From NCBI RefSeq assembly GCF_020179405.1, contig NZ_JAICBZ010000025.1:1-48001 (forward strand): DNA of 48,001 nt, read 5' to 3'. Below are positions 1-48,001 of this stretch, in pieces. The stretch's first letter is position 1. The number at the start of each line of letters is the position of its first letter. Made by a program: the position numbers and the translations under genes. This DNA comes from Xinfangfangia pollutisoli (lineage in GTDB: Bacteria > Pseudomonadota > Alphaproteobacteria > Rhodobacterales > Rhodobacteraceae). The notes below the pieces were generated by a model. The model was not told the DNA's origin, made no database searches, and was given only the letters and a program-made list of their open reading frames with translations.

Positions 1-1107
1 CTCAGCATGGATCAGCCCGCTGCCATCATCGAGATTGCGCGCCATCGCCGCCGGCACCGGCGCGATCCGGCCCGCCAGCTGCACGGCCAGCGCCAGCGCC
101 CGCCCGGTCGAGATGCACAGCTGCGGCAGCGTCAGCCATTCGACGAACCAGGCCGCGCCATCGCGCTGCTGGCGGTGCAGCCCCGCCCCGGTCAGCGCCG
201 CGGCCAGCGCCGTGACCTGGCGCGACAGCGCCACCAGGACCGAGGGCCCGACCGGGTTCTGCTTCTGCGGCATGGTCGAGGACCCGCCGGCGCCCGCGAT
301 GGTGATCTCGCCGATGCCGGACTGGGCCATCAGGATCAGATCCTCGGCCATCTTGCCCAGGCTCGCGCAAAGCCCCGCCATCCATGCCCCGAAGGCGCCG
401 ATCCGGTCGCGCTCGGCATGCCAGCTGTGGCCCGGATCGCCCAGGCCCAGCGCCTGGGCCAGACCGGCGCGCACGGCCGGGCCTTCGGGGCCCATGGCCG
501 ACAGCGTGCCGGCAGCCCCCCCCAGCGAGACCAGCGCCAGATCGGGGGCCAGCGCGGCCAGCCGCGCCCGGTGGCGCAGGATCGGATGGCCCCAGCCCGC
601 CACCACGGCACCAAAACTGGTGGGCGTCGCGGCCTGGCCATAGGTGCGCGCGGCCATCGGCAGATCGGCATGCTCCTGCGCCAGCCGGCCCAGCGCCTGC
701 GCCAGCGCCAGAAGCCTGCCGTCCCAGATTTCAACCAGCCGGCGCAGCCGCAGGTTCTGCGCCGTCTCGACGATATCCTGCGAAGTGGCGCCCCAATGCA
801 GATATTGCGCGTGTTCGGGCGCTGCCATCGCCTTGCGGAAGGCCGCAACCAGCGCAGGCACCGGCACGCCATCGGCCGCCGCCCCCGCTGCCAGCCCGGC
901 CGGGTCGATCTGCACCTCGCGCGCGGCGCGGTCGATGAAGGCCGCGGCGGTTTCCGGGATCAGGCCCAGCCGGCCCTGCACCCGCGCCAGCGCGCCTTCG
1001 ACCAGCAGCATGGCGCGGATCTCGGCGCTGTCGGAGAACAGGGCGGCGGTTTCGTCATCGGAGAACAGGCCCCGATACAGGGCGCTGTCGGCAGGAGATG
1101 CGGGCAT
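1..1107 (-). CDS. pcaB: 3-carboxy-cis,cis-muconate cycloisomerase, C-terminus cut by window edge
   Basis: PcaB closes 3-carboxy-cis,cis-muconate to gamma-carboxymuconolactone, the second step of protocatechuate catabolism in the cytoplasm. The frame is open from an ATG at 1107 to base 1 (369 codons, no stop), so the end lies outside the window. It carries the fumarase/argininosuccinate lyase superfamily signature GSSTMPQKQNP at residues 276-286, and the region around HWGATSQDIVET near residue 100 fits the same superfamily. PcaB proteins are usually 350-450 aa, so most of the gene is present. It is the last gene of pcaDCHGB, 108 bases after pcaG, and that gap contains hairpins. The identity is firm from the signature and the operon. 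Confidence 0.95.
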   Translation of the reverse strand, partial: MPASPADSALYRGLFSDDETAALFSDSAEIRAMLLVEGALARVQGRLGLIPETAAAFIDRAAREVQIDPAGLAAGAAADGVPVPALVAAFRKAMAAPEHAQYLHWGATSQDIVETAQNLRLRRLVEIWDGRLLALAQALGRLAQEHADLPMAARTYGQAATPTSFGAVVAGWGHPILRHRARLAALAPDLALVSLGGAAGTLSAMGPEGPAVRAGLAQALGLGDPGHSWHAERDRIGAFGAWMAGLCASLGKMAEDLILMAQSGIGEITIAGAGGSSTMPQKQNPVGPSVLVALSRQVTALAAALTGAGLHRQQRDGAAWFVEWLTLPQLCISTGRALALAVQLAGRIAPVPAAMARNLDDGSGLIHAE

Positions 1108-1131
1108 GGCGGGCCTTTGGTCTTGCGGCAA

Positions 1132-1155
1132 GCCCGGGGAATGTCTGCCCCGGGC
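1132..1155 (-). other. Intercistronic hairpin, pcaG-pcaB
   Basis: A perfect 8-bp stem (GCCCGGGG at 1132-1139, CCCCGGGC at 1148-1155) encloses an 8-base loop. It lies between the pcaG stop and the pcaB start. No run of U follows on the minus-strand transcript, so it is more likely an RNA-processing or stabilising hairpin, or a partial attenuator, than a full terminator. The structure is seen in the sequence; the role is inference. Confidence 0.5.
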
Positions 1156-1166
1156 CCCTGAACGTA

Positions 1167-1219
1167 GTGAAGCCGAAAGGAAGGGGAAAGCCGCTTTGCC
1201 CCCTTCGCGCTTCGGTCAC
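1167..1219 (-). other. Long imperfect hairpin over the pcaG stop codon
   Basis: The segment folds into an interrupted stem. The paired blocks are GTGA/TCAC, CCGAA/TTCGG, GAAG/CTTC, a GGGG/CCCC stretch and AAAG/CTTT around a CCG loop, with small bulges between them. The pcaG stop (1216-1218) lies inside the outer arm. Like the shorter hairpin beside it, it probably acts on the pca mRNA, for example as a barrier to 3' decay that sets pcaG against pcaB levels. Confidence 0.45.
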
Positions 1220-1830
1220 ATGTCGAAGAAGACGGTTTCGCCTTCGCCCTGCAGGCGGAAGTCGATCTCATAGGCGCCGGGGCCGGTCTTGCGGGCCAGA
1301 AGCGTGGCGCGGCGCTCGACATGTTCGATCCGCGCCAGCACCGGGCATTGCGCATTGGCTTCGGCTTCGTCCTCGAAATAGATCCGGGTCTGCAGGCCCA
1401 GATTGATGCCGCGCGCCACCAGCCAGACCGCGATATGCGGCGCCATCAGCCGGCCATCGGGAAAGGGCACGCGGCCCGGCTTGATCGTGTCGAGCCGCCA
1501 GATGCCGCTGTCGAAATCGGCCGCCACCCGCGCCCAGCCGGTCACCTTCGGATCGGCCGTGCCGCGCGGGTCGTTGCCCGGATAGATCCCTGCCGCATCG
1601 GCCTGCCAGGATTCGAACAGCGCATCGCGCAGGATCATGCCCGCCCCGTCGATCACGCGGCCGGTCAGGGTGATCGGCTCACCCTTGGCACCCGGCAGGA
1701 TCGGGGACCGGCCCAGATCTTCGGGATAGATGCCCGGATTGCCCAGCGCATTGGGCACCAGCCCGATATGCACATAGGGCCCGGCGGTCTGCGAGGGGGT
1801 TTCCTTCAGATAGTCGAGGCGCTGCACCAT
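1216..1830 (-). CDS. pcaG: Protocatechuate 3,4-dioxygenase alpha subunit
   Basis: PcaG is the alpha subunit of the iron(III) intradiol dioxygenase that opens protocatechuate to 3-carboxy-cis,cis-muconate. The 204-aa protein starts [20 protein letters not shown], and the SQTAGPYVHIG stretch is typical of the N-terminus of intradiol dioxygenase subunits. I chose the ATG at 1830 because it overlaps the pcaH stop by one base (TGATG), a sign of translational coupling, and because 204 aa is normal for this subunit. A longer reading frame upstream only repeats pcaH in another phase. The alpha subunit supplies part of the active-site pocket but lacks the full iron ligand set, which sits in PcaH. Confidence 0.96.
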   Translation of the reverse strand: MVQRLDYLKETPSQTAGPYVHIGLVPNALGNPGIYPEDLGRSPILPGAKGEPITLTGRVIDGAGMILRDALFESWQADAAGIYPGNDPRGTADPKVTGWARVAADFDSGIWRLDTIKPGRVPFPDGRLMAPHIAVWLVARGINLGLQTRIYFEDEAEANAQCPVLARIEHVERRATLLARKTGPGAYEIDFRLQGEGETVFFDM

Positions 1831-2567
1831 CACATGCCCTCCTTGCGGTTCTCGAAGAACGACTGGCGCCGGCCGCGCAGCACGATGTCGAACTTGTAGG
1901 CCAGGCAATCCATCGGAATCGCCCGGTTCATGTCCAGCGCCGCGACCAGAACGTCGATCGCCTCTTGCTTGCCGATCGTGTTGACGATCGGGCACAGGTC
2001 GATCAGCGGATCGCCCTGGAAATAGTTCTGGGTGATCAGCCGCTGGCCGAAACCCGAGCCGAAGATCGACCAGTGGATATGCATCGGCCGCCAGTTGTTC
2101 ACATGGTTGGGCCAGGGATAGGCGCCGGGGCGCACGGTCAGGAATTCATAGCTGCCATCCGGCCCGGTCAGTGTGCGGCCGCAGCCGCCGAAATTCGGGT
2201 CCAAGGGCGCCAGATAGCCATCCTTCTTGTGCCGGTAGCGGCCGCCCGCATTGGCCTGCCACATCTCGACCAGCACGCCCGGCACGCCGCGGCCGTTTTC
2301 ATCCAGCACGCGGCCATGCATGATGATCCGCTCGCCAATCGCGGGCTGGCCGGTGAAGTTCATCACCAGATTGTTGTCCAGCTCTCCGATCATCGAATGG
2401 CCGAAGGCGGGGCCGGTTTCCTCGGACAGGGTCGAGCCCATGGCCACCAGCGCGCGATGCGGCGCGCGGGTCATCGAGGTCTTGTAGCCCGGCGTATAGG
2501 CGGCCGGATGCCAGTCGCGGTCGCGGAAGAACAGCGGCCCGCGGTCGACGGAATTCGGTTTGGTCAC
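1830..2567 (-). CDS. pcaH: Protocatechuate 3,4-dioxygenase beta subunit
   Basis: PcaH is the catalytic beta subunit of protocatechuate 3,4-dioxygenase and holds the non-haem Fe(III). The four ligands of the family, two Tyr and two His, are visible as Y111 (in [11 protein letters not shown]), Y150 (in RPGAYPWPN), and H163 and H165 (in [11 protein letters not shown]). The length, 245 aa, is typical. Its start overlaps the pcaC stop by four bases (ATGA) and its stop overlaps the pcaG start, so pcaC, pcaH and pcaG are translated as a coupled set. All key residues are intact, so activity is expected. Confidence 0.97.
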
Positions 2568-2956
2568 TTCTGTCCCTCCTCCTCGGCCTTCATCTGGGCG
2601 AAGGTCTCTTTGGCGATCTTGATCGCGTGATTGGCCCGCGGCACGCCGGCATAGATCGCGACATGCAGCATGACTTCCAGAATGTCATCCGGCGAGGCGC
2701 CGGTATTGGCCGTGGCGCGGATATGCATGGCCAGTTCGTGATCATTGCCCAGTCCCGCCAGCAGCGCGATGGTCAGCATCGACCTTTCGCGCGGCGGAAT
2801 CGTCTTGCGCGACCAGACATGGCCCCAGGCGGCTTCGGTGATCAGCGCCTGATAGGGCGCGTCGAAATTGGTCTTGTCGGCCTCGGCGCGGTTCACATGC
2901 GCCTCGCCCAGCACGCTGCGGCGGGTTGCCATGCCGGCGGAATAAGTGTCGTTCAT
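2564..2956 (-). CDS. pcaC: 4-carboxymuconolactone decarboxylase
   Basis: PcaC decarboxylates gamma-carboxymuconolactone to beta-ketoadipate enol-lactone, the step after PcaB. The 130-aa protein belongs to the carboxymuconolactone decarboxylase/AhpD-like fold: the helical region with [20 protein letters not shown] followed by [14 protein letters not shown] is characteristic. It lacks the CxxC pair of the peroxidase branch of the fold, which supports the decarboxylase role. Its start overlaps the pcaD stop by one base (TGATG) and its end overlaps pcaH by four. It is a stand-alone PcaC, not the PcaL-type PcaD-PcaC fusion of actinobacteria. Confidence 0.95.
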
Positions 2957-3732
2957 CAGGCATGCTCCTGCAGGAAAGGGGCGACCAGCGCGGCCCAGGC
3001 ATCGGGGGTCTCGACGCAGGGCAGATGGCCCGCGCCGGGAATTTCATCGTAGCGGGCGCCGGCGATCAGCCCGGCCGTCGCGCGCACCAGATCGGGGGGC
3101 GAGGCGCCGTCGGCCCCGCCGGCGATCACTTGCACCGGCAGGCGCAGGCCGGCGGTCGATCCGGTCAGGTCGCAGCCGGCAAGGACGCCGCAAGTGTCGA
3201 TATAGCCCTGCGGATCGCAGCGCAGGAACATGGTCCGCCACAGCGCGAATTCCGGCGTCGCGCGGAAGGCCGGGGCGAACCAGCGCTCCATCACCGCATC
3301 GGTGATCGCGGCCAGACCTCCGGCGCGGATGGCGGCGATGCGCGCCTGCCAGGCCTCGGCCGTGCCCATCTTCGGCGCGGTGTTCGACAGGACCAGCGCG
3401 CGCAGAAGATCGGGTCGCGTGGCCGCCAGCGCCTGGCCGATGGCGCCGCCGACCGACAGGCCGACGAAGATCACCGGACCATCGGCAAAGGTCTCGATCA
3501 GGGCCGCGGCATCGGCGGCAAGATCGTGGATGTCATGCGGCCCCGACAGGTCGGACAGGCCATGGCCGCGCTTGTCGAAGCGGATCGCCCGCACGCCCGG
3601 CAGGCGCGGCAGAACCGGATCCCACAGCCGCAGATCGGTGCCCAGCGAATTGGCGAAAACCACCGCAATCCCGTCTGCGGGCCCATCGACCTGGCAATGC
3701 ATCGCCCCCCAGGGGCGGGTCAGAACTTGCAT
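2956..3732 (-). CDS. pcaD: 3-oxoadipate enol-lactonase
   Basis: PcaD hydrolyses beta-ketoadipate enol-lactone to beta-ketoadipate. The 258-aa protein is an alpha/beta hydrolase. The nucleophile elbow GLSVGG places the catalytic Ser at residue 93, the region RFDKRGHGLS is typical of the family, and the catalytic His is H236 in PGAGHLP. I chose the ATG at 3732 (MQVLTRPWGAMHC) because it gives the normal length and leaves a 66-base promoter gap to the divergent pcaQ. The open frame further upstream is antisense to pcaQ and is not coding. It is the first gene of pcaDCHGB. The 3-oxoadipate CoA-transferase and thiolase genes are not in the window. Confidence 0.94.
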   Translation of the reverse strand: MQVLTRPWGAMHCQVDGPADGIAVVFANSLGTDLRLWDPVLPRLPGVRAIRFDKRGHGLSDLSGPHDIHDLAADAAALIETFADGPVIFVGLSVGGAIGQALAATRPDLLRALVLSNTAPKMGTAEAWQARIAAIRAGGLAAITDAVMERWFAPAFRATPEFALWRTMFLRCDPQGYIDTCGVLAGCDLTGSTAGLRLPVQVIAGGADGASPPDLVRATAGLIAGARYDEIPGAGHLPCVETPDAWAALVAPFLQEHA

Positions 3733-3773
3733 GGCTTCCTCCACTCTTCCATAATCTGGCACGTCGAATTCTG

Positions 3774-3788
3774 TTTGGATAATGCAAA
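3774..3788. promoter_or_regulatory. Candidate LysR-type box between pcaQ and pcaD
   Basis: TTTG-N7-CAAA at 3774-3788 contains a T-N11-A core and lies in the 66-base gap between the divergent pcaQ (start 3799) and pcaD (start 3732). LysR regulators such as PcaQ usually bind interrupted dyads of this kind in the shared promoter. The site differs from the ATAACC-N4-GGTTAA motif known to me for rhizobial PcaQ, so the assignment is tentative. The AT-rich run at 3748-3788 also holds two ATAAT boxes that could serve as -10 elements. Confidence 0.35.
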
Positions 3789-3798
3789 GTGGACCAGA

Positions 3799-4731
3799 AT
3801 GGATAAGCGCTCGGTTATGCACCCGGGGGTCAAGCTGCGGCATATCCGGGCTTTTCTGGACATTGCGGCGGAAGGCGGCCTGTCGGTGGTGGCGCGCGCG
3901 CAGGGCATCACCCAGCCCGCGCTGTCGCGCACCCTGGCCGAGCTGGAGGACCTGCTGGCCCAGCCGCTGTTCCTGCGTCAGGGACGGCGGCTGGTCCTGA
4001 CCGAGAGCGGGCGGATCTTCCGCCGCCATGCCGCCCAGGCGCTGGAGGCGCTGGAGGCCGGGGCGGCGGCGCTGCGCCCGGGCAGCGGCGGATCGCTGCG
4101 GGTGGGGGTCTTGCCCACGGCCGCCACGCGGGTCTTTCCCGCCGTGGTGCTGCGCTTTCGCGCGCTGCGCCCCGAGATCCTGCTGAAGGTGGAAACCGGC
4201 CCGCATCACCATCTGATCCGCCTGCTGCGCGAAGGCCGGATCGACCTGATGATCGGCCGCCTGCCCGATGTGTCGGAGATGCCGGGGCTCAGCTTCGAAC
4301 ATCTGTATGAAGAGGATGTCGTGCTGGTCGGCCGCACCGGCCACCCGCTGGCCGGTCGCCCCCCGGCCGAGGCGCTGGCCTCGGTGCCGCTGATCCTGCC
4401 GCCCGCGACGGCGCTGATCCGCCGGCCGGTCGATGACTATCTGGCCTCGCTGGGCCTGTTCGGCATCGTGCCCGCGGTGGAAACCGTGTCGCTGGCGGTG
4501 GGGCGCGGCATCTGCCTGGCCTCGGACGCGCTGTGGTTCATCTCGCGCGGGGTGATCATCGAAGAGCTGGAACGCGGGCTGATCCACGAGATCAAGCTGG
4601 GCGCGCGGTTCCTGTCGGGCGCGGTCGGCATCACCCGGCGCCAAAGCGCTGCGGCGCCGGGTCTGGCCACCCTGGAAGAGGTCACGCGCGAGATCGGAGC
4701 GGCGATGCCGCGCGCGGGCGAGACGGCCTGA
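3799..4731 (+). CDS. pcaQ: LysR-family activator of the pca operon
   Basis: This is a LysR-type transcription regulator of 310 aa. It has an N-terminal winged helix-turn-helix (about residues 9-66: LRHIRAFLDIAAEGGLSVVA followed by QPALSRTLAELEDLLAQPLF) and a C-terminal co-inducer domain from about residue 95. It is divergent from pcaD. In alphaproteobacteria PcaQ sits there and activates pcaDCHGB in response to beta-carboxymuconate or muconolactone, so the name follows from family and position. The ATG at 3799 (MDKRSVMHPGVKL) places the helix-turn-helix at the usual distance from the N-terminus. The stop codon touches, without a gap, the stop of the convergent gene downstream. Confidence 0.88.
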   Translation: MDKRSVMHPGVKLRHIRAFLDIAAEGGLSVVARAQGITQPALSRTLAELEDLLAQPLFLRQGRRLVLTESGRIFRRHAAQALEALEAGAAALRPGSGGSLRVGVLPTAATRVFPAVVLRFRALRPEILLKVETGPHHHLIRLLREGRIDLMIGRLPDVSEMPGLSFEHLYEEDVVLVGRTGHPLAGRPPAEALASVPLILPPATALIRRPVDDYLASLGLFGIVPAVETVSLAVGRGICLASDALWFISRGVIIEELERGLIHEIKLGARFLSGAVGITRRQSAAAPGLATLEEVTREIGAAMPRAGETA

Positions 4732-4738
4732 TCAGGCC
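4725..4738. other. 14-bp palindrome made of two abutting stop codons
   Basis: GGCCTGATCAGGCC is a perfect palindrome. Its centre is the TGA of pcaQ (4729-4731) directly followed by the TCA complement of the stop of the convergent gene (4732-4734). It has no loop and no U tract, so it is not a classical terminator, although it could form part of a bidirectional stop for both transcripts. Confidence 0.4.
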
Positions 4739-5553
4739 CGCCCCGCCGCCCGCAGGATGCCCTTGGTCGCCGACAGCGCCATTTCGGCCCGGGCCAGCGG
4801 ATCCAGCTTTTGCGCCAGCGCGCGATGCGGCACCTCGACGCTGACCGTCACGCCTTCGGGCATCGCCCGCGCCAGCCCGATCAGGTCGATGCCGCCCTCG
4901 CCGGGGAAAAGCCGCTCGCCGCGGGCGATGCGGATCAGGCCCTCGTCCGACGGGTCATAGGGCACGGCACCATCGCAGAACTGCACGTAATTCGCCCGGG
5001 CACGCGGCAGGGCGGCGATCTGGTCCAGCGTGGTGGAGGATCGGTCGTAATGCAGCGCATCGACCAGCACGCCGCCATTCGGCGCCCCCGCGGCCTCGAC
5101 AATCGCAGCCGCGGCGGTCAGGTCGGGCACCGCCGTCCAGGGCATGAATTCCAGATCGGCGGTCAGCCCGCGCGGCGCGGCCAGCCCGGCAAAACGGGCG
5201 AAACTGTCGGTCAGCCGCGCGCGATCGGTGTCATCGCCCGCCACCAGGATATGCCGCGCCTTCAGGGCGGCGCAGCGGTCAAGGAAGCGGTCGAACAGGC
5301 CCCAGTCGTTTTCCGCCTTCAGCCGGATGATTTCCACATCGCCGACCGTCACGCCGGTTTCGTCCAGCGCGGCCAGCACCTCGGCCAGCACGGCGTCGTC
5401 GGTCAGCAGCGGATAGTCCGGCTCGCCGCTGGCGGCGGCGGGCAGGATGCGCAGGCCGACCATCTGATAGCCGGTTTGCGCCGCGATGCGCACGGCCTCG
5501 ACCGGGCCGACATCGAAAGTGGTCAGGAAAGCAAGCGAGATCGGATGGGCCAT
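4732..5553 (-). CDS. Sugar-phosphate isomerase/epimerase-like TIM-barrel protein
   Basis: This 273-aa protein looks like a xylose-isomerase-like TIM barrel (AP endonuclease 2 superfamily), a fold used by sugar isomerases, IolE-type dehydratases and 3-dehydroshikimate dehydratases. Candidate metal-site segments are TADLEFMPWT, GVLVDALHYDRS, YVQFCDGA and VSVEVPHR; these carry the E, D, Q and E positions seen in the superfamily. The start at 5553 (MAHPISLAFLTTFDVG) was chosen because an upstream extension runs back into the NIPSNAP gene. It is the last gene of the operon Gfo/Idh - IclR - flavoprotein - NIPSNAP - this gene. Its substrate is unknown; a ring dehydration or isomerisation feeding protocatechuate is plausible. 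Confidence 0.75.
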   Translation of the reverse strand: MAHPISLAFLTTFDVGPVEAVRIAAQTGYQMVGLRILPAAASGEPDYPLLTDDAVLAEVLAALDETGVTVGDVEIIRLKAENDWGLFDRFLDRCAALKARHILVAGDDTDRARLTDSFARFAGLAAPRGLTADLEFMPWTAVPDLTAAAAIVEAAGAPNGGVLVDALHYDRSSTTLDQIAALPRARANYVQFCDGAVPYDPSDEGLIRIARGERLFPGEGGIDLIGLARAMPEGVTVSVEVPHRALAQKLDPLARAEMALSATKGILRAAGRA

Positions 5554-5558
5554 GGCAG

Positions 5559-6170
5559 TCACTTCAAGGGCGAGAAGGGAAGAGGCAGCGCGATCTGGCT
5601 GGTCATCTCGGGCGACAGCCAGTCGGGCCCGCCCTTGGGCGGCCATTTGCCATCGGCCACCGATTTCGCCCGCGCCTCGGCCCGGGCGGCCAGGCTGGCA
5701 TAGGGCCAGATCTGGGTCACGCGCGGCTCGCCATCCAGCCCGTACATGGCGACGGTCAGCTTGGAATAGGCCTCACGCGGGGGGACGGCCTCGGCCCATT
5801 TGCCCATGGTGGGCATGATGCCGTTGATCTTGGTCTTGTAGGTGCGGAATTCATAGACCGGACCGAAGCTGCCGGGTTCGACCGGCGGCAGGAAGTCGAA
5901 GGCGCGGTAGCTTTCCATCGTCAGCCGGGTCAGAAGTTCCGTGCAGCCGAAGGGGTTGTCGCTGCGCAGGGCGCGCTCGCGTTCGTCCATCATCTCGGCC
6001 AGCGTGTCGAAGCCGCGCAGCAGGAAGACGCGGTTCAGGCTGCCGATATCGGTGCCCCAGGCGCCCAGCAGGCGGCCCTTGCCGGCGCCGACCCAGGCCT
6101 CGATGCCGGGGCTGGCCTTGCCGGCGCCGAAGATCACCGTGTCCAGCGTGGACAGTTCATAATAGCTCAT
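5559..6170 (-). CDS. NIPSNAP-family protein (first copy)
   Basis: This 203-aa protein resembles NIPSNAP proteins, a dimeric alpha-beta barrel family of largely unknown function. The segments GAWGTDIGSLNRVFLLRGFDT and GPVYEFRTYKTKINGIMP fit two ferredoxin-like repeats of about 100 aa each. No catalytic residues can be assigned. Its ATG overlaps the stop of the upstream flavoprotein gene by four bases (6167-6170), so the two are translationally coupled, and only five bases separate it from the downstream TIM-barrel gene. A second NIPSNAP gene (19928-20491) sits in another flavoprotein operon of this window, which suggests a shared but unknown accessory or ring-modifying role. Confidence 0.8.
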   Translation of the reverse strand: MSYYELSTLDTVIFGAGKASPGIEAWVGAGKGRLLGAWGTDIGSLNRVFLLRGFDTLAEMMDERERALRSDNPFGCTELLTRLTMESYRAFDFLPPVEPGSFGPVYEFRTYKTKINGIMPTMGKWAEAVPPREAYSKLTVAMYGLDGEPRVTQIWPYASLAARAEARAKSVADGKWPPKGGPDWLSPEMTSQIALPLPFSPLK

Positions 6171-7897
6171 GTGTCTTTCCTTTCTGTCAGGCCCGCAACG
6201 GGCTGGCCGGCCAGGACAAGGCCGGCAATATGGCCGAAGGTCATGCCGGGGCCCAGGGTGATGCCCCCGGCGGGATAATGGCCGCCCATGATCGAGGCCA
6301 TGTCGGCCCCGACCGCGAACAGGCCCGGGATCGGCGCGCCGCCTTGTGTCAGCACCCGGGCGGCGGGATCGGTCTGCAACCCCGCGAAAGTGCCCAGGCT
6401 GCCGGGCACGATCTGCACCGCGTAGAAGGGCCCGCGGGTCAAGGGCGCAAGCGAGGGGTTGGGCCCATGCGCGGCATCGCCCTGCACGCGGTTATAGGCG
6501 CTTTCGCCCCGGTGGAAGTCGGGGTCGCGGCCCTGCGCGGCGCCTTGGTTGAAGCGGGCGATGGTCGCCTCAAGCGTGGCCGCCGGAATGGCGCAGGCAC
6601 GGGCCAGGTCGGCAATGGTCCGGCCGCGTTTCAGATAGCCCGCGCGCAGCGCGCGGCCCAGCGGGAAGGGGAAGGGCTTGGCCCAGCCCAGCCCCCAGCG
6701 CCGCTGCGCCTTGTGGTCAGCGATCAGCCAGCATCGGGGCTTTTGCCCGGGCGGGGTGGCGGCGATCAGTGCCTGCATGAAGCCGTGATAGCTGTCGGCC
6801 TCGGACACGAAGCGCTGGCCCTGCGGCGTGACGGCGATGATCCCGGGCTTGGCGCGCTCGACCAGATGCGGGAAATGCGCTGGCGGGCCATCTTTCTGCG
6901 GCACAAGCGAGACTGGGGCCATGGCCGTGTTCCAAGCCAGCGCCCCATCGGTGGCCGCGCCTGCCGCTTCGGCCAGCCGCAGCCCGTCGCCGGTATTCGT
7001 GCGCGGCGCGGCCGAGGCATGGTCGCGCCCGCCCGCCGCCCCGGCCCAATCGGCCAGGCGCTGCGGATCATGCGGGAACCCGCCCGAGGCCAGAACCACG
7101 CCCCGCGCCGCCCGGACCAGCACCTCGCCCCCCGCCGTTGCCAGCCGGGCGCCGGTGACCCGCCCCGTCTCGCCGACCAGCCCCACCGCCGGCGCACTGT
7201 CCAGAAGCGTGACGCCCCGGTCCAGCGCCGCCCGCATCAGCCGCGCCACCAGCGCATTGCCATTGGCCAGCCGCATCGGCCGGCCATGGATCAGCCGGTC
7301 GCGCCAGATCGCCAGCACCCGCCGCGCCACATAGGCGGCGGCCCTGGGCTTGCGCGTCGCATCGAAGAACTGGCGCATATCGGCGGCAGGCCCGATCCCG
7401 GCGCCCCAAAGGCTGACCACTTCCAGCGGAGGCCGCAGCTTCTTGATCCAGGGGCCCAGGGCGCGGCCGTCGAACGGCTCGACCGAGACCGACCGCCCGC
7501 CCTTCCCGGCCCCGGGCGTTTCATGGAAATCGGGAATCCGGTTGCCATCGATCCAGCGCATCCCGGCGCGGTCGCGCAGGAACCGCACCATGCGCGGGCT
7601 CATTTCAAGGAAGACCGGCAGGCGCGGATCGCCGGCGCGGTTGCCCAGTTCCGCTTGCAGATAGCGCATCGGGTCTTCCGGCGGCTCGTCAATGCCCGCC
7701 TCTTGCGCCAGGGGATTGCGCGGAATCCACAGCCAGCCCCCCGACCAGGCCGAAGTGCCGCCGAAGACCGCGGCCTTCTCGGCCACGATCACCTTCAGCC
7801 CGAATTCCGCGGCCGTCACCGCGGCGGTCAGCCCCGGCGCGCCCGATCCGATCACCAGCACGTCACAGTCAAGGACGCGGCTGTCCTGCCGTTCCAT
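6167..7897 (-). CDS. FAD-dependent oxidoreductase, KstD/fumarate-reductase-like (first copy)
   Basis: This 576-aa flavoprotein belongs to the FAD-binding family of fumarate reductase and 3-ketosteroid delta1-dehydrogenase. The dinucleotide motif GSGAPG is at residues 17-22, followed by VAEKAAVFGGTSAWSGGWLW. The C-terminal flavin region contains IPGLFAVGADMASIMGG and YPAGGITLGPG. It has no signal peptide and no haem-binding motif, so it should be a soluble cytoplasmic dehydrogenase. Enzymes of this family remove hydrogens next to a ring ketone. It lies in an operon with an IclR regulator and a NIPSNAP gene. The ring-desaturase role is inference from family and neighbours, and the substrate is unknown. 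Confidence 0.85.
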   Translation of the reverse strand: MERQDSRVLDCDVLVIGSGAPGLTAAVTAAEFGLKVIVAEKAAVFGGTSAWSGGWLWIPRNPLAQEAGIDEPPEDPMRYLQAELGNRAGDPRLPVFLEMSPRMVRFLRDRAGMRWIDGNRIPDFHETPGAGKGGRSVSVEPFDGRALGPWIKKLRPPLEVVSLWGAGIGPAADMRQFFDATRKPRAAAYVARRVLAIWRDRLIHGRPMRLANGNALVARLMRAALDRGVTLLDSAPAVGLVGETGRVTGARLATAGGEVLVRAARGVVLASGGFPHDPQRLADWAGAAGGRDHASAAPRTNTGDGLRLAEAAGAATDGALAWNTAMAPVSLVPQKDGPPAHFPHLVERAKPGIIAVTPQGQRFVSEADSYHGFMQALIAATPPGQKPRCWLIADHKAQRRWGLGWAKPFPFPLGRALRAGYLKRGRTIADLARACAIPAATLEATIARFNQGAAQGRDPDFHRGESAYNRVQGDAAHGPNPSLAPLTRGPFYAVQIVPGSLGTFAGLQTDPAARVLTQGGAPIPGLFAVGADMASIMGGHYPAGGITLGPGMTFGHIAGLVLAGQPVAGLTERKDT

Positions 7898-7941
7898 TCA
7901 CCCCCGCTTTCCAGCGGCGGCCCTGTGGAACGGCCCCCGCA

Positions 7942-8772
7942 TCATGCGCTTTTTCGGTCAGTCAGGCCGTCAAGGGCCCGCAGATTGGCTGCAAAGAACC
8001 GCGATCCGGCCGCGGCTGCGCCCAGTTCGGCGGCCGCCTGCTGCAGAAGCGGCGCAAGTTCCGACATGCGCTGCGCGGTCATCCGCACCGCCGGGCCGGC
8101 AATCGACAGGCAGCCCAGCACCGGGCCTTCGCCCTCATAGCGCACCGGCACCGCCATGGCGGCCATGCCGGCGATATAGCTGTCGACCGCGGTCGCATAG
8201 CCGCGCGCCCGCGCCTCGGCCAGCTGCTCGATCAGCAAGGCCAGGCTGCGCGGCGCGTTCTGGCCCTGCCCGTCGGCCTGCCGCATCAGCCCCTGGGCGC
8301 CCACGCGCACCAGCGCCTCTTCATCGCTCATCGAGGCAAGCCAGGCCTTGCCGCCGGCCGAGCTGGCCAGGTGGACGACCACGCCCTGTTCCTGACCGGG
8401 GTCATAGCGCAGCCCGCGTGTCGCCCCCTGGGCCACCGCGACCCAGATCAGATTGTCGCCGTCAATGACCGAAAGCCGGATCAGCTCGCCACTGTCGGCC
8501 GCCAGCGCATCCAGCACCGGCTGGGCGATATCGGTGATCCCGGCCCGGCCCAGAAAGCCCAGGCCCATCGCCGGCAGCTTGATCGTCAGCGCGTAATCGC
8601 CCTGCTGGTGCAGCTGGCGCACATAGCCCAGCCGCGCCAGTTCCTGCAGCGTGCGATGCACGCCGCTGGCCGGCTGATCCGTCGCCGCCGCGATGGCCGA
8701 GACCGGCAGGCCGGTCGGATGACCGACCAGCAGTTCGACGATGGCGAGGGATTTCTCAATGACGCTGCTCAT
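7942..8772 (-). CDS. IclR-family transcription regulator
   Basis: This 276-aa IclR-type regulator has an N-terminal winged helix-turn-helix (about residues 1-60: SSVIEKSLAIVELLV, then LPVSAIAAATDQPASGVHRTLQEL) and an effector-binding domain from about residue 80 to 260. The segment YIAGMAAMAVPVRYEGEGPVLGCLSIAGPAVRM is typical of that domain. It lies inside the operon it probably controls, between the Gfo/Idh dehydrogenase and the flavoprotein. IclR-type regulators often sense aromatic or hydroaromatic acids (PcaR, PcaU, PobR). A candidate operator pair, TGGAATTNNNTTCAA, lies upstream of the operon (9937-9951) and in the promoter at 24557-24571. Which ligand it senses cannot be read from the sequence. 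Confidence 0.9.
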   Translation of the reverse strand: MSSVIEKSLAIVELLVGHPTGLPVSAIAAATDQPASGVHRTLQELARLGYVRQLHQQGDYALTIKLPAMGLGFLGRAGITDIAQPVLDALAADSGELIRLSVIDGDNLIWVAVAQGATRGLRYDPGQEQGVVVHLASSAGGKAWLASMSDEEALVRVGAQGLMRQADGQGQNAPRSLALLIEQLAEARARGYATAVDSYIAGMAAMAVPVRYEGEGPVLGCLSIAGPAVRMTAQRMSELAPLLQQAAAELGAAAAGSRFFAANLRALDGLTDRKSA

Positions 8773-8799
8773 GACCCGACTTCCGCTTTTGAACCTGCT

Positions 8800-9867
8800 T
8801 CAGGTTTCGGGACCCAGCGGCGAAAGGTCAATGGCGACCCTTTGACCCGTGGCTGCGGCGCTGCGGATCGCATCCAGAACGATCAGATTGGCCGTGGCAT
8901 CGCGGGCCGAGACCAGCGGCCTGCCGCCAGCCCGGATCAGATCGGCGAAATGCGACAGCTGCGCGGCATAGGGATCGCCCGGCGCGATCTCGATCCGGCG
9001 CGGGGCCAGGGGCACGGTCCAGTCCGGCGTGCCGGGGGGCTGCCAGAGCGTCAGATCGGGCAGCGACAGGCCAGCCTTGGTGCCCGCATAAAGATGGGCC
9101 TGCACCGGATGGGCCGGAAAACGCGCCGGATTCTCGCCCGCCGACAGATCCCAGGCCCAGGGCCCGGTTGCGGCATCGGAAATGCACAGCGTCGCCAGCC
9201 CGCCCGCGGCAAAGCCCAGGCAGACCGCGGCGGTATCCTCGACCGCAAAGCCCCGACGGGCGTTCGAGGCCACAGCCTGGACGAAGGCGATCTCGCCGAA
9301 GATGTGGCGCAGCAGGTCGATCTCATGCACCAGATTGATCAGCAGGGGCCCGCCTGCACCGGGGCTGCGCCGCCATTCGGCCTGGAAATAACTGTCGGGC
9401 TTGGCCAGGCTACAAGTGACCGTCGCCATGACCAGATCGCCGATTTCACCATTGGCCACCGCCGCGCGGGCGGCCTGGATGATCGGGTTGTGGCGTCGGT
9501 GATGACCAACCAGCAGCGGCACGCCGGTTTCCCGCGCCACCGCAATCAATTGCAGCGCCGAGTCCAGGCTTTCCGCCACCGGCTTTTCCAGCAGCACCGG
9601 CAGGCCCGCGCGCAGCAGGGCGGCCGCGATCGGCAGATGGGTTTCGTTCGGCGTGGCGACGATGGCGGCTTGCGCCAGGCCCGCGGCGATCAGCGACTGG
9701 GCATCGGGAAGGCAGGGCACCGACAGCGAGTCGGCATAGGCCCGCGCCGCCGGCGTCGGATCGACCAGCGCCGCCAGATGCATGCCCTGCATGCGCGCCA
9801 GCGTCTCGACATGCGTTCGCCCGATGGCGCCCGCGCCGATGACCGCAACTTCCAGACGTGTCGACAT
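8800..9867 (-). CDS. Gfo/Idh/MocA-family NAD(P)-dependent oxidoreductase
   Basis: This 355-aa dehydrogenase has an N-terminal Rossmann fold with GAGAIG at residues 11-16, the EKP motif of the family at 94-96 (VLLEKPVAES), and a C-terminal segment AGGPLLINLVHEIDLLRH (172-188) matching the usual G-G-x-x-x-x-x-x-x-H-x-x-D-x-x-x pattern. The family oxidises sugar and cyclitol hydroxyls such as myo-inositol. Here it leads an operon in an aromatic-acid region, so a hydroxyl of a cyclohexane carboxylate such as quinate or a relative is a possible substrate, but this is inference. The ATG at 9867 gives full family length. The promoter region is shared with the divergent shikimate-dehydrogenase-like gene. 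Confidence 0.85.
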   Translation of the reverse strand: MSTRLEVAVIGAGAIGRTHVETLARMQGMHLAALVDPTPAARAYADSLSVPCLPDAQSLIAAGLAQAAIVATPNETHLPIAAALLRAGLPVLLEKPVAESLDSALQLIAVARETGVPLLVGHHRRHNPIIQAARAAVANGEIGDLVMATVTCSLAKPDSYFQAEWRRSPGAGGPLLINLVHEIDLLRHIFGEIAFVQAVASNARRGFAVEDTAAVCLGFAAGGLATLCISDAATGPWAWDLSAGENPARFPAHPVQAHLYAGTKAGLSLPDLTLWQPPGTPDWTVPLAPRRIEIAPGDPYAAQLSHFADLIRAGGRPLVSARDATANLIVLDAIRSAAATGQRVAIDLSPLGPET

Positions 9868-10113
9868 GTTTCCAACGGCCTCCCTGCGCCTTGGGGCAAG
9901 GATAACGGCCGGTCGATAAGGAATGCAATTTAATTCTGGAATTCAGTTCAACTTTGTTGCAGAAGCCCGCCACCCATGCTCATCCGGCGGGGTCCGGGGC
10001 GACATGGGGCGAACAGGCCGAGAATGCATAATCAGGCAGTTATCGTTTCTGCTGAATTTTGCATTATCAATGTCAATTTTGTTGTGTCAGCTTGCAACAG
10101 GAGCGAGGAAACC
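9868..10113. promoter_or_regulatory. Divergent promoter region with several dyads
   Basis: This 246-base non-coding region separates the minus-strand Gfo/Idh operon from the plus-strand importer operon and is locally AT-rich (9916-9956 and 10021-10085). Sites seen are AATTCTGGAATT at 9933-9944 (perfect inverted repeat), the operator-like TGGAATTCAGTTCAA at 9937-9951, GAATGCAATT at 9921-9930, and a CAGGCAG/CTGCTG dyad at 10033-10055. There is also TTTGCATTATC at 10058-10068, which repeats an 11-base string found between pcaQ and pcaD. No convincing -35/-10 pair was identified for either direction. Confidence 0.55.
9937..9951. promoter_or_regulatory. Operator-like site TGGAATTcagTTCAA
   Basis: This 15-bp imperfect dyad agrees at 12 positions with TGGAATTgcaTTCAA at 24557-24571, in the other NAD-oxidoreductase promoter. 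Spacing and symmetry resemble IclR-type operators, and an IclR gene is encoded in the operon downstream on the minus strand. The match is seen in the sequence; the identity of the binding protein is inference. Confidence 0.45.
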
Positions 10114-10200
10114 ATGACCCGAAGCAGCCTTTACAGCCCCAAGGCCCCTGCCCGTCGCGGCGCGGATGCTGAACGCGATTCAGGATATGTCGCAGCATGA
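10114..10200 (+). CDS. Possible 28-aa leader peptide upstream of the AroE-like gene
   Basis: An ATG at 10114, preceded by the purine-rich AGGAGCGAGGAAACC, opens a 28-codon frame (MTRSSLYSPKAPARRGADAE and eight more residues). Its TGA at 10198-10200 overlaps the ATG of the AroE-like gene at 10197 (ATGA). The good ribosome-binding site and the four-base stop-start overlap suggest translational coupling. The peptide resembles nothing I recognise. It could instead be a remnant of a longer gene, or the true 5' end of a frameshifted one. Confidence 0.35.
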   Translation: MTRSSLYSPKAPARRGADAERDSGYVAA

Positions 10201-11009
10201 CCGCCCCGTTGCGCATTGACGGCGAGACCCGGATCTTCCCGATCCTCGGCCATCCGATCGGACAGGTGAAATCCCCCGCCTCGCTCAGCCAGATCATGGC
10301 CGATCGCGGCTTCAACGGCATGGTCGTGCCCGTCGACATCCAGCCCGAGGATCTGGCGGCCTGGCTGACCCAGGCGCGGACCATGCGCAATTGTGACGGC
10401 ATCATTGTCACCGTGCCGCATAAGGTGCCCTGCCTGGCCTTCTGCGCCAAGGCGACGGCCCGCGCCCGGGCCTCGGGCGCGGTCAATATCATGATCCGCG
10501 ACGGCGAGGGCTGGATCGGCGACGCAACCGATGGCCATGGCTATCTGGACGGCATCGCCGCCGAAGGCTTTGACGTGGCGGGCAAGCCCGCGCTTCTGGT
10601 GGGCACCGGCGGCGCCGGCTCGGCCATCGCTTACGAGATCCTGGCCCGCGGCGCCTCCAGCCTGGCGCTGCACGATATCGACACGGCCCGGCGCGACAGC
10701 CTGATCGCGCGGCTGGACAAGGATTTCCCCGGCAAGGTCCGCATCGGCGGCACCGATCCGCGCGGCTTTGCGCTGGTGGCCAATGCCACGCCCCTGGGCA
10801 TGCGCGAGGGCGATCCGCTGCCGGTTCAGGTCGATCTGCTGACCGCCGATCAATTCGTGGCCGATGTCGTCACCCGCCCCGCCGTACCCCCGCTGATTGC
10901 GGCGGCGCGCGCCAAGGGTTGCGCGACCATGCCCGGGTCGGGAATGTTCGACGCGCAGGCGCTGCTGCTGGCGGAACTGCTGATGGGGACACGCAAGGTC
11001 GAGGTCTGA
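10197..11009 (+). CDS. Shikimate dehydrogenase-like protein (AroE/YdiB family)
   Basis: This 270-aa protein has the AroE architecture. The N-terminal substrate domain carries the catalytic Lys K76 (TVPHK), N97 and D112 (ATDGHGYLDG). The Rossmann domain carries GTGGAGSA at 136-143, and a NATPLGM motif follows. The canonical Ser-Lys-Ser of the carboxylate pocket reads Val24-Lys25-Ser26 (GQVKSP), so one of the two Ser that bind the shikimate carboxylate is missing. That points to a catabolic paralogue acting on quinate or a related acid rather than the biosynthetic AroE. It leads the importer operon, which fits uptake and oxidation of a hydroaromatic acid. The exact substrate is not known. Confidence 0.82.
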   Translation: MTAPLRIDGETRIFPILGHPIGQVKSPASLSQIMADRGFNGMVVPVDIQPEDLAAWLTQARTMRNCDGIIVTVPHKVPCLAFCAKATARARASGAVNIMIRDGEGWIGDATDGHGYLDGIAAEGFDVAGKPALLVGTGGAGSAIAYEILARGASSLALHDIDTARRDSLIARLDKDFPGKVRIGGTDPRGFALVANATPLGMREGDPLPVQVDLLTADQFVADVVTRPAVPPLIAAARAKGCATMPGSGMFDAQALLLAELLMGTRKVEV

Positions 11010-11125
11010 GGGGACCGCGACCGGATGGGAGGATGTGGCGCCGCCGTCAGGCGGGGCCCGGGCCGCAGCGGTTGCCGGATGGCCGCGCGCGCCGGAAAGA
11101 ACTCCGGCGAACATGGGAGGAAAGA

Positions 11126-12253
11126 ATGTTCAAGACCCTACTGGGAACGGCCGCGCTGGCGCTGGCCCTGACCGCCACCTCGGCCCTGGCCGAAATCAAG
11201 ATTGGCTCGATCGTCGAACTGTCGGGCGCGGGCGCCGCATCCGGCACCAATTTCCGTGACGGCGTGCATATGGCCTTCGAAGAGATCAACGCCGCCGGCG
11301 GGATCCTGGGCGAGCAGGTGGCGATCACCGAATATGACAGCCAGACCGATCCGCAGGTCAGCCGCGCCATGGTGCAGAAGGCGATCGACGACGGCGTCTA
11401 TGCCATCACCGGCACGGTGTTCTCGTCCTCGACCATCGTGAACATGCTGGTGGCCCAACAGGCCGGCATCCCGCAATTCACCGGCTCGGAAGCGCCGAAG
11501 ATCACCCAGATGAACAACCCCTACATCTTCCGCACCGCCTTCGGATCGCAGAAGGGCATTCCGAAGATGACCAAGTACATGGCCGAGGAAATGGGGATCA
11601 AGAAGGTCGCCGTCGTCTGGGCGAATACCGAATTCGGCAAGGGCGGCCATTCGGCCTTCCTGGACGAGATCGGCAATTTCGGCATCGAGATCGTCGCCGA
11701 CATCCCGACCGAACAGGCGCAGACCGATTTCTCGGCCGATGTGCTGAAGGCCAAGAACTCGGGCGCCGATGCGGTCTTCGTCTATGTGACCGAAGAGGAA
11801 TCGGCCCGCTTCCTGCGCGAGGCGCAGAAACAGTCGATCGGCCTGCCCCTGATCGGCGAGACCACGCTGATCGGCGCCAAGGTGATCGAGCTTGCGGGCG
11901 ATGCCGCCAATGGCGCGATGGGCCATGTCGGCCTGACCGCGGCGGCCGACATTCCGGCCGTGCAGGAAATGGTCACCAAGTTCACCGAGAAGTTCAAATA
12001 CACCCCCGATCACAACGCGATCAAAGGCTATACCGCGGCCTATGCGATCAAATGCGTGACCGAGAAGAACGGCAAGGTCGACAGCCAGGCGCTGGCCGAT
12101 GCGATGCATGGGCTGACCCTGACCGCCGCCGAATGCCCCGGCGTGCTGATGGATGTCAGCTGGGACGAAAACGGCGAGATGTCGCGCGAAAGCTTCTTCG
12201 TCGAAGTGAAGGACGGCAAGCAGACGATCAAGGCGATCCTGCCGCCGAACTGA
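11126..12253 (+). CDS. ABC importer periplasmic substrate-binding protein, LivJ-type
   Basis: This 375-aa type I periplasmic binding protein of the branched-chain amino acid (HAAT) class starts with a clear signal peptide (MFKTLLGTAALALALTATSA, cleavage near ALA-EIKIG). The mature part begins KIGSIVELSG and has the usual EEINAAGGILG and YDSQTDPQ stretches. The ATG at 11126 follows GGGAGGAAAG and is right for secretion; a longer in-frame start near 11033 would bury the signal. Many members of this class bind aromatic or hydroaromatic acids rather than amino acids. The neighbouring AroE-like gene and catabolic genes suggest such a ligand here. It is followed by a strong hairpin pair, as expected for a highly expressed binding protein. 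Confidence 0.92.
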   Translation: MFKTLLGTAALALALTATSALAEIKIGSIVELSGAGAASGTNFRDGVHMAFEEINAAGGILGEQVAITEYDSQTDPQVSRAMVQKAIDDGVYAITGTVFSSSTIVNMLVAQQAGIPQFTGSEAPKITQMNNPYIFRTAFGSQKGIPKMTKYMAEEMGIKKVAVVWANTEFGKGGHSAFLDEIGNFGIEIVADIPTEQAQTDFSADVLKAKNSGADAVFVYVTEEESARFLREAQKQSIGLPLIGETTLIGAKVIELAGDAANGAMGHVGLTAAADIPAVQEMVTKFTEKFKYTPDHNAIKGYTAAYAIKCVTEKNGKVDSQALADAMHGLTLTAAECPGVLMDVSWDENGEMSRESFFVEVKDGKQTIKAILPPN

Positions 12254-12264
12254 TCCCGAACCGA

Positions 12265-12326
12265 CGGCCCCGCCTGTGACGGGGCCGCAACCGGGGCAGG
12301 CGCCGCTCCCGCGCCTGCCCCGTTTT
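12265..12326 (+). terminator. Double hairpin with T run between binding protein and permease genes
   Basis: The first stem is CGGCCCCG/CGGGGCCG (12265-12272 with 12280-12287). The second is an 11-bp perfect stem CGGGGCAGGCG/CGCCTGCCCCG (12292-12302 with 12312-12322) directly followed by TTTT. The second has the form of an intrinsic terminator. Because the permease and ATPase genes continue on the same strand, partial read-through is likely, giving more binding protein than membrane components. Confidence 0.75.
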
Positions 12327-12376
12327 CCCGCCTGACCGGAGTCAGCGTTCCGGCCCCCAGCTTCAAGGATACTCCC

Positions 12377-13252
12377 GTGGCTGAGCTTCTTCAGATCATC
12401 ATCTCCGGCCTGGCTGCCGGCTCGATCTATGCCCTTGCTGCCGTCGGCTTCACGCTGCTGTGGCAAGCCTCGCAGACGATCAACTTCGCCCAGGGCGAAT
12501 TCGTCATGTTGCCCGCCTTTTTCGTGCTGGTGGGGCTGGGCTTCGGCCTGCCGCTTTGGGCGGCGATCCTTCTGGGGCTTGGCGCCTCGCTTCTGATTCT
12601 GGGCGTCGCCTTCAAGAAGCTGATCGTCGAGCCGATGCTGCCGCATGGCACGCTGCCCCTGGTCATCGCCACCATCGCGCTGGGCCTTCTGATGAAGGAA
12701 AGCGTCAAGGAACTCTATGGCGCGACGGCCCAGCCCTTCCCGGCGATCTTCCCGCAGACCGTCTACAACGTCTTCGGCGCCAGCGTTTCGGTGCAGGACA
12801 TCTGCAACCTGGTGGTCTCGATGCTGGCCATCGGCGGGCTGCAGCTGTTCCTGTCGCGCACCCGCACCGGGCGCTGCATGCAGGCCTCGGCGCAGAACCC
12901 TGCCGTGGCCGAGATTCTGGGCGTCGATGTCAAGCGGATGGTGATGTACACCTTCCTGATCAACGCCGCGCTGGCGACGATCGCCTCGGTGTTGATCTCG
13001 CCCATCTATCTGGCGAAATTCTCGAATGGCGAGACGCTGGGCCTTGTCGCCTTCATCGCGGCCATTGTCGGCGGCTTCAACCAGATCCGCGGCGCCCTGG
13101 TGGGCGGGCTGCTGATCGGGGTGATCGACAACCTGTCGGCCGTCTACATCTCGGCCGAATACCGCTCGGCCATGCCGATGATCCTTCTGATCGCCATCAT
13201 CCTTCTGCGCCCGCAGGGCCTGCTCGGCACCAAGGAGGGCCGGACGGTATGA
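12377..13252 (+). CDS. livH: Branched-chain-type ABC importer permease, LivH-type
   Basis: This 291-aa inner-membrane permease is of the LivH family. It opens with the hydrophobic LLQIIISGLAAGSIYALAAV and has the family motif QASQTINFAQGEF near residue 35; some eight membrane segments follow, and the end is RPQGLLGTKEGRTV. The start is a GTG at 12377, because no ATG is available in a suitable place and the alignment of the first membrane segment fits. It overlaps livM by four bases (ATGA). Together with the LivM-type permease and two ATPases it forms the importer for the substrate bound by the upstream protein, probably an aromatic or hydroaromatic acid rather than leucine. Confidence 0.92.
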   Translation: MAELLQIIISGLAAGSIYALAAVGFTLLWQASQTINFAQGEFVMLPAFFVLVGLGFGLPLWAAILLGLGASLLILGVAFKKLIVEPMLPHGTLPLVIATIALGLLMKESVKELYGATAQPFPAIFPQTVYNVFGASVSVQDICNLVVSMLAIGGLQLFLSRTRTGRCMQASAQNPAVAEILGVDVKRMVMYTFLINAALATIASVLISPIYLAKFSNGETLGLVAFIAAIVGGFNQIRGALVGGLLIGVIDNLSAVYISAEYRSAMPMILLIAIILLRPQGLLGTKEGRTV

Positions 13253-14223
13253 AACCCCTTACGCTCATCCTGCTGGGACTGGCGCTGGTCGCCCTGATCC
13301 TGGCCCCCATCGGCCAAGGCAATTACATCGTCTACACCCTGTCCTCGTGGCTGCTGTTTTCCATCTCGGCGATGGGGCTGAACCTGACGCTTGGCTATGC
13401 CGGGCAGGTCAGCCTGGCCCAGGCGGGCTTCATGGGGATCGGCGCCTATATCACCGCGCTGATGACCCTTGCGGGCATCCATTGGGTGGTGGCGGCCGGT
13501 GTGTCGATCTCCAGCTGTTTTGCGGTCGGGCTGCTGCTGGGCTGGCCGGCGCTGCGCGTGCAGCACCATTTCCTGGCCTTCGTGACCCTGGCCTTCAACA
13601 CGCTGCTGTTCCTGGTGTTGCGCAATGAGGAAGAGGTGACGGGCGGGTCCTTCGGCCTGGTCGGCATGCCGCGGCCCGACTTCTTCGGCCTTTCGACCAT
13701 GTCGAACCTGAACTTCTACTATTTCAGCCTGGTCTGCTTCCTGATCGCGGTGGCGGTGATGTGGGGCATCCTGCGCTCGCCCTGGGGGCGCGCCTTCAAG
13801 GCGCTGCGGGAAAACCCGATCCGCGCCGAAAGCCTGGGGCTGAAGATCCGCCGCCAGACGCTTCTGGCCTTCGCCATCGGCTCGGCCTTTGGCGGGCTGG
13901 CGGGGGCGATGCAGGCGCCGCTGGTGCAGTTCATCGAGCCGGGCAGCTTCGGGCTGATCCATTCGCTGAAGATCCTGCTGATGGTGGTGGTCGGCGGTTC
14001 GGGCTTCTTCTTCGGCCCGATGCTGGGGGCCGCGGTGGTCATCCTGCTGCCGGAACTGCTGCGCTTCACCGAAGGCTATTACCTGATGATCTATGCCGCC
14101 TTGGTGATCGTCCTGATGGTGTTCTCGCCCAACGGGCTGATCGGCGCCGGGCAGAAGATCTGGCTCAAGTTCAAACCCAAGCACGAGGCGCGGCGCGACA
14201 TGCAGAAAGGGTTCCAGCTGTGA
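13249..14223 (+). CDS. livM: Branched-chain-type ABC importer permease, LivM-type
   Basis: This 324-aa permease pairs with the LivH-type protein. It has an N-terminal hydrophobic segment (LTLILLGLALVALILAPIG), the LivM motif MGLNLTLGYAGQVSLAQAGF near residue 40, and the cytoplasmic coupling loop SPWGRAFKALRENPIRAESLG near residue 180, where the ATPase docks. The ATG at 13249 overlaps the livH stop by four bases, and the stop overlaps the GTG start of the first ATPase, so all three are translationally coupled. The length is normal and no fused ATPase domain is present. Confidence 0.92.
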   Translation: MKPLTLILLGLALVALILAPIGQGNYIVYTLSSWLLFSISAMGLNLTLGYAGQVSLAQAGFMGIGAYITALMTLAGIHWVVAAGVSISSCFAVGLLLGWPALRVQHHFLAFVTLAFNTLLFLVLRNEEEVTGGSFGLVGMPRPDFFGLSTMSNLNFYYFSLVCFLIAVAVMWGILRSPWGRAFKALRENPIRAESLGLKIRRQTLLAFAIGSAFGGLAGAMQAPLVQFIEPGSFGLIHSLKILLMVVVGGSGFFFGPMLGAAVVILLPELLRFTEGYYLMIYAALVIVLMVFSPNGLIGAGQKIWLKFKPKHEARRDMQKGFQL

Positions 14224-14987
14224 ATGCACATACCCCTTCCGATCGGGCCCCCATCCTGGCGGTCCACAACATCTCGAAGCAGTTCGGCGGCATCCGCGCG
14301 GTGAACAATGTCAGCTTCGAGGTCCGCAAGGGCGAGATCCTGGGGCTGATCGGCCCAAACGGATCGGGCAAGTCGACGCTGTTCAACTGCATCCTCGGCC
14401 AGCTGAAACCCACGACCGGCCATTGCGAGATCAACGGCAAGTCCACCGATGGCGTCCGCCCGGCCGATCTGTCGCTGATGGGCGTGGGCCGCACCTTCCA
14501 GCAGCTGTCGGTCTTCCCGAAGATGACGGTCTTGGACAATGTCATCCTGGCCGGCCAGGAACATGAAGGCACGATGCTGTCGCGCCTGTTCGGCAAGCCC
14601 GATGCCGGGCTGACCGGCAAGGCCGAGCAGCTGATCGAGTTCTTCCGCCTGACCCCCTATCGCGATACCGAAGCGGGGTCGCTGTCTTACGGCCAGCAGA
14701 AGCTGGTCGATGCCGCGATGGCCTTCATGGCCGGCCCCGGGATCGTGCTGCTGGACGAACCGGCGGGCGGCGTGAACCTGACCATGCTGGCGAACCTGAA
14801 GGAACGCCTGCAGACCTACAATCGCGAACACGGCACCACCTTCGTGGTGATCGAACACAATATGGAATTCGTCATGTCGCTGTGCACGCGGATCATCGTG
14901 CTGGCGCAGGGTGAGATCATCGCCGAGGGCAGCCCGGAGGAAATCCGGTCGAACCAGATGGTGATCGACGCCTATCTGGGGGGTTGA
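14220..14987 (+). CDS. livG: ABC importer ATPase, LivG-type
   Basis: This 255-aa ATPase energises the importer. The Walker A is GPNGSGKST near residue 45, the signature is LSYGQQK, and the Walker B is IVLLDEPAGGVN, followed by the switch His in VVIEHNMEF. The start is a GTG at 14220 overlapping the livM stop (GTGA); the ATG four bases later is in another frame. The C-terminal end EIRSNQMVIDAYLGG is characteristic of LivG. It is followed after one base by the second ATPase. Confidence 0.94.
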   Translation: MNAHTPSDRAPILAVHNISKQFGGIRAVNNVSFEVRKGEILGLIGPNGSGKSTLFNCILGQLKPTTGHCEINGKSTDGVRPADLSLMGVGRTFQQLSVFPKMTVLDNVILAGQEHEGTMLSRLFGKPDAGLTGKAEQLIEFFRLTPYRDTEAGSLSYGQQKLVDAAMAFMAGPGIVLLDEPAGGVNLTMLANLKERLQTYNREHGTTFVVIEHNMEFVMSLCTRIIVLAQGEIIAEGSPEEIRSNQMVIDAYLGG

Positions 14988-14988
14988 G

Positions 14989-15711
14989 ATGCTGGAACTG
15001 AAGAACGTGACCGGCGGTTACGGCCGCATCACCATTCTGAACGGCACGACGTTCAAGATCCCCAAAGCCTCGATCACCACCGTGATCGGGCCGAACGGGG
15101 CGGGGAAATCCACCGTCTTCAAGGCGGTCTTCGGGCTTCTGAACATCCATTCCGGCCAGATCCTGCTGGACGGAAAGGATGTCACCCGCCAGCGCCCGGC
15201 CCAGATGATCGCCCGCGGCGTCACCTATGTGCCGCAGGGCCGCAACGTGGTGCCGCAGCTGTCGGTCTGGCACAATCTGGAACTGGGCGGCATCACCTCG
15301 CCCGATCAGGCGCGGGTGCGGCGCCGGATGGAAGAGGTGATGGACCAGTTCCCGATGCTGCGGCAAAGGAAGGATCAGAAGGCGATCGAACTGTCGGGCG
15401 GCCAGCAGAAACAGCTGGAAATCGCGCGCGCGCTGCTGCTGGACCCGAAGCTTCTGCTGATCGACGAGCCGTCGATCGGCCTGTCGCCCAATCTGGTGCA
15501 GGAAGTGTTCCAGACCCTGATCAAGCTGCGCGATCAGGGCGTGACCATCCTGATGGTGGAACAGAACGCCAAGGCCGCGCTGGCCATGTCGGATTACGGG
15601 CTGGTCTTGGAACTGGGCCAGACCCGCATGTTCGACCGCGCCGACAAGCTTCTGGCCGACCCGCGGGTGGGCCAGCTGTTCCTGGGCGGCCATATCGAGG
15701 ATGCAGCCTAA
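14989..15711 (+). CDS. livF: ABC importer ATPase, LivF-type
   Basis: This 240-aa ATPase is the second nucleotide-binding subunit of the importer. It has Walker A GPNGAGKST, the LivF-typical ARGVTYVPQGRNVVPQLSV, signature LSGGQQKQLEIARALL, and Walker B LLLIDEPSIGLSP followed by MVEQNA. It closes the plus-strand operon. Its stop codon overlaps the stop of the convergent AraC gene by four bases (CTAA at 15708-15711), leaving no room for a separate terminator. Confidence 0.94.
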   Translation: MLELKNVTGGYGRITILNGTTFKIPKASITTVIGPNGAGKSTVFKAVFGLLNIHSGQILLDGKDVTRQRPAQMIARGVTYVPQGRNVVPQLSVWHNLELGGITSPDQARVRRRMEEVMDQFPMLRQRKDQKAIELSGGQQKQLEIARALLLDPKLLLIDEPSIGLSPNLVQEVFQTLIKLRDQGVTILMVEQNAKAALAMSDYGLVLELGQTRMFDRADKLLADPRVGQLFLGGHIEDAA

Positions 15712-16604
15712 GCCTCGGCCCGGGCCTGGCGCCGGAAGGCGCCGGGCGAAACGCCGGCCCGCTGGGTGAAGAAGCGGCTGAAATAGGCCGGGTCGTCAAA
15801 GCCGGTCAGATGCGCCACCTGCGCCACGCTGCTTTCGGTATAGACCAGATAGCGCTTCGCCTCGGTCAACAGCCGGTCATGCAGCAGGCCAGAGGCCGTC
15901 TTGCCCGCCCGCGCCTTGCAGGCCGCATTCAGCCGCGCCGGCGTCACGGCCAGCGCGCCGGCATAGAAGCCCAGGCCGCGCTGGCTGCGGAAATGGGTTT
16001 CCAAGAGCGCGCGATAGCGGGTCAGCAGGTCCAGATCGCGGTCCGGCACCGCCTGAGCCTGGGTTTCCTGGGTGATCGACAGCCGCAGCACGATGACCAG
16101 AACCCGCGTGAACTGCGCGATGATCGCGCTGCGGCGGCCCGGCGCCGACCAGATGAATTCCCGGTGCAGCCAGTCGAACGTATCGGCCACCGCCGGCAGG
16201 TTCAGCCCTGACCCCGCCAGCCCATAGACCGCCGGCTGCGCCGCCACCTGCGCCAGCCGCAGATCCTCGGCCGCGGCGCGGCGCAGGCAGCCCAGCGCCG
16301 CCGTGACGACGAACCCGTCCGTGCCCGGCAAAAAGTCGATCTGATGCACGACGCCGACCGGAATGACCATGACCGCCGGCGCCGGGATCGGCAGCTGCCG
16401 CTCTTCCATGCGGATCGTCCCGCCGCCCTCGCGCACCAGCAGCACCTGCATATGGTCCGGGTGGGCATGCGGACGAATTCTCCAATCGTTCGGCCCCGAC
16501 CGATCGCGGATCGGCTCGATCTGCAGCAGGTCCAATTCGACATCCGCGCCTTGATCTCCATACAGATAATAGTGCGGGATCGTCTCTTGCCGGGTTGATG
16601 ACAT
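15708..16604 (-). CDS. AraC-family regulator, PobC/HpaA-like
   Basis: This 298-aa regulator has an N-terminal cupin-like sensor domain (about residues 25-110: RPHAHPDHMQVLLVREGGG) and a C-terminal AraC double helix-turn-helix (about 200-298: AQVAHLTGFDDPAYFSRFFT, then RAGVSPGAFRRQ). The N-terminal stretch ETIPHYYLYGD resembles the regulators of 4-hydroxybenzoate and 4-hydroxyphenylacetate genes (PobC, HpaA). I chose the ATG at 16604 (MSSTRQETIP); a start 22 codons earlier is open but lies close to the divergent promoter. It is divergent from the operon containing pobA, so it probably activates that operon in response to 4-hydroxybenzoate. Confidence 0.88.
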   Translation of the reverse strand: MSSTRQETIPHYYLYGDQGADVELDLLQIEPIRDRSGPNDWRIRPHAHPDHMQVLLVREGGGTIRMEERQLPIPAPAVMVIPVGVVHQIDFLPGTDGFVVTAALGCLRRAAAEDLRLAQVAAQPAVYGLAGSGLNLPAVADTFDWLHREFIWSAPGRRSAIIAQFTRVLVIVLRLSITQETQAQAVPDRDLDLLTRYRALLETHFRSQRGLGFYAGALAVTPARLNAACKARAGKTASGLLHDRLLTEAKRYLVYTESSVAQVAHLTGFDDPAYFSRFFTQRAGVSPGAFRRQARAEA

Positions 16605-16718
16605 CTGCCGCGCCCCCCTGCGCGCTGACGAATTGTGCAAGAAATGGCGGGCATCGTCCATTGGTTCCACCCCCGCCCGCCCGCTATTTCCAGATCAGGG
16701 AATGAAGGGAGGACGACG

Positions 16719-18410
16719 ATGCAGCGCGATTGCGATGTGCTGGTGATCGGCTCGGGCGCCGGGGGTCTGGCGACGGCGATCACGGCGAAGAAGCACGGGC
16801 TTTCCGTTCTGGTGATCGAAAAAGAGCCGGTCTTCGGCGGCACCACCGCCTTTTCGGGCGGCGTTCTGTGGGTGCCCGGCAACCGGCATGGCAAGGAAGC
16901 CAATCCCGGCGACACCCGCGCCGCCGCCCGCGCCTATCTGCAGGCCGAGACCGGAAACTTCTTTCAGCCCGAGGCGATCGACGCCTTTCTGCAGGCCGGG
17001 CCGCAGATGCTGGACTGGTTCGAGCGGGAAACCGCGGTGCGCTTTGTGCCGACGCTTTACCCCGACTATCACCCCACGGTCGAAGGCGGGGTGGATGTGG
17101 GCCGCTCGGTCCTGGCCGCGCCTTTCGATACTTCGGCGCTGGGGCCCGATCTGAAACGCCTGCGGCCGCCTTTGGCGACCATCACCTTCATGGGGATGAT
17201 GTTCAATTCCTCGAATGCCGACATCAAGCATTTCTTCAACGCCACCAAGTCCTTGACTAGCTTTGCCTATGTGACCAAGCGTCTGGCGGCGCATGCGCTG
17301 GAAGTGGCACGGCACGGGCGCGGGGTACAGGTGACCAGCGGCAATGCGCTGGCCGCGCGGCTGGCGAAAAGCTGTTTCGATCTGCAGATCCCGATCCTGA
17401 CCGAGACCCCTGCCCTGCGGCTGACCCTGGAAGACGGCAGGGTGACCGGGGCCGAAGTGCCCGGCGGCAGGATCACCGCGCGCAAGGGCGTGGTGCTGGC
17501 CTGCGGCGGATACGCCCAGGATCTGGCCCGCCGCGCGGGGATCTATGCGCATCTGAAAGCCGGTGGAGACCATTTCAGCCCGGTGCCGCAAGGCAATACC
17601 GGCGACGGCATCCGTCTGGGGGAACAGGTCGGCGGCGCCTTCGATGCCGAATTTGCCCAGCCCGCCGCCTGGATGCCGGTCAGCCGCGTGCCCGGCAAGG
17701 GCGTGTTCCCGCATCTTCTGGACCGCTACAAGCCGGGGATGATCGCGGTCGGCGCCGATGGCCGCCGCTTCACCAATGAAAGCGAAAGCTATCACGATGT
17801 CGGCGCGGCGATGGTGGCGCAGATGCGGGCGGGTGGCGATGCCAGTTGCTGGCTGATCTGCGATCACCGCACGATCCGCAAATACGGGCTTGGCCACGCG
17901 AAGCCCGCGCCAATGCCGTTGTGGATGTGGACCCGCACCGGCTATCTGAAAAAGGGCCGCACCCTGGCCGATCTGGCCCGCGCCTGCGGCATCGATGCCA
18001 AGGGGCTGGAGGCGACGGTCGCTGCCTATAACCGCGGCGCGGTGCAGGGCCGGGACGACGCATTCCACCGCGGCGAGACCAGTTTCAACCGCTACCTCGC
18101 CGACCCCGACAACAAGCCGAACCCCTGCGTGGCGCCGGTGGCCCAGGGCCCCTTCTACGCGGTCAAGCTGGAAATGGGCGATCTGGGCACGTTTGACGGG
18201 CTGAAAACCACGGTCGAGGGCCAGGTGCAGACCCGCGCCGGCGCGGCGATCCCGGGGCTTTATGCGGTGGGCAATGACCGGGCCAGCATCATGGGCGGCA
18301 ATTATCCCGGCGCCGGGATCACGCTGGGGCCGGCAATGGTCTTCGGCTGGATCACCGGGCGGCATCTGGCCGGGATCGGGATTTCGGAACAGAAGGAGGG
18401 GGCGGCATGA
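16719..18410 (+). CDS. FAD-dependent oxidoreductase, KstD/fumarate-reductase-like (second copy)
   Basis: This 563-aa flavoprotein is of the same family as the first copy. It has GSGAGG at residues 11-16, the VIEKEPVFGGTTAFSGGVLW segment, and the C-terminal flavin region IPGLYAVGNDRASIMGG with YPGAGITLGPAM. The ATG at 16719 follows GGGAGGACGACG; the longer open frame upstream lies over the promoter of the AraC gene. It leads an operon with two SDR dehydrogenases, a NIPSNAP gene, pobA and quiC. A ketone-adjacent ring dehydrogenation making 4-hydroxybenzoate for PobA is a good hypothesis, since 4-oxocyclohexanecarboxylate desaturases belong to this broad family. The sequence does not prove the substrate. 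Confidence 0.86.
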   Translation: MQRDCDVLVIGSGAGGLATAITAKKHGLSVLVIEKEPVFGGTTAFSGGVLWVPGNRHGKEANPGDTRAAARAYLQAETGNFFQPEAIDAFLQAGPQMLDWFERETAVRFVPTLYPDYHPTVEGGVDVGRSVLAAPFDTSALGPDLKRLRPPLATITFMGMMFNSSNADIKHFFNATKSLTSFAYVTKRLAAHALEVARHGRGVQVTSGNALAARLAKSCFDLQIPILTETPALRLTLEDGRVTGAEVPGGRITARKGVVLACGGYAQDLARRAGIYAHLKAGGDHFSPVPQGNTGDGIRLGEQVGGAFDAEFAQPAAWMPVSRVPGKGVFPHLLDRYKPGMIAVGADGRRFTNESESYHDVGAAMVAQMRAGGDASCWLICDHRTIRKYGLGHAKPAPMPLWMWTRTGYLKKGRTLADLARACGIDAKGLEATVAAYNRGAVQGRDDAFHRGETSFNRYLADPDNKPNPCVAPVAQGPFYAVKLEMGDLGTFDGLKTTVEGQVQTRAGAAIPGLYAVGNDRASIMGGNYPGAGITLGPAMVFGWITGRHLAGIGISEQKEGAA

Positions 18411-19186
18411 GCTGGCTTGGGCTGGAAGGCAAACGGGTGGTCATCACCGGCGCCGGGGGCGGCATCGGTCAGGCGCTGGCGCGGGGCTTTGCCGCGCAGG
18501 GCGCGCGGGTGGTGCTGCTTGATCGCGACATCGACCGCTCGGGGCCTTTGGCGGATGAACTGGGCGGCGGCGCCTTCGCGCTGATCTGCGATCTGGCCGA
18601 TGCGGCCAGCGTGACGGCCGCGGCAGACCGCGTCGAAGCCGAAGGCGGCGCCGATGTGCTGGTGAATTCGGCCGCGATCCTGCGGCCCGGCGCCTTGGAC
18701 ACGGTGTCGACCGCCGATTGGTCGGCGATGCTGGCGGTGAACCTGACTGGCTACCTGACCGCCGCGCAGGCCTTTGGCCGCGGCATGCTGGACCGCGGCA
18801 AGGGCGCGCTGGTGCATGTGGCCTCCATCGCCGGAACCCAGCCGCAGCCGGCCTCGGGCGCCTATTCGGCGTCCAAGGCGGCGACGGTGATGATGTCGCG
18901 CCAGCTGGCCTATGAATGGGGCCCGCGCGGGGTGCGGTCGAACTGCCTGTCACCCGGGCTGGTGATGACGCCGATGTCGGCCGCCTTCTATGCCGACCCC
19001 GAGGTGAAGGCGAAGCGCGAGGCGATGGTGCCCCTGCGCCGGATCGCCTCGCCGGAAGACATGGCCGATGTGGCGCTGTTCCTGGCCTCGGACCGGGCGG
19101 GTTATGTCTCGGGGCAGGATGTGGTGGTCGATGGCGGGCTGAGCCAGGTGCTGATGGGCCAGGTGCCGAGGCCCGGCTATGCGTGA
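18407..19186 (+). CDS. Short-chain dehydrogenase/reductase (first of pair)
   Basis: This 259-aa classical SDR has the cofactor motif TGAGGGIG at residues 14-21, D41 after the second strand (VVLLDRD, favouring NAD), and the catalytic set N112, S140, Y153 and K157 (AYSASK). It ends with a DVVVDGGLSQVL segment typical of the family. Its start overlaps the flavoprotein stop by four bases and its end overlaps the next SDR by eight, so translation is coupled. It probably oxidises a ring hydroxyl to the ketone needed by the flavoprotein desaturase, for example a 4-hydroxycyclohexanecarboxylate-like compound. That assignment is inference. Confidence 0.88.
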   Translation: MSWLGLEGKRVVITGAGGGIGQALARGFAAQGARVVLLDRDIDRSGPLADELGGGAFALICDLADAASVTAAADRVEAEGGADVLVNSAAILRPGALDTVSTADWSAMLAVNLTGYLTAAQAFGRGMLDRGKGALVHVASIAGTQPQPASGAYSASKAATVMMSRQLAYEWGPRGVRSNCLSPGLVMTPMSAAFYADPEVKAKREAMVPLRRIASPEDMADVALFLASDRAGYVSGQDVVVDGGLSQVLMGQVPRPGYA

Positions 19187-19927
19187 GGCGCTGGTCACCG
19201 GCGGCGCCGAGGGCATCGGCCTTGCCATCGCGCGGGCGCTGGCGGCGGCGGGATACCGCGTCACCATCGCCGATCTGGACGGCGCGAAGGCGGCCGAGCG
19301 GGCGGTTGAACTGGGCGCGGGCCATCGGGGTCTTGCCTGCGACATCACCGACGAAGCGCAGGCCATGGCCGCGGCCGCGACGGCGCCCTTCGAGGTGCTG
19401 GTGAACAATGCCGGCATCGGCGACAGCCATCTGCCGACGCTGGATCAGGGGATCGACGCCTTCCGCCGGGTGCTGGACGTGCATCTGTCGGGCAGCTTCC
19501 TGATGACGCGCGAAGTGGCGCGGGGGATGGTCGCGCGCGGGCGCGGGGCGGTGGTGAACCTGTCCTCGATCGCCGGGCTGACCGGCCTGCCCAAGCGCAA
19601 CGCCTATGGCGCGGCCAAGGCCGGAATCGTGGCGATGACGCGGGCCATGGCCTGCGAATGGGCGGGCCGGGGCGTGCGGGTCAATGCCGTGGCCCCGGCC
19701 TTCGTGGAAACAGCCTTGGTGCGCAAGCTGGCGGATGCCGGCCGGATCGACCTGCCCACCATCGCCCGGCGCACACCCATCGGCCGGTTGATCCGGGCCG
19801 AAGAGGTCGCGGCGGCGGTGGTCTTTCTGGCGTCCGACGCCGCCAGCGGCATCACCGGCGCGGTGCTGCCGGTTGATGGCGGCTGGACCGCGTTTGGCGA
19901 TTTCGGCGATGCCGCGGATCCGCAGCC

Positions 19928-19931
<4 letters not shown>
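19179..19931 (+). CDS. Short-chain dehydrogenase/reductase (second of pair)
   Basis: This 250-aa classical SDR has TGGAEGIG at residues 7-14, D32 in IADLDG (NAD preference), the NNAG motif near residue 76, and the catalytic S130, Y143 and K147 (AYGAAK). It overlaps the previous SDR gene by eight bases and the NIPSNAP gene by four. Two different SDRs side by side suggest two hydroxyl oxidations or two stereoisomers of one substrate. The protein is complete and all catalytic residues are present. The substrate is unknown. Confidence 0.88.
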
Positions 19932-21671
<1,740 letters not shown>

Positions 21672-21738
21672 GGCCCATTCAAGCCTTTCCGGGGCGGGAA
21701 ACTGCGGTGATACTGGCCGCGCCCCGCGGAGGACCGCC

Positions 21739-23655
21739 ATGAAAACCTCGATCGCCACCGTGTCGATTTCCGGCAGTTTCGCCGACAAGCTGACGGCGAT
21801 CGCCGAGGCCGGCTTCGACGGAATCGAGATTTTCGAGCAGGATTTCCTGGCTTCGGATTTCTCGCCGCGCGCGGCGGGGCAGATGGTGCGCGACCACGGG
21901 CTTGCGATCACCCTGTTCCAGCCCTTCCGCGACTTCGAGGGCCTGCCCGAACCCTTGCGCAGCCGCGCCTTCGCCCGGGCGCGGCGCAAGTTCGATCTGA
22001 TGGCGGAGCTGGGCACCGATCTGGTGCTGGTCTGTTCCTCGACCCATCCCGAGGCGATGGGCGGCATCGACCGCGCGGCCGCCGATTTCCACGAACTGGG
22101 CGAAATCGCCGCCGAACGGGGCCTGCGCGTCGGCTATGAGGCGCTGTGCTGGGGCCGCCATGTCAACGACCATCGCGACGCCTGGGAAGTGGTGCGCCGC
22201 GCCGATCACCCCAATGTCGGGCTGATCCTTGACAGTTTCCACACGCTGGGCCGCGGCATCGACCCCGAAACCATCCGCCGCATCCCCGGCGACCGGATCT
22301 TCTTCGTGCAGATGGCCGATGCGCCGGCGATTCCGATGGACCTGCTGTATTGGTCGCGCCACTTCCGCAACATGCCCGGCGAGGGCGATCTGGACCTGAC
22401 CGGCTTCACCCGCGCCGTCATCGCGACGGGCTATTCCGGCCCGCTGAGCCTGGAAATCTTCAACGACCAGTTCCGCGCCGGCCCCGCGCGCCAGACCGCG
22501 CGCGACGGGCATCGCAGCCTGATCGCGCTGATGGACCGGGTCCGGCGTGCCGAACCCGCCCTGAAGCCCGACCTGCCCGCCTTCCCGCCGCCCGCGCCGG
22601 TCGAGCGGGTGGAATTCGTCGAATTCGCCACCAGCGCCGAAGAGGCCGCGCCTCTGGAGGCGCTGCTGGCCGCTGCCGGCTTCGCCAGGGCCGGGCGGCA
22701 CCGGACAAAGCCCGTGACCTTGTGGCAGCAGGGCGGGGTGAACCTGCTGATCAACACCGCCGCCCAGGGCTTTTCCCATGCCGCCTGGGCCAGCCATGGC
22801 ACGGCCGTGTCCGAGGTGGGCCTGATGGTCCCCGATGCCCGCGCCGGCCATGCCCGCGCCCTGGCCCTTGGCGCGCCGGCGCATCATGAACCGCATGGTC
22901 AGGCCGAGCTGGAGATCCCGGCGCTGCGCGGGCCCGGGGGTAGCGTGATCCGGCTTCTGGACCGGCAGTCGGATCTGGCGCGGATCTGGCAGGTGGATTT
23001 CGACCTGACAGCGCCCGCCGAACGGCAAGAGAATGCCGGGGCAGATCCTGGCGCAGATGCGGGGGCCGGGCTGACCGCCGTGGATCATGTCGGCCAGACC
23101 ATGGCCTATGACCAGATGCTCAGCTGGGCGCTGTTCTACACCACGCTGTTTCAGGCCAGCCGCAGCCCGATCACCGATGTGATCGACCCCGACGGCATCG
23201 TACGCAGCCAGGCGATCGAGACCGGCGGCCTGCGCGTCACGCTGAACGGGGCCGAGGCGCCGCGCACCCTGGCCGGCCAGTTCATCGCCGATACGTTCGG
23301 CGCCAGCGTTCAGCATCTGGCCTTTGCCAGTGACGACCTGTTCGCCACCGCCGCCCAGATGGCGCGGCGCGGCCTGCCGGTCTTGCAGATCGGCGCGAAT
23401 TACTATGCCGATGTCGAGGCACGCTTCGGCCTGGACGCGGCGTTCACCGCACGGCTGCGGGCGGCCAATCTGCTCTATGACGAAGATGCAGGCGGCCGCT
23501 TCCTGCAATTCTACTGCCAGGCCCGGCCGGGTGGGCTGTTTCTGGAATTCGTCCAGCGCATCGGCGCCTATCGCGGCTATGGCGCGCCCAACGCTCCCTT
23601 CCGCATCGCCGCGCAAAAGCGCGACGCGCGCCCCGCCGGCATGCCGCGCTTCTAG
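21739..23655 (+). CDS. quiC: Two-domain 3-dehydroshikimate dehydratase (TIM barrel + HPPD-like)
   Basis: This enzyme converts 3-dehydroshikimate to protocatechuate, linking quinate and shikimate catabolism to PcaGH. The 638-aa protein has an N-terminal xylose-isomerase-like TIM barrel (1-280) with metal ligands E134, D165, Q191 and E239. These match the residues I know for Pseudomonas QuiC1. A C-terminal 4-hydroxyphenylpyruvate-dioxygenase-like VOC region (about 290-620) keeps a possible His-His-Glu triad H450, H526 and E603. The QuiC1/QsuB type has this two-domain layout. It lies 67 bases after pobA as the last gene of the operon, and its stop overlaps that of the convergent gene (CTAG). The C-terminal reaction is unproven in this family. 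Confidence 0.92.
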   Translation: MKTSIATVSISGSFADKLTAIAEAGFDGIEIFEQDFLASDFSPRAAGQMVRDHGLAITLFQPFRDFEGLPEPLRSRAFARARRKFDLMAELGTDLVLVCSSTHPEAMGGIDRAAADFHELGEIAAERGLRVGYEALCWGRHVNDHRDAWEVVRRADHPNVGLILDSFHTLGRGIDPETIRRIPGDRIFFVQMADAPAIPMDLLYWSRHFRNMPGEGDLDLTGFTRAVIATGYSGPLSLEIFNDQFRAGPARQTARDGHRSLIALMDRVRRAEPALKPDLPAFPPPAPVERVEFVEFATSAEEAAPLEALLAAAGFARAGRHRTKPVTLWQQGGVNLLINTAAQGFSHAAWASHGTAVSEVGLMVPDARAGHARALALGAPAHHEPHGQAELEIPALRGPGGSVIRLLDRQSDLARIWQVDFDLTAPAERQENAGADPGADAGAGLTAVDHVGQTMAYDQMLSWALFYTTLFQASRSPITDVIDPDGIVRSQAIETGGLRVTLNGAEAPRTLAGQFIADTFGASVQHLAFASDDLFATAAQMARRGLPVLQIGANYYADVEARFGLDAAFTARLRAANLLYDEDAGGRFLQFYCQARPGGLFLEFVQRIGAYRGYGAPNAPFRIAAQKRDARPAGMPRF

Positions 23656-24521
23656 CGCAGCTCGGCCAGGGCGGCGGCGATGCCCGCTTCGATCCGGGTC
23701 ACCGGCTGCGGGCCCATCCAGTCCGGCACCGGGCTTGAGGCCAGATCGGCCGGGATGCGCAGGGCCGGCCCCTCGACCGAGATCCCGTTCCAGCCCGATT
23801 GCGCCGCCAGTTCGGCGACGAACTCGGCCATGTCGCGGGTGTCGCCGGCCAGGGTCAGCACCTCGGCCCCCTGTCGCGGCAGGGTAACGCCGGCCACCAG
23901 CATCCGCGCCACGTCGTCGACATGCACAAAGCCGACCCGGCCCGAGAACCGGATCACCGCCGGCGCGCGCCGGACCGAGGCCGCCAGCGCGATCGACGGC
24001 CCCGCGGCAATGCCGCTGCTGATGCCCGGGCCGTAGACGATATAGGGGCGCAGGCCCAGGCTGGGCACGCCATGATCCGCGGCGAAGACCCGCGCCAGGC
24101 CCTCGACCGCCAGTTTGGTCACGCCATAGACGGTCATCGGCTGGGGGTGCTGCGCGTCCTGCGGGCCGAAGACTCCGGCCGTCGACAGATAGGCGACCGG
24201 AATGCCCCGCGCCGCCGCGGCCTGCAGGACATTCAGGCTGGCCATTACGTTGATGCGCACCGCCCGGGCCGGATCGGCCGCGCAATCGACGGTCATGATC
24301 CCGGCCAGATGCACGATTCCGTCGCAGCCCTGGGCGGCGGCCTGCACGATATCGGGCTGCGTCGCATCGCCTGGCACCGCCTCATGCCCGGCGGGCAGAT
24401 CAAAGCGGGCCAGCGCCTGGGGCAGGTCCAGAAGGCGGCAGGCATGGCCCTGGGCGGCCAGCACGCGCAACACCCGCCGGCCGATGAATCCGGTGCCCCC
24501 GACCAGCAGAAATCTTGACAT
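23652..24521 (-). CDS. NAD-dependent epimerase/dehydratase-family oxidoreductase
   Basis: This 289-aa extended-SDR protein has the nucleotide motif GGTGFIG at residues 8-14 and the catalytic Y132 and K136 (VYGVTK) with S113/T114 before them. Members act on nucleotide sugars, lactones or keto acids, and nothing here fixes the substrate. The ATG at 24521 is the first in frame after the promoter. The much longer open frame that runs on to about 26438 is antisense to the third flavoprotein gene and not real. The gene is monocistronic, convergent with quiC (four-base overlap) and divergent from the flavoprotein gene; it shares an operator-like promoter with it. Confidence 0.85.
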   Translation of the reverse strand: MSRFLLVGGTGFIGRRVLRVLAAQGHACRLLDLPQALARFDLPAGHEAVPGDATQPDIVQAAAQGCDGIVHLAGIMTVDCAADPARAVRINVMASLNVLQAAAARGIPVAYLSTAGVFGPQDAQHPQPMTVYGVTKLAVEGLARVFAADHGVPSLGLRPYIVYGPGISSGIAAGPSIALAASVRRAPAVIRFSGRVGFVHVDDVARMLVAGVTLPRQGAEVLTLAGDTRDMAEFVAELAAQSGWNGISVEGPALRIPADLASSPVPDWMGPQPVTRIEAGIAAALAELR

Positions 24522-24543
24522 CCCATCCTCCGTGTTCCGGGGG

Positions 24544-24578
24544 ATCATAACAATAATGGAATTGCATTCAATTATCAA
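24544..24578 (-). promoter_or_regulatory. Promoter of the epimerase-like gene, overlapped by operator-like site
   Basis: On the minus strand, TTGAAT (24566-24571) and TATGAT (24544-24549) lie 16 bases apart; an alternative pair is TTGATA (24573-24578) and TATTGT (24550-24555), 17 apart. Either way the dyad TGGAATTGCATTCAA (24557-24571) sits inside the core promoter, the classical position for a repressor site. The transcript would start about 15-20 bases before the ATG at 24521. Confidence 0.5.
24557..24571. promoter_or_regulatory. Operator-like site TGGAATTgcaTTCAA
   Basis: This is a near-palindromic 15-mer matching the site at 9937-9951 at 12 positions. The overlapping string GAATGCAATT (minus strand, 24560-24569) also occurs at 9921-9930. 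The region lies between two divergent catabolic genes and overlaps the minus-strand promoter. An IclR-type repressor, possibly the one encoded at 7942-8772, is the best candidate. Confidence 0.45.
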
Positions 24579-24641
24579 AACATCTTCCAATTTATGGCCG
24601 GCCATGCGAAGGTCCGGCCCGGTCGCGACAGGGAGGACGGC

Positions 24642-26336
24642 ATGGCCGAGGCATTCGACGCAGAGGTGGATCTTCTGGTCTTTGGCGCGGGGGCGGGCGG
24701 CATGACCGCGGCGCTGGCGGGCGCGATCGGCGGGCTGTCGGTGCTGCTGTGCGAAAAGACCGACATGGTCGGCGGCACGACCTCGACCTCGGGCGGGACG
24801 ACCTGGGTTCCGGGCACGGCCCTGTCGCAGGCCGCGGGCGCGCCCGACAGCACCGAGGATGCCGCGGCCTTCCTGCGCCATGTCGTGGGCAATCGCGGCG
24901 GCGACGCGCTGCGTGCGGCTTTCCTTGAATCGGGCCCGCAGGCGATTGCCGATCTTGAGGCACAGTCCGAGGTCAAATTCGTCGCTGCCGCCGCCCATCC
25001 CGACTATCTTGACGGGCCCGGCGCGGCCTATGGCGGGCGGGCGCTGGCGCCCTTGGCCTTCGATGGCCGCAAGCTGGGCGCCGATTTCGCGCGGCTGCGG
25101 CCACCGCGGGCGGTGTTCATGGGGCTGGGGGGGATGATGGTCGGCCGGGCCGAGCTGCCGGCGCTGCTGTCGCCCTTTGCCAGCCTTGCCAATCTGCGCA
25201 CCACGCTGGGCATCGTGCTGCCCTATTTCCGTGACCGGCTGAGCCATGCCCGCGGCACCCGGCTTCTGATGGGCAATGCGCTGGCCGCGCGGCTGTTCTA
25301 CAGCCTGCGCCAGCGCCGCGTGCCGATCTGGTTCGACAGCCCGCTGACCGAATTCCTGCGCGAGGGCGACCGGATCATCGGCGCCGTCGTCACCACACCG
25401 CAGGGCCCGCGCCGCATCCGTGCCCGGCGGGGCGTGGTGCTGGCCACTGGCGGGATCGGCTGGAACAAGGACCTGCGCGCCCGGCTGTTCCCCGCCCAGA
25501 TCGCCCCCGTCAGCCAGACGCCCGACGGCAATACCGGCGACGGCATCGCCCGCGCCGAGGCGCAGCTGGGCGCCGCGGTGGATGACGGCTGCGACAGCGC
25601 CGGCCTGTGGATGCCCTGTTCCATGCTGCGCCAGAAGGACGGCACGACCGCGATCTGGCCGCATATCCTGCTGGACCGGGCCAAACCCGGGCTGATCGCC
25701 GTGGGGGCCAACGGGCGACGCTTCGTCAACGAATCCGACAGCTATCACGATTTCTGCATGGGCATGGTGCGCGCCGGCCTGTCCGAGGCCTGGCTGATCG
25801 TCGATGACCGCTTCATCCAGCGCTATGGGCTGGGCCTGGTCCTGCCCGGCGGGCGCGGCTTGTCGCGGCTGTTGCGGCAGGGCTATCTGACCCGCGCCGC
25901 CACGGCCGAGGCGCTCGCCCGGCAGATCGGCGTCGACCCGGCCGGGCTGGCGGCCAGCATCGCGGCCAACAATGCCTTCGCCCAGACCGGGGTCGATGCG
26001 GATTTCGGCCGCGGCAGCTCGGTGATGAACCGCTTCAACGGCGATGCGCAGGCGGCCGGCAATCCCTGCCTTGGCCCGATGGACAAGGCGCCCTTCTACG
26101 CGCTGAAAGTGGTGCCGGTGGATCTGGCCGGCAGCGGCGGCCTGCGGATCGATGCCGATGGCGCAGTCCTGGACCGCGCGGGCGCGCCGATCCCCGGGCT
26201 TTATGCCTGCGGCAACGATGCGGCCTCGATGTTTCGCGGCACCTATCCCGGCCCTGGCACCACGATCGGCCCCGCCATGGTCATGGGCTGGCGGATCGCG
26301 CAGCATCTGCGCCAAAGCGCCGCCATGGCCGCCTAG
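24642..26336 (+). CDS. FAD-dependent oxidoreductase, KstD-like (third copy)
   Basis: This 564-aa flavoprotein is the third family member in the window. It has GAGAGG at residues 15-20, then LLCEKTDMVGGTTSTSGGTTWVPG. Its C-terminal flavin region, IPGLYACGNDAASMFRGTYPGPGTTIGPAM, is closer to 3-ketosteroid delta1-dehydrogenases (YPGPG-x-TIGP) than the YP-x-x-GITLGP of the other two copies, so it may catalyse a different desaturation. The ATG at 24642 follows GGGAGGACGGC. It is a single-gene unit divergent from the epimerase-like gene. Its product is probably cytoplasmic, since no signal peptide is seen. Confidence 0.86.
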   Translation: MAEAFDAEVDLLVFGAGAGGMTAALAGAIGGLSVLLCEKTDMVGGTTSTSGGTTWVPGTALSQAAGAPDSTEDAAAFLRHVVGNRGGDALRAAFLESGPQAIADLEAQSEVKFVAAAAHPDYLDGPGAAYGGRALAPLAFDGRKLGADFARLRPPRAVFMGLGGMMVGRAELPALLSPFASLANLRTTLGIVLPYFRDRLSHARGTRLLMGNALAARLFYSLRQRRVPIWFDSPLTEFLREGDRIIGAVVTTPQGPRRIRARRGVVLATGGIGWNKDLRARLFPAQIAPVSQTPDGNTGDGIARAEAQLGAAVDDGCDSAGLWMPCSMLRQKDGTTAIWPHILLDRAKPGLIAVGANGRRFVNESDSYHDFCMGMVRAGLSEAWLIVDDRFIQRYGLGLVLPGGRGLSRLLRQGYLTRAATAEALARQIGVDPAGLAASIAANNAFAQTGVDADFGRGSSVMNRFNGDAQAAGNPCLGPMDKAPFYALKVVPVDLAGSGGLRIDADGAVLDRAGAPIPGLYACGNDAASMFRGTYPGPGTTIGPAMVMGWRIAQHLRQSAAMAA

Positions 26337-26363
26337 CCGCGCCCAGCCCCGGACCCACGGATC

Positions 26364-26381
26364 CGGCCGGTGCCCCGGCCG
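26364..26381 (+). terminator. Hairpin after the third flavoprotein gene
   Basis: A perfect 7-bp stem (CGGCCGG at 26364-26370 with CCGGCCG at 26375-26381) closes a TGCC tetraloop 28 bases after the stop. Only ATTT follows, so it is a weak intrinsic or factor-assisted terminator. It marks the boundary between the catabolic region and the housekeeping genes. Confidence 0.5.
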
Positions 26382-26461
26382 ATTTCCGCCCCCGCAGTTG
26401 ACCGCACCGGACCTTGGGTCTAAGCCCTGCCCCAGCATTTCCGATCAGAAGGGGCGGTCGC

Positions 26462-27076
26462 TTGGCGATTCACCTGCACCAAAACGACCTGCCCGACGGG
26501 CTGAACCTGGGCCCTGTCGTCGCCATCGACACCGAGACCATGGGGCTGGACCCGCGCCGCGACCGGCTGTGCGTGGTGCAGCTGTCGGCCGGCGATGGCG
26601 ATGCCCATCTGGTGCAGATCGCCCGTGGCCAGACCAGCGCCCCCAATCTGGAGCGGCTGCTGACCGATCCCGCCGTGCTGAAGCTGTTCCATTTCGGCCG
26701 CTTCGACATTGCCGCGATGAAACGCGCCTTCGGCGTCACCACCGCGCCGGTCTGGTGTACCAAGATCGCCTCGAAGCTGATCCGCACCTTCACCGACCGG
26801 CACGGGCTGAAATATCTGCTGGCCGATCTGGTGGGCGTCGATGTCTCGAAGCAGCAGCAGACCAGCGACTGGGGCGCGGCTGTGCTGACCGAGGCGCAGA
26901 AGGATTACGCGGCCTCGGACGTGCTGTATCTGCACGCGCTGAAGGCGGCGCTGGAAGAGCGGTTGAAACGCGAAGACCGGCTGGCGCTGGCGGAACGGCT
27001 GTTCGCCTTCCTGCCGACCCGGGCCGAACTGGATCTCATGGGGTGGGACGACACGCATGACATCTACACCCATTAA
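26462..27076 (+). CDS. rnd: Short ribonuclease D
   Basis: This is a DEDDy-type 3'-5' exoribonuclease. The four acidic residues are D23 and E25 (AIDTETMGLD), D82 (FGRFDIAAMK) and D153, with Y149 before it (YAASDVLYL). At 204 aa it is the short alphaproteobacterial form without the C-terminal HRDC domains of the 375-aa E. coli enzyme. I chose the TTG at 26462 because it follows AGAAGGGGCGG and gives LAIHLHQNDLPDG, the usual N-terminus; another TTG at 26414 is possible. Its role is trimming of tRNA and other stable RNA 3' ends. The end overlaps kdsD by 20 bases. Confidence 0.88.
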   Translation: MAIHLHQNDLPDGLNLGPVVAIDTETMGLDPRRDRLCVVQLSAGDGDAHLVQIARGQTSAPNLERLLTDPAVLKLFHFGRFDIAAMKRAFGVTTAPVWCTKIASKLIRTFTDRHGLKYLLADLVGVDVSKQQQTSDWGAAVLTEAQKDYAASDVLYLHALKAALEERLKREDRLALAERLFAFLPTRAELDLMGWDDTHDIYTH

Positions 27077-28046
27077 GGCCGTCAAGGGCGGCACGCTGGC
27101 CTTCGACCCGCTGGCCGTCGCCCGCCGGGTGATCCGGCGCGAGGCCGAGGCGCTCAGCATCCTGGCCGATGCTGTGGGGCCGGGCTTCACCGAATGCTTC
27201 GAGCTGATGCTGAAATGCCAGGGGCGGGTGATCGTCTCGGGCATGGGCAAGTCGGGCCATATCGCGCGCAAGGTGGCGGCCACGCTGGCCTCGACCGGGA
27301 CGCCGGCGCAATTCGTTCACCCGGCCGAAGCCAGCCATGGCGATCTGGGCATGATCACCCAGTCCGATGTGCTGCTGGTGCTGTCGAATTCGGGCGAGAC
27401 GCCGGAACTGGCCGATGTGGTGGCGCATGCCCGCCGCTTCGGCATTCCGCTGATCGGCGTGGCCTCGCGCCCCGACAGCACGCTGTTGCGCGAAAGCGAT
27501 ATCGCCATCGTGCTGCCGCCCGCGCCCGAGGCCTGCGAACAGGGGATCGTGCCCACGACCTCGACCACGATGACGCTGGCCCTGGGCGATGCGCTGGCCA
27601 TTGCGCTGATGGAACAACGCGCCTTCACGCCCGATCACTTCCGCATCTTCCATCCGGGCGGCAAGCTTGGCGCGCGGCTGTTGCGGGTGCATGATCTGAT
27701 GCATGCCGATGTGCCGACCGTATCCGAGACGACGCCGATGTCCGAGGCGCTGCTGACCATGACCCATGCCGGCTTCGGCGCCGTGGCGGTGACCGATCTG
27801 AAGGGCAATCTGCGCGGCATCGTCACCGATGGCGATCTGCGGCGGCATATGGACGGACTTCTGTCGCTGACCGCCGGCCATGTGATGACGCGCGGCCCTG
27901 TGACCATCGCGCCCGATGCGCTGGCGGTCGAGGCGCTGGCGCTGATGAACGGCAAGAAGAAGACCTGCCTTCTGGTCACCGCCGACGGCAATCGGGTGGC
28001 CGGCATCCTGCATATCCACGACTGTCTGCGCGCCGGCGTGGCCTGA
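27057..28046 (+). CDS. kdsD: Arabinose-5-phosphate isomerase (KdsD/KpsF)
   Basis: This enzyme isomerises ribulose-5-phosphate to arabinose-5-phosphate, the first committed step of KDO synthesis for lipopolysaccharide. The 329-aa protein has an N-terminal SIS sugar isomerase domain (SGMGKSGHIARK near residue 62, HPAEASHGDLGMI, LSNSGETPE) and two C-terminal CBS domains (from about residue 205 and from about 270). It overlaps rnd by 20 bases in another frame and leads kdsD-lptC-lptA-lptB, where all products serve lipopolysaccharide synthesis or export. All motifs and the length (E. coli 328 aa) are typical. Confidence 0.94.
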   Translation: MTSTPIKAVKGGTLAFDPLAVARRVIRREAEALSILADAVGPGFTECFELMLKCQGRVIVSGMGKSGHIARKVAATLASTGTPAQFVHPAEASHGDLGMITQSDVLLVLSNSGETPELADVVAHARRFGIPLIGVASRPDSTLLRESDIAIVLPPAPEACEQGIVPTTSTTMTLALGDALAIALMEQRAFTPDHFRIFHPGGKLGARLLRVHDLMHADVPTVSETTPMSEALLTMTHAGFGAVAVTDLKGNLRGIVTDGDLRRHMDGLLSLTAGHVMTRGPVTIAPDALAVEALALMNGKKKTCLLVTADGNRVAGILHIHDCLRAGVA

Positions 28047-28059
28047 GGAGACCCGGCCG

Positions 28060-28686
28060 ATGCCGCGCTCGGACACCCATACGCGGATCGTCGGCTGGCT
28101 GAAGCTTGTGCTGCCGCTGACCGCGCTGGTGCTGCTGTCGACGCTGTTTCTTCTGTCGGAGCGGATCGACCCTTCGGCCGCGATTCCCTATGCCGATGTC
28201 GATGTCGAGGATCTGGCCCGCGACCCGCGGATGACCGCCCCCGCCTATGCCGGCACCACCCAGGACGGCACCGCGATCACCGTGACCGCAACCGAGGCGC
28301 GGCCGGCCAGTGCCAACCGCACCGCCGGTGCTGCGGGCGTGAAGGCCAAGATGACGATGCCCGATGGCGGATCGACCGAGATCGACGCGGCCGAGGCCGA
28401 GATCGACGATGGCAGCGGCGAATTGCGCATGACGGGCGGGGTCACGCTTCTGTCCTCGTCGGGCTACCGGCTGGTGACCGAGCGCATGGTGGCGCAGCTT
28501 GACCGTTCGGGCGCCTCCAGCGACGATCCCGTCCAGGCCGAAGGCCCCGCCGGCACCCTGACCGCAACGGGATTTCGCCTGACCCAGCAGGCCGGGGCTG
28601 ACGCCGCATCCGGGGATCCCTATCTTCTGGTTTTCACCGGCCGGGTTAAGCTGGTATATCAACCGGGCGGCGCCGCCGCTCCCTGA
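28060..28686 (+). CDS. lptC: LPS export protein LptC
   Basis: LptC is a bitopic inner-membrane protein that passes lipopolysaccharide from the LptBFG transporter to LptA. The 208-aa protein has one N-terminal membrane segment (residues 10-35: WLKLVLPLTALVLLSTLFLL) and a periplasmic beta-jellyroll domain rich in DGG and GGV strands (ASGA, TGGVTLLSSSGYRL). Sequence conservation in this family is low, so position between kdsD and lptA is part of the evidence. The ATG at 28060 lies 13 bases after kdsD. Confidence 0.88.
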   Translation: MPRSDTHTRIVGWLKLVLPLTALVLLSTLFLLSERIDPSAAIPYADVDVEDLARDPRMTAPAYAGTTQDGTAITVTATEARPASANRTAGAAGVKAKMTMPDGGSTEIDAAEAEIDDGSGELRMTGGVTLLSSSGYRLVTERMVAQLDRSGASSDDPVQAEGPAGTLTATGFRLTQQAGADAASGDPYLLVFTGRVKLVYQPGGAAAP

Positions 28687-28701
28687 CATAGAACAGATCC
28701 C

Positions 28702-29187
28702 ATGCTTCGCCGAGTGGCCCTTGTCCTTCTTGCCTTCACCCTGGCCGGCCCGCTTGCGGCCCAGCAGGCGAAAGTCGATTTCGGCGGGCTGAAACAGGAC
28801 ACCTCCCTTCCCGTCAATGTCGAGGCCGACAGCCTTGCGGTGAACAACAGCGATGGCACCGCCGTCTTCACCGGCAATGTCGAGGTGGTGCAGGGCGAGA
28901 TGCGGCTGAAGGCGGCCGAGGTGAAGGTGGAATACGGCGCCGACGGCAAGGGCATTTCCCGGCTGCATGCGACGGGCGGCGTCACGCTGGCCAACCAGAA
29001 CGACGCGGCGCGCGCGCAGGAAGCCGTCTATACGATCGACAGCGGCACGGTGGTGATGACCGGCGAGGTGCTGCTGACCCAGGGCGCCAGCACCATGGCC
29101 GGGCAGAAGCTGACGATCCAGCTGAAGGACGGCACGGGCGTGATGGAGGGGCGCGTCTCGACCACTTTCATCCCCGGCGGCAACTGA
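28702..29187 (+). CDS. lptA: LPS export periplasmic bridge protein LptA
   Basis: LptA forms the periplasmic bridge that carries lipopolysaccharide from LptC to LptD. The 161-aa protein has a signal peptide (LRRVALVLLAFTLAGPLAAQ, cleavage near AAQQ-AKVDF) and an OstA-like beta-jellyroll: VNVEADSLAVNNSDGTAVFTGNVEV followed by LHATGGVTL. It sits 15 bases after lptC and its TGA overlaps the ATG of lptB by one base (TGATG). Length and order are typical. Confidence 0.92.
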   Translation: MLRRVALVLLAFTLAGPLAAQQAKVDFGGLKQDTSLPVNVEADSLAVNNSDGTAVFTGNVEVVQGEMRLKAAEVKVEYGADGKGISRLHATGGVTLANQNDAARAQEAVYTIDSGTVVMTGEVLLTQGASTMAGQKLTIQLKDGTGVMEGRVSTTFIPGGN

Positions 29188-29951
29188 TGTCGTCGCAGCG
29201 CCCGGAACTGACCGTCACCGCGGGCTCTCAGGGCCTGCAGATCCGCAACCTGCGCAAAAGCTACAAGAAGCGTCCGGTGATCCGCGAAGTGTCGATGGAT
29301 CTGCACCGCGGCGAGGTGGTGGCCCTGCTGGGCCCGAACGGCTCGGGCAAGACGACCTGCTTTTACGCCATCGCCGGGCTGATCACGCCCGAGGGCGGGC
29401 AGGTGCTGATCGACGGCAAGGATGTGACCGCGCTGCCGATGTACCGCCGCGCCCGGCTGGGGATCGGCTATCTGCCGCAGGAAGTGTCGATCTTTCGCGG
29501 CCTGTCGGTCGAGGACAATATCCTTGCCGTGCTGGAGATCACCCATGACGACCGCCACAAGCGGCGCGAACGTCTGGAAGAGCTTCTGAGCGAGTTTTCG
29601 ATCACCCATCTGCGCCACACGCCGGCCCTGGCCCTGTCGGGTGGCGAGCGGCGGCGGGTGGAAATCGCGCGCTGCCTGGCGGCCGATCCGAAATACCTGC
29701 TGCTGGACGAACCCTTCGCCGGGGTCGACCCGATCGCGGTTGCGGAAATCCGCCATCTGGTCTCGGATCTGAAAAGCCGCGGGATCGGCGTCCTGATCAC
29801 CGATCACAACGTGCGCGAGACGCTGGAGATCGTCGATCGGGCCTATATCCTGCATGATGGCAAGGTGTTGATGAGCGGAACGACCGACGAAGTCGTCCGC
29901 GACGAGATGGTCCGCCGTGTCTACCTGGGCGAGAATTTCCGCATCATCTGA
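29187..29951 (+). CDS. lptB: LPS export ABC transporter ATPase LptB
   Basis: LptB is the cytoplasmic ATPase that powers lipopolysaccharide extraction by LptFG. The 254-aa protein has Walker A GPNGSGKTT, signature LSGGERRRVEIARCL, Walker B LLLDEPFAGVDP and the switch His in ITDHNVRETL; the segment YLPQEVSIFRGLSVEDNI is characteristic of LptB. It is translationally coupled to lptA. No rpoN follows, unlike the lptB-rpoN-hpf order of many proteobacteria. Confidence 0.95.
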   Translation: MSSQRPELTVTAGSQGLQIRNLRKSYKKRPVIREVSMDLHRGEVVALLGPNGSGKTTCFYAIAGLITPEGGQVLIDGKDVTALPMYRRARLGIGYLPQEVSIFRGLSVEDNILAVLEITHDDRHKRRERLEELLSEFSITHLRHTPALALSGGERRRVEIARCLAADPKYLLLDEPFAGVDPIAVAEIRHLVSDLKSRGIGVLITDHNVRETLEIVDRAYILHDGKVLMSGTTDEVVRDEMVRRVYLGENFRII

Positions 29952-29970
29952 GCCATCGCTGCGATTCGGT

Positions 29971-29992
29971 TGACAGCGCCAGCGGCCTGTCA
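29971..29992 (+). promoter_or_regulatory. TGACAG inverted repeat upstream of hpf
   Basis: The 210-base gap between lptB and hpf contains TTGACA at 29970-29975, part of an inverted repeat TGACAG (29971-29976)/CTGTCA (29987-29992). It could be a -35 element with an overlapping operator for hpf, or a weak end for the lpt transcript; no T run follows. No clear -10 was found. The rest of the gap holds nothing recognisable except the ribosome-binding site GAAGAGGAGAAACC before hpf. Confidence 0.3.
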
Positions 29993-30161
29993 CCAAATGG
30001 TCGAAATGACAGCGACGCACGCCCCTTGCATCCTGCCTGCCGCGGCCCAGATGGCGCCCCGCCCCGCCGCGGACTTGCCGGACTCAGCCAGCAGAATTGG
30101 AAGACCCGGTTTCCGTGACGCAAAGTCGCCACGCCCCGGGAATGCATGAAGAGGAGAAACC

Positions 30162-30740
30162 ATGCGCTACCAGATCAGCGGAAAACAGCTCGACGTCGGC
30201 GAGGCGCTCCAAACCCATGTCAAAGCGGAAATGGGCGAAGTGGTCGAGAAATACGCCCAGCGCCCGACCGAATGCATCGTCGTCTTTTCCAAGTCGGCGC
30301 ATGAATTTGTCTGCGAGGCGGTGATCCACCTGTCGACCGGGCTGAACGCCCAGGCCAAGGGCACCGCGACCGAAGTCTATGCCGCCTTCGAAGCCTGCCG
30401 CGAGAAGATGGACAAGCAATTGCGCCGCTACAAGCGCCGCATCCGCAGCCACAATGCCAACCGCAAGGGCCCGGTTGAATTCGACGGGGCTGCCCAGTAT
30501 ATCCTCGCCGCATCTGATGACGCCGAAGACGCGGCCGAGCCTGAAAGCCTGGCCCCGGTCGTCATCGCCGAAATGGAGACGAAGATCCCGTCGATCACGG
30601 TCGGGGAAGCTGTGATGCAGATGGAGCTTGCGGGCCAGAAGATGCTTGTCTTCCGCAATGAAGGACATGGGGGCGTGAACGTGGTATACCGTCGGGAAGA
30701 CGGCAATATCGGCTGGATCGACCCTCGCAACAGCAGATAA
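30162..30740 (+). CDS. hpf: Ribosome hibernation promoting factor, long form
   Basis: Hpf binds 70S ribosomes in stationary phase and joins them into inactive 100S dimers. The 192-aa protein has an N-terminal RaiA/S30AE domain (residues 1-100: YQISGKQLDVGEALQTHVK and the basic KMDKQLRRYKRRIRSH), a linker, and a C-terminal dimerisation domain (about 135-190: SITVGEAVMQMELAGQKMLV, VYRREDGNIGWIDPR). The two-domain layout makes it the long form, which alone can form dimers. A strong site AGGAGAAACC precedes the ATG. It lies 39 bases before ptsN, as in most relatives. Confidence 0.94.
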   Translation: MRYQISGKQLDVGEALQTHVKAEMGEVVEKYAQRPTECIVVFSKSAHEFVCEAVIHLSTGLNAQAKGTATEVYAAFEACREKMDKQLRRYKRRIRSHNANRKGPVEFDGAAQYILAASDDAEDAAEPESLAPVVIAEMETKIPSITVGEAVMQMELAGQKMLVFRNEGHGGVNVVYRREDGNIGWIDPRNSR

Positions 30741-30779
30741 GCGCCGCGGCATACGCGGCCCGAAGGACAGACCCGACGC

Positions 30780-31244
30780 ATGGACCTTACCAGCCTACTC
30801 GTACCCGCCGCCGTTCGCGTGGTCGGCCAGTTCACTTCGAAGAAGCGACTGTTCCAGGAACTGGGCGAAATCGCCCAGCAAGCCTATGGGCTGCAGGCCG
30901 CCAGCGCCGTGGACGGTCTGCAGGAACGCGAGACGCTGGGCCCGACGGGCGTCGGCCATGGCATCGCGCTGCCGCATGCAAGACTGGAAGACCTCGGCCG
31001 GATTGCCGGGGTCTTCATCCGGCTGGAAAAGCCGCTGGACTATGACAGCGTCGACCGCCAGCCGGTCGATCTGGTCTTCGCGCTGCTGGCGCCGAAGGAT
31101 TCGGGCGTCGACCATCTGAAGGCACTGGCGCTGGTCAGCCGCACGATGCGCGATCAGGGCGTGGTGACGAAGCTGCGCGCCAATACCGATCCGGCCAAGC
31201 TGCACGCGATCCTGACCGAATCGAAGGCACCGCAGGCGGCCTGA
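30780..31244 (+). CDS. ptsN: Nitrogen-related phosphotransferase EIIA (PtsN)
   Basis: PtsN is the EIIA component of the PTS-Ntr regulatory phosphorelay, which signals nitrogen and potassium status rather than importing sugar. The 154-aa protein has the EIIA type 2 fold and the phosphorylated His in GVGHGIALPHARLEDL (about residue 66). The pairing hpf-ptsN is conserved in proteobacteria. Its end is 11 bases from the end of the convergent sulfotransferase gene. Confidence 0.94.
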   Translation: MDLTSLLVPAAVRVVGQFTSKKRLFQELGEIAQQAYGLQAASAVDGLQERETLGPTGVGHGIALPHARLEDLGRIAGVFIRLEKPLDYDSVDRQPVDLVFALLAPKDSGVDHLKALALVSRTMRDQGVVTKLRANTDPAKLHAILTESKAPQAA

Positions 31245-31255
31245 GCGGCCGCGCG

Positions 31256-32662
31256 CTAGCCGCGCCAGCGCGGAAATCCGAACCCCATGTAATCGCGCGG
31301 CCAGGCCTCGGCCGCGGCCTCGTCCAGCGTGGGATCCCAGATCGCATCCAGCGCCTCGGCCGCGGCACGGTCGGGGATCGCGGGCGGCGGATCGGTCAGG
31401 CCCAGTTCATCGGCCAGCCAGGCCAGACCCTCGGCCAGCCGATCCTCGCGGATCACCAGATCGGGGCCCTGAAACCCGGCAAAGCCCTGCAGCACCGCCG
31501 CCTGGCTGGCCCAGTGCGGATCGACCTTCAGCCCCATCTGCCCGCCCGCCGACAGTTTCGCGAAGCGCAGAAAGGCGTGGAACGCGGCGCGGTGCTGGGC
31601 CGGATCCAGGAAGGGCTGGCCCGGCGGCGGCAGATCGGCCTTCTGGCTGCGGATCAGCTGCTGGCGCTGATCGGCCAGCTTGCCCGAGACCACCAGGTCC
31701 AGAAACACCGCATGCGCCCGCAACAACGGATGGCGCAGCACGGTAAAGCTGCGATGGCGCGGATGGGCCTTCTTCCATTGCCGCAGGCTTTTCTGCACGA
31801 AGCCGCCGATCAGCTCGCCCCGGTCCAGCCGCGCCATCCAGGCCTTCACCTGCGCCTCGGGCCCGCCGCGCACCGGCATGTACAGAAGCCCCGCCCCTTC
31901 CAGCGCCACGAAGGACGGAATGGCCGGCGGCCGCCGCGGTTCGAAATTCGGCGTGCGCGACAGGTTGAACCGGTCCAGCCGCGCCAGCGAGCGTTCCATC
32001 TCGGCCGCGTTCGCCACCTTGTCGGAAATCTCTTCCGGGTTCTGCTTCTTCAACGTGGCATCGGGCGCCTCCAGCCGGGCCTCGACCCCCAGCCAGGCCG
32101 CCAGCCCGTTCAGCACCGCCAGATCCTGGATATCTTCGTAGTCGATATAGAAGGCGGTCTGGCCGGTGACCTGCAGCCCGTGCAGGATCTGGATCTGAAA
32201 GGCCTGCTGCGCCTCGAGATGCGTCTCGAATTCGGCGGCATCGAACCGGGCCTGCGCGGTCTTCAGGTTCTTCGCATTGGTCAGCTTCCACTGGCCGGTG
32301 GCCTGGGCGATCTTCAGGCTGACATAGGATTCGATCGGGTTGCGGGTCAGCACGATCTTGGCGCAGGACGGATCGTCCAACACCTCGGGCAGGATGCGCG
32401 GGTCGTGATCGTGGAAATAGCGAAACCCCGCCAGGCCCGGCGTACGGTCGCGCAGCCGGCGCAGCAACAGCCGCGGATCCTGGTCGCGCATGGCCAGATC
32501 GACATCGAACAGCGCGACCTGATCCTTCTTGCCGATGAAATGCGGGTTGAACACCTCGCCCAGGCAAGACACGCCCGCCAGCGCGTTCAGGTTCGCCTCA
32601 AGAAAGTTCGAGCCGGTCCGCATGCCGGCCAGAAGCACGAAAGACGTGAAACGCTGGGTCAC
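31256..32662 (-). CDS. Two-domain sulfotransferase-like protein
   Basis: The 468-aa protein begins with a sulfotransferase domain (residues 1 to about 240). This has a PAPS 5'-phosphosulfate loop, LAGMRTGSNFLEANLNAL, and the 3'-phosphate block IVLTRNPIESYVSLK. A second half (about 250-468) looks like another sulfotransferase: LLYMPVRGGPEAQVKAWM at the position of the first loop and FTVLRHPLLRAHAVFLDLV at the second, but with a degenerate loop. It probably sulfates a surface polysaccharide, as it ends the operon galU-GT-GT-GT-this gene, four bases after the GT14 gene. Whether the second domain is active is unclear. Confidence 0.75.
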   Translation of the reverse strand: MTQRFTSFVLLAGMRTGSNFLEANLNALAGVSCLGEVFNPHFIGKKDQVALFDVDLAMRDQDPRLLLRRLRDRTPGLAGFRYFHDHDPRILPEVLDDPSCAKIVLTRNPIESYVSLKIAQATGQWKLTNAKNLKTAQARFDAAEFETHLEAQQAFQIQILHGLQVTGQTAFYIDYEDIQDLAVLNGLAAWLGVEARLEAPDATLKKQNPEEISDKVANAAEMERSLARLDRFNLSRTPNFEPRRPPAIPSFVALEGAGLLYMPVRGGPEAQVKAWMARLDRGELIGGFVQKSLRQWKKAHPRHRSFTVLRHPLLRAHAVFLDLVVSGKLADQRQQLIRSQKADLPPPGQPFLDPAQHRAAFHAFLRFAKLSAGGQMGLKVDPHWASQAAVLQGFAGFQGPDLVIREDRLAEGLAWLADELGLTDPPPAIPDRAAAEALDAIWDPTLDEAAAEAWPRDYMGFGFPRWRG

Positions 32663-32666
32663 GGGA

Positions 32667-34364
32667 TCACTTCACGAGATAGGGCCGGGCCCGCCGGCCG
32701 CCCGGGGCGGGCAGATCGGCGCCGGCGGGGAAATCGCCCATCAGCACGGGCTGCATGCCCTGATTGCGCAGGTTCTGCAGGAACTGGCCGAAGCCGGCCA
32801 GATCGGCCATGCGCGGCACTTCGGTCAGCCGCCGCATCGAGCGCGGGCTGATCTCGTCGACGATGGTCTGCAGGGGCTCCATCGGGCTTTCGATGAATTC
32901 GGCCAGCGTCCAGACCCGGACCCGCGCCTTCACCCAGTTCGACCGCAGCAGCTGAAGGAATTCGGATTCGATCTTCTGCAGCCGCGCGGCCTCGGCCCGG
33001 ATCTCACCGAAATTGCGGTTCGACTGGAACAGCGGAATCGCGAAGGCGCCCGAGATCACCGAGATCTGGGCATGCGGATCGCCGGCGATGAACTGGGTCA
33101 GTTTCTGGTTGTCATCGGGGCCGAACTGGAAGCATTGCCGCTCGCCCCGGGTGTTCCAGATCAGATTGGTCAGGAAGCTGCGCGGGTTGTAATCGCGCAG
33201 CGCCGCGCTGTCGGACAGGGCGCCGTTATACACTTCGGCCCCGCCGGCGAAATGCACGCGGTCGGGCGCGAACAGATGGCCATGCACCCGCGTGCCGGCC
33301 GCCTTGCCCAGCCAGGTTTCGAAATTCTCGAACAGCTCGGAAAACCCCTCGAAAACCGAGAAGGGCGCGGCGGTGCGGCCATGTTCGCGGTCGCGGTTCG
33401 GAAAGCGCGACTGCATGTACAGCCCGGCCCGCCCGGCGGTGCGCCGTTCGATCGCCTTGGCAAACAGCCGGTCGATCTTGCCGGGATTGGGTTCGGCCCG
33501 CGGCTGGGCGGCGGCATCGGGCGACAGGAAGGCCTGATACAGCTTGTCGGCCTGCGGCCAGATCTTGCGGGCGACGAAACAGTCAGACCGGCGCAGAAGC
33601 TGCAGGTGATCGTCGTAGAAGATATGCGGCTTGCCCTGATAGTCGAATTTCGACAGCGTCAGCGACCGGCTTTCGACACTGGACGACACCATCCGCACCA
33701 GCGACTGGAAATAGCTTTCATCCGGGATCCAGACCTTGCGGAAAAAGCGGTCCAGCTCGGCGCGCTCGGGCCCTTCCAGGATCGCCGACAGGGTCTGCCG
33801 GGTCAGGCACCACCATTGGCTGCCCAGATGCGGCACCAGCCCGCTGGGCAGGCTGCGCCGCACGCCCAGCCGGCGCTGCAGGGTGACATAGCTGTCGAAC
33901 AGCACCCGGTGCTTGCGCCAGGAAAACGGGAAGCGCAGGGTGAAGCGTTCGGTGTTCAGCCCGCCGATCGTCCAGCCCACATCCGAGGTGGTGACGCTTT
34001 CGATGAAATCGGTGCGCGGCCTTTCGTCCAGATAATCGCGCAACTCCTCGACCGGGCGCAGCGGCAGGCACGAGCCCGAGGCCAGGAAGACATGCCGCAC
34101 CTCGGCAAAGTCGCGCAGCATCATCAGCGCGGCCTCCTGGGTGGCGGCGACGATGCCCCAGGTGCCCCATTCGCAGGCATGGCGCGGCGAGAAGCGGATA
34201 TTCGTCAGATCGGCCAGATCCCGGCGCAGCCGGTCGGCCTGGTCGTTCGGGGTGCGCTTGTCGACATGGATGACCACCGGGCAGTCGCGGCTGGCCCAAT
34301 AGCGCGCAACCTGGGCCGCGCGGTCCAGTGCGGTATGGCACAGCATGACGAAGCCCAGGCTCAT
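32667..34364 (-). CDS. GT14-like glycosyltransferase (core-2/I-branching type) with C-terminal extension
   Basis: This 565-aa protein begins LGFVMLCHTALDRAAQVARY and continues with VIHVDKRTPNDQ, HVFLASGSCLPLRP and LGSQWWCLTRQT, the sequence blocks of the core-2/I-branching beta-1,6-N-acetylglucosaminyltransferase family (GT14). The first 300 residues are that domain. The remaining 260 are a separate region of unknown function seen with this domain in related bacteria; it has no signal peptide or membrane segment. It probably adds a sugar branch to a surface glycan. It lies 10 bases after the second GT2 gene and 4 before the sulfotransferase gene. Confidence 0.8.
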   Translation of the reverse strand: MSLGFVMLCHTALDRAAQVARYWASRDCPVVIHVDKRTPNDQADRLRRDLADLTNIRFSPRHACEWGTWGIVAATQEAALMMLRDFAEVRHVFLASGSCLPLRPVEELRDYLDERPRTDFIESVTTSDVGWTIGGLNTERFTLRFPFSWRKHRVLFDSYVTLQRRLGVRRSLPSGLVPHLGSQWWCLTRQTLSAILEGPERAELDRFFRKVWIPDESYFQSLVRMVSSSVESRSLTLSKFDYQGKPHIFYDDHLQLLRRSDCFVARKIWPQADKLYQAFLSPDAAAQPRAEPNPGKIDRLFAKAIERRTAGRAGLYMQSRFPNRDREHGRTAAPFSVFEGFSELFENFETWLGKAAGTRVHGHLFAPDRVHFAGGAEVYNGALSDSAALRDYNPRSFLTNLIWNTRGERQCFQFGPDDNQKLTQFIAGDPHAQISVISGAFAIPLFQSNRNFGEIRAEAARLQKIESEFLQLLRSNWVKARVRVWTLAEFIESPMEPLQTIVDEISPRSMRRLTEVPRMADLAGFGQFLQNLRNQGMQPVLMGDFPAGADLPAPGGRRARPYLVK

Positions 34365-34374
34365 CCCGCCGCCC

Positions 34375-35430
34375 TCATGCCCAGTTCCCCTTCGACATCA
34401 GACCCAGAATTTCCAGCTGACGCCAGTTGATATATTTCTCGCTCCACTTGCACCAGAAATCGGGCTGCTCTTGCAGCCCTTCCAGATAGGCCTTGTATTC
34501 GCGGCTTTCGGCATAATGCTGGCCGCGCGCCATTTCCTCGGCGGCCTTGACCGCGAACGTATCCAGGAACTTCGCGTGCAACAGGCAGCCCGAGGCCTTT
34601 TCGCCGCCCCATTCGTCAAACACCAGGTTCAGCCCGCGCGGCAGCAGCATATGGGTCGAGCTGACATAGGCATAGCTGCGATGCCAGCGGATCAGCGGGA
34701 TCTTGTTCAGCGCCGGCGCGGCCTTGGGCCGGTCGGCAAAGAAGGCGCGGCTGCGCGGGCCGCCCTGGATCCAGAGATTGCCGAAGGCCCAGTTGCGGCT
34801 GATCGAATAATTGCCGCTGTCGAACCATTCGGCGATCTCGAACGGGTTCTGCCCCTCGCGATAGGGCTGATCCTGGATCGGGCCCTTCGGATACATGTCC
34901 AGCAGCATGGCCGAAAAGGCGCGGATCTGGCTGGCATCCAGCCAGTCGGTCAGCGCGCGCAAAGGCCGCGTTTCGCAGAACGGGTAGATCAGGAATTCGT
35001 CGACATCGACGATCAGGCACCAATGGCCATGGCCATAGCGGCGCAACAGGCCCATGATCCAATCCATGCCAAACCGGCTGGCCTTGTAGCTGGCGCCGGT
35101 CGACCAGACCGAGACATCGGGCTGCTGCGCCAGATAGTCGGCGCTGCCATCATCGCTGCCATTGTCGACGATCAGAAAATGCTCGACGCCCAGCTCACGG
35201 TAATAGCGCAGGAAATAGGGCAGCCTGACCCGTTCGTTGCGCAGAGTGGCAAACAGGAGGATCGGTTCGGCGCCAATGGAAGCGGTGCGGTTCTTGACCG
35301 ACCGGAGATCGCGCCGACGCAGCAGCGCGCGGGCCAGAAGCCGCTTGCGCCGCCAGCGCAGCCGGTATGAGCCGATCACCGACACCAGACGCCCCCCCAG
35401 GCTGCCGACACCCGCCCCGATCGGACGCAA
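34375..35430 (-). CDS. GT2-like glycosyltransferase (second tandem copy)
   Basis: This 351-aa protein has a GT-A fold catalytic domain: ILLFATLRNERVRLPYFLRYY near residue 60, then HFLIVDNGSDDGSADYL and the DxD-like VDVDEFLIY. Its close paralogue lies directly upstream (35588-36658); the two share HFLIVDNGS-D-G, YKASRFG, MLLDMYP and FDSGNYS. The C-terminal half, including the HAKFLDTFA stretch and W-S-E-K-Y-INW, is also shared. The protein is probably cytoplasmic and acts on a surface polysaccharide. The start at 35430 follows a promoter-like sequence, so the gene may begin its own transcript. Confidence 0.82.
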   Translation of the reverse strand: MRPIGAGVGSLGGRLVSVIGSYRLRWRRKRLLARALLRRRDLRSVKNRTASIGAEPILLFATLRNERVRLPYFLRYYRELGVEHFLIVDNGSDDGSADYLAQQPDVSVWSTGASYKASRFGMDWIMGLLRRYGHGHWCLIVDVDEFLIYPFCETRPLRALTDWLDASQIRAFSAMLLDMYPKGPIQDQPYREGQNPFEIAEWFDSGNYSISRNWAFGNLWIQGGPRSRAFFADRPKAAPALNKIPLIRWHRSYAYVSSTHMLLPRGLNLVFDEWGGEKASGCLLHAKFLDTFAVKAAEEMARGQHYAESREYKAYLEGLQEQPDFWCKWSEKYINWRQLEILGLMSKGNWA

Positions 35431-35527
35431 GGCGCCGCGCCGACCGTTGCAGCCCGCGCATCCTTGCCCGGTTCATGCCCCCGATGCGCGACCGCCATTG
35501 TTCCCCGGACCCGAAAATGTTGCCTTG

Positions 35528-35556
35528 AATCTAGAGACTTGTACGAAAGAAGTAAA
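35528..35556 (-). promoter_or_regulatory. Candidate sigma70-type promoter for the second GT2 gene
   Basis: On the minus strand TTTACT (35551-35556) and TAGATT (35528-35533) lie 17 bases apart in a locally AT-rich stretch of an otherwise GC-rich gap (35431-35587). A transcript would start near 35521, about 90 bases before the ATG at 35430. It would let the GT2-GT14-sulfotransferase genes be expressed apart from galU. Confidence 0.45.
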
Positions 35557-35587
35557 CAATCCGCCCCATATTCTTGCGACGGCGCCG

Positions 35588-36658
35588 TCACACCCAGCCG
35601 CCGCGCGACATCAGGCCCAGCGCTTCCAGCTGGCGCCAGCCGGTATATTCGCGCGCGGCGGCGCAATGCAGAACGGGATCGGCGATCAGCCCGTCGTAAT
35701 AATCCTGATAGCGCGCCGGATCGGCGAAATGCTGGCGACGGGCCTTTTCCTCGGCCGATTTCGCCAGGATCGAGGGCAGAAACTTGGTGTGCAGCAACAC
35801 GCCCGACGTTACTTCGCCGCCCGTCTCGTCGAAAACCGCATTCAGCCGGGCCGGCAGCGCGGAATGGGTGGAGTTGAAATAGGCATAGCGCCAGTGCCAT
35901 TTCACCAGCGGGATCTTGTTCAGCGTCGGCGCGCGGCGGGGATCCTGGCCGAAGAACACCCGCGCCCGCGGCCCGCCCTGGATCCAGAGATTGCGCATCC
36001 GGGGCTGGACCTGCACGCTGTAATTGCCGCTGTCGAACCAGCGCAGCAGCCCGACCGGATCCTCGCCGGGCCGATAGGCCTGCGCCGACAGCGGGCCTTC
36101 GGGATACATGTCCAGCATCAGCGCGCCGAAACTGTCGCGCCCCTGGCTTTCCAGCCAGCGCACCAGCGCCGGCAAGGGGCGCGTCTCGTGATAGGGATAG
36201 ACCAGCAGCTCATCGGCATCGAGCGTCAGGCACCAATGCCGCCGCCCATAGCGCAGAAGCAGCCAGTTCTGCCAATCCAGCCCGAAGCGGCTGGCCTTGT
36301 AGCTGCCGCCGGTCTGCCAAAGCGACACATCGGGCTGGTCGCGCAGCAAGGCCAGCGTACCGTCGCTGCTGCCATTGTCGACGATCAGAAAGTGGTCGAC
36401 CCCCAGCCGCCGGTGATGGTCCAGGAAATGCGGCAGGCGCATCGCCTCGTCGCGCACCACCATGCAGCACAGGATGTCGCCGCGGCGGATCGCCCCCGTC
36501 CGGTCGGCGACCCGCGCCAGGTCGCGCCGCTTGCGGATGGCGCGGGCGATCAGGATGCGGCGGCGCAGCCGCAGCCGCCAGTCCTGCCAGAGCCGGGGCA
36601 GAGACCGCCCGGGCGCCGGCAGCGTTCCAAGCGGAAAGGCCTGGGGCCTGGCCGCCAT
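35588..36658 (-). CDS. GT2-like glycosyltransferase (first tandem copy)
   Basis: This 356-aa protein is a paralogue of the downstream GT2 gene, with the blocks DILCCMVVRDEAMRLPHFLDHH, DHFLIVDNGSSDGTLALL, LTLDADELLVY, DMYPEGPLSAQAYRPGEDP and ALGLMSRGGWV. The N-terminus is rich in arginine (RRRILIARAIRKRRDLARVA), as in its paralogue. It starts five bases after the galU stop and so is probably cotranscribed with it. UDP-glucose from GalU may be the donor, though the donor and acceptor cannot be read from the sequence. Confidence 0.82.
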   Translation of the reverse strand: MAARPQAFPLGTLPAPGRSLPRLWQDWRLRLRRRILIARAIRKRRDLARVADRTGAIRRGDILCCMVVRDEAMRLPHFLDHHRRLGVDHFLIVDNGSSDGTLALLRDQPDVSLWQTGGSYKASRFGLDWQNWLLLRYGRRHWCLTLDADELLVYPYHETRPLPALVRWLESQGRDSFGALMLDMYPEGPLSAQAYRPGEDPVGLLRWFDSGNYSVQVQPRMRNLWIQGGPRARVFFGQDPRRAPTLNKIPLVKWHWRYAYFNSTHSALPARLNAVFDETGGEVTSGVLLHTKFLPSILAKSAEEKARRQHFADPARYQDYYDGLIADPVLHCAAAREYTGWRQLEALGLMSRGGWV

Positions 36659-36662
36659 GCGC

Positions 36663-37559
36663 TTATTGCGCCGCCTTCTGCTGCGCCATCATGTCGGACA
36701 GATAGGCCGAGAACTCCTCGCTCAGATCCGGGCGCGACAGGCCGAAGGCCACGGTCGCCTGCAGGAAGCCTGCCTTCGAGCCGCAATCGTAGCGCAAGCC
36801 GCGGAAGCGGAAGCCATAGACGCCTTCGGCGCTGTCGACCTGTTCGGCGATGGCATCGGTCAGCTGGATCTCGCCGCCGGCGCCCTGCTTCATCCGGTTC
36901 AGGCTGGTCAGCACATCGGGCGACAGGATGTAGCGGCCGATCACCGCCAGATTCGAGGGCGCATCCTCCATCTTCGGCTTTTCGACCATGCCCTTGGCCT
37001 TGACGATGGCGCCATGGTCTTCGGCAATGTCGAGAACCCCGTAGGCCGAGGCCTTGGGCGGCGGCACTTCCATCGCCGCGACCATGCAGCCGCCGGTTTC
37101 GGCATAGGCTTCGACCATCTGCTGCAGGCAGGGCTTTTCGGCCGCGATCACGTCATCGGGCAGCAGCACGGCGAAGGGTTCGTCGCCGATCAGCCGGCGC
37201 GCGCACCAGACCGCATGGCCCAGGCCCAGCGGACGGGTCTGGCGCACATAGGCGATGGCGCCCGAATCCATGTTGGTGTCCTTCAGAACTTCCAGCAGAT
37301 CGGTCTTGCCCTTCTTGCGCAGCTCCGATTCCAGCTCGGGCGCGGAATCGAAGTAATCTTCCAGCGCCGACTTGCCGCGGGCGGTGACGAAGATGAATTC
37401 CTTGATGCCCGCGGCCCGCGCCTCGTCGATCGCATATTGGATCAGCGGACGGTCGACCAAGGTCATGATCTCTTTCGGGATCGACTTGGTTGCAGGCAGA
37501 AAGCGCGTGCCCAGCCCTGCGACGGGGAAAACGGCTTTGGTGACTTTTTTGATTTTCAT
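36663..37559 (-). CDS. galU: UTP-glucose-1-phosphate uridylyltransferase
   Basis: GalU makes UDP-glucose from UTP and glucose-1-phosphate for polysaccharide and lipopolysaccharide synthesis. The 298-aa protein has the nucleotide-binding motif AGLGTRFLPATKSIPKEI (residues 14-31), LLPDDVI near residue 128, VEKPK near 188 and the GLRYDCGSKAGF end block. I chose the ATG at 37559 (MKIKKVTKAVFPVAG); an open extension of 22 codons is not conserved in the family. It leads the minus-strand polysaccharide block. The upstream gap carries an ATTGT/ACAAT dyad (37606-37626) that may lie in its promoter. Confidence 0.95.
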   Translation of the reverse strand: MKIKKVTKAVFPVAGLGTRFLPATKSIPKEIMTLVDRPLIQYAIDEARAAGIKEFIFVTARGKSALEDYFDSAPELESELRKKGKTDLLEVLKDTNMDSGAIAYVRQTRPLGLGHAVWCARRLIGDEPFAVLLPDDVIAAEKPCLQQMVEAYAETGGCMVAAMEVPPPKASAYGVLDIAEDHGAIVKAKGMVEKPKMEDAPSNLAVIGRYILSPDVLTSLNRMKQGAGGEIQLTDAIAEQVDSAEGVYGFRFRGLRYDCGSKAGFLQATVAFGLSRPDLSEEFSAYLSDMMAQQKAAQ

Positions 37560-37660
37560 GCTCTGGCTCGCGTGATGTGCCGGCTTACCCAAGGGTAGCG
37601 CGGGAATTGTTTCATTCCAGTACAATCTGGCAGTGGTTTGACGGTTTTAGTCGACTCGCC

Positions 37661-37689
37661 AAAAAAAACGCCGCGGACAGGCAATTGCC
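37661..37689 (-). terminator. Candidate terminator after kdsB
   Basis: On the minus strand the palindrome GGCAATTGCC (37680-37689) follows the kdsB stop (37690-37692). It can also pair with GGCAAT inside the last codons. A run of eight T (37661-37668) comes 11 bases later. The U tract is clear; the stem is short or partly separated from it, so termination is likely but not certain. Confidence 0.4.
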
Positions 37690-38520
37690 TTAGCGATTGC
37701 CCGCACCTTCGGCCACAGCCCATGCCCCCGGCGCCGCGGCGCTGGCCAGGATGGATTCGATCACCGCCACATCGGACGGATTGTTCAGTTCCCAAAACCG
37801 CCGTCCACGCGCCTCGACCGGCACGCAAAGGACAGGGCGTCCCTGTTCCAGAAAACGCAATTGTTCCAACCCCTCAAGCACTTCCAACACTCCAACCGGC
37901 CAGGCCGGATAGGCGGCCAGCGCGGCGGGACGATAGGCATAGACGCCAACGTGATGGAAGACCGGAGTTTCCGCATCGGCGGAATAGGCCGCAGCGGTAA
38001 AGGGAATCACCTCTTTGGAAAAATAAAGCGCGCGATGGCCTGCGCCAAAAACCGCCGTCGTGCCGCCAACGCGCCCGGCGCGCCGGTCGTCCAGAAGCCC
38101 CGCCAGCGCCGCGCCGTCGCAGCGCAGGACGGGGGTGGCGATATCCGCCTGCGGATCGGCGGCAAGGCCGGCCAGCAGATCCTCGACAAACCAGGGCGGC
38201 GTCAGCGGCGCATCGCCCTGCAGGTTGACGATCGCGTCATATCCCGGCAGCAGGGCTGCCACTTCGGCGCAGCGTTCGGTGCCGTTGCGCGCCTGGGACG
38301 AGGTCATCACCACCTCGGCCCCGAAGCCCGCCGCATGCTCGGCGATCCGCGCATCGTCGGTTGCCACCACCACCCGGTCGATGCCGCGCACCTGGCAGGC
38401 CGCCTCCCAGCTGCGCCGGATCAGCGTCTTGTCGCCATCCGGGCCGCGCAGGGAAACCAGCGGCTTGCCCTCGTAGCGGGTCGAGCCGTAGCGGGCCGGG
38501 ATGGCGATCAGCGTCTTCAC
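37690..38520 (-). CDS. kdsB: 3-deoxy-manno-octulosonate cytidylyltransferase
   Basis: KdsB activates KDO as CMP-KDO for lipopolysaccharide or capsule. The 276-aa protein has the family N-terminus LIAIPARYGSTRYEGKPLV, then VVATDDARIAEHA, NLQGDAPL near residue 95 and the region YFSKEVIPF with HVGVYAYRPAAL. The ATG at 38520 overlaps the stop of cysQ by four bases, so the two are coupled. The KDO supply gene kdsD lies elsewhere in this window. Confidence 0.94.
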   Translation of the reverse strand: MKTLIAIPARYGSTRYEGKPLVSLRGPDGDKTLIRRSWEAACQVRGIDRVVVATDDARIAEHAAGFGAEVVMTSSQARNGTERCAEVAALLPGYDAIVNLQGDAPLTPPWFVEDLLAGLAADPQADIATPVLRCDGAALAGLLDDRRAGRVGGTTAVFGAGHRALYFSKEVIPFTAAAYSADAETPVFHHVGVYAYRPAALAAYPAWPVGVLEVLEGLEQLRFLEQGRPVLCVPVEARGRRFWELNNPSDVAVIESILASAAAPGAWAVAEGAGNR

Positions 38521-39308
38521 TTCAGCAGCACTCCGGGCGCGTAGGCGATGAAGAACGGGTTGTCCCAGCCCGCCTTGCCATAGGCGAGCGGCGTATGGTC
38601 GTCAAAGCGGACAACCTGACCCCCGGCGCCGCGCAGCACCGCATCGCCCGCCGCGGTATCCCATTCCATCGTGCGGCCCAGCCGCGGGTAAAGATCGGCC
38701 TCGCCCGTGGCGACCAGGCAGAATTTCAGGCTGGAGCCGGCCGACTTCATGTCGGCCACCGCATAGCGGCCGATATAGTCGTCGGTCGCCCGGTCGCGAT
38801 GCGATTTCGAGGCCACCACCATCAGCGCCCGGTTGTCGGGGGTCGAAACCCCGATCGGCTTCAGCGCGCCGGGGGCCGATTTGTCGAAGGGGCCGGTCTC
38901 TTCGACCGCGGCGCCATCGGCCTGGGTATAGAACAGCCGGCCCTGTGCCGGGGCATAGACCACGCCCCGCAGCGGCACGCCGTCCTGGACATAGGCGATG
39001 TTCACGGTGAAATCGCCGCGCCGCTGCACGAATTCCTTCGTGCCATCCAGCGGATCGACGATCAGGAAGGTCGCGGCCGAAAGCGCATGGCTGTCGGCCT
39101 GTTCCTCGGTGATCAGCGTCACATCGGGAAATGCCGCCCGCAGCCCGGCCGAGATCAGCGCATCCGCCGCTTCATCGGCTTCGGTCACCGGGCTGGAATC
39201 GCTTTTGGATCTCACCGCGAAATCGGGGCTTTCGTAGATCTCCATGATCCGGTCGCCGGCTTCCAGCGCCAGCCTGCGCAGCACGGGGATAAGGCGGTCG
39301 AAATCCAT
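38517..39308 (-). CDS. cysQ: 3'(2'),5'-bisphosphate nucleotidase (CysQ)
   Basis: CysQ dephosphorylates 3'-phosphoadenosine 5'-phosphate (PAP), the by-product of sulfate assimilation and of sulfotransferases. The 263-aa protein has the inositol-monophosphatase-family metal motifs: VTEADEAAD near residue 40, the ITEEQ block near 66, DPLDGTKEFVQRRGDFTVNI near 86-105 and EWDTAAGDAVLRGAGG near 215. It may support the sulfotransferase gene nearby by clearing PAP, a point of inference. Its promoter gap is shared with the divergent permease gene. Confidence 0.93.
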   Translation of the reverse strand: MDFDRLIPVLRRLALEAGDRIMEIYESPDFAVRSKSDSSPVTEADEAADALISAGLRAAFPDVTLITEEQADSHALSAATFLIVDPLDGTKEFVQRRGDFTVNIAYVQDGVPLRGVVYAPAQGRLFYTQADGAAVEETGPFDKSAPGALKPIGVSTPDNRALMVVASKSHRDRATDDYIGRYAVADMKSAGSSLKFCLVATGEADLYPRLGRTMEWDTAAGDAVLRGAGGQVVRFDDHTPLAYGKAGWDNPFFIAYAPGVLLK

Positions 39309-39374
39309 GGTCTCTCCTTCAGGGCGGCAGTTGCTTTGAAAGCCCTACCCTTTTATCCTTCGGGCGCAAGGGAA

Positions 39375-39397
39375 CGGCAAGATTTCCCGGCAAGATT
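39375..39397. repeat. Tandem direct repeat CGGCAAGATT in a divergent promoter
   Basis: CGGCAAGATT occurs at 39375-39384 and again at 39388-39397, a 13-base period, in the 123-base gap between cysQ and the KpsM-like gene. Spaced direct repeats are a common form of activator site, but no regulator is suggested by the sequence. Confidence 0.35.
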
Positions 39398-39431
39398 GCA
39401 GACAATACGGGCAGCCAGGCGGGAGCTGAAC

Positions 39432-40256
39432 ATGTTCCGGGCAGAAGCGGCAAGGTCGACACGGCTGCGCACCGGGTTCGAACTGTTGGAGCTGATCTAT
39501 CACACCACCGTGCGCAACCTGCGCAAGTCGCATGGCAATGCGGTGTTCGGCATGGTGATGAACGTCGTGCAGGCGGCGCTGATCCTGGTGATCTTCGTCG
39601 TCATGTTCCAGCTTCTGGGGCTGAAGAAGATCGCGATCCGCGGCGACTTCATCCTTTACGTGATGTCGGGCGTCTTCATGTTCCTGACCCACACCAAGGC
39701 CCTGGGCGCGGTGTCGGGCGCCGATGCGCCGGCCTCGCCGATGATGATGCATGCGCCGATGAACCCGGTCGTGGCGGTGTCGGCCGCGGCGCTGGCGGCG
39801 CTGTATCAGCAGACCTTCGCCGCCGCGGTGATCATGCTGTTCTACCACACGCTGATTGCGCCGCTGCATTTTCACGATCCGGCCGGGATGGTCGGCATGT
39901 TCGTGCTGTCCTGGTTTTCAGGCGCGTCGATCGGGCTGATCTTCTATGCCGCCAAGCCCTGGCAGCCCGAGGTCGTGGGCATTCTGTCGACCATCTACCA
40001 GCGCGCCAACATGATCGCCTCGGGCAAGATGATCGTCGCCAACATGGCCTCGGCCAAGCTGCGCAACTGGTTTGAATGGAACCCGCTGTTCCACACCATC
40101 GACCAGGGCCGCGGCTATACGTTCCTGAACTATCACCCGCGCTATACCTCGATCGAATACCCGATCTATTGCGCGCTGGTCTGCATCCTGATCGGCCTGA
40201 TGGCGCAGTTCTTCACCTCGCGCTATGCCTCGCTCAGCTGGGGGAAGCGGCGGTGA
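39432..40256 (+). CDS. KpsM-like ABC-2 permease for polysaccharide export
   Basis: This 274-aa membrane protein resembles the ABC-2 permeases of capsule and O-antigen export. It has an amphipathic N-terminus (ELIYHTTVRNLRKSHGNAVFG) and about six membrane segments, starting with NVVQAALILVIFVVMFQLLG. The end block is WNPLFHTIDQGRGYTFLNYHPRYTS, typical of KpsM-type proteins. The start at 39432 gives normal length. No ATPase (KpsT-type) or KpsE/KpsD gene is adjacent, so the partner must be encoded elsewhere. The stop overlaps the GTG start of the next gene (GTGA). Confidence 0.85.
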   Translation: MFRAEAARSTRLRTGFELLELIYHTTVRNLRKSHGNAVFGMVMNVVQAALILVIFVVMFQLLGLKKIAIRGDFILYVMSGVFMFLTHTKALGAVSGADAPASPMMMHAPMNPVVAVSAAALAALYQQTFAAAVIMLFYHTLIAPLHFHDPAGMVGMFVLSWFSGASIGLIFYAAKPWQPEVVGILSTIYQRANMIASGKMIVANMASAKLRNWFEWNPLFHTIDQGRGYTFLNYHPRYTSIEYPIYCALVCILIGLMAQFFTSRYASLSWGKRR

Positions 40257-40885
40257 GCGGATATCGCCTTGCCGCGGTGCTGGGTCTGGCCGCGGCCTGC
40301 GCCCTGCCCGTGCTTGCCCCGCCCGCCCGTGCCGAAACCCTGCCCGCGGCCTTCATGGTCAAGGGCGTGGCGGCCGACGATCTGTTGAACATCCGCGCCG
40401 AACCCACCGCCTCGGCCGAGATCCTGGGCACGATCGAGCCGCAGGCGCTGAACGTCGAGGTGACCGAGATTTCGCCCGATGGCAAATGGGGCCTGGTCGC
40501 CGCCGGGGGCGAGCGCAATGGCTGGGTCGCGCTGCGCTATCTGGAACGCCAGCCGGTGCTGGACCCCGCGCTTCTGCCGCGGCCGATGACCTGCCTGGGA
40601 ACCGAGCCGTTCTGGCGGCTGGGCCTGTTCGATCAGGGCGCCGAATGGCAGACGCCCGAGACGCCCCGCAGCGATCTGAGCGTGGCACAAGAGGCGGTGG
40701 CGCCCGAAGGCTTTCTGATCCATGCCGAAGACGGGGCCGAGCGGCTGTATACGCTGACGATCCAGCGCGCCCTGTGCGGCGATGGCATGTCAGACCGCCG
40801 CTATGGCTTTGCCGCGCGGCTGTTCGTCGAAACCCCCGAAGGCAACAGGCTTCTTTCGGGCTGCTGCACGCTGGACAAGCGCTAG
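40253..40885 (+). CDS. Secreted SH3-domain protein
   Basis: This 210-aa protein has a signal peptide (residues 1-27: YRLAAVLGLAAACALPVLAP, cleavage near ARA-ETLPA). A bacterial SH3 domain follows (about 35-103: DDLLNIRAEPTASAEILGTI ending GWVALRYLE). The C-terminal block CLGTEPFWRLGLFDQGAEW (about 117-210) with C-L-C-G-D-G-MSDR-x-Y is found in COG3650-type envelope proteins. The start is a GTG at 40253 overlapping the permease stop, so it is translationally coupled and probably periplasmic. Function unknown; a wall or envelope sensing role is possible. Confidence 0.78.
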   Translation: MSGYRLAAVLGLAAACALPVLAPPARAETLPAAFMVKGVAADDLLNIRAEPTASAEILGTIEPQALNVEVTEISPDGKWGLVAAGGERNGWVALRYLERQPVLDPALLPRPMTCLGTEPFWRLGLFDQGAEWQTPETPRSDLSVAQEAVAPEGFLIHAEDGAERLYTLTIQRALCGDGMSDRRYGFAARLFVETPEGNRLLSGCCTLDKR

Positions 40886-40888
40886 GGG

Positions 40889-41494
40889 TCAGGCCACCAC
40901 CCGCAGGGTCAGGTTGATGCGCCCGCCCTGCGGCAGCAACGTCGATGTGCCCGGGCGGATCCGGTCGACCCCGTGCCAGGCCAGCCGCGCGGGCCCGCCC
41001 ATCTCCAGCACATCGCCCGAGCGCAGCCACAGGCTTTGCGTGCCCTCGGCCCGGTCGACCCCGCCCAGCCGGAACAGCGCCTCGTCGCCCAGGCTGATCG
41101 AGACCACGGGAAAGCTGAAATCGCCTTCGTCCTTGTCCTGATGCAGGCCCATGCGCGCGCCTTCGCCGTAGAAGTTCACCAGGCAGCAATCGGGATCGCG
41201 GGCAAGCCCCGTCACCCCGCGCCAGACCGCCAGGACCGAAGCGGGGATCGGCGGCCAGTCCATCCCCTGCGGATGGCGCGGCGCATAGCGATAGCCGCGC
41301 CGGTCGGTGACCCAGCCCAGCCGCCCCGCCGCCGTCATCCGCACGCTCATCTGCCGCCCGCCCGGCGTCACCGGCGCGACCAGCGGCGCCGCGGCCACCA
41401 CGCCGCGCAGATCCTGCACCATCGCCTCTTGCGCGGCCCGGTCCAGCCAACCCGGCCACAGCCGGAACCCCCTGATCTCGATCGGCTCGGCCAT
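40889..41494 (-). CDS. alkB: AlkB-type alpha-ketoglutarate-dependent dioxygenase
   Basis: AlkB removes methyl groups from 1-methyladenine and 3-methylcytosine in DNA, using Fe(II) and 2-oxoglutarate. The 201-aa protein has the iron ligands H118 and D120 (MGLHQDKDE) and H174 (AWHGVDRI), and the oxoglutarate-binding R192 and R198 (GRINLTLR). NFYGEGARMGLHQDKDE is highly characteristic. I chose the ATG at 41494 (MAEPIEIRG); an upstream in-frame start would extend into the dnaK promoter gap. It is monocistronic, convergent with the SH3 gene (3-base gap). Confidence 0.9.
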   Translation of the reverse strand: MAEPIEIRGFRLWPGWLDRAAQEAMVQDLRGVVAAAPLVAPVTPGGRQMSVRMTAAGRLGWVTDRRGYRYAPRHPQGMDWPPIPASVLAVWRGVTGLARDPDCCLVNFYGEGARMGLHQDKDEGDFSFPVVSISLGDEALFRLGGVDRAEGTQSLWLRSGDVLEMGGPARLAWHGVDRIRPGTSTLLPQGGRINLTLRVVA

Positions 41495-41562
41495 GGCCGC
41501 CTTTCCCCGGTTTCTTCCCTGCACCGGCAGCGAAAATTCGCCGCAGACTCTGCCCCGCAACC

Positions 41563-41591
41563 GTTGCAGGCGCTATTGCACCCCCCTATAT
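41563..41591 (+). promoter_or_regulatory. Candidate RpoH heat-shock promoter of dnaK
   Basis: GTTGCA (TTG at 41564-41566) and CCTATAT (41585-41591), separated by 18 bases and preceded by a C run, fit the alphaproteobacterial sigma32 pattern (TTG in the -35, CYTATNT in the -10). Transcription would start near 41598, about 100 bases before dnaK. The match is by eye and not scored. Confidence 0.45.
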
Positions 41592-41698
41592 ACGGCAAGT
41601 CCGGCGGCGGGCACCCGCCCTTCGCCTTGTAAACCCGCCAGGGGTGCCAAAGTCTGAGGGCCTCGAAGCGGAGATCGCCTGTATGAAAGGGATATAAC

Positions 41699-43609
<1,911 letters not shown>

Positions 43610-43617
43610 TGCCGCTT

Positions 43618-43666
43618 GAACCGGAAAGGGGGGCGGTCCGGCCGACGGGCCGCCCTTCGCCGGTTC
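43618..43666 (+). terminator. Attenuator-like hairpin between dnaK and dnaJ
   Basis: A 7-bp outer stem (GAACCGG at 43618-43624 with CCGGTTC at 43660-43666) encloses a GGGCGGTCC/GGGCCGCCC inner stem with one wobble pair. TTTT comes only after the ribosome-binding site of dnaJ (43675-43678), so read-through is expected. This would lower dnaJ expression relative to dnaK. Confidence 0.55.
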
Positions 43667-43682
43667 AGAAGGGGGTTTTGCA

Positions 43683-44837
43683 ATGGCAAAACGCGATTTC
43701 TACGATGTACTCGGGGTCTCGAAAGGGGCTTCGGCCGAAGAGATCAAGAAGGCCTACCGCACCAAGGCCAAGGAACTGCACCCCGACCGCAATTCCGACA
43801 ATCCGACGGCCGAGGCGCAGTTCAAGGAAGTGAACGAGGCCTATGACGTCCTGAAGGACGAGCAGAAGAAATCGGCTTATGACCGGTTCGGCCATGCGGC
43901 TTTCGAAGGCGGCATGGGCGGCGGCGGCGGGCCGCGCGGCGGCTTCCAGCAGGGCGATTTCTCGTCGGCCTTCTCGGATGTCTTCGAAGATCTGTTCGGC
44001 GACTTCATGGGCGGCCGCGGTGGTGGCGCCGGCGGCGCGCGGGCCAGGGCCCAGCGCGGCAGCGACCTGCGCTACAACCTGCGGATCAGTCTGGAAGAGG
44101 CCTGGAAAGGCGCGCAGAAGACGATCAACGTGCCGACCTCGGTCACCTGCGACACCTGCCGCGGCTCGGGGGCCGAAGGCGGGGCGGAACCCGTGACCTG
44201 CCCGACCTGTTCGGGCATGGGCAAGGTGCGCGCCCAGCAGGGCTTCTTCACCGTCGAACGCACCTGCCCCACCTGCAACGGCATGGGCCAGACGATCAAG
44301 AACCCCTGCAAGACCTGCCACGGCGCCGGTCGGGTGGAAAAGGAACGCGCGCTGTCGGTGAACATCCCGCCCGGGGTCGAAACCGGCACGCGGATCCGGC
44401 TGGCGGGCGAGGGCGAGGCGGGTCTGCGCGGCGGGCCGCAGGGCGACCTGTACATCTTCATCGAGGTCAAGGAACATGCGCTCTTCCAGCGCGAAGGCGT
44501 GCATCTGTTCTGCCGCGTGCCGATCTCGATGCCGGCCGCCGCGCTGGGCGGCGAGGTCGAGGTGCCCACGATCGACGGCGGCCGCGCCCGGGTGAAGGTG
44601 CCGGCCGGCGCCCAGTCGGGCAAGCAGATGCGGCTGCGCGGCAAGGGCATGCCCGCCCTGCGCGGGCCCGGCACCGGCGACATGGTGATCGAGCTGGCGG
44701 TGGAAACCCCGGTGAACCTGACCGCGAAGCAGAAGGATCTGCTGCGCGAATTCGAGAAACTGTCCGAGGAGAACAATCCCGAGGGCAAAAGCTTCTTCTC
44801 GAAGGTCAAAGGGTTCTGGGACGGGATGAAGGGCTGA
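43683..44837 (+). CDS. dnaJ: Chaperone DnaJ (Hsp40)
   Basis: DnaJ delivers substrates to DnaK and stimulates its ATPase. The 384-aa protein has an N-terminal J domain with the HPD motif (KELHPDRNS near residue 33) and a glycine-rich linker ([13 protein letters not shown], about 75-115). The zinc domain has four CxxCxGxG repeats ([32 protein letters not shown]; about 155-220), and a C-terminal substrate-binding region follows. A GAAGGGGG ribosome-binding site precedes the ATG at 43683. Full length and complete. Confidence 0.97.
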
Positions 44838-44842
44838 TCCAG

Positions 44843-44875
44843 GCGCCCGCCGGGTCTTCTGGCCAAGGCGGGCGC
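44843..44875 (+). terminator. Terminator-like hairpin after dnaJ
   Basis: A perfect 9-bp GC stem (GCGCCCGCC at 44843-44851 with GGCGGGCGC at 44867-44875) closes a 15-base loop just after the dnaJ stop. It is not followed by a T run on the plus strand (an A run comes at 44884-44889), so it may need factor help. It separates dnaKJ from radC. Confidence 0.45.
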
Positions 44876-44930
44876 GCTGCGCCAAAAAACGTTAACCCAT
44901 CCTTCACCATCCCTGCGGCAGGCTGCGGGG

Positions 44931-45695
44931 ATGGCGAAAGGGTTTTCAGAATCAAGTCTGCCGCTGTTTCCGCCCCTGGGCGATGCCGATGAAGCAGCCG
45001 GGGCGGCCCTGCCCGGCCGGCTGCCCAGCTATATCGCCGATCACCGCAAGCGGCTGCGCAGCCGCTTCATGGAAGGCGGCGCGGCCGCCATGCCGGATTA
45101 CGAATTGCTGGAACTGGTGCTGTTCCGCGCCCTGCCCCGGCAGGATGTAAAACCGCTTGCCCGGCTGCTGCTGGACACGTTCGGCGATTTCAACCGCGTC
45201 ATCACCGCCACCGTGCCGCGGCTTCTGATGGTCAAGGGCGTGGGCGAGGCGGTGGTTCAGGAGTTGAAGATCGTCGAGGCCGCGGCGCAGCGGATGATGC
45301 GGGCCCGGGTGATGAACCGGCCGATCCTTTCCTCCTGGGATGCGCTGATCGACTATTGCCACACTGCCCTGGCGCATCGCGAAACCGAACAGTTCCGCGT
45401 CCTGTTTCTGGACCGCAAGAATGTGCTGATCGCCGATGAGGAACAGGCCAGCGGCACGGTCAATCACGTGCCGGTCTATCCGCGCGAAGTGGTGAAGCGG
45501 GCGCTGGAACTGAATGCCAGCGCGCTGATCCTGGTGCATAACCACCCTTCCGGCGATCCGACCCCGTCCGAGGCCGATATCGGCATGACCCTGCAGGTGC
45601 AGGAGGCCGCGCGGGCGCTGGACATCACCCTGCATGACCATCTGATCATCGGCAAATCGCGCGAGCTAAGCTTTCGGACCAGCGGCTATCTGTAG
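44931..45695 (+). CDS. radC: RadC-family JAB/MPN domain protein
   Basis: This 254-aa protein belongs to the RadC family of JAB/MPN metalloprotease-like fold; the function is unclear despite the name. It has an N-terminal helical UPF0758 region (DYELLELVLFRALPRQDVKP, near residue 60) and the C-terminal JAB domain with the metal motif NASALILVHNHPSGDPTPSEAD (H-x-H-x7-D type). It starts at 44931 after an AT-rich stretch that may be its promoter (GTTAACCCATCC). It is a core gene here, not linked to a mobile element. Confidence 0.92.
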   Translation: MAKGFSESSLPLFPPLGDADEAAGAALPGRLPSYIADHRKRLRSRFMEGGAAAMPDYELLELVLFRALPRQDVKPLARLLLDTFGDFNRVITATVPRLLMVKGVGEAVVQELKIVEAAAQRMMRARVMNRPILSSWDALIDYCHTALAHRETEQFRVLFLDRKNVLIADEEQASGTVNHVPVYPREVVKRALELNASALILVHNHPSGDPTPSEADIGMTLQVQEAARALDITLHDHLIIGKSRELSFRTSGYL

Positions 45696-45716
45696 CCTGC
45701 GGCCCCGCGAACGCCC

Positions 45717-47261
45717 TCAGGGCACCAGATCGGGGGCCTGATCCACGGGCTCGGGGGTGAAATCGGGCACCACCCACAGCTCGACCCGCCGGTTCAGGCG
45801 CCGGCCGATCGCGGTTTCGTCGCAGGCCATCGGCAGCGCCTCGCCAAAGCCTTCCACCCGCGGCAGCTGATCGGGCCGCAGATCGGGCGCCAGCGCCGCC
45901 AGATCCTGCGCCACCCGCGCCGCACGCTCGGCCGACAGCGCGCGATTGGCGCTGGCATCGCCGGTGCCATCGGAAAACCCCGCCAGGATCAGCGCCTGAT
46001 CGGGAAAGCCCCCCGCGCCGATCAACCGGGCCAGCGTGGCCAGGTTTGTCTGCGAGGGCGCATCCAGCGCCGAGGTTCCCTCTTCGAAACGGAAGGTCAG
46101 CGACAGCCGGTCGGCCCCGTCCATCACCGCGGCCAAGGCCTTCAGATCGGCCAGCGTGACATCCTCGCCCGCGCCCTGGATGGCGTTCAAAAGCCGCAAG
46201 CCGTCCTGCGTCATCGGCGCCCGCGCGACCGAGCGGTCGATCAGCCCGGCGCCGGCCATGGCGGCATCGGCGGCGGGGGTGGCCAGGAAATCCAGGAATT
46301 CGCGCAGCAAAAGCGGCAGGCGGCGCGGCGGCGTCAGCAGGTAGATCGGCAGGGACAGCGGGTAATCCTCGGCCTTGACGGCGATCGGCGTGGGCAGCAG
46401 CGGAAAGCCGCAGCTGTCGGCCAGCGGCAACGCCCGCGCCGGCCCCAGTTCGGCCTGGCCGGTGATCGCCAGGGCCCAGGGGTCCTTGGCCACGGCCCGG
46501 GCCAGCGCAGCCATGTCGGGATGGCTGACGGCCAGCACCGGCGCCCGGCCCAGCCGGTTGGCCAGCGCCTGGGCCATGTCGGTTTCCGGCGCCAGCCCAT
46601 GCAGCACGATCGGCATGTCGGGCCCACCCAGCTGCGCCCAATTGGTCAATTCGCCCGACAGCGCGCCGGCCAGCGCCACGGTCGACACTTCGGGCGTCGG
46701 ATTGCCGGGCGCCATCACCGGCACCAGCGCATCCAGCGCCAGCGTCTCGGCGTGCAGCCCGGGCACGGCCAGCATCGACACCGCCAGCTCGGCCGCCCCC
46801 GCCTGCAGCGCCGCCTGGGCCGTGGCGGGATCGGTCGGGGTAAAGGCGATCTCGGCCAGGATCTGGTCGGTTTCCGGGTCCAGCACAAGCGCGGCCCAGG
46901 CCTGATCGGCGGCGGGCGGCGCGTCGCGCCAGACCAGGCCCCGCCCCTCGGCAAAGCGGCGCATCAGGCCCGGCAACAGCCGTTGCCCGGCATCGGCCGC
47001 CCCGACCAGACGGATCACCGCCTTGGGCGCCACCAGATCGGGACAGGCCGGGCCTTCGCAGATCACCCCCTGGCTGTCGACGGTCAGCATCCCGTATTTC
47101 GTTGAAATCCGGTAGAATTCCCCGTCAAAGCCCTGCAGGCTGCCCGACAGCACGATATTGCCCTCGCGCGAGATCAGGGTGATGTCCTGCGCCCGGGCCA
47201 TGCCCGCGGCGCAAAGGAAAAGCGCGGCGAGACCCGCCGCGCATCCTGCCAGACTTCGCAT
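45717..47261 (-). CDS. Periplasmic protein: phosphate-binding-like domain fused to OmpA domain
   Basis: This 514-aa protein has a signal peptide (residues 1-24: LAGCAAGLAALFLCAAGMARA) and a short domain DITLISREGNIVLSGSLQGF (about 25-75). A PstS-like periplasmic-binding region covers about 80-360, with GAADAGQRLLPGLMRRF and VSHPDMAALARAVAKDPWAL. The C-terminal OmpA peptidoglycan-binding domain (about 385-505) has LTFRFEEGTSALDAPSQTNL, GFSDGTGDASANRALSAERA and RRLNRRVELWV. It is probably anchored to peptidoglycan, holding a solute-binding or sensing domain. It is 21 bases before a further secreted-protein gene on the same strand. Ligand unknown. Confidence 0.82.
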   Translation of the reverse strand: MRSLAGCAAGLAALFLCAAGMARAQDITLISREGNIVLSGSLQGFDGEFYRISTKYGMLTVDSQGVICEGPACPDLVAPKAVIRLVGAADAGQRLLPGLMRRFAEGRGLVWRDAPPAADQAWAALVLDPETDQILAEIAFTPTDPATAQAALQAGAAELAVSMLAVPGLHAETLALDALVPVMAPGNPTPEVSTVALAGALSGELTNWAQLGGPDMPIVLHGLAPETDMAQALANRLGRAPVLAVSHPDMAALARAVAKDPWALAITGQAELGPARALPLADSCGFPLLPTPIAVKAEDYPLSLPIYLLTPPRRLPLLLREFLDFLATPAADAAMAGAGLIDRSVARAPMTQDGLRLLNAIQGAGEDVTLADLKALAAVMDGADRLSLTFRFEEGTSALDAPSQTNLATLARLIGAGGFPDQALILAGFSDGTGDASANRALSAERAARVAQDLAALAPDLRPDQLPRVEGFGEALPMACDETAIGRRLNRRVELWVVPDFTPEPVDQAPDLVP

Positions 47262-47282
47262 GATGGTTCCGCCTGCGCGCCT

Positions 47283-48001
47283 CTAGTTGCCGGCGGTCAG
47301 TGTCACGTCCCCGGCAAGATTATTCAACACCAGAATATCGCCCAGCGCGTCGCAGCCCGGCATGGCCAGGGTCAGATCCCTGACCACGGGCCCGGCAGGC
47401 GCGGTTTCGATCGTCTCGCCCAGAAGCTCACGCCCGCAGGTCAGGTCGGTCACCGCCGCCTCGACCACCGGATCGGCGGAAATCGCCGGATCGGCCGGCC
47501 AGGTATAGACCTGCGCCATCATCGGCAGATCCAGCCCCGGATCGCCCAGCGCCATCAGATAGCCGCCATGGGCCGAGACCGGCGCCTCGGCCCAGACATT
47601 GCTGGCATCGCCATAGGCCTCGCCCGATTCCACCGCCCGGATCTGGAAGGAATCCTCGGCCATCCATTGCACGGCAAAGCGGTGAACCTGCGCCGCATCC
47701 GGCACGGCAACGGCGGAATGCAGCTGCGTCGCATCGGCGAACAGCACCGAGACTTCACCCGCCGGATCGAAGGCCGGCAGGTCCAGCACAAGCTTGCCCT
47801 GCGCGTCCAGCCGCTCGGCCACGGTCAGGCCGGCATGGCGCAGCACCACCCGGTCGCCCGCAGCACAGGGCGCGGTCAGCGTGACGGCGATCATCGCCCG
47901 GGGCGCGGCCGAAAGGTCCAGCGCGGGGGTGCAATCGGCCAGGGCCGGCGCCGGGTTGCCTGCCACCGGCGGCGCGATTTCGGCCGGAGGGGCCGGCATC
48001 G
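47283..48001 (-). CDS. Conserved protein of unknown function, N-terminus outside window
   Basis: The frame is open to the right edge of the window and ends with TAG at 47283-47285, so the start lies beyond base 48001; the Met at 47999 is probably internal. The visible 239 residues contain a Pro-rich segment (PAPPAEIAPPVAGNPAPAL), then Cys and Thr-rich beta-type sequence (DCTPALDLSAAPRAMIAVTL), and end in LNNLAGDVTLTAGN. A secreted or membrane-anchored periplasmic domain is plausible, with Cys residues that could pair. It lies upstream of the OmpA-fusion gene and is probably cotranscribed. I do not recognise its family. Confidence 0.6.
   Translation of the reverse strand, partial: MPAPPAEIAPPVAGNPAPALADCTPALDLSAAPRAMIAVTLTAPCAAGDRVVLRHAGLTVAERLDAQGKLVLDLPAFDPAGEVSVLFADATQLHSAVAVPDAAQVHRFAVQWMAEDSFQIRAVESGEAYGDASNVWAEAPVSAHGGYLMALGDPGLDLPMMAQVYTWPADPAISADPVVEAAVTDLTCGRELLGETIETAPAGPVVRDLTLAMPGCDALGDILVLNNLAGDVTLTAGN

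Follow-up and report, generated by a model that had tools for sequence, protein, structure and literature searches.

Two neighbouring gene sets of Xinfangfangia pollutisoli that probably turn saturated, plant-type ring acids into aromatic acids for combustion by the cell

Described routes and the make-up of the locus

The aromatisation of cyclohexane acids has been known biochemically since the 1970s. In Sinomonas cyclohexanicum the chc cluster consists of the SDRs ChcB1 and ChcB2 and the desaturases ChcC1 and ChcC2, followed by PobA. PMC9795900 describes an aerobic route through a 4-ketone and two desaturases to 4-hydroxybenzoate, lists reports of this conversion of cyclohexanecarboxylate from Acinetobacter, Alcaligenes, Pseudomonas and Gram-positive strains, and cites the Sinomonas chc gene cluster. 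The cyclohexanecarboxyl-CoA (ali/bad) pathway serves the same substrate class by a CoA-ester route.

The window studied here is a 48,001-nucleotide stretch of contig NZ_JAICBZ010000025.1. All genes listed in the initial annotation were recovered, including three KstD-like flavoproteins (FP-A, FP-B and FP-C), two SDRs, Gfo/Idh and AroE-like dehydrogenases, a Liv importer, pobA, quiC and pca genes. That annotation had passed over the IclR and AraC regulators, both NIPSNAP proteins, the extended SDR and the TIM-barrel enzyme. The pca set, described there as complete, holds for pcaD, C, H and G, which exceed their cut-offs, but pcaB scores below its own and is cut by the window edge.

Table 1. Positions, strands and supporting evidence for genes in the window
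Feature	Position	Strand	Evidence
pcaB, cut by window edge	1..1131	-	TIGR02426 342 bits, cut-off 355.75; open at edge
pcaG, protocatechuate 3,4-dioxygenase alpha	1216..1800	-	TIGR02423 227 bits, above cut-off
pcaH	1830..2567	-	TIGR02422 342.8 bits, above cut-off
pcaC	2564..2956	-	TIGR02425 187 bits, above cut-off
pcaD	2956..3702	-	TIGR02427 269.7 bits, above cut-off; predicted start at 3702
pcaQ-like LysR regulator	3829..4731	+	TIGR02424 268 bits, below cut-off 303.8
TIM-barrel enzyme (AP_endonuc_2), candidate ring-ketol isomerase/dehydratase	4732..5553	-	Pfam; predicted start
NIPSNAP, two-domain, module A	5559..6170	-	PF07978, two stretches
FP-A, KstD-like flavoprotein, module A, Phe at Tyr119 position	6167..7897	-	NF004789 751.2 bits, above cut-off 747
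IclR regulator	7942..8772	-	PF01614, PF09339
Gfo/Idh/MocA dehydrogenase	8800..9867	-	PF01408
AroE-like dehydrogenase	10197..11009	+	best NCBIfam 134 bits, cut-off 235; nearest solved sequence 4k28
Liv-type importer	11033..15711	+	binding protein ~11033-12253, LivH 12377-13252, LivM 13249-14223, LivG to 14987, LivF 14989-15711
AraC regulator, divergent from FP-B	15708..16604	-	HpaA-like 139 bits, below cut-off; predicted start
FP-B, candidate KstD-like ring-ketone desaturase, module B	16719..18410	+	family scans, residues, tree; predicted start
SDR1	18407..19186	+	4-base overlap with FP-B
SDR2	19179..19931	+	ChcB2 third-best NCBIfam model, 204 bits, cut-off 350
NIPSNAP, module B	19928..20491	+	PF07978; 4-base overlap with SDR2
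PobA (module B), genome's second copy	20505..21671	+	TIGR02360 638.3 bits, above cut-off 538.7
QuiC, 3-dehydroshikimate dehydratase-like, TIM domain and HPPD-like domain	21739..23655	+	NF042435, PDB 5hmq
Extended SDR, epimerase-like by N-terminal motif	23652..24521	-	conserved neighbour, travels with module A
FP-C, KstD-like flavoprotein, module A	24594..26336	+	NF009477 682 bits, below cut-off 758; residues; tree

Compared over 80 genome loci and plasmids, the island falls into two modules. Module B comprises the AraC regulator, FP-B, SDR1, SDR2 and NIPSNAP and usually adjoins aromatic-acid genes; module A comprises the AroE-like and Gfo/Idh dehydrogenases, IclR, FP-A, NIPSNAP, the TIM-barrel enzyme, FP-C or a sister, the extended SDR and the importer, and is found repeatedly without module B. 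The island is more than a chance assembly: Paracoccus sp. MA, P. pantotrophus, Gemmobacter, Neomegalonema and several Rhizobiaceae share most of its genes in syntenic order, although pobA is missing from the stretches of both Paracoccus and of Rhizobium ACO-34A. An earlier proposal of a joint island in which KstD-type flavoproteins and SDRs aromatise ring carboxylates fits the catalytic residues, the second pobA and the recurrent neighbours; its picture of one pathway with three equal desaturases gives way to a pair of modules that can be told apart and whose flavoproteins form clades of their own.

The island shares the SDR and KstD-like desaturase logic of the S. cyclohexanicum cluster and its exit through 4-hydroxybenzoate and PobA, as that route is laid out in PMC9795900. 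Unlike that cluster, its proteins score below the NCBIfam equivalog cut-offs, module B has one flavoprotein where Sinomonas has two desaturases, and NIPSNAP, AraC and module A are added. No ali/bad gene is named in the window. QuiC resembles QuiC1 of quinate and shikimate catabolism: it aligns to the QuiC model over almost the full length (625 bits, below the NF042435 cut-off of 1200) and to PDB 5hmq, presumably QuiC1 of P. putida, across both domains (E 8e-165), and residues E134, D165, Q191 and E239, which we take to be the metal ligands of QuiC1, are kept in 10 of 10 QuiC rows. Unlike the QuiC1 system, the island adds desaturases, a TIM barrel and a Gfo/Idh protein, and the AroE-like protein falls under every AroE and quinate dehydrogenase cut-off.

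The three flavoproteins

FP-A, FP-B and FP-C each match Pfam FAD_binding_2 end to end. This family occurs at 41 places in the genome, and beyond the three flavoproteins it exceeds 100 bits only on contigs C117 and C1, where we infer a succinate dehydrogenase-type protein and an L-aspartate oxidase. Sequence family and equivalents of Tyr318, Tyr487 and Gly491 are shared with 3-ketosteroid delta1-dehydrogenases (4c3x, KstD1; 7p18, which we take to be AcmB), and these equivalents are kept in all FP-A (8/8), FP-B (86/86) and FP-C types (31/31). Every FP-B and FP-C type also has Tyr119 and thus the full set of KstD residues. FP-A lacks it: Phe stands at this position in the window protein and in seven of eight relatives, with one gap. 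Roles for Tyr318, Tyr487 and Gly491 are given in PMC5348764.

On the NCBIfam models, FP-A, FP-B and FP-C score 470, 559 and 392 bits for ChcC2 (4-oxocyclohex-2-ene-1-carboxylate 5-dehydrogenase; NF053677, cut-off 900), 340, 302 and 281 bits for ChcC1 (4-oxocyclohexanecarboxylate 2-dehydrogenase; NF053676, cut-off 1000), and 396, 418 and 382 bits for 3-oxosteroid 1-dehydrogenase (NF005882, cut-off 788). All three lie below both ChcC cut-offs; they may work like ChcC. In support of the earlier proposal, they score far lower on the TcuA tricarballylate models, and a tree sets them apart from two steroid enzymes, these being its only reference enzymes, on long branches and with no ChcC sequence among its rows. 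Relatives of FP-C at about 49% sit in CoA-ester clusters of Variovorax and Delftia, so family membership by itself does not fix the substrate.

Recurrent neighbourhoods

In the window the FP-B, SDR1, SDR2 and NIPSNAP genes overlap, with 13 bases from NIPSNAP to PobA and 67 from PobA to QuiC. Both NIPSNAP proteins exceed the PF07978 cut-off of 22.3 (71 and 62 bits), and to our knowledge no bacterial function has been assigned to this family. Of the 80 loci, 74 have a NIPSNAP gene no more than 3.5 kb from FP-B, in 45 cases on the opposite strand; we regard this pairing as the most surprising part of the analysis.

The genome has another PobA on contig C145, matching at 60% the island protein, which is thus an extra copy. 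Within 5 kb of FP-B, pobA is found in 14 of 80 loci under 11 genus labels; in 12 of the 14 it lies about 1.7 kb away on the opposite strand, in the divergent arm past AraC, and in the other two on the FP-B strand, so the link survives rearrangement. At the same distance limit, PcaK-like transporters accompany FP-B in 18 of 80 loci from four genera (the member tested scores below the PcaK cut-off) and PobR/PcaU-like regulators in seven, all Acinetobacter. Salipiger carries aliA, aliB and badI nearby, and Seohaeicola a BadH-like gene. pobA occurs in 11 of 42 loci with parts of module A and in 3 of 38 without, and so is not tied to module B alone.

The TIM-barrel gene lies within 720 bases of FP-A in all 15 loci that hold FP-A, eight of which were picked through FP-A or TIM matches and two of which (L022 and L035) are near-identical. 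Its product keeps the residues aligned with E134, D165, Q191 and E239 of QuiC. The extended SDR has no NCBIfam match at 1e-20.

Proposed pathways and alternatives

We favour, at a probability of roughly 55%, a catabolic island for hydroaromatic acids in which two modules both end in protocatechuate. Module B would most likely convert 4-hydroxycyclohexanecarboxylate through the 4-ketone to 4-hydroxybenzoate for PobA: an SDR would oxidise the ring hydroxyl of the cis or trans acid, and FP-B would desaturate next to the ketone, once or twice, by KstD chemistry, in which the tyrosine/glycine pair would enolise the ketone, the other tyrosines take the alpha proton and FAD the beta hydride. The dienone would tautomerise to 4-hydroxybenzoate, perhaps with help from NIPSNAP, and PobA would yield protocatechuate. 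Module A probably acts on a more hydroxylated acid of the quinate, shikimate or dihydroshikimate kind; after import, the AroE-like and Gfo/Idh dehydrogenases, the TIM-barrel enzyme, FP-A, FP-C, NIPSNAP and the extended SDR would oxidise it to a ring ketone, isomerise or dehydrate it, and desaturate it, giving either 3-dehydroshikimate for QuiC or protocatechuate directly.

The lead of the ChcC2 model over the steroid model for FP-B supports this scheme, as do the gene overlaps, the extra pobA, the recurrent neighbours and the kept catalytic residues; for module A, so do the pairing of TIM barrel and FP-A, a type II DHQase beside LivF in four loci and QuiC near FP-A in P. alcaliphilus and Marinovum. 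Several observations count against it: the flavoproteins stay under the ChcC cut-offs, and SDR2 and SDR1 reach only 204 and 157 bits on the ChcB2 model (NF053701, cut-off 350); pobA was not found in the stretches of 66 of 80 FP-B loci, nor in those of the close relatives L009, L010 and L011; pobA also accompanies parts of module A; the single-strand order from FP-B to QuiC is not the usual one across loci; FP-C has relatives in CoA-ester clusters; and the AroE-like protein has Val where AroE has the first of two substrate-carboxylate serines.

The whole island might instead serve quinate and shikimate alone, with the AroE-like and Gfo/Idh enzymes oxidising, QuiC producing protocatechuate, the flavoproteins acting on side substrates such as dihydroshikimate, and PobA present through a shared regulon. 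The island QuiC is the only copy found in the genome, a type II DHQase lies 6–15 bases from LivF on the same strand in four loci (L040, L042, L045 and L047), QuiC lies near FP-A in Marinovum and P. alcaliphilus, and a TRAP–DHQase–quinate/shikimate dehydrogenase-like locus on C1 has no QuiC in the stretch read. Yet quinate requires no desaturase, the extra PobA is joined to FP-B in the window, and three loci (L036, L066 and L074) pair FP-B with PobA where no module A parts were detected; we consider this reading unlikely, if still worth weighing.

That the flavoproteins desaturate steroid-, terpenoid- or naphthenic-type ring ketones as mere neighbours of aromatic genes would suit their best solved relatives, which are 3-oxosteroid dehydrogenases, and the near-equal scores of FP-C on the ChcC2 and 3-oxosteroid models. 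It is improbable given the recurrence of 4-hydroxybenzoate-type neighbours, the position of both steroid enzymes outside the FP clades (two references only, on long branches) and scans of the island that named no steroid-pathway gene beyond the flavoproteins' own matches. A role as reductases like those for fumarate, urocanate or vinylphenol, clearing unwanted enoate intermediates, is more improbable still: the superfamily is shared, but flavocytochrome c and VprA models give 99–149 bits against 392–559 on the ChcC2 model, and the KstD proton-transfer residues are mostly kept.

Under the favoured two-module scheme, module B supplies specific gene candidates for Acinetobacter, Burkholderiales, Rhizobiaceae and Rhodobacterales, module A a second, broader hydroaromatic-acid pathway, and the NIPSNAP family a first testable role. 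More tentatively, many bacterial NIPSNAPs could be dedicated partners of KstD-like ring desaturases, acting as dienone tautomerases or aromatases, and module B could be the Gram-negative set for cyclohexane-acid aromatisation. Module A might then be a widespread pathway, so far undescribed, in which two more desaturases and a TIM-barrel ring-ketol enzyme serve to aromatise cyclohexane acids with several hydroxyl groups. Among the open-access matches listed, no title or abstract opening describes either module. A further difference from S. cyclohexanicum is that no P450 is named in the window, as the initial annotation had remarked; elsewhere in the genome, P450s were found at four places on three contigs.

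Gene content of the island

The initial annotation had described three KstD-like FAD flavoproteins (FP-A, FP-B and FP-C), two short-chain dehydrogenases (SDR1 and SDR2), Gfo/Idh and AroE-like genes, a Liv importer, pobA, quiC and pca genes, and ORF and family scans recovered this set. We determined gene order from an ORF listing, family scans and the composition at codon positions. From right to left, the minus-strand arm in the window runs Gfo/Idh, IclR, FP-A, NIPSNAP, TIM barrel. In the plus-strand run, neighbouring genes from FP-B through SDR1 and SDR2 to NIPSNAP share 4-8 bases; PobA begins 13 bases further on, and a gap of 67 bases precedes QuiC. In addition, three minus-strand ORFs of 351-565 amino acids at 31256-35430 have coding-like composition without an NCBIfam match at 0.001.

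Genes of the island and related loci (L numbers denote neighbourhoods fetched from other genomes and plasmids)
Feature	Position or loci	Strand	Remark
pcaB (cut), pcaG, pcaH, pcaC, pcaD		-	
pcaQ-like LysR gene		+	after pca genes
TIM barrel	4732-5553	-	
NIPSNAP (module A)	5559-6170	-	
FP-A	6167-7897	-	
IclR	7942-8772	-	
Gfo/Idh	8800-9867	-	
AroE-like	10197-11009	+	
Liv importer, five genes	ends 15711	+	
AraC		-	divergent from FP-B
FP-B, SDR1, SDR2, NIPSNAP, PobA, QuiC	to 23655	+	
Extended SDR	23652-24521	-	
FP-C	24594-26336	+	
RNase D-like exonuclease, arabinose-5-phosphate isomerase-like, LptC, LptA, LptB, PtsN-like			right of island
Fourth flavoprotein clade	L011, L023, L026, L028, L030, L031, L034, L038, L040, L043, L045-L047, L049, L050, L052, L057, L095; also L054, L081, L086, L100, L103		
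Type II DHQase	L040 13061-14220	LivF's strand	6-15 bases from LivF (all four loci)
Type II DHQase	L042 15875-17034	LivF's strand	
Type II DHQase	L045 13181-14337	LivF's strand	
Type II DHQase	L047 12668-13827	LivF's strand	

The proposal of one joint aromatisation island survives as to aromatisation; as a single route it is better replaced by two recurrent modules. We read the region, with a probability of about 0.55, as a two-module hydroaromatic-acid catabolic island, in which module B (AraC, FP-B, SDR1, SDR2 and NIPSNAP, here with PobA) would serve a 4-hydroxycyclohexanecarboxylate route and module A (AroE-like, Gfo/Idh, IclR, FP-A, NIPSNAP, TIM barrel, FP-C or its sister, extended SDR and importer) a more hydroxylated acid.

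As had been noted, the family scans name no P450 in the island; those of this genome lie outside the window (contigs C123, C40 and C134). Likewise, no P450 was found at 1e-5 in a six-frame set of 98 loci (L009-L106), a search that distant P450s could escape. A repeat at a looser limit, in which the positive control was found, gave one weak match (L040 18-1256, at the left edge, E 1.2e-5), about 9 kb from FP-B.

Relationships and predicted chemistry of the flavoproteins

Among NCBIfam models, FP-A exceeds the PRK06134 cut-off (751 versus 747), FP-B scores 723 against the same cut-off, and FP-C scores 682 on PRK12843 (cut-off 758). The flavoproteins had been described as KstD-like, with ChcC desaturases and steroid- or tricarballylate-type enzymes as suggested comparisons. 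Membership of the ChcC desaturases of Sinomonas cyclohexanicum is not borne out, as FP-A, FP-B and FP-C score 470, 559 and 392 on ChcC2 (cut-off 900) and 340, 302 and 281 on ChcC1 (cut-off 1000). They are also below the cut-off of 788 for 3-oxosteroid dehydrogenase NF005882 (396, 418 and 382), reach only 141, 125 and 92 on TcuA, and branch apart from 7p18 and KstD1. The latter placement comes from a quick, midpoint-rooted tree of 83 rows in which these two are the only references, long-branched and flagged by the program; it holds no ChcC sequence, so that ChcC is compared by profile scores only. The tree resolves clades of FP-A (15 rows, SH-aLRT 98), FP-B (27 rows, 100) and FP-C (15 rows, 99); the sister of FP-C is a fourth KstD-like clade (23 rows, 100). 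In many loci, the fourth-clade gene adjoins an extended SDR and an AroE-like gene.

PMC5348764 describes catalytic roles for Tyr119, Tyr318, Tyr487 and Gly491 of KstD1. We mapped these residues through 4c3x alignments, using a chain-numbering offset of +20 by our own count, onto the flavoproteins and 125 relatives from loci L009-L097 sorted by best window match (the FP-C types include fourth-clade proteins). The equivalents of Tyr318, Tyr487 and Gly491 are kept in all FP-A (8/8), FP-B (86/86) and FP-C (31/31) types. At the Tyr119 position, FP-B and FP-C types always have Tyr (86/86 and 31/31), and the window's FP-A and seven of the eight FP-A types have Phe, the eighth a gap. Because the KstD residues are mostly kept, desaturation adjacent to a ring ketone is the most likely chemistry predicted from these alignments.

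Recurrence of the modules and candidate substrates

By its best matches among plasmids and genomes, the host is probably Paracoccaceae-like. Paracoccus sp. MA, P. pantotrophus and Gemmobacter share most of the gene set in conserved order, with identities of about 70-94%, and Rhizobiaceae and Rhodobacterales carry it in altered orders; PobA is absent from the fetched stretches of Paracoccus sp. MA, P. pantotrophus and Rhizobium ACO-34A. A scan for FP-B gave 175 relatives, the best 80 of which we retained together with flanks of up to 10 kb; these loci (48 genus or group labels) are mutually related, and counts among them are not independent events. Neighbours in the best 80 of 175, in clusters each named from one scanned member, include an SDR (61/80), a PcaK-like transporter (18/80, under the PcaK cut-off), a PobR/PcaU-like regulator (7/80, all Acinetobacter) and a BadH-like dehydrogenase (5/80, under its cut-off). 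In the same set, 74 loci have NIPSNAP no more than 3.5 kb from FP-B, and 14 have PobA, always within 5 kb and under 11 genus labels. By rough chance, pobA would be this close in about 0.5% of loci (two pobA per 4.4 Mb, about 12 kb examined); the observed excess is smaller than it appears because the loci are related. FP-B and its nearest NIPSNAP are on opposite strands in 45 of the 74, and FP-B and PobA in 12 of the 14, with PobA about 1.7 kb away in the divergent arm past AraC, where Haematobacter carries NIPSNAP and pobA. Thus, the association of FP-B, PobA and NIPSNAP survives rearrangement, and the window's single-strand run from FP-B to PobA is not its conserved form. In Salipiger, aliA, aliB and badI are near FP-B.

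In the simplest reading, module B would convert 4-hydroxycyclohexanecarboxylate through the 4-ketone to 4-hydroxybenzoate and then protocatechuate, an aerobic route described in PMC9795900 and PMC5906575. This resembles the chc route, yet the module falls below the membership cut-offs for ChcB (its SDRs) and ChcC. Island PobA is an extra copy, as contig C145 holds another that is 60% identical.

A clean division of PobA to module B and QuiC to module A was rejected: among the best 80 of 175 FP-B loci, PobA is in 11/42 with module A parts and 3/38 without (p 0.04, against the division) and QuiC in 8/42 and 1/38 (p 0.03), p-values that mean little in related loci. Eight plasmid stretches, selected for their FP-A and TIM hits, carry module A but lack an FP-B orthologue (L098-L103, L105, L106); PobA was not found in them, and QuiC is in two.

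Module A parts also occur without an FP-B orthologue in the fetched stretches of Rhizobium sullae, P. alcaliphilus, Diaphorobacter, Paraburkholderia, Limimaricola, P. methylovorus (two separate places), Marinovum and the actinomycete Rhodococcus sp. PD04. We collected 15 FP-A loci, seven via FP-B (L022 and L035 near-identical) and the eight plasmid stretches. The TIM-barrel gene is within 720 bases of FP-A in 15/15, partly by choice because those eight were fetched for FP-A or TIM hits; an AroE-like match is present in 14, and an annotated shikimate 5-dehydrogenase in the remaining one, Marinovum. The second flavoprotein varies (FP-C or fourth clade), as does the importer (Liv, TctABC or MFS). 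In 21 TIM rows, the residues aligned with QuiC E134, D165, Q191 and E239 are kept in 21, 21, 20 and 21, and His199 in all; other positions of QuiC, among them Q61 and P62, are not kept. The TIM enzyme is thus likely metal-dependent and of the QuiC superfamily, with dehydroshikimate dehydratase activity only putative.

The substrate of module A bears on an alternative in which the island serves quinate and shikimate alone, the flavoproteins act on side substrates and PobA is present by shared regulon. A type II DHQase cluster, named from one member, is in 8 of the best 80 of 175 FP-B loci, directly beside LivF in four and at least 2.4 kb from any module gene tested in the others. This placement, with QuiC near FP-A in P. 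alcaliphilus and Marinovum, points to quinate/shikimate-type acids for module A. Together with the FP-B-to-PobA order peculiar to the window, DHQase beside LivF slightly raises the quinate/shikimate-only alternative, which we still regard as unlikely, and slightly weakens the two-module reading. The genome also has three TRAP-transporter-like genes (by similarity), a type II DHQase and an AroE-family gene on contig C1 (about 125000-129300), likely a separate quinate locus; its AroE-family protein passes PRK12549 (429, cut-off 235) and reaches 276 on the model for NAD quinate dehydrogenase (cut-off 515). Since QuiC is single-copy in this genome at the limit used, island QuiC may serve quinate too.

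In two Azospirillum species, NIPSNAP, Gfo/Idh, SDR and Liv genes accompany a relative of FP-C (about 50%; L104 4858-19718, L112 7613-21728). 3-Hydroxybenzoate 6-monooxygenase and gentisate dioxygenase are close by, an indication that 3-hydroxybenzoate is the end product of related modules. FP-C relatives (about 49%) are also in CoA-ester clusters of Variovorax and Delftia.

The NIPSNAP proteins

Of the three NIPSNAP genes in this genome (matched at four places), two adjoin flavoproteins of the island. With a profile built from clusters of the FP-B and plasmid loci themselves, all 82 NIPSNAP ORFs in the best 80 of 175 FP-B loci are within 3.5 kb of a flavoprotein. A general NIPSNAP-flavoprotein link was rejected: among 96 genomes sampled from the class, this one included, NIPSNAP is in 34 and a strong FP-B match in 10, and one of ten FP-B places outside our genome adjoins NIPSNAP on its contig (G070). 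Therefore, the link is limited to the island's FP type. A NIPSNAP query gave 250 plasmid records, 203 from Rhizobium or Sinorhizobium.

Arg6, Tyr8, Gly45 and Trp54 (module-B numbering) are invariant in a 34-row alignment; in a second alignment, of 26 rows, Gly38, Gly45 and Asn48 are invariant and Arg6, Tyr8 and Trp54 nearly so. The solved relatives listed bear names without assigned function; we take them to have the dimeric alpha-beta barrel fold of some cyclases and isomerases. That NIPSNAP acts as a tautomerase or aromatase is offered as a proposal only. NIPSNAP was not found in the module A stretches of Marinovum and Rhodococcus, the latter a module A-like set on a plasmid of Actinomycetota (L102 11718-19038). 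An FP-A relative, split into three pieces, is in a 5.4 Mb record listed among Klebsiella pneumoniae plasmids. In a metagenome-assembled genome labelled Phycisphaerae (Planctomycetota; L089), NIPSNAP and TRAP genes accompany a relative of FP-B, through either transfer or binning error.
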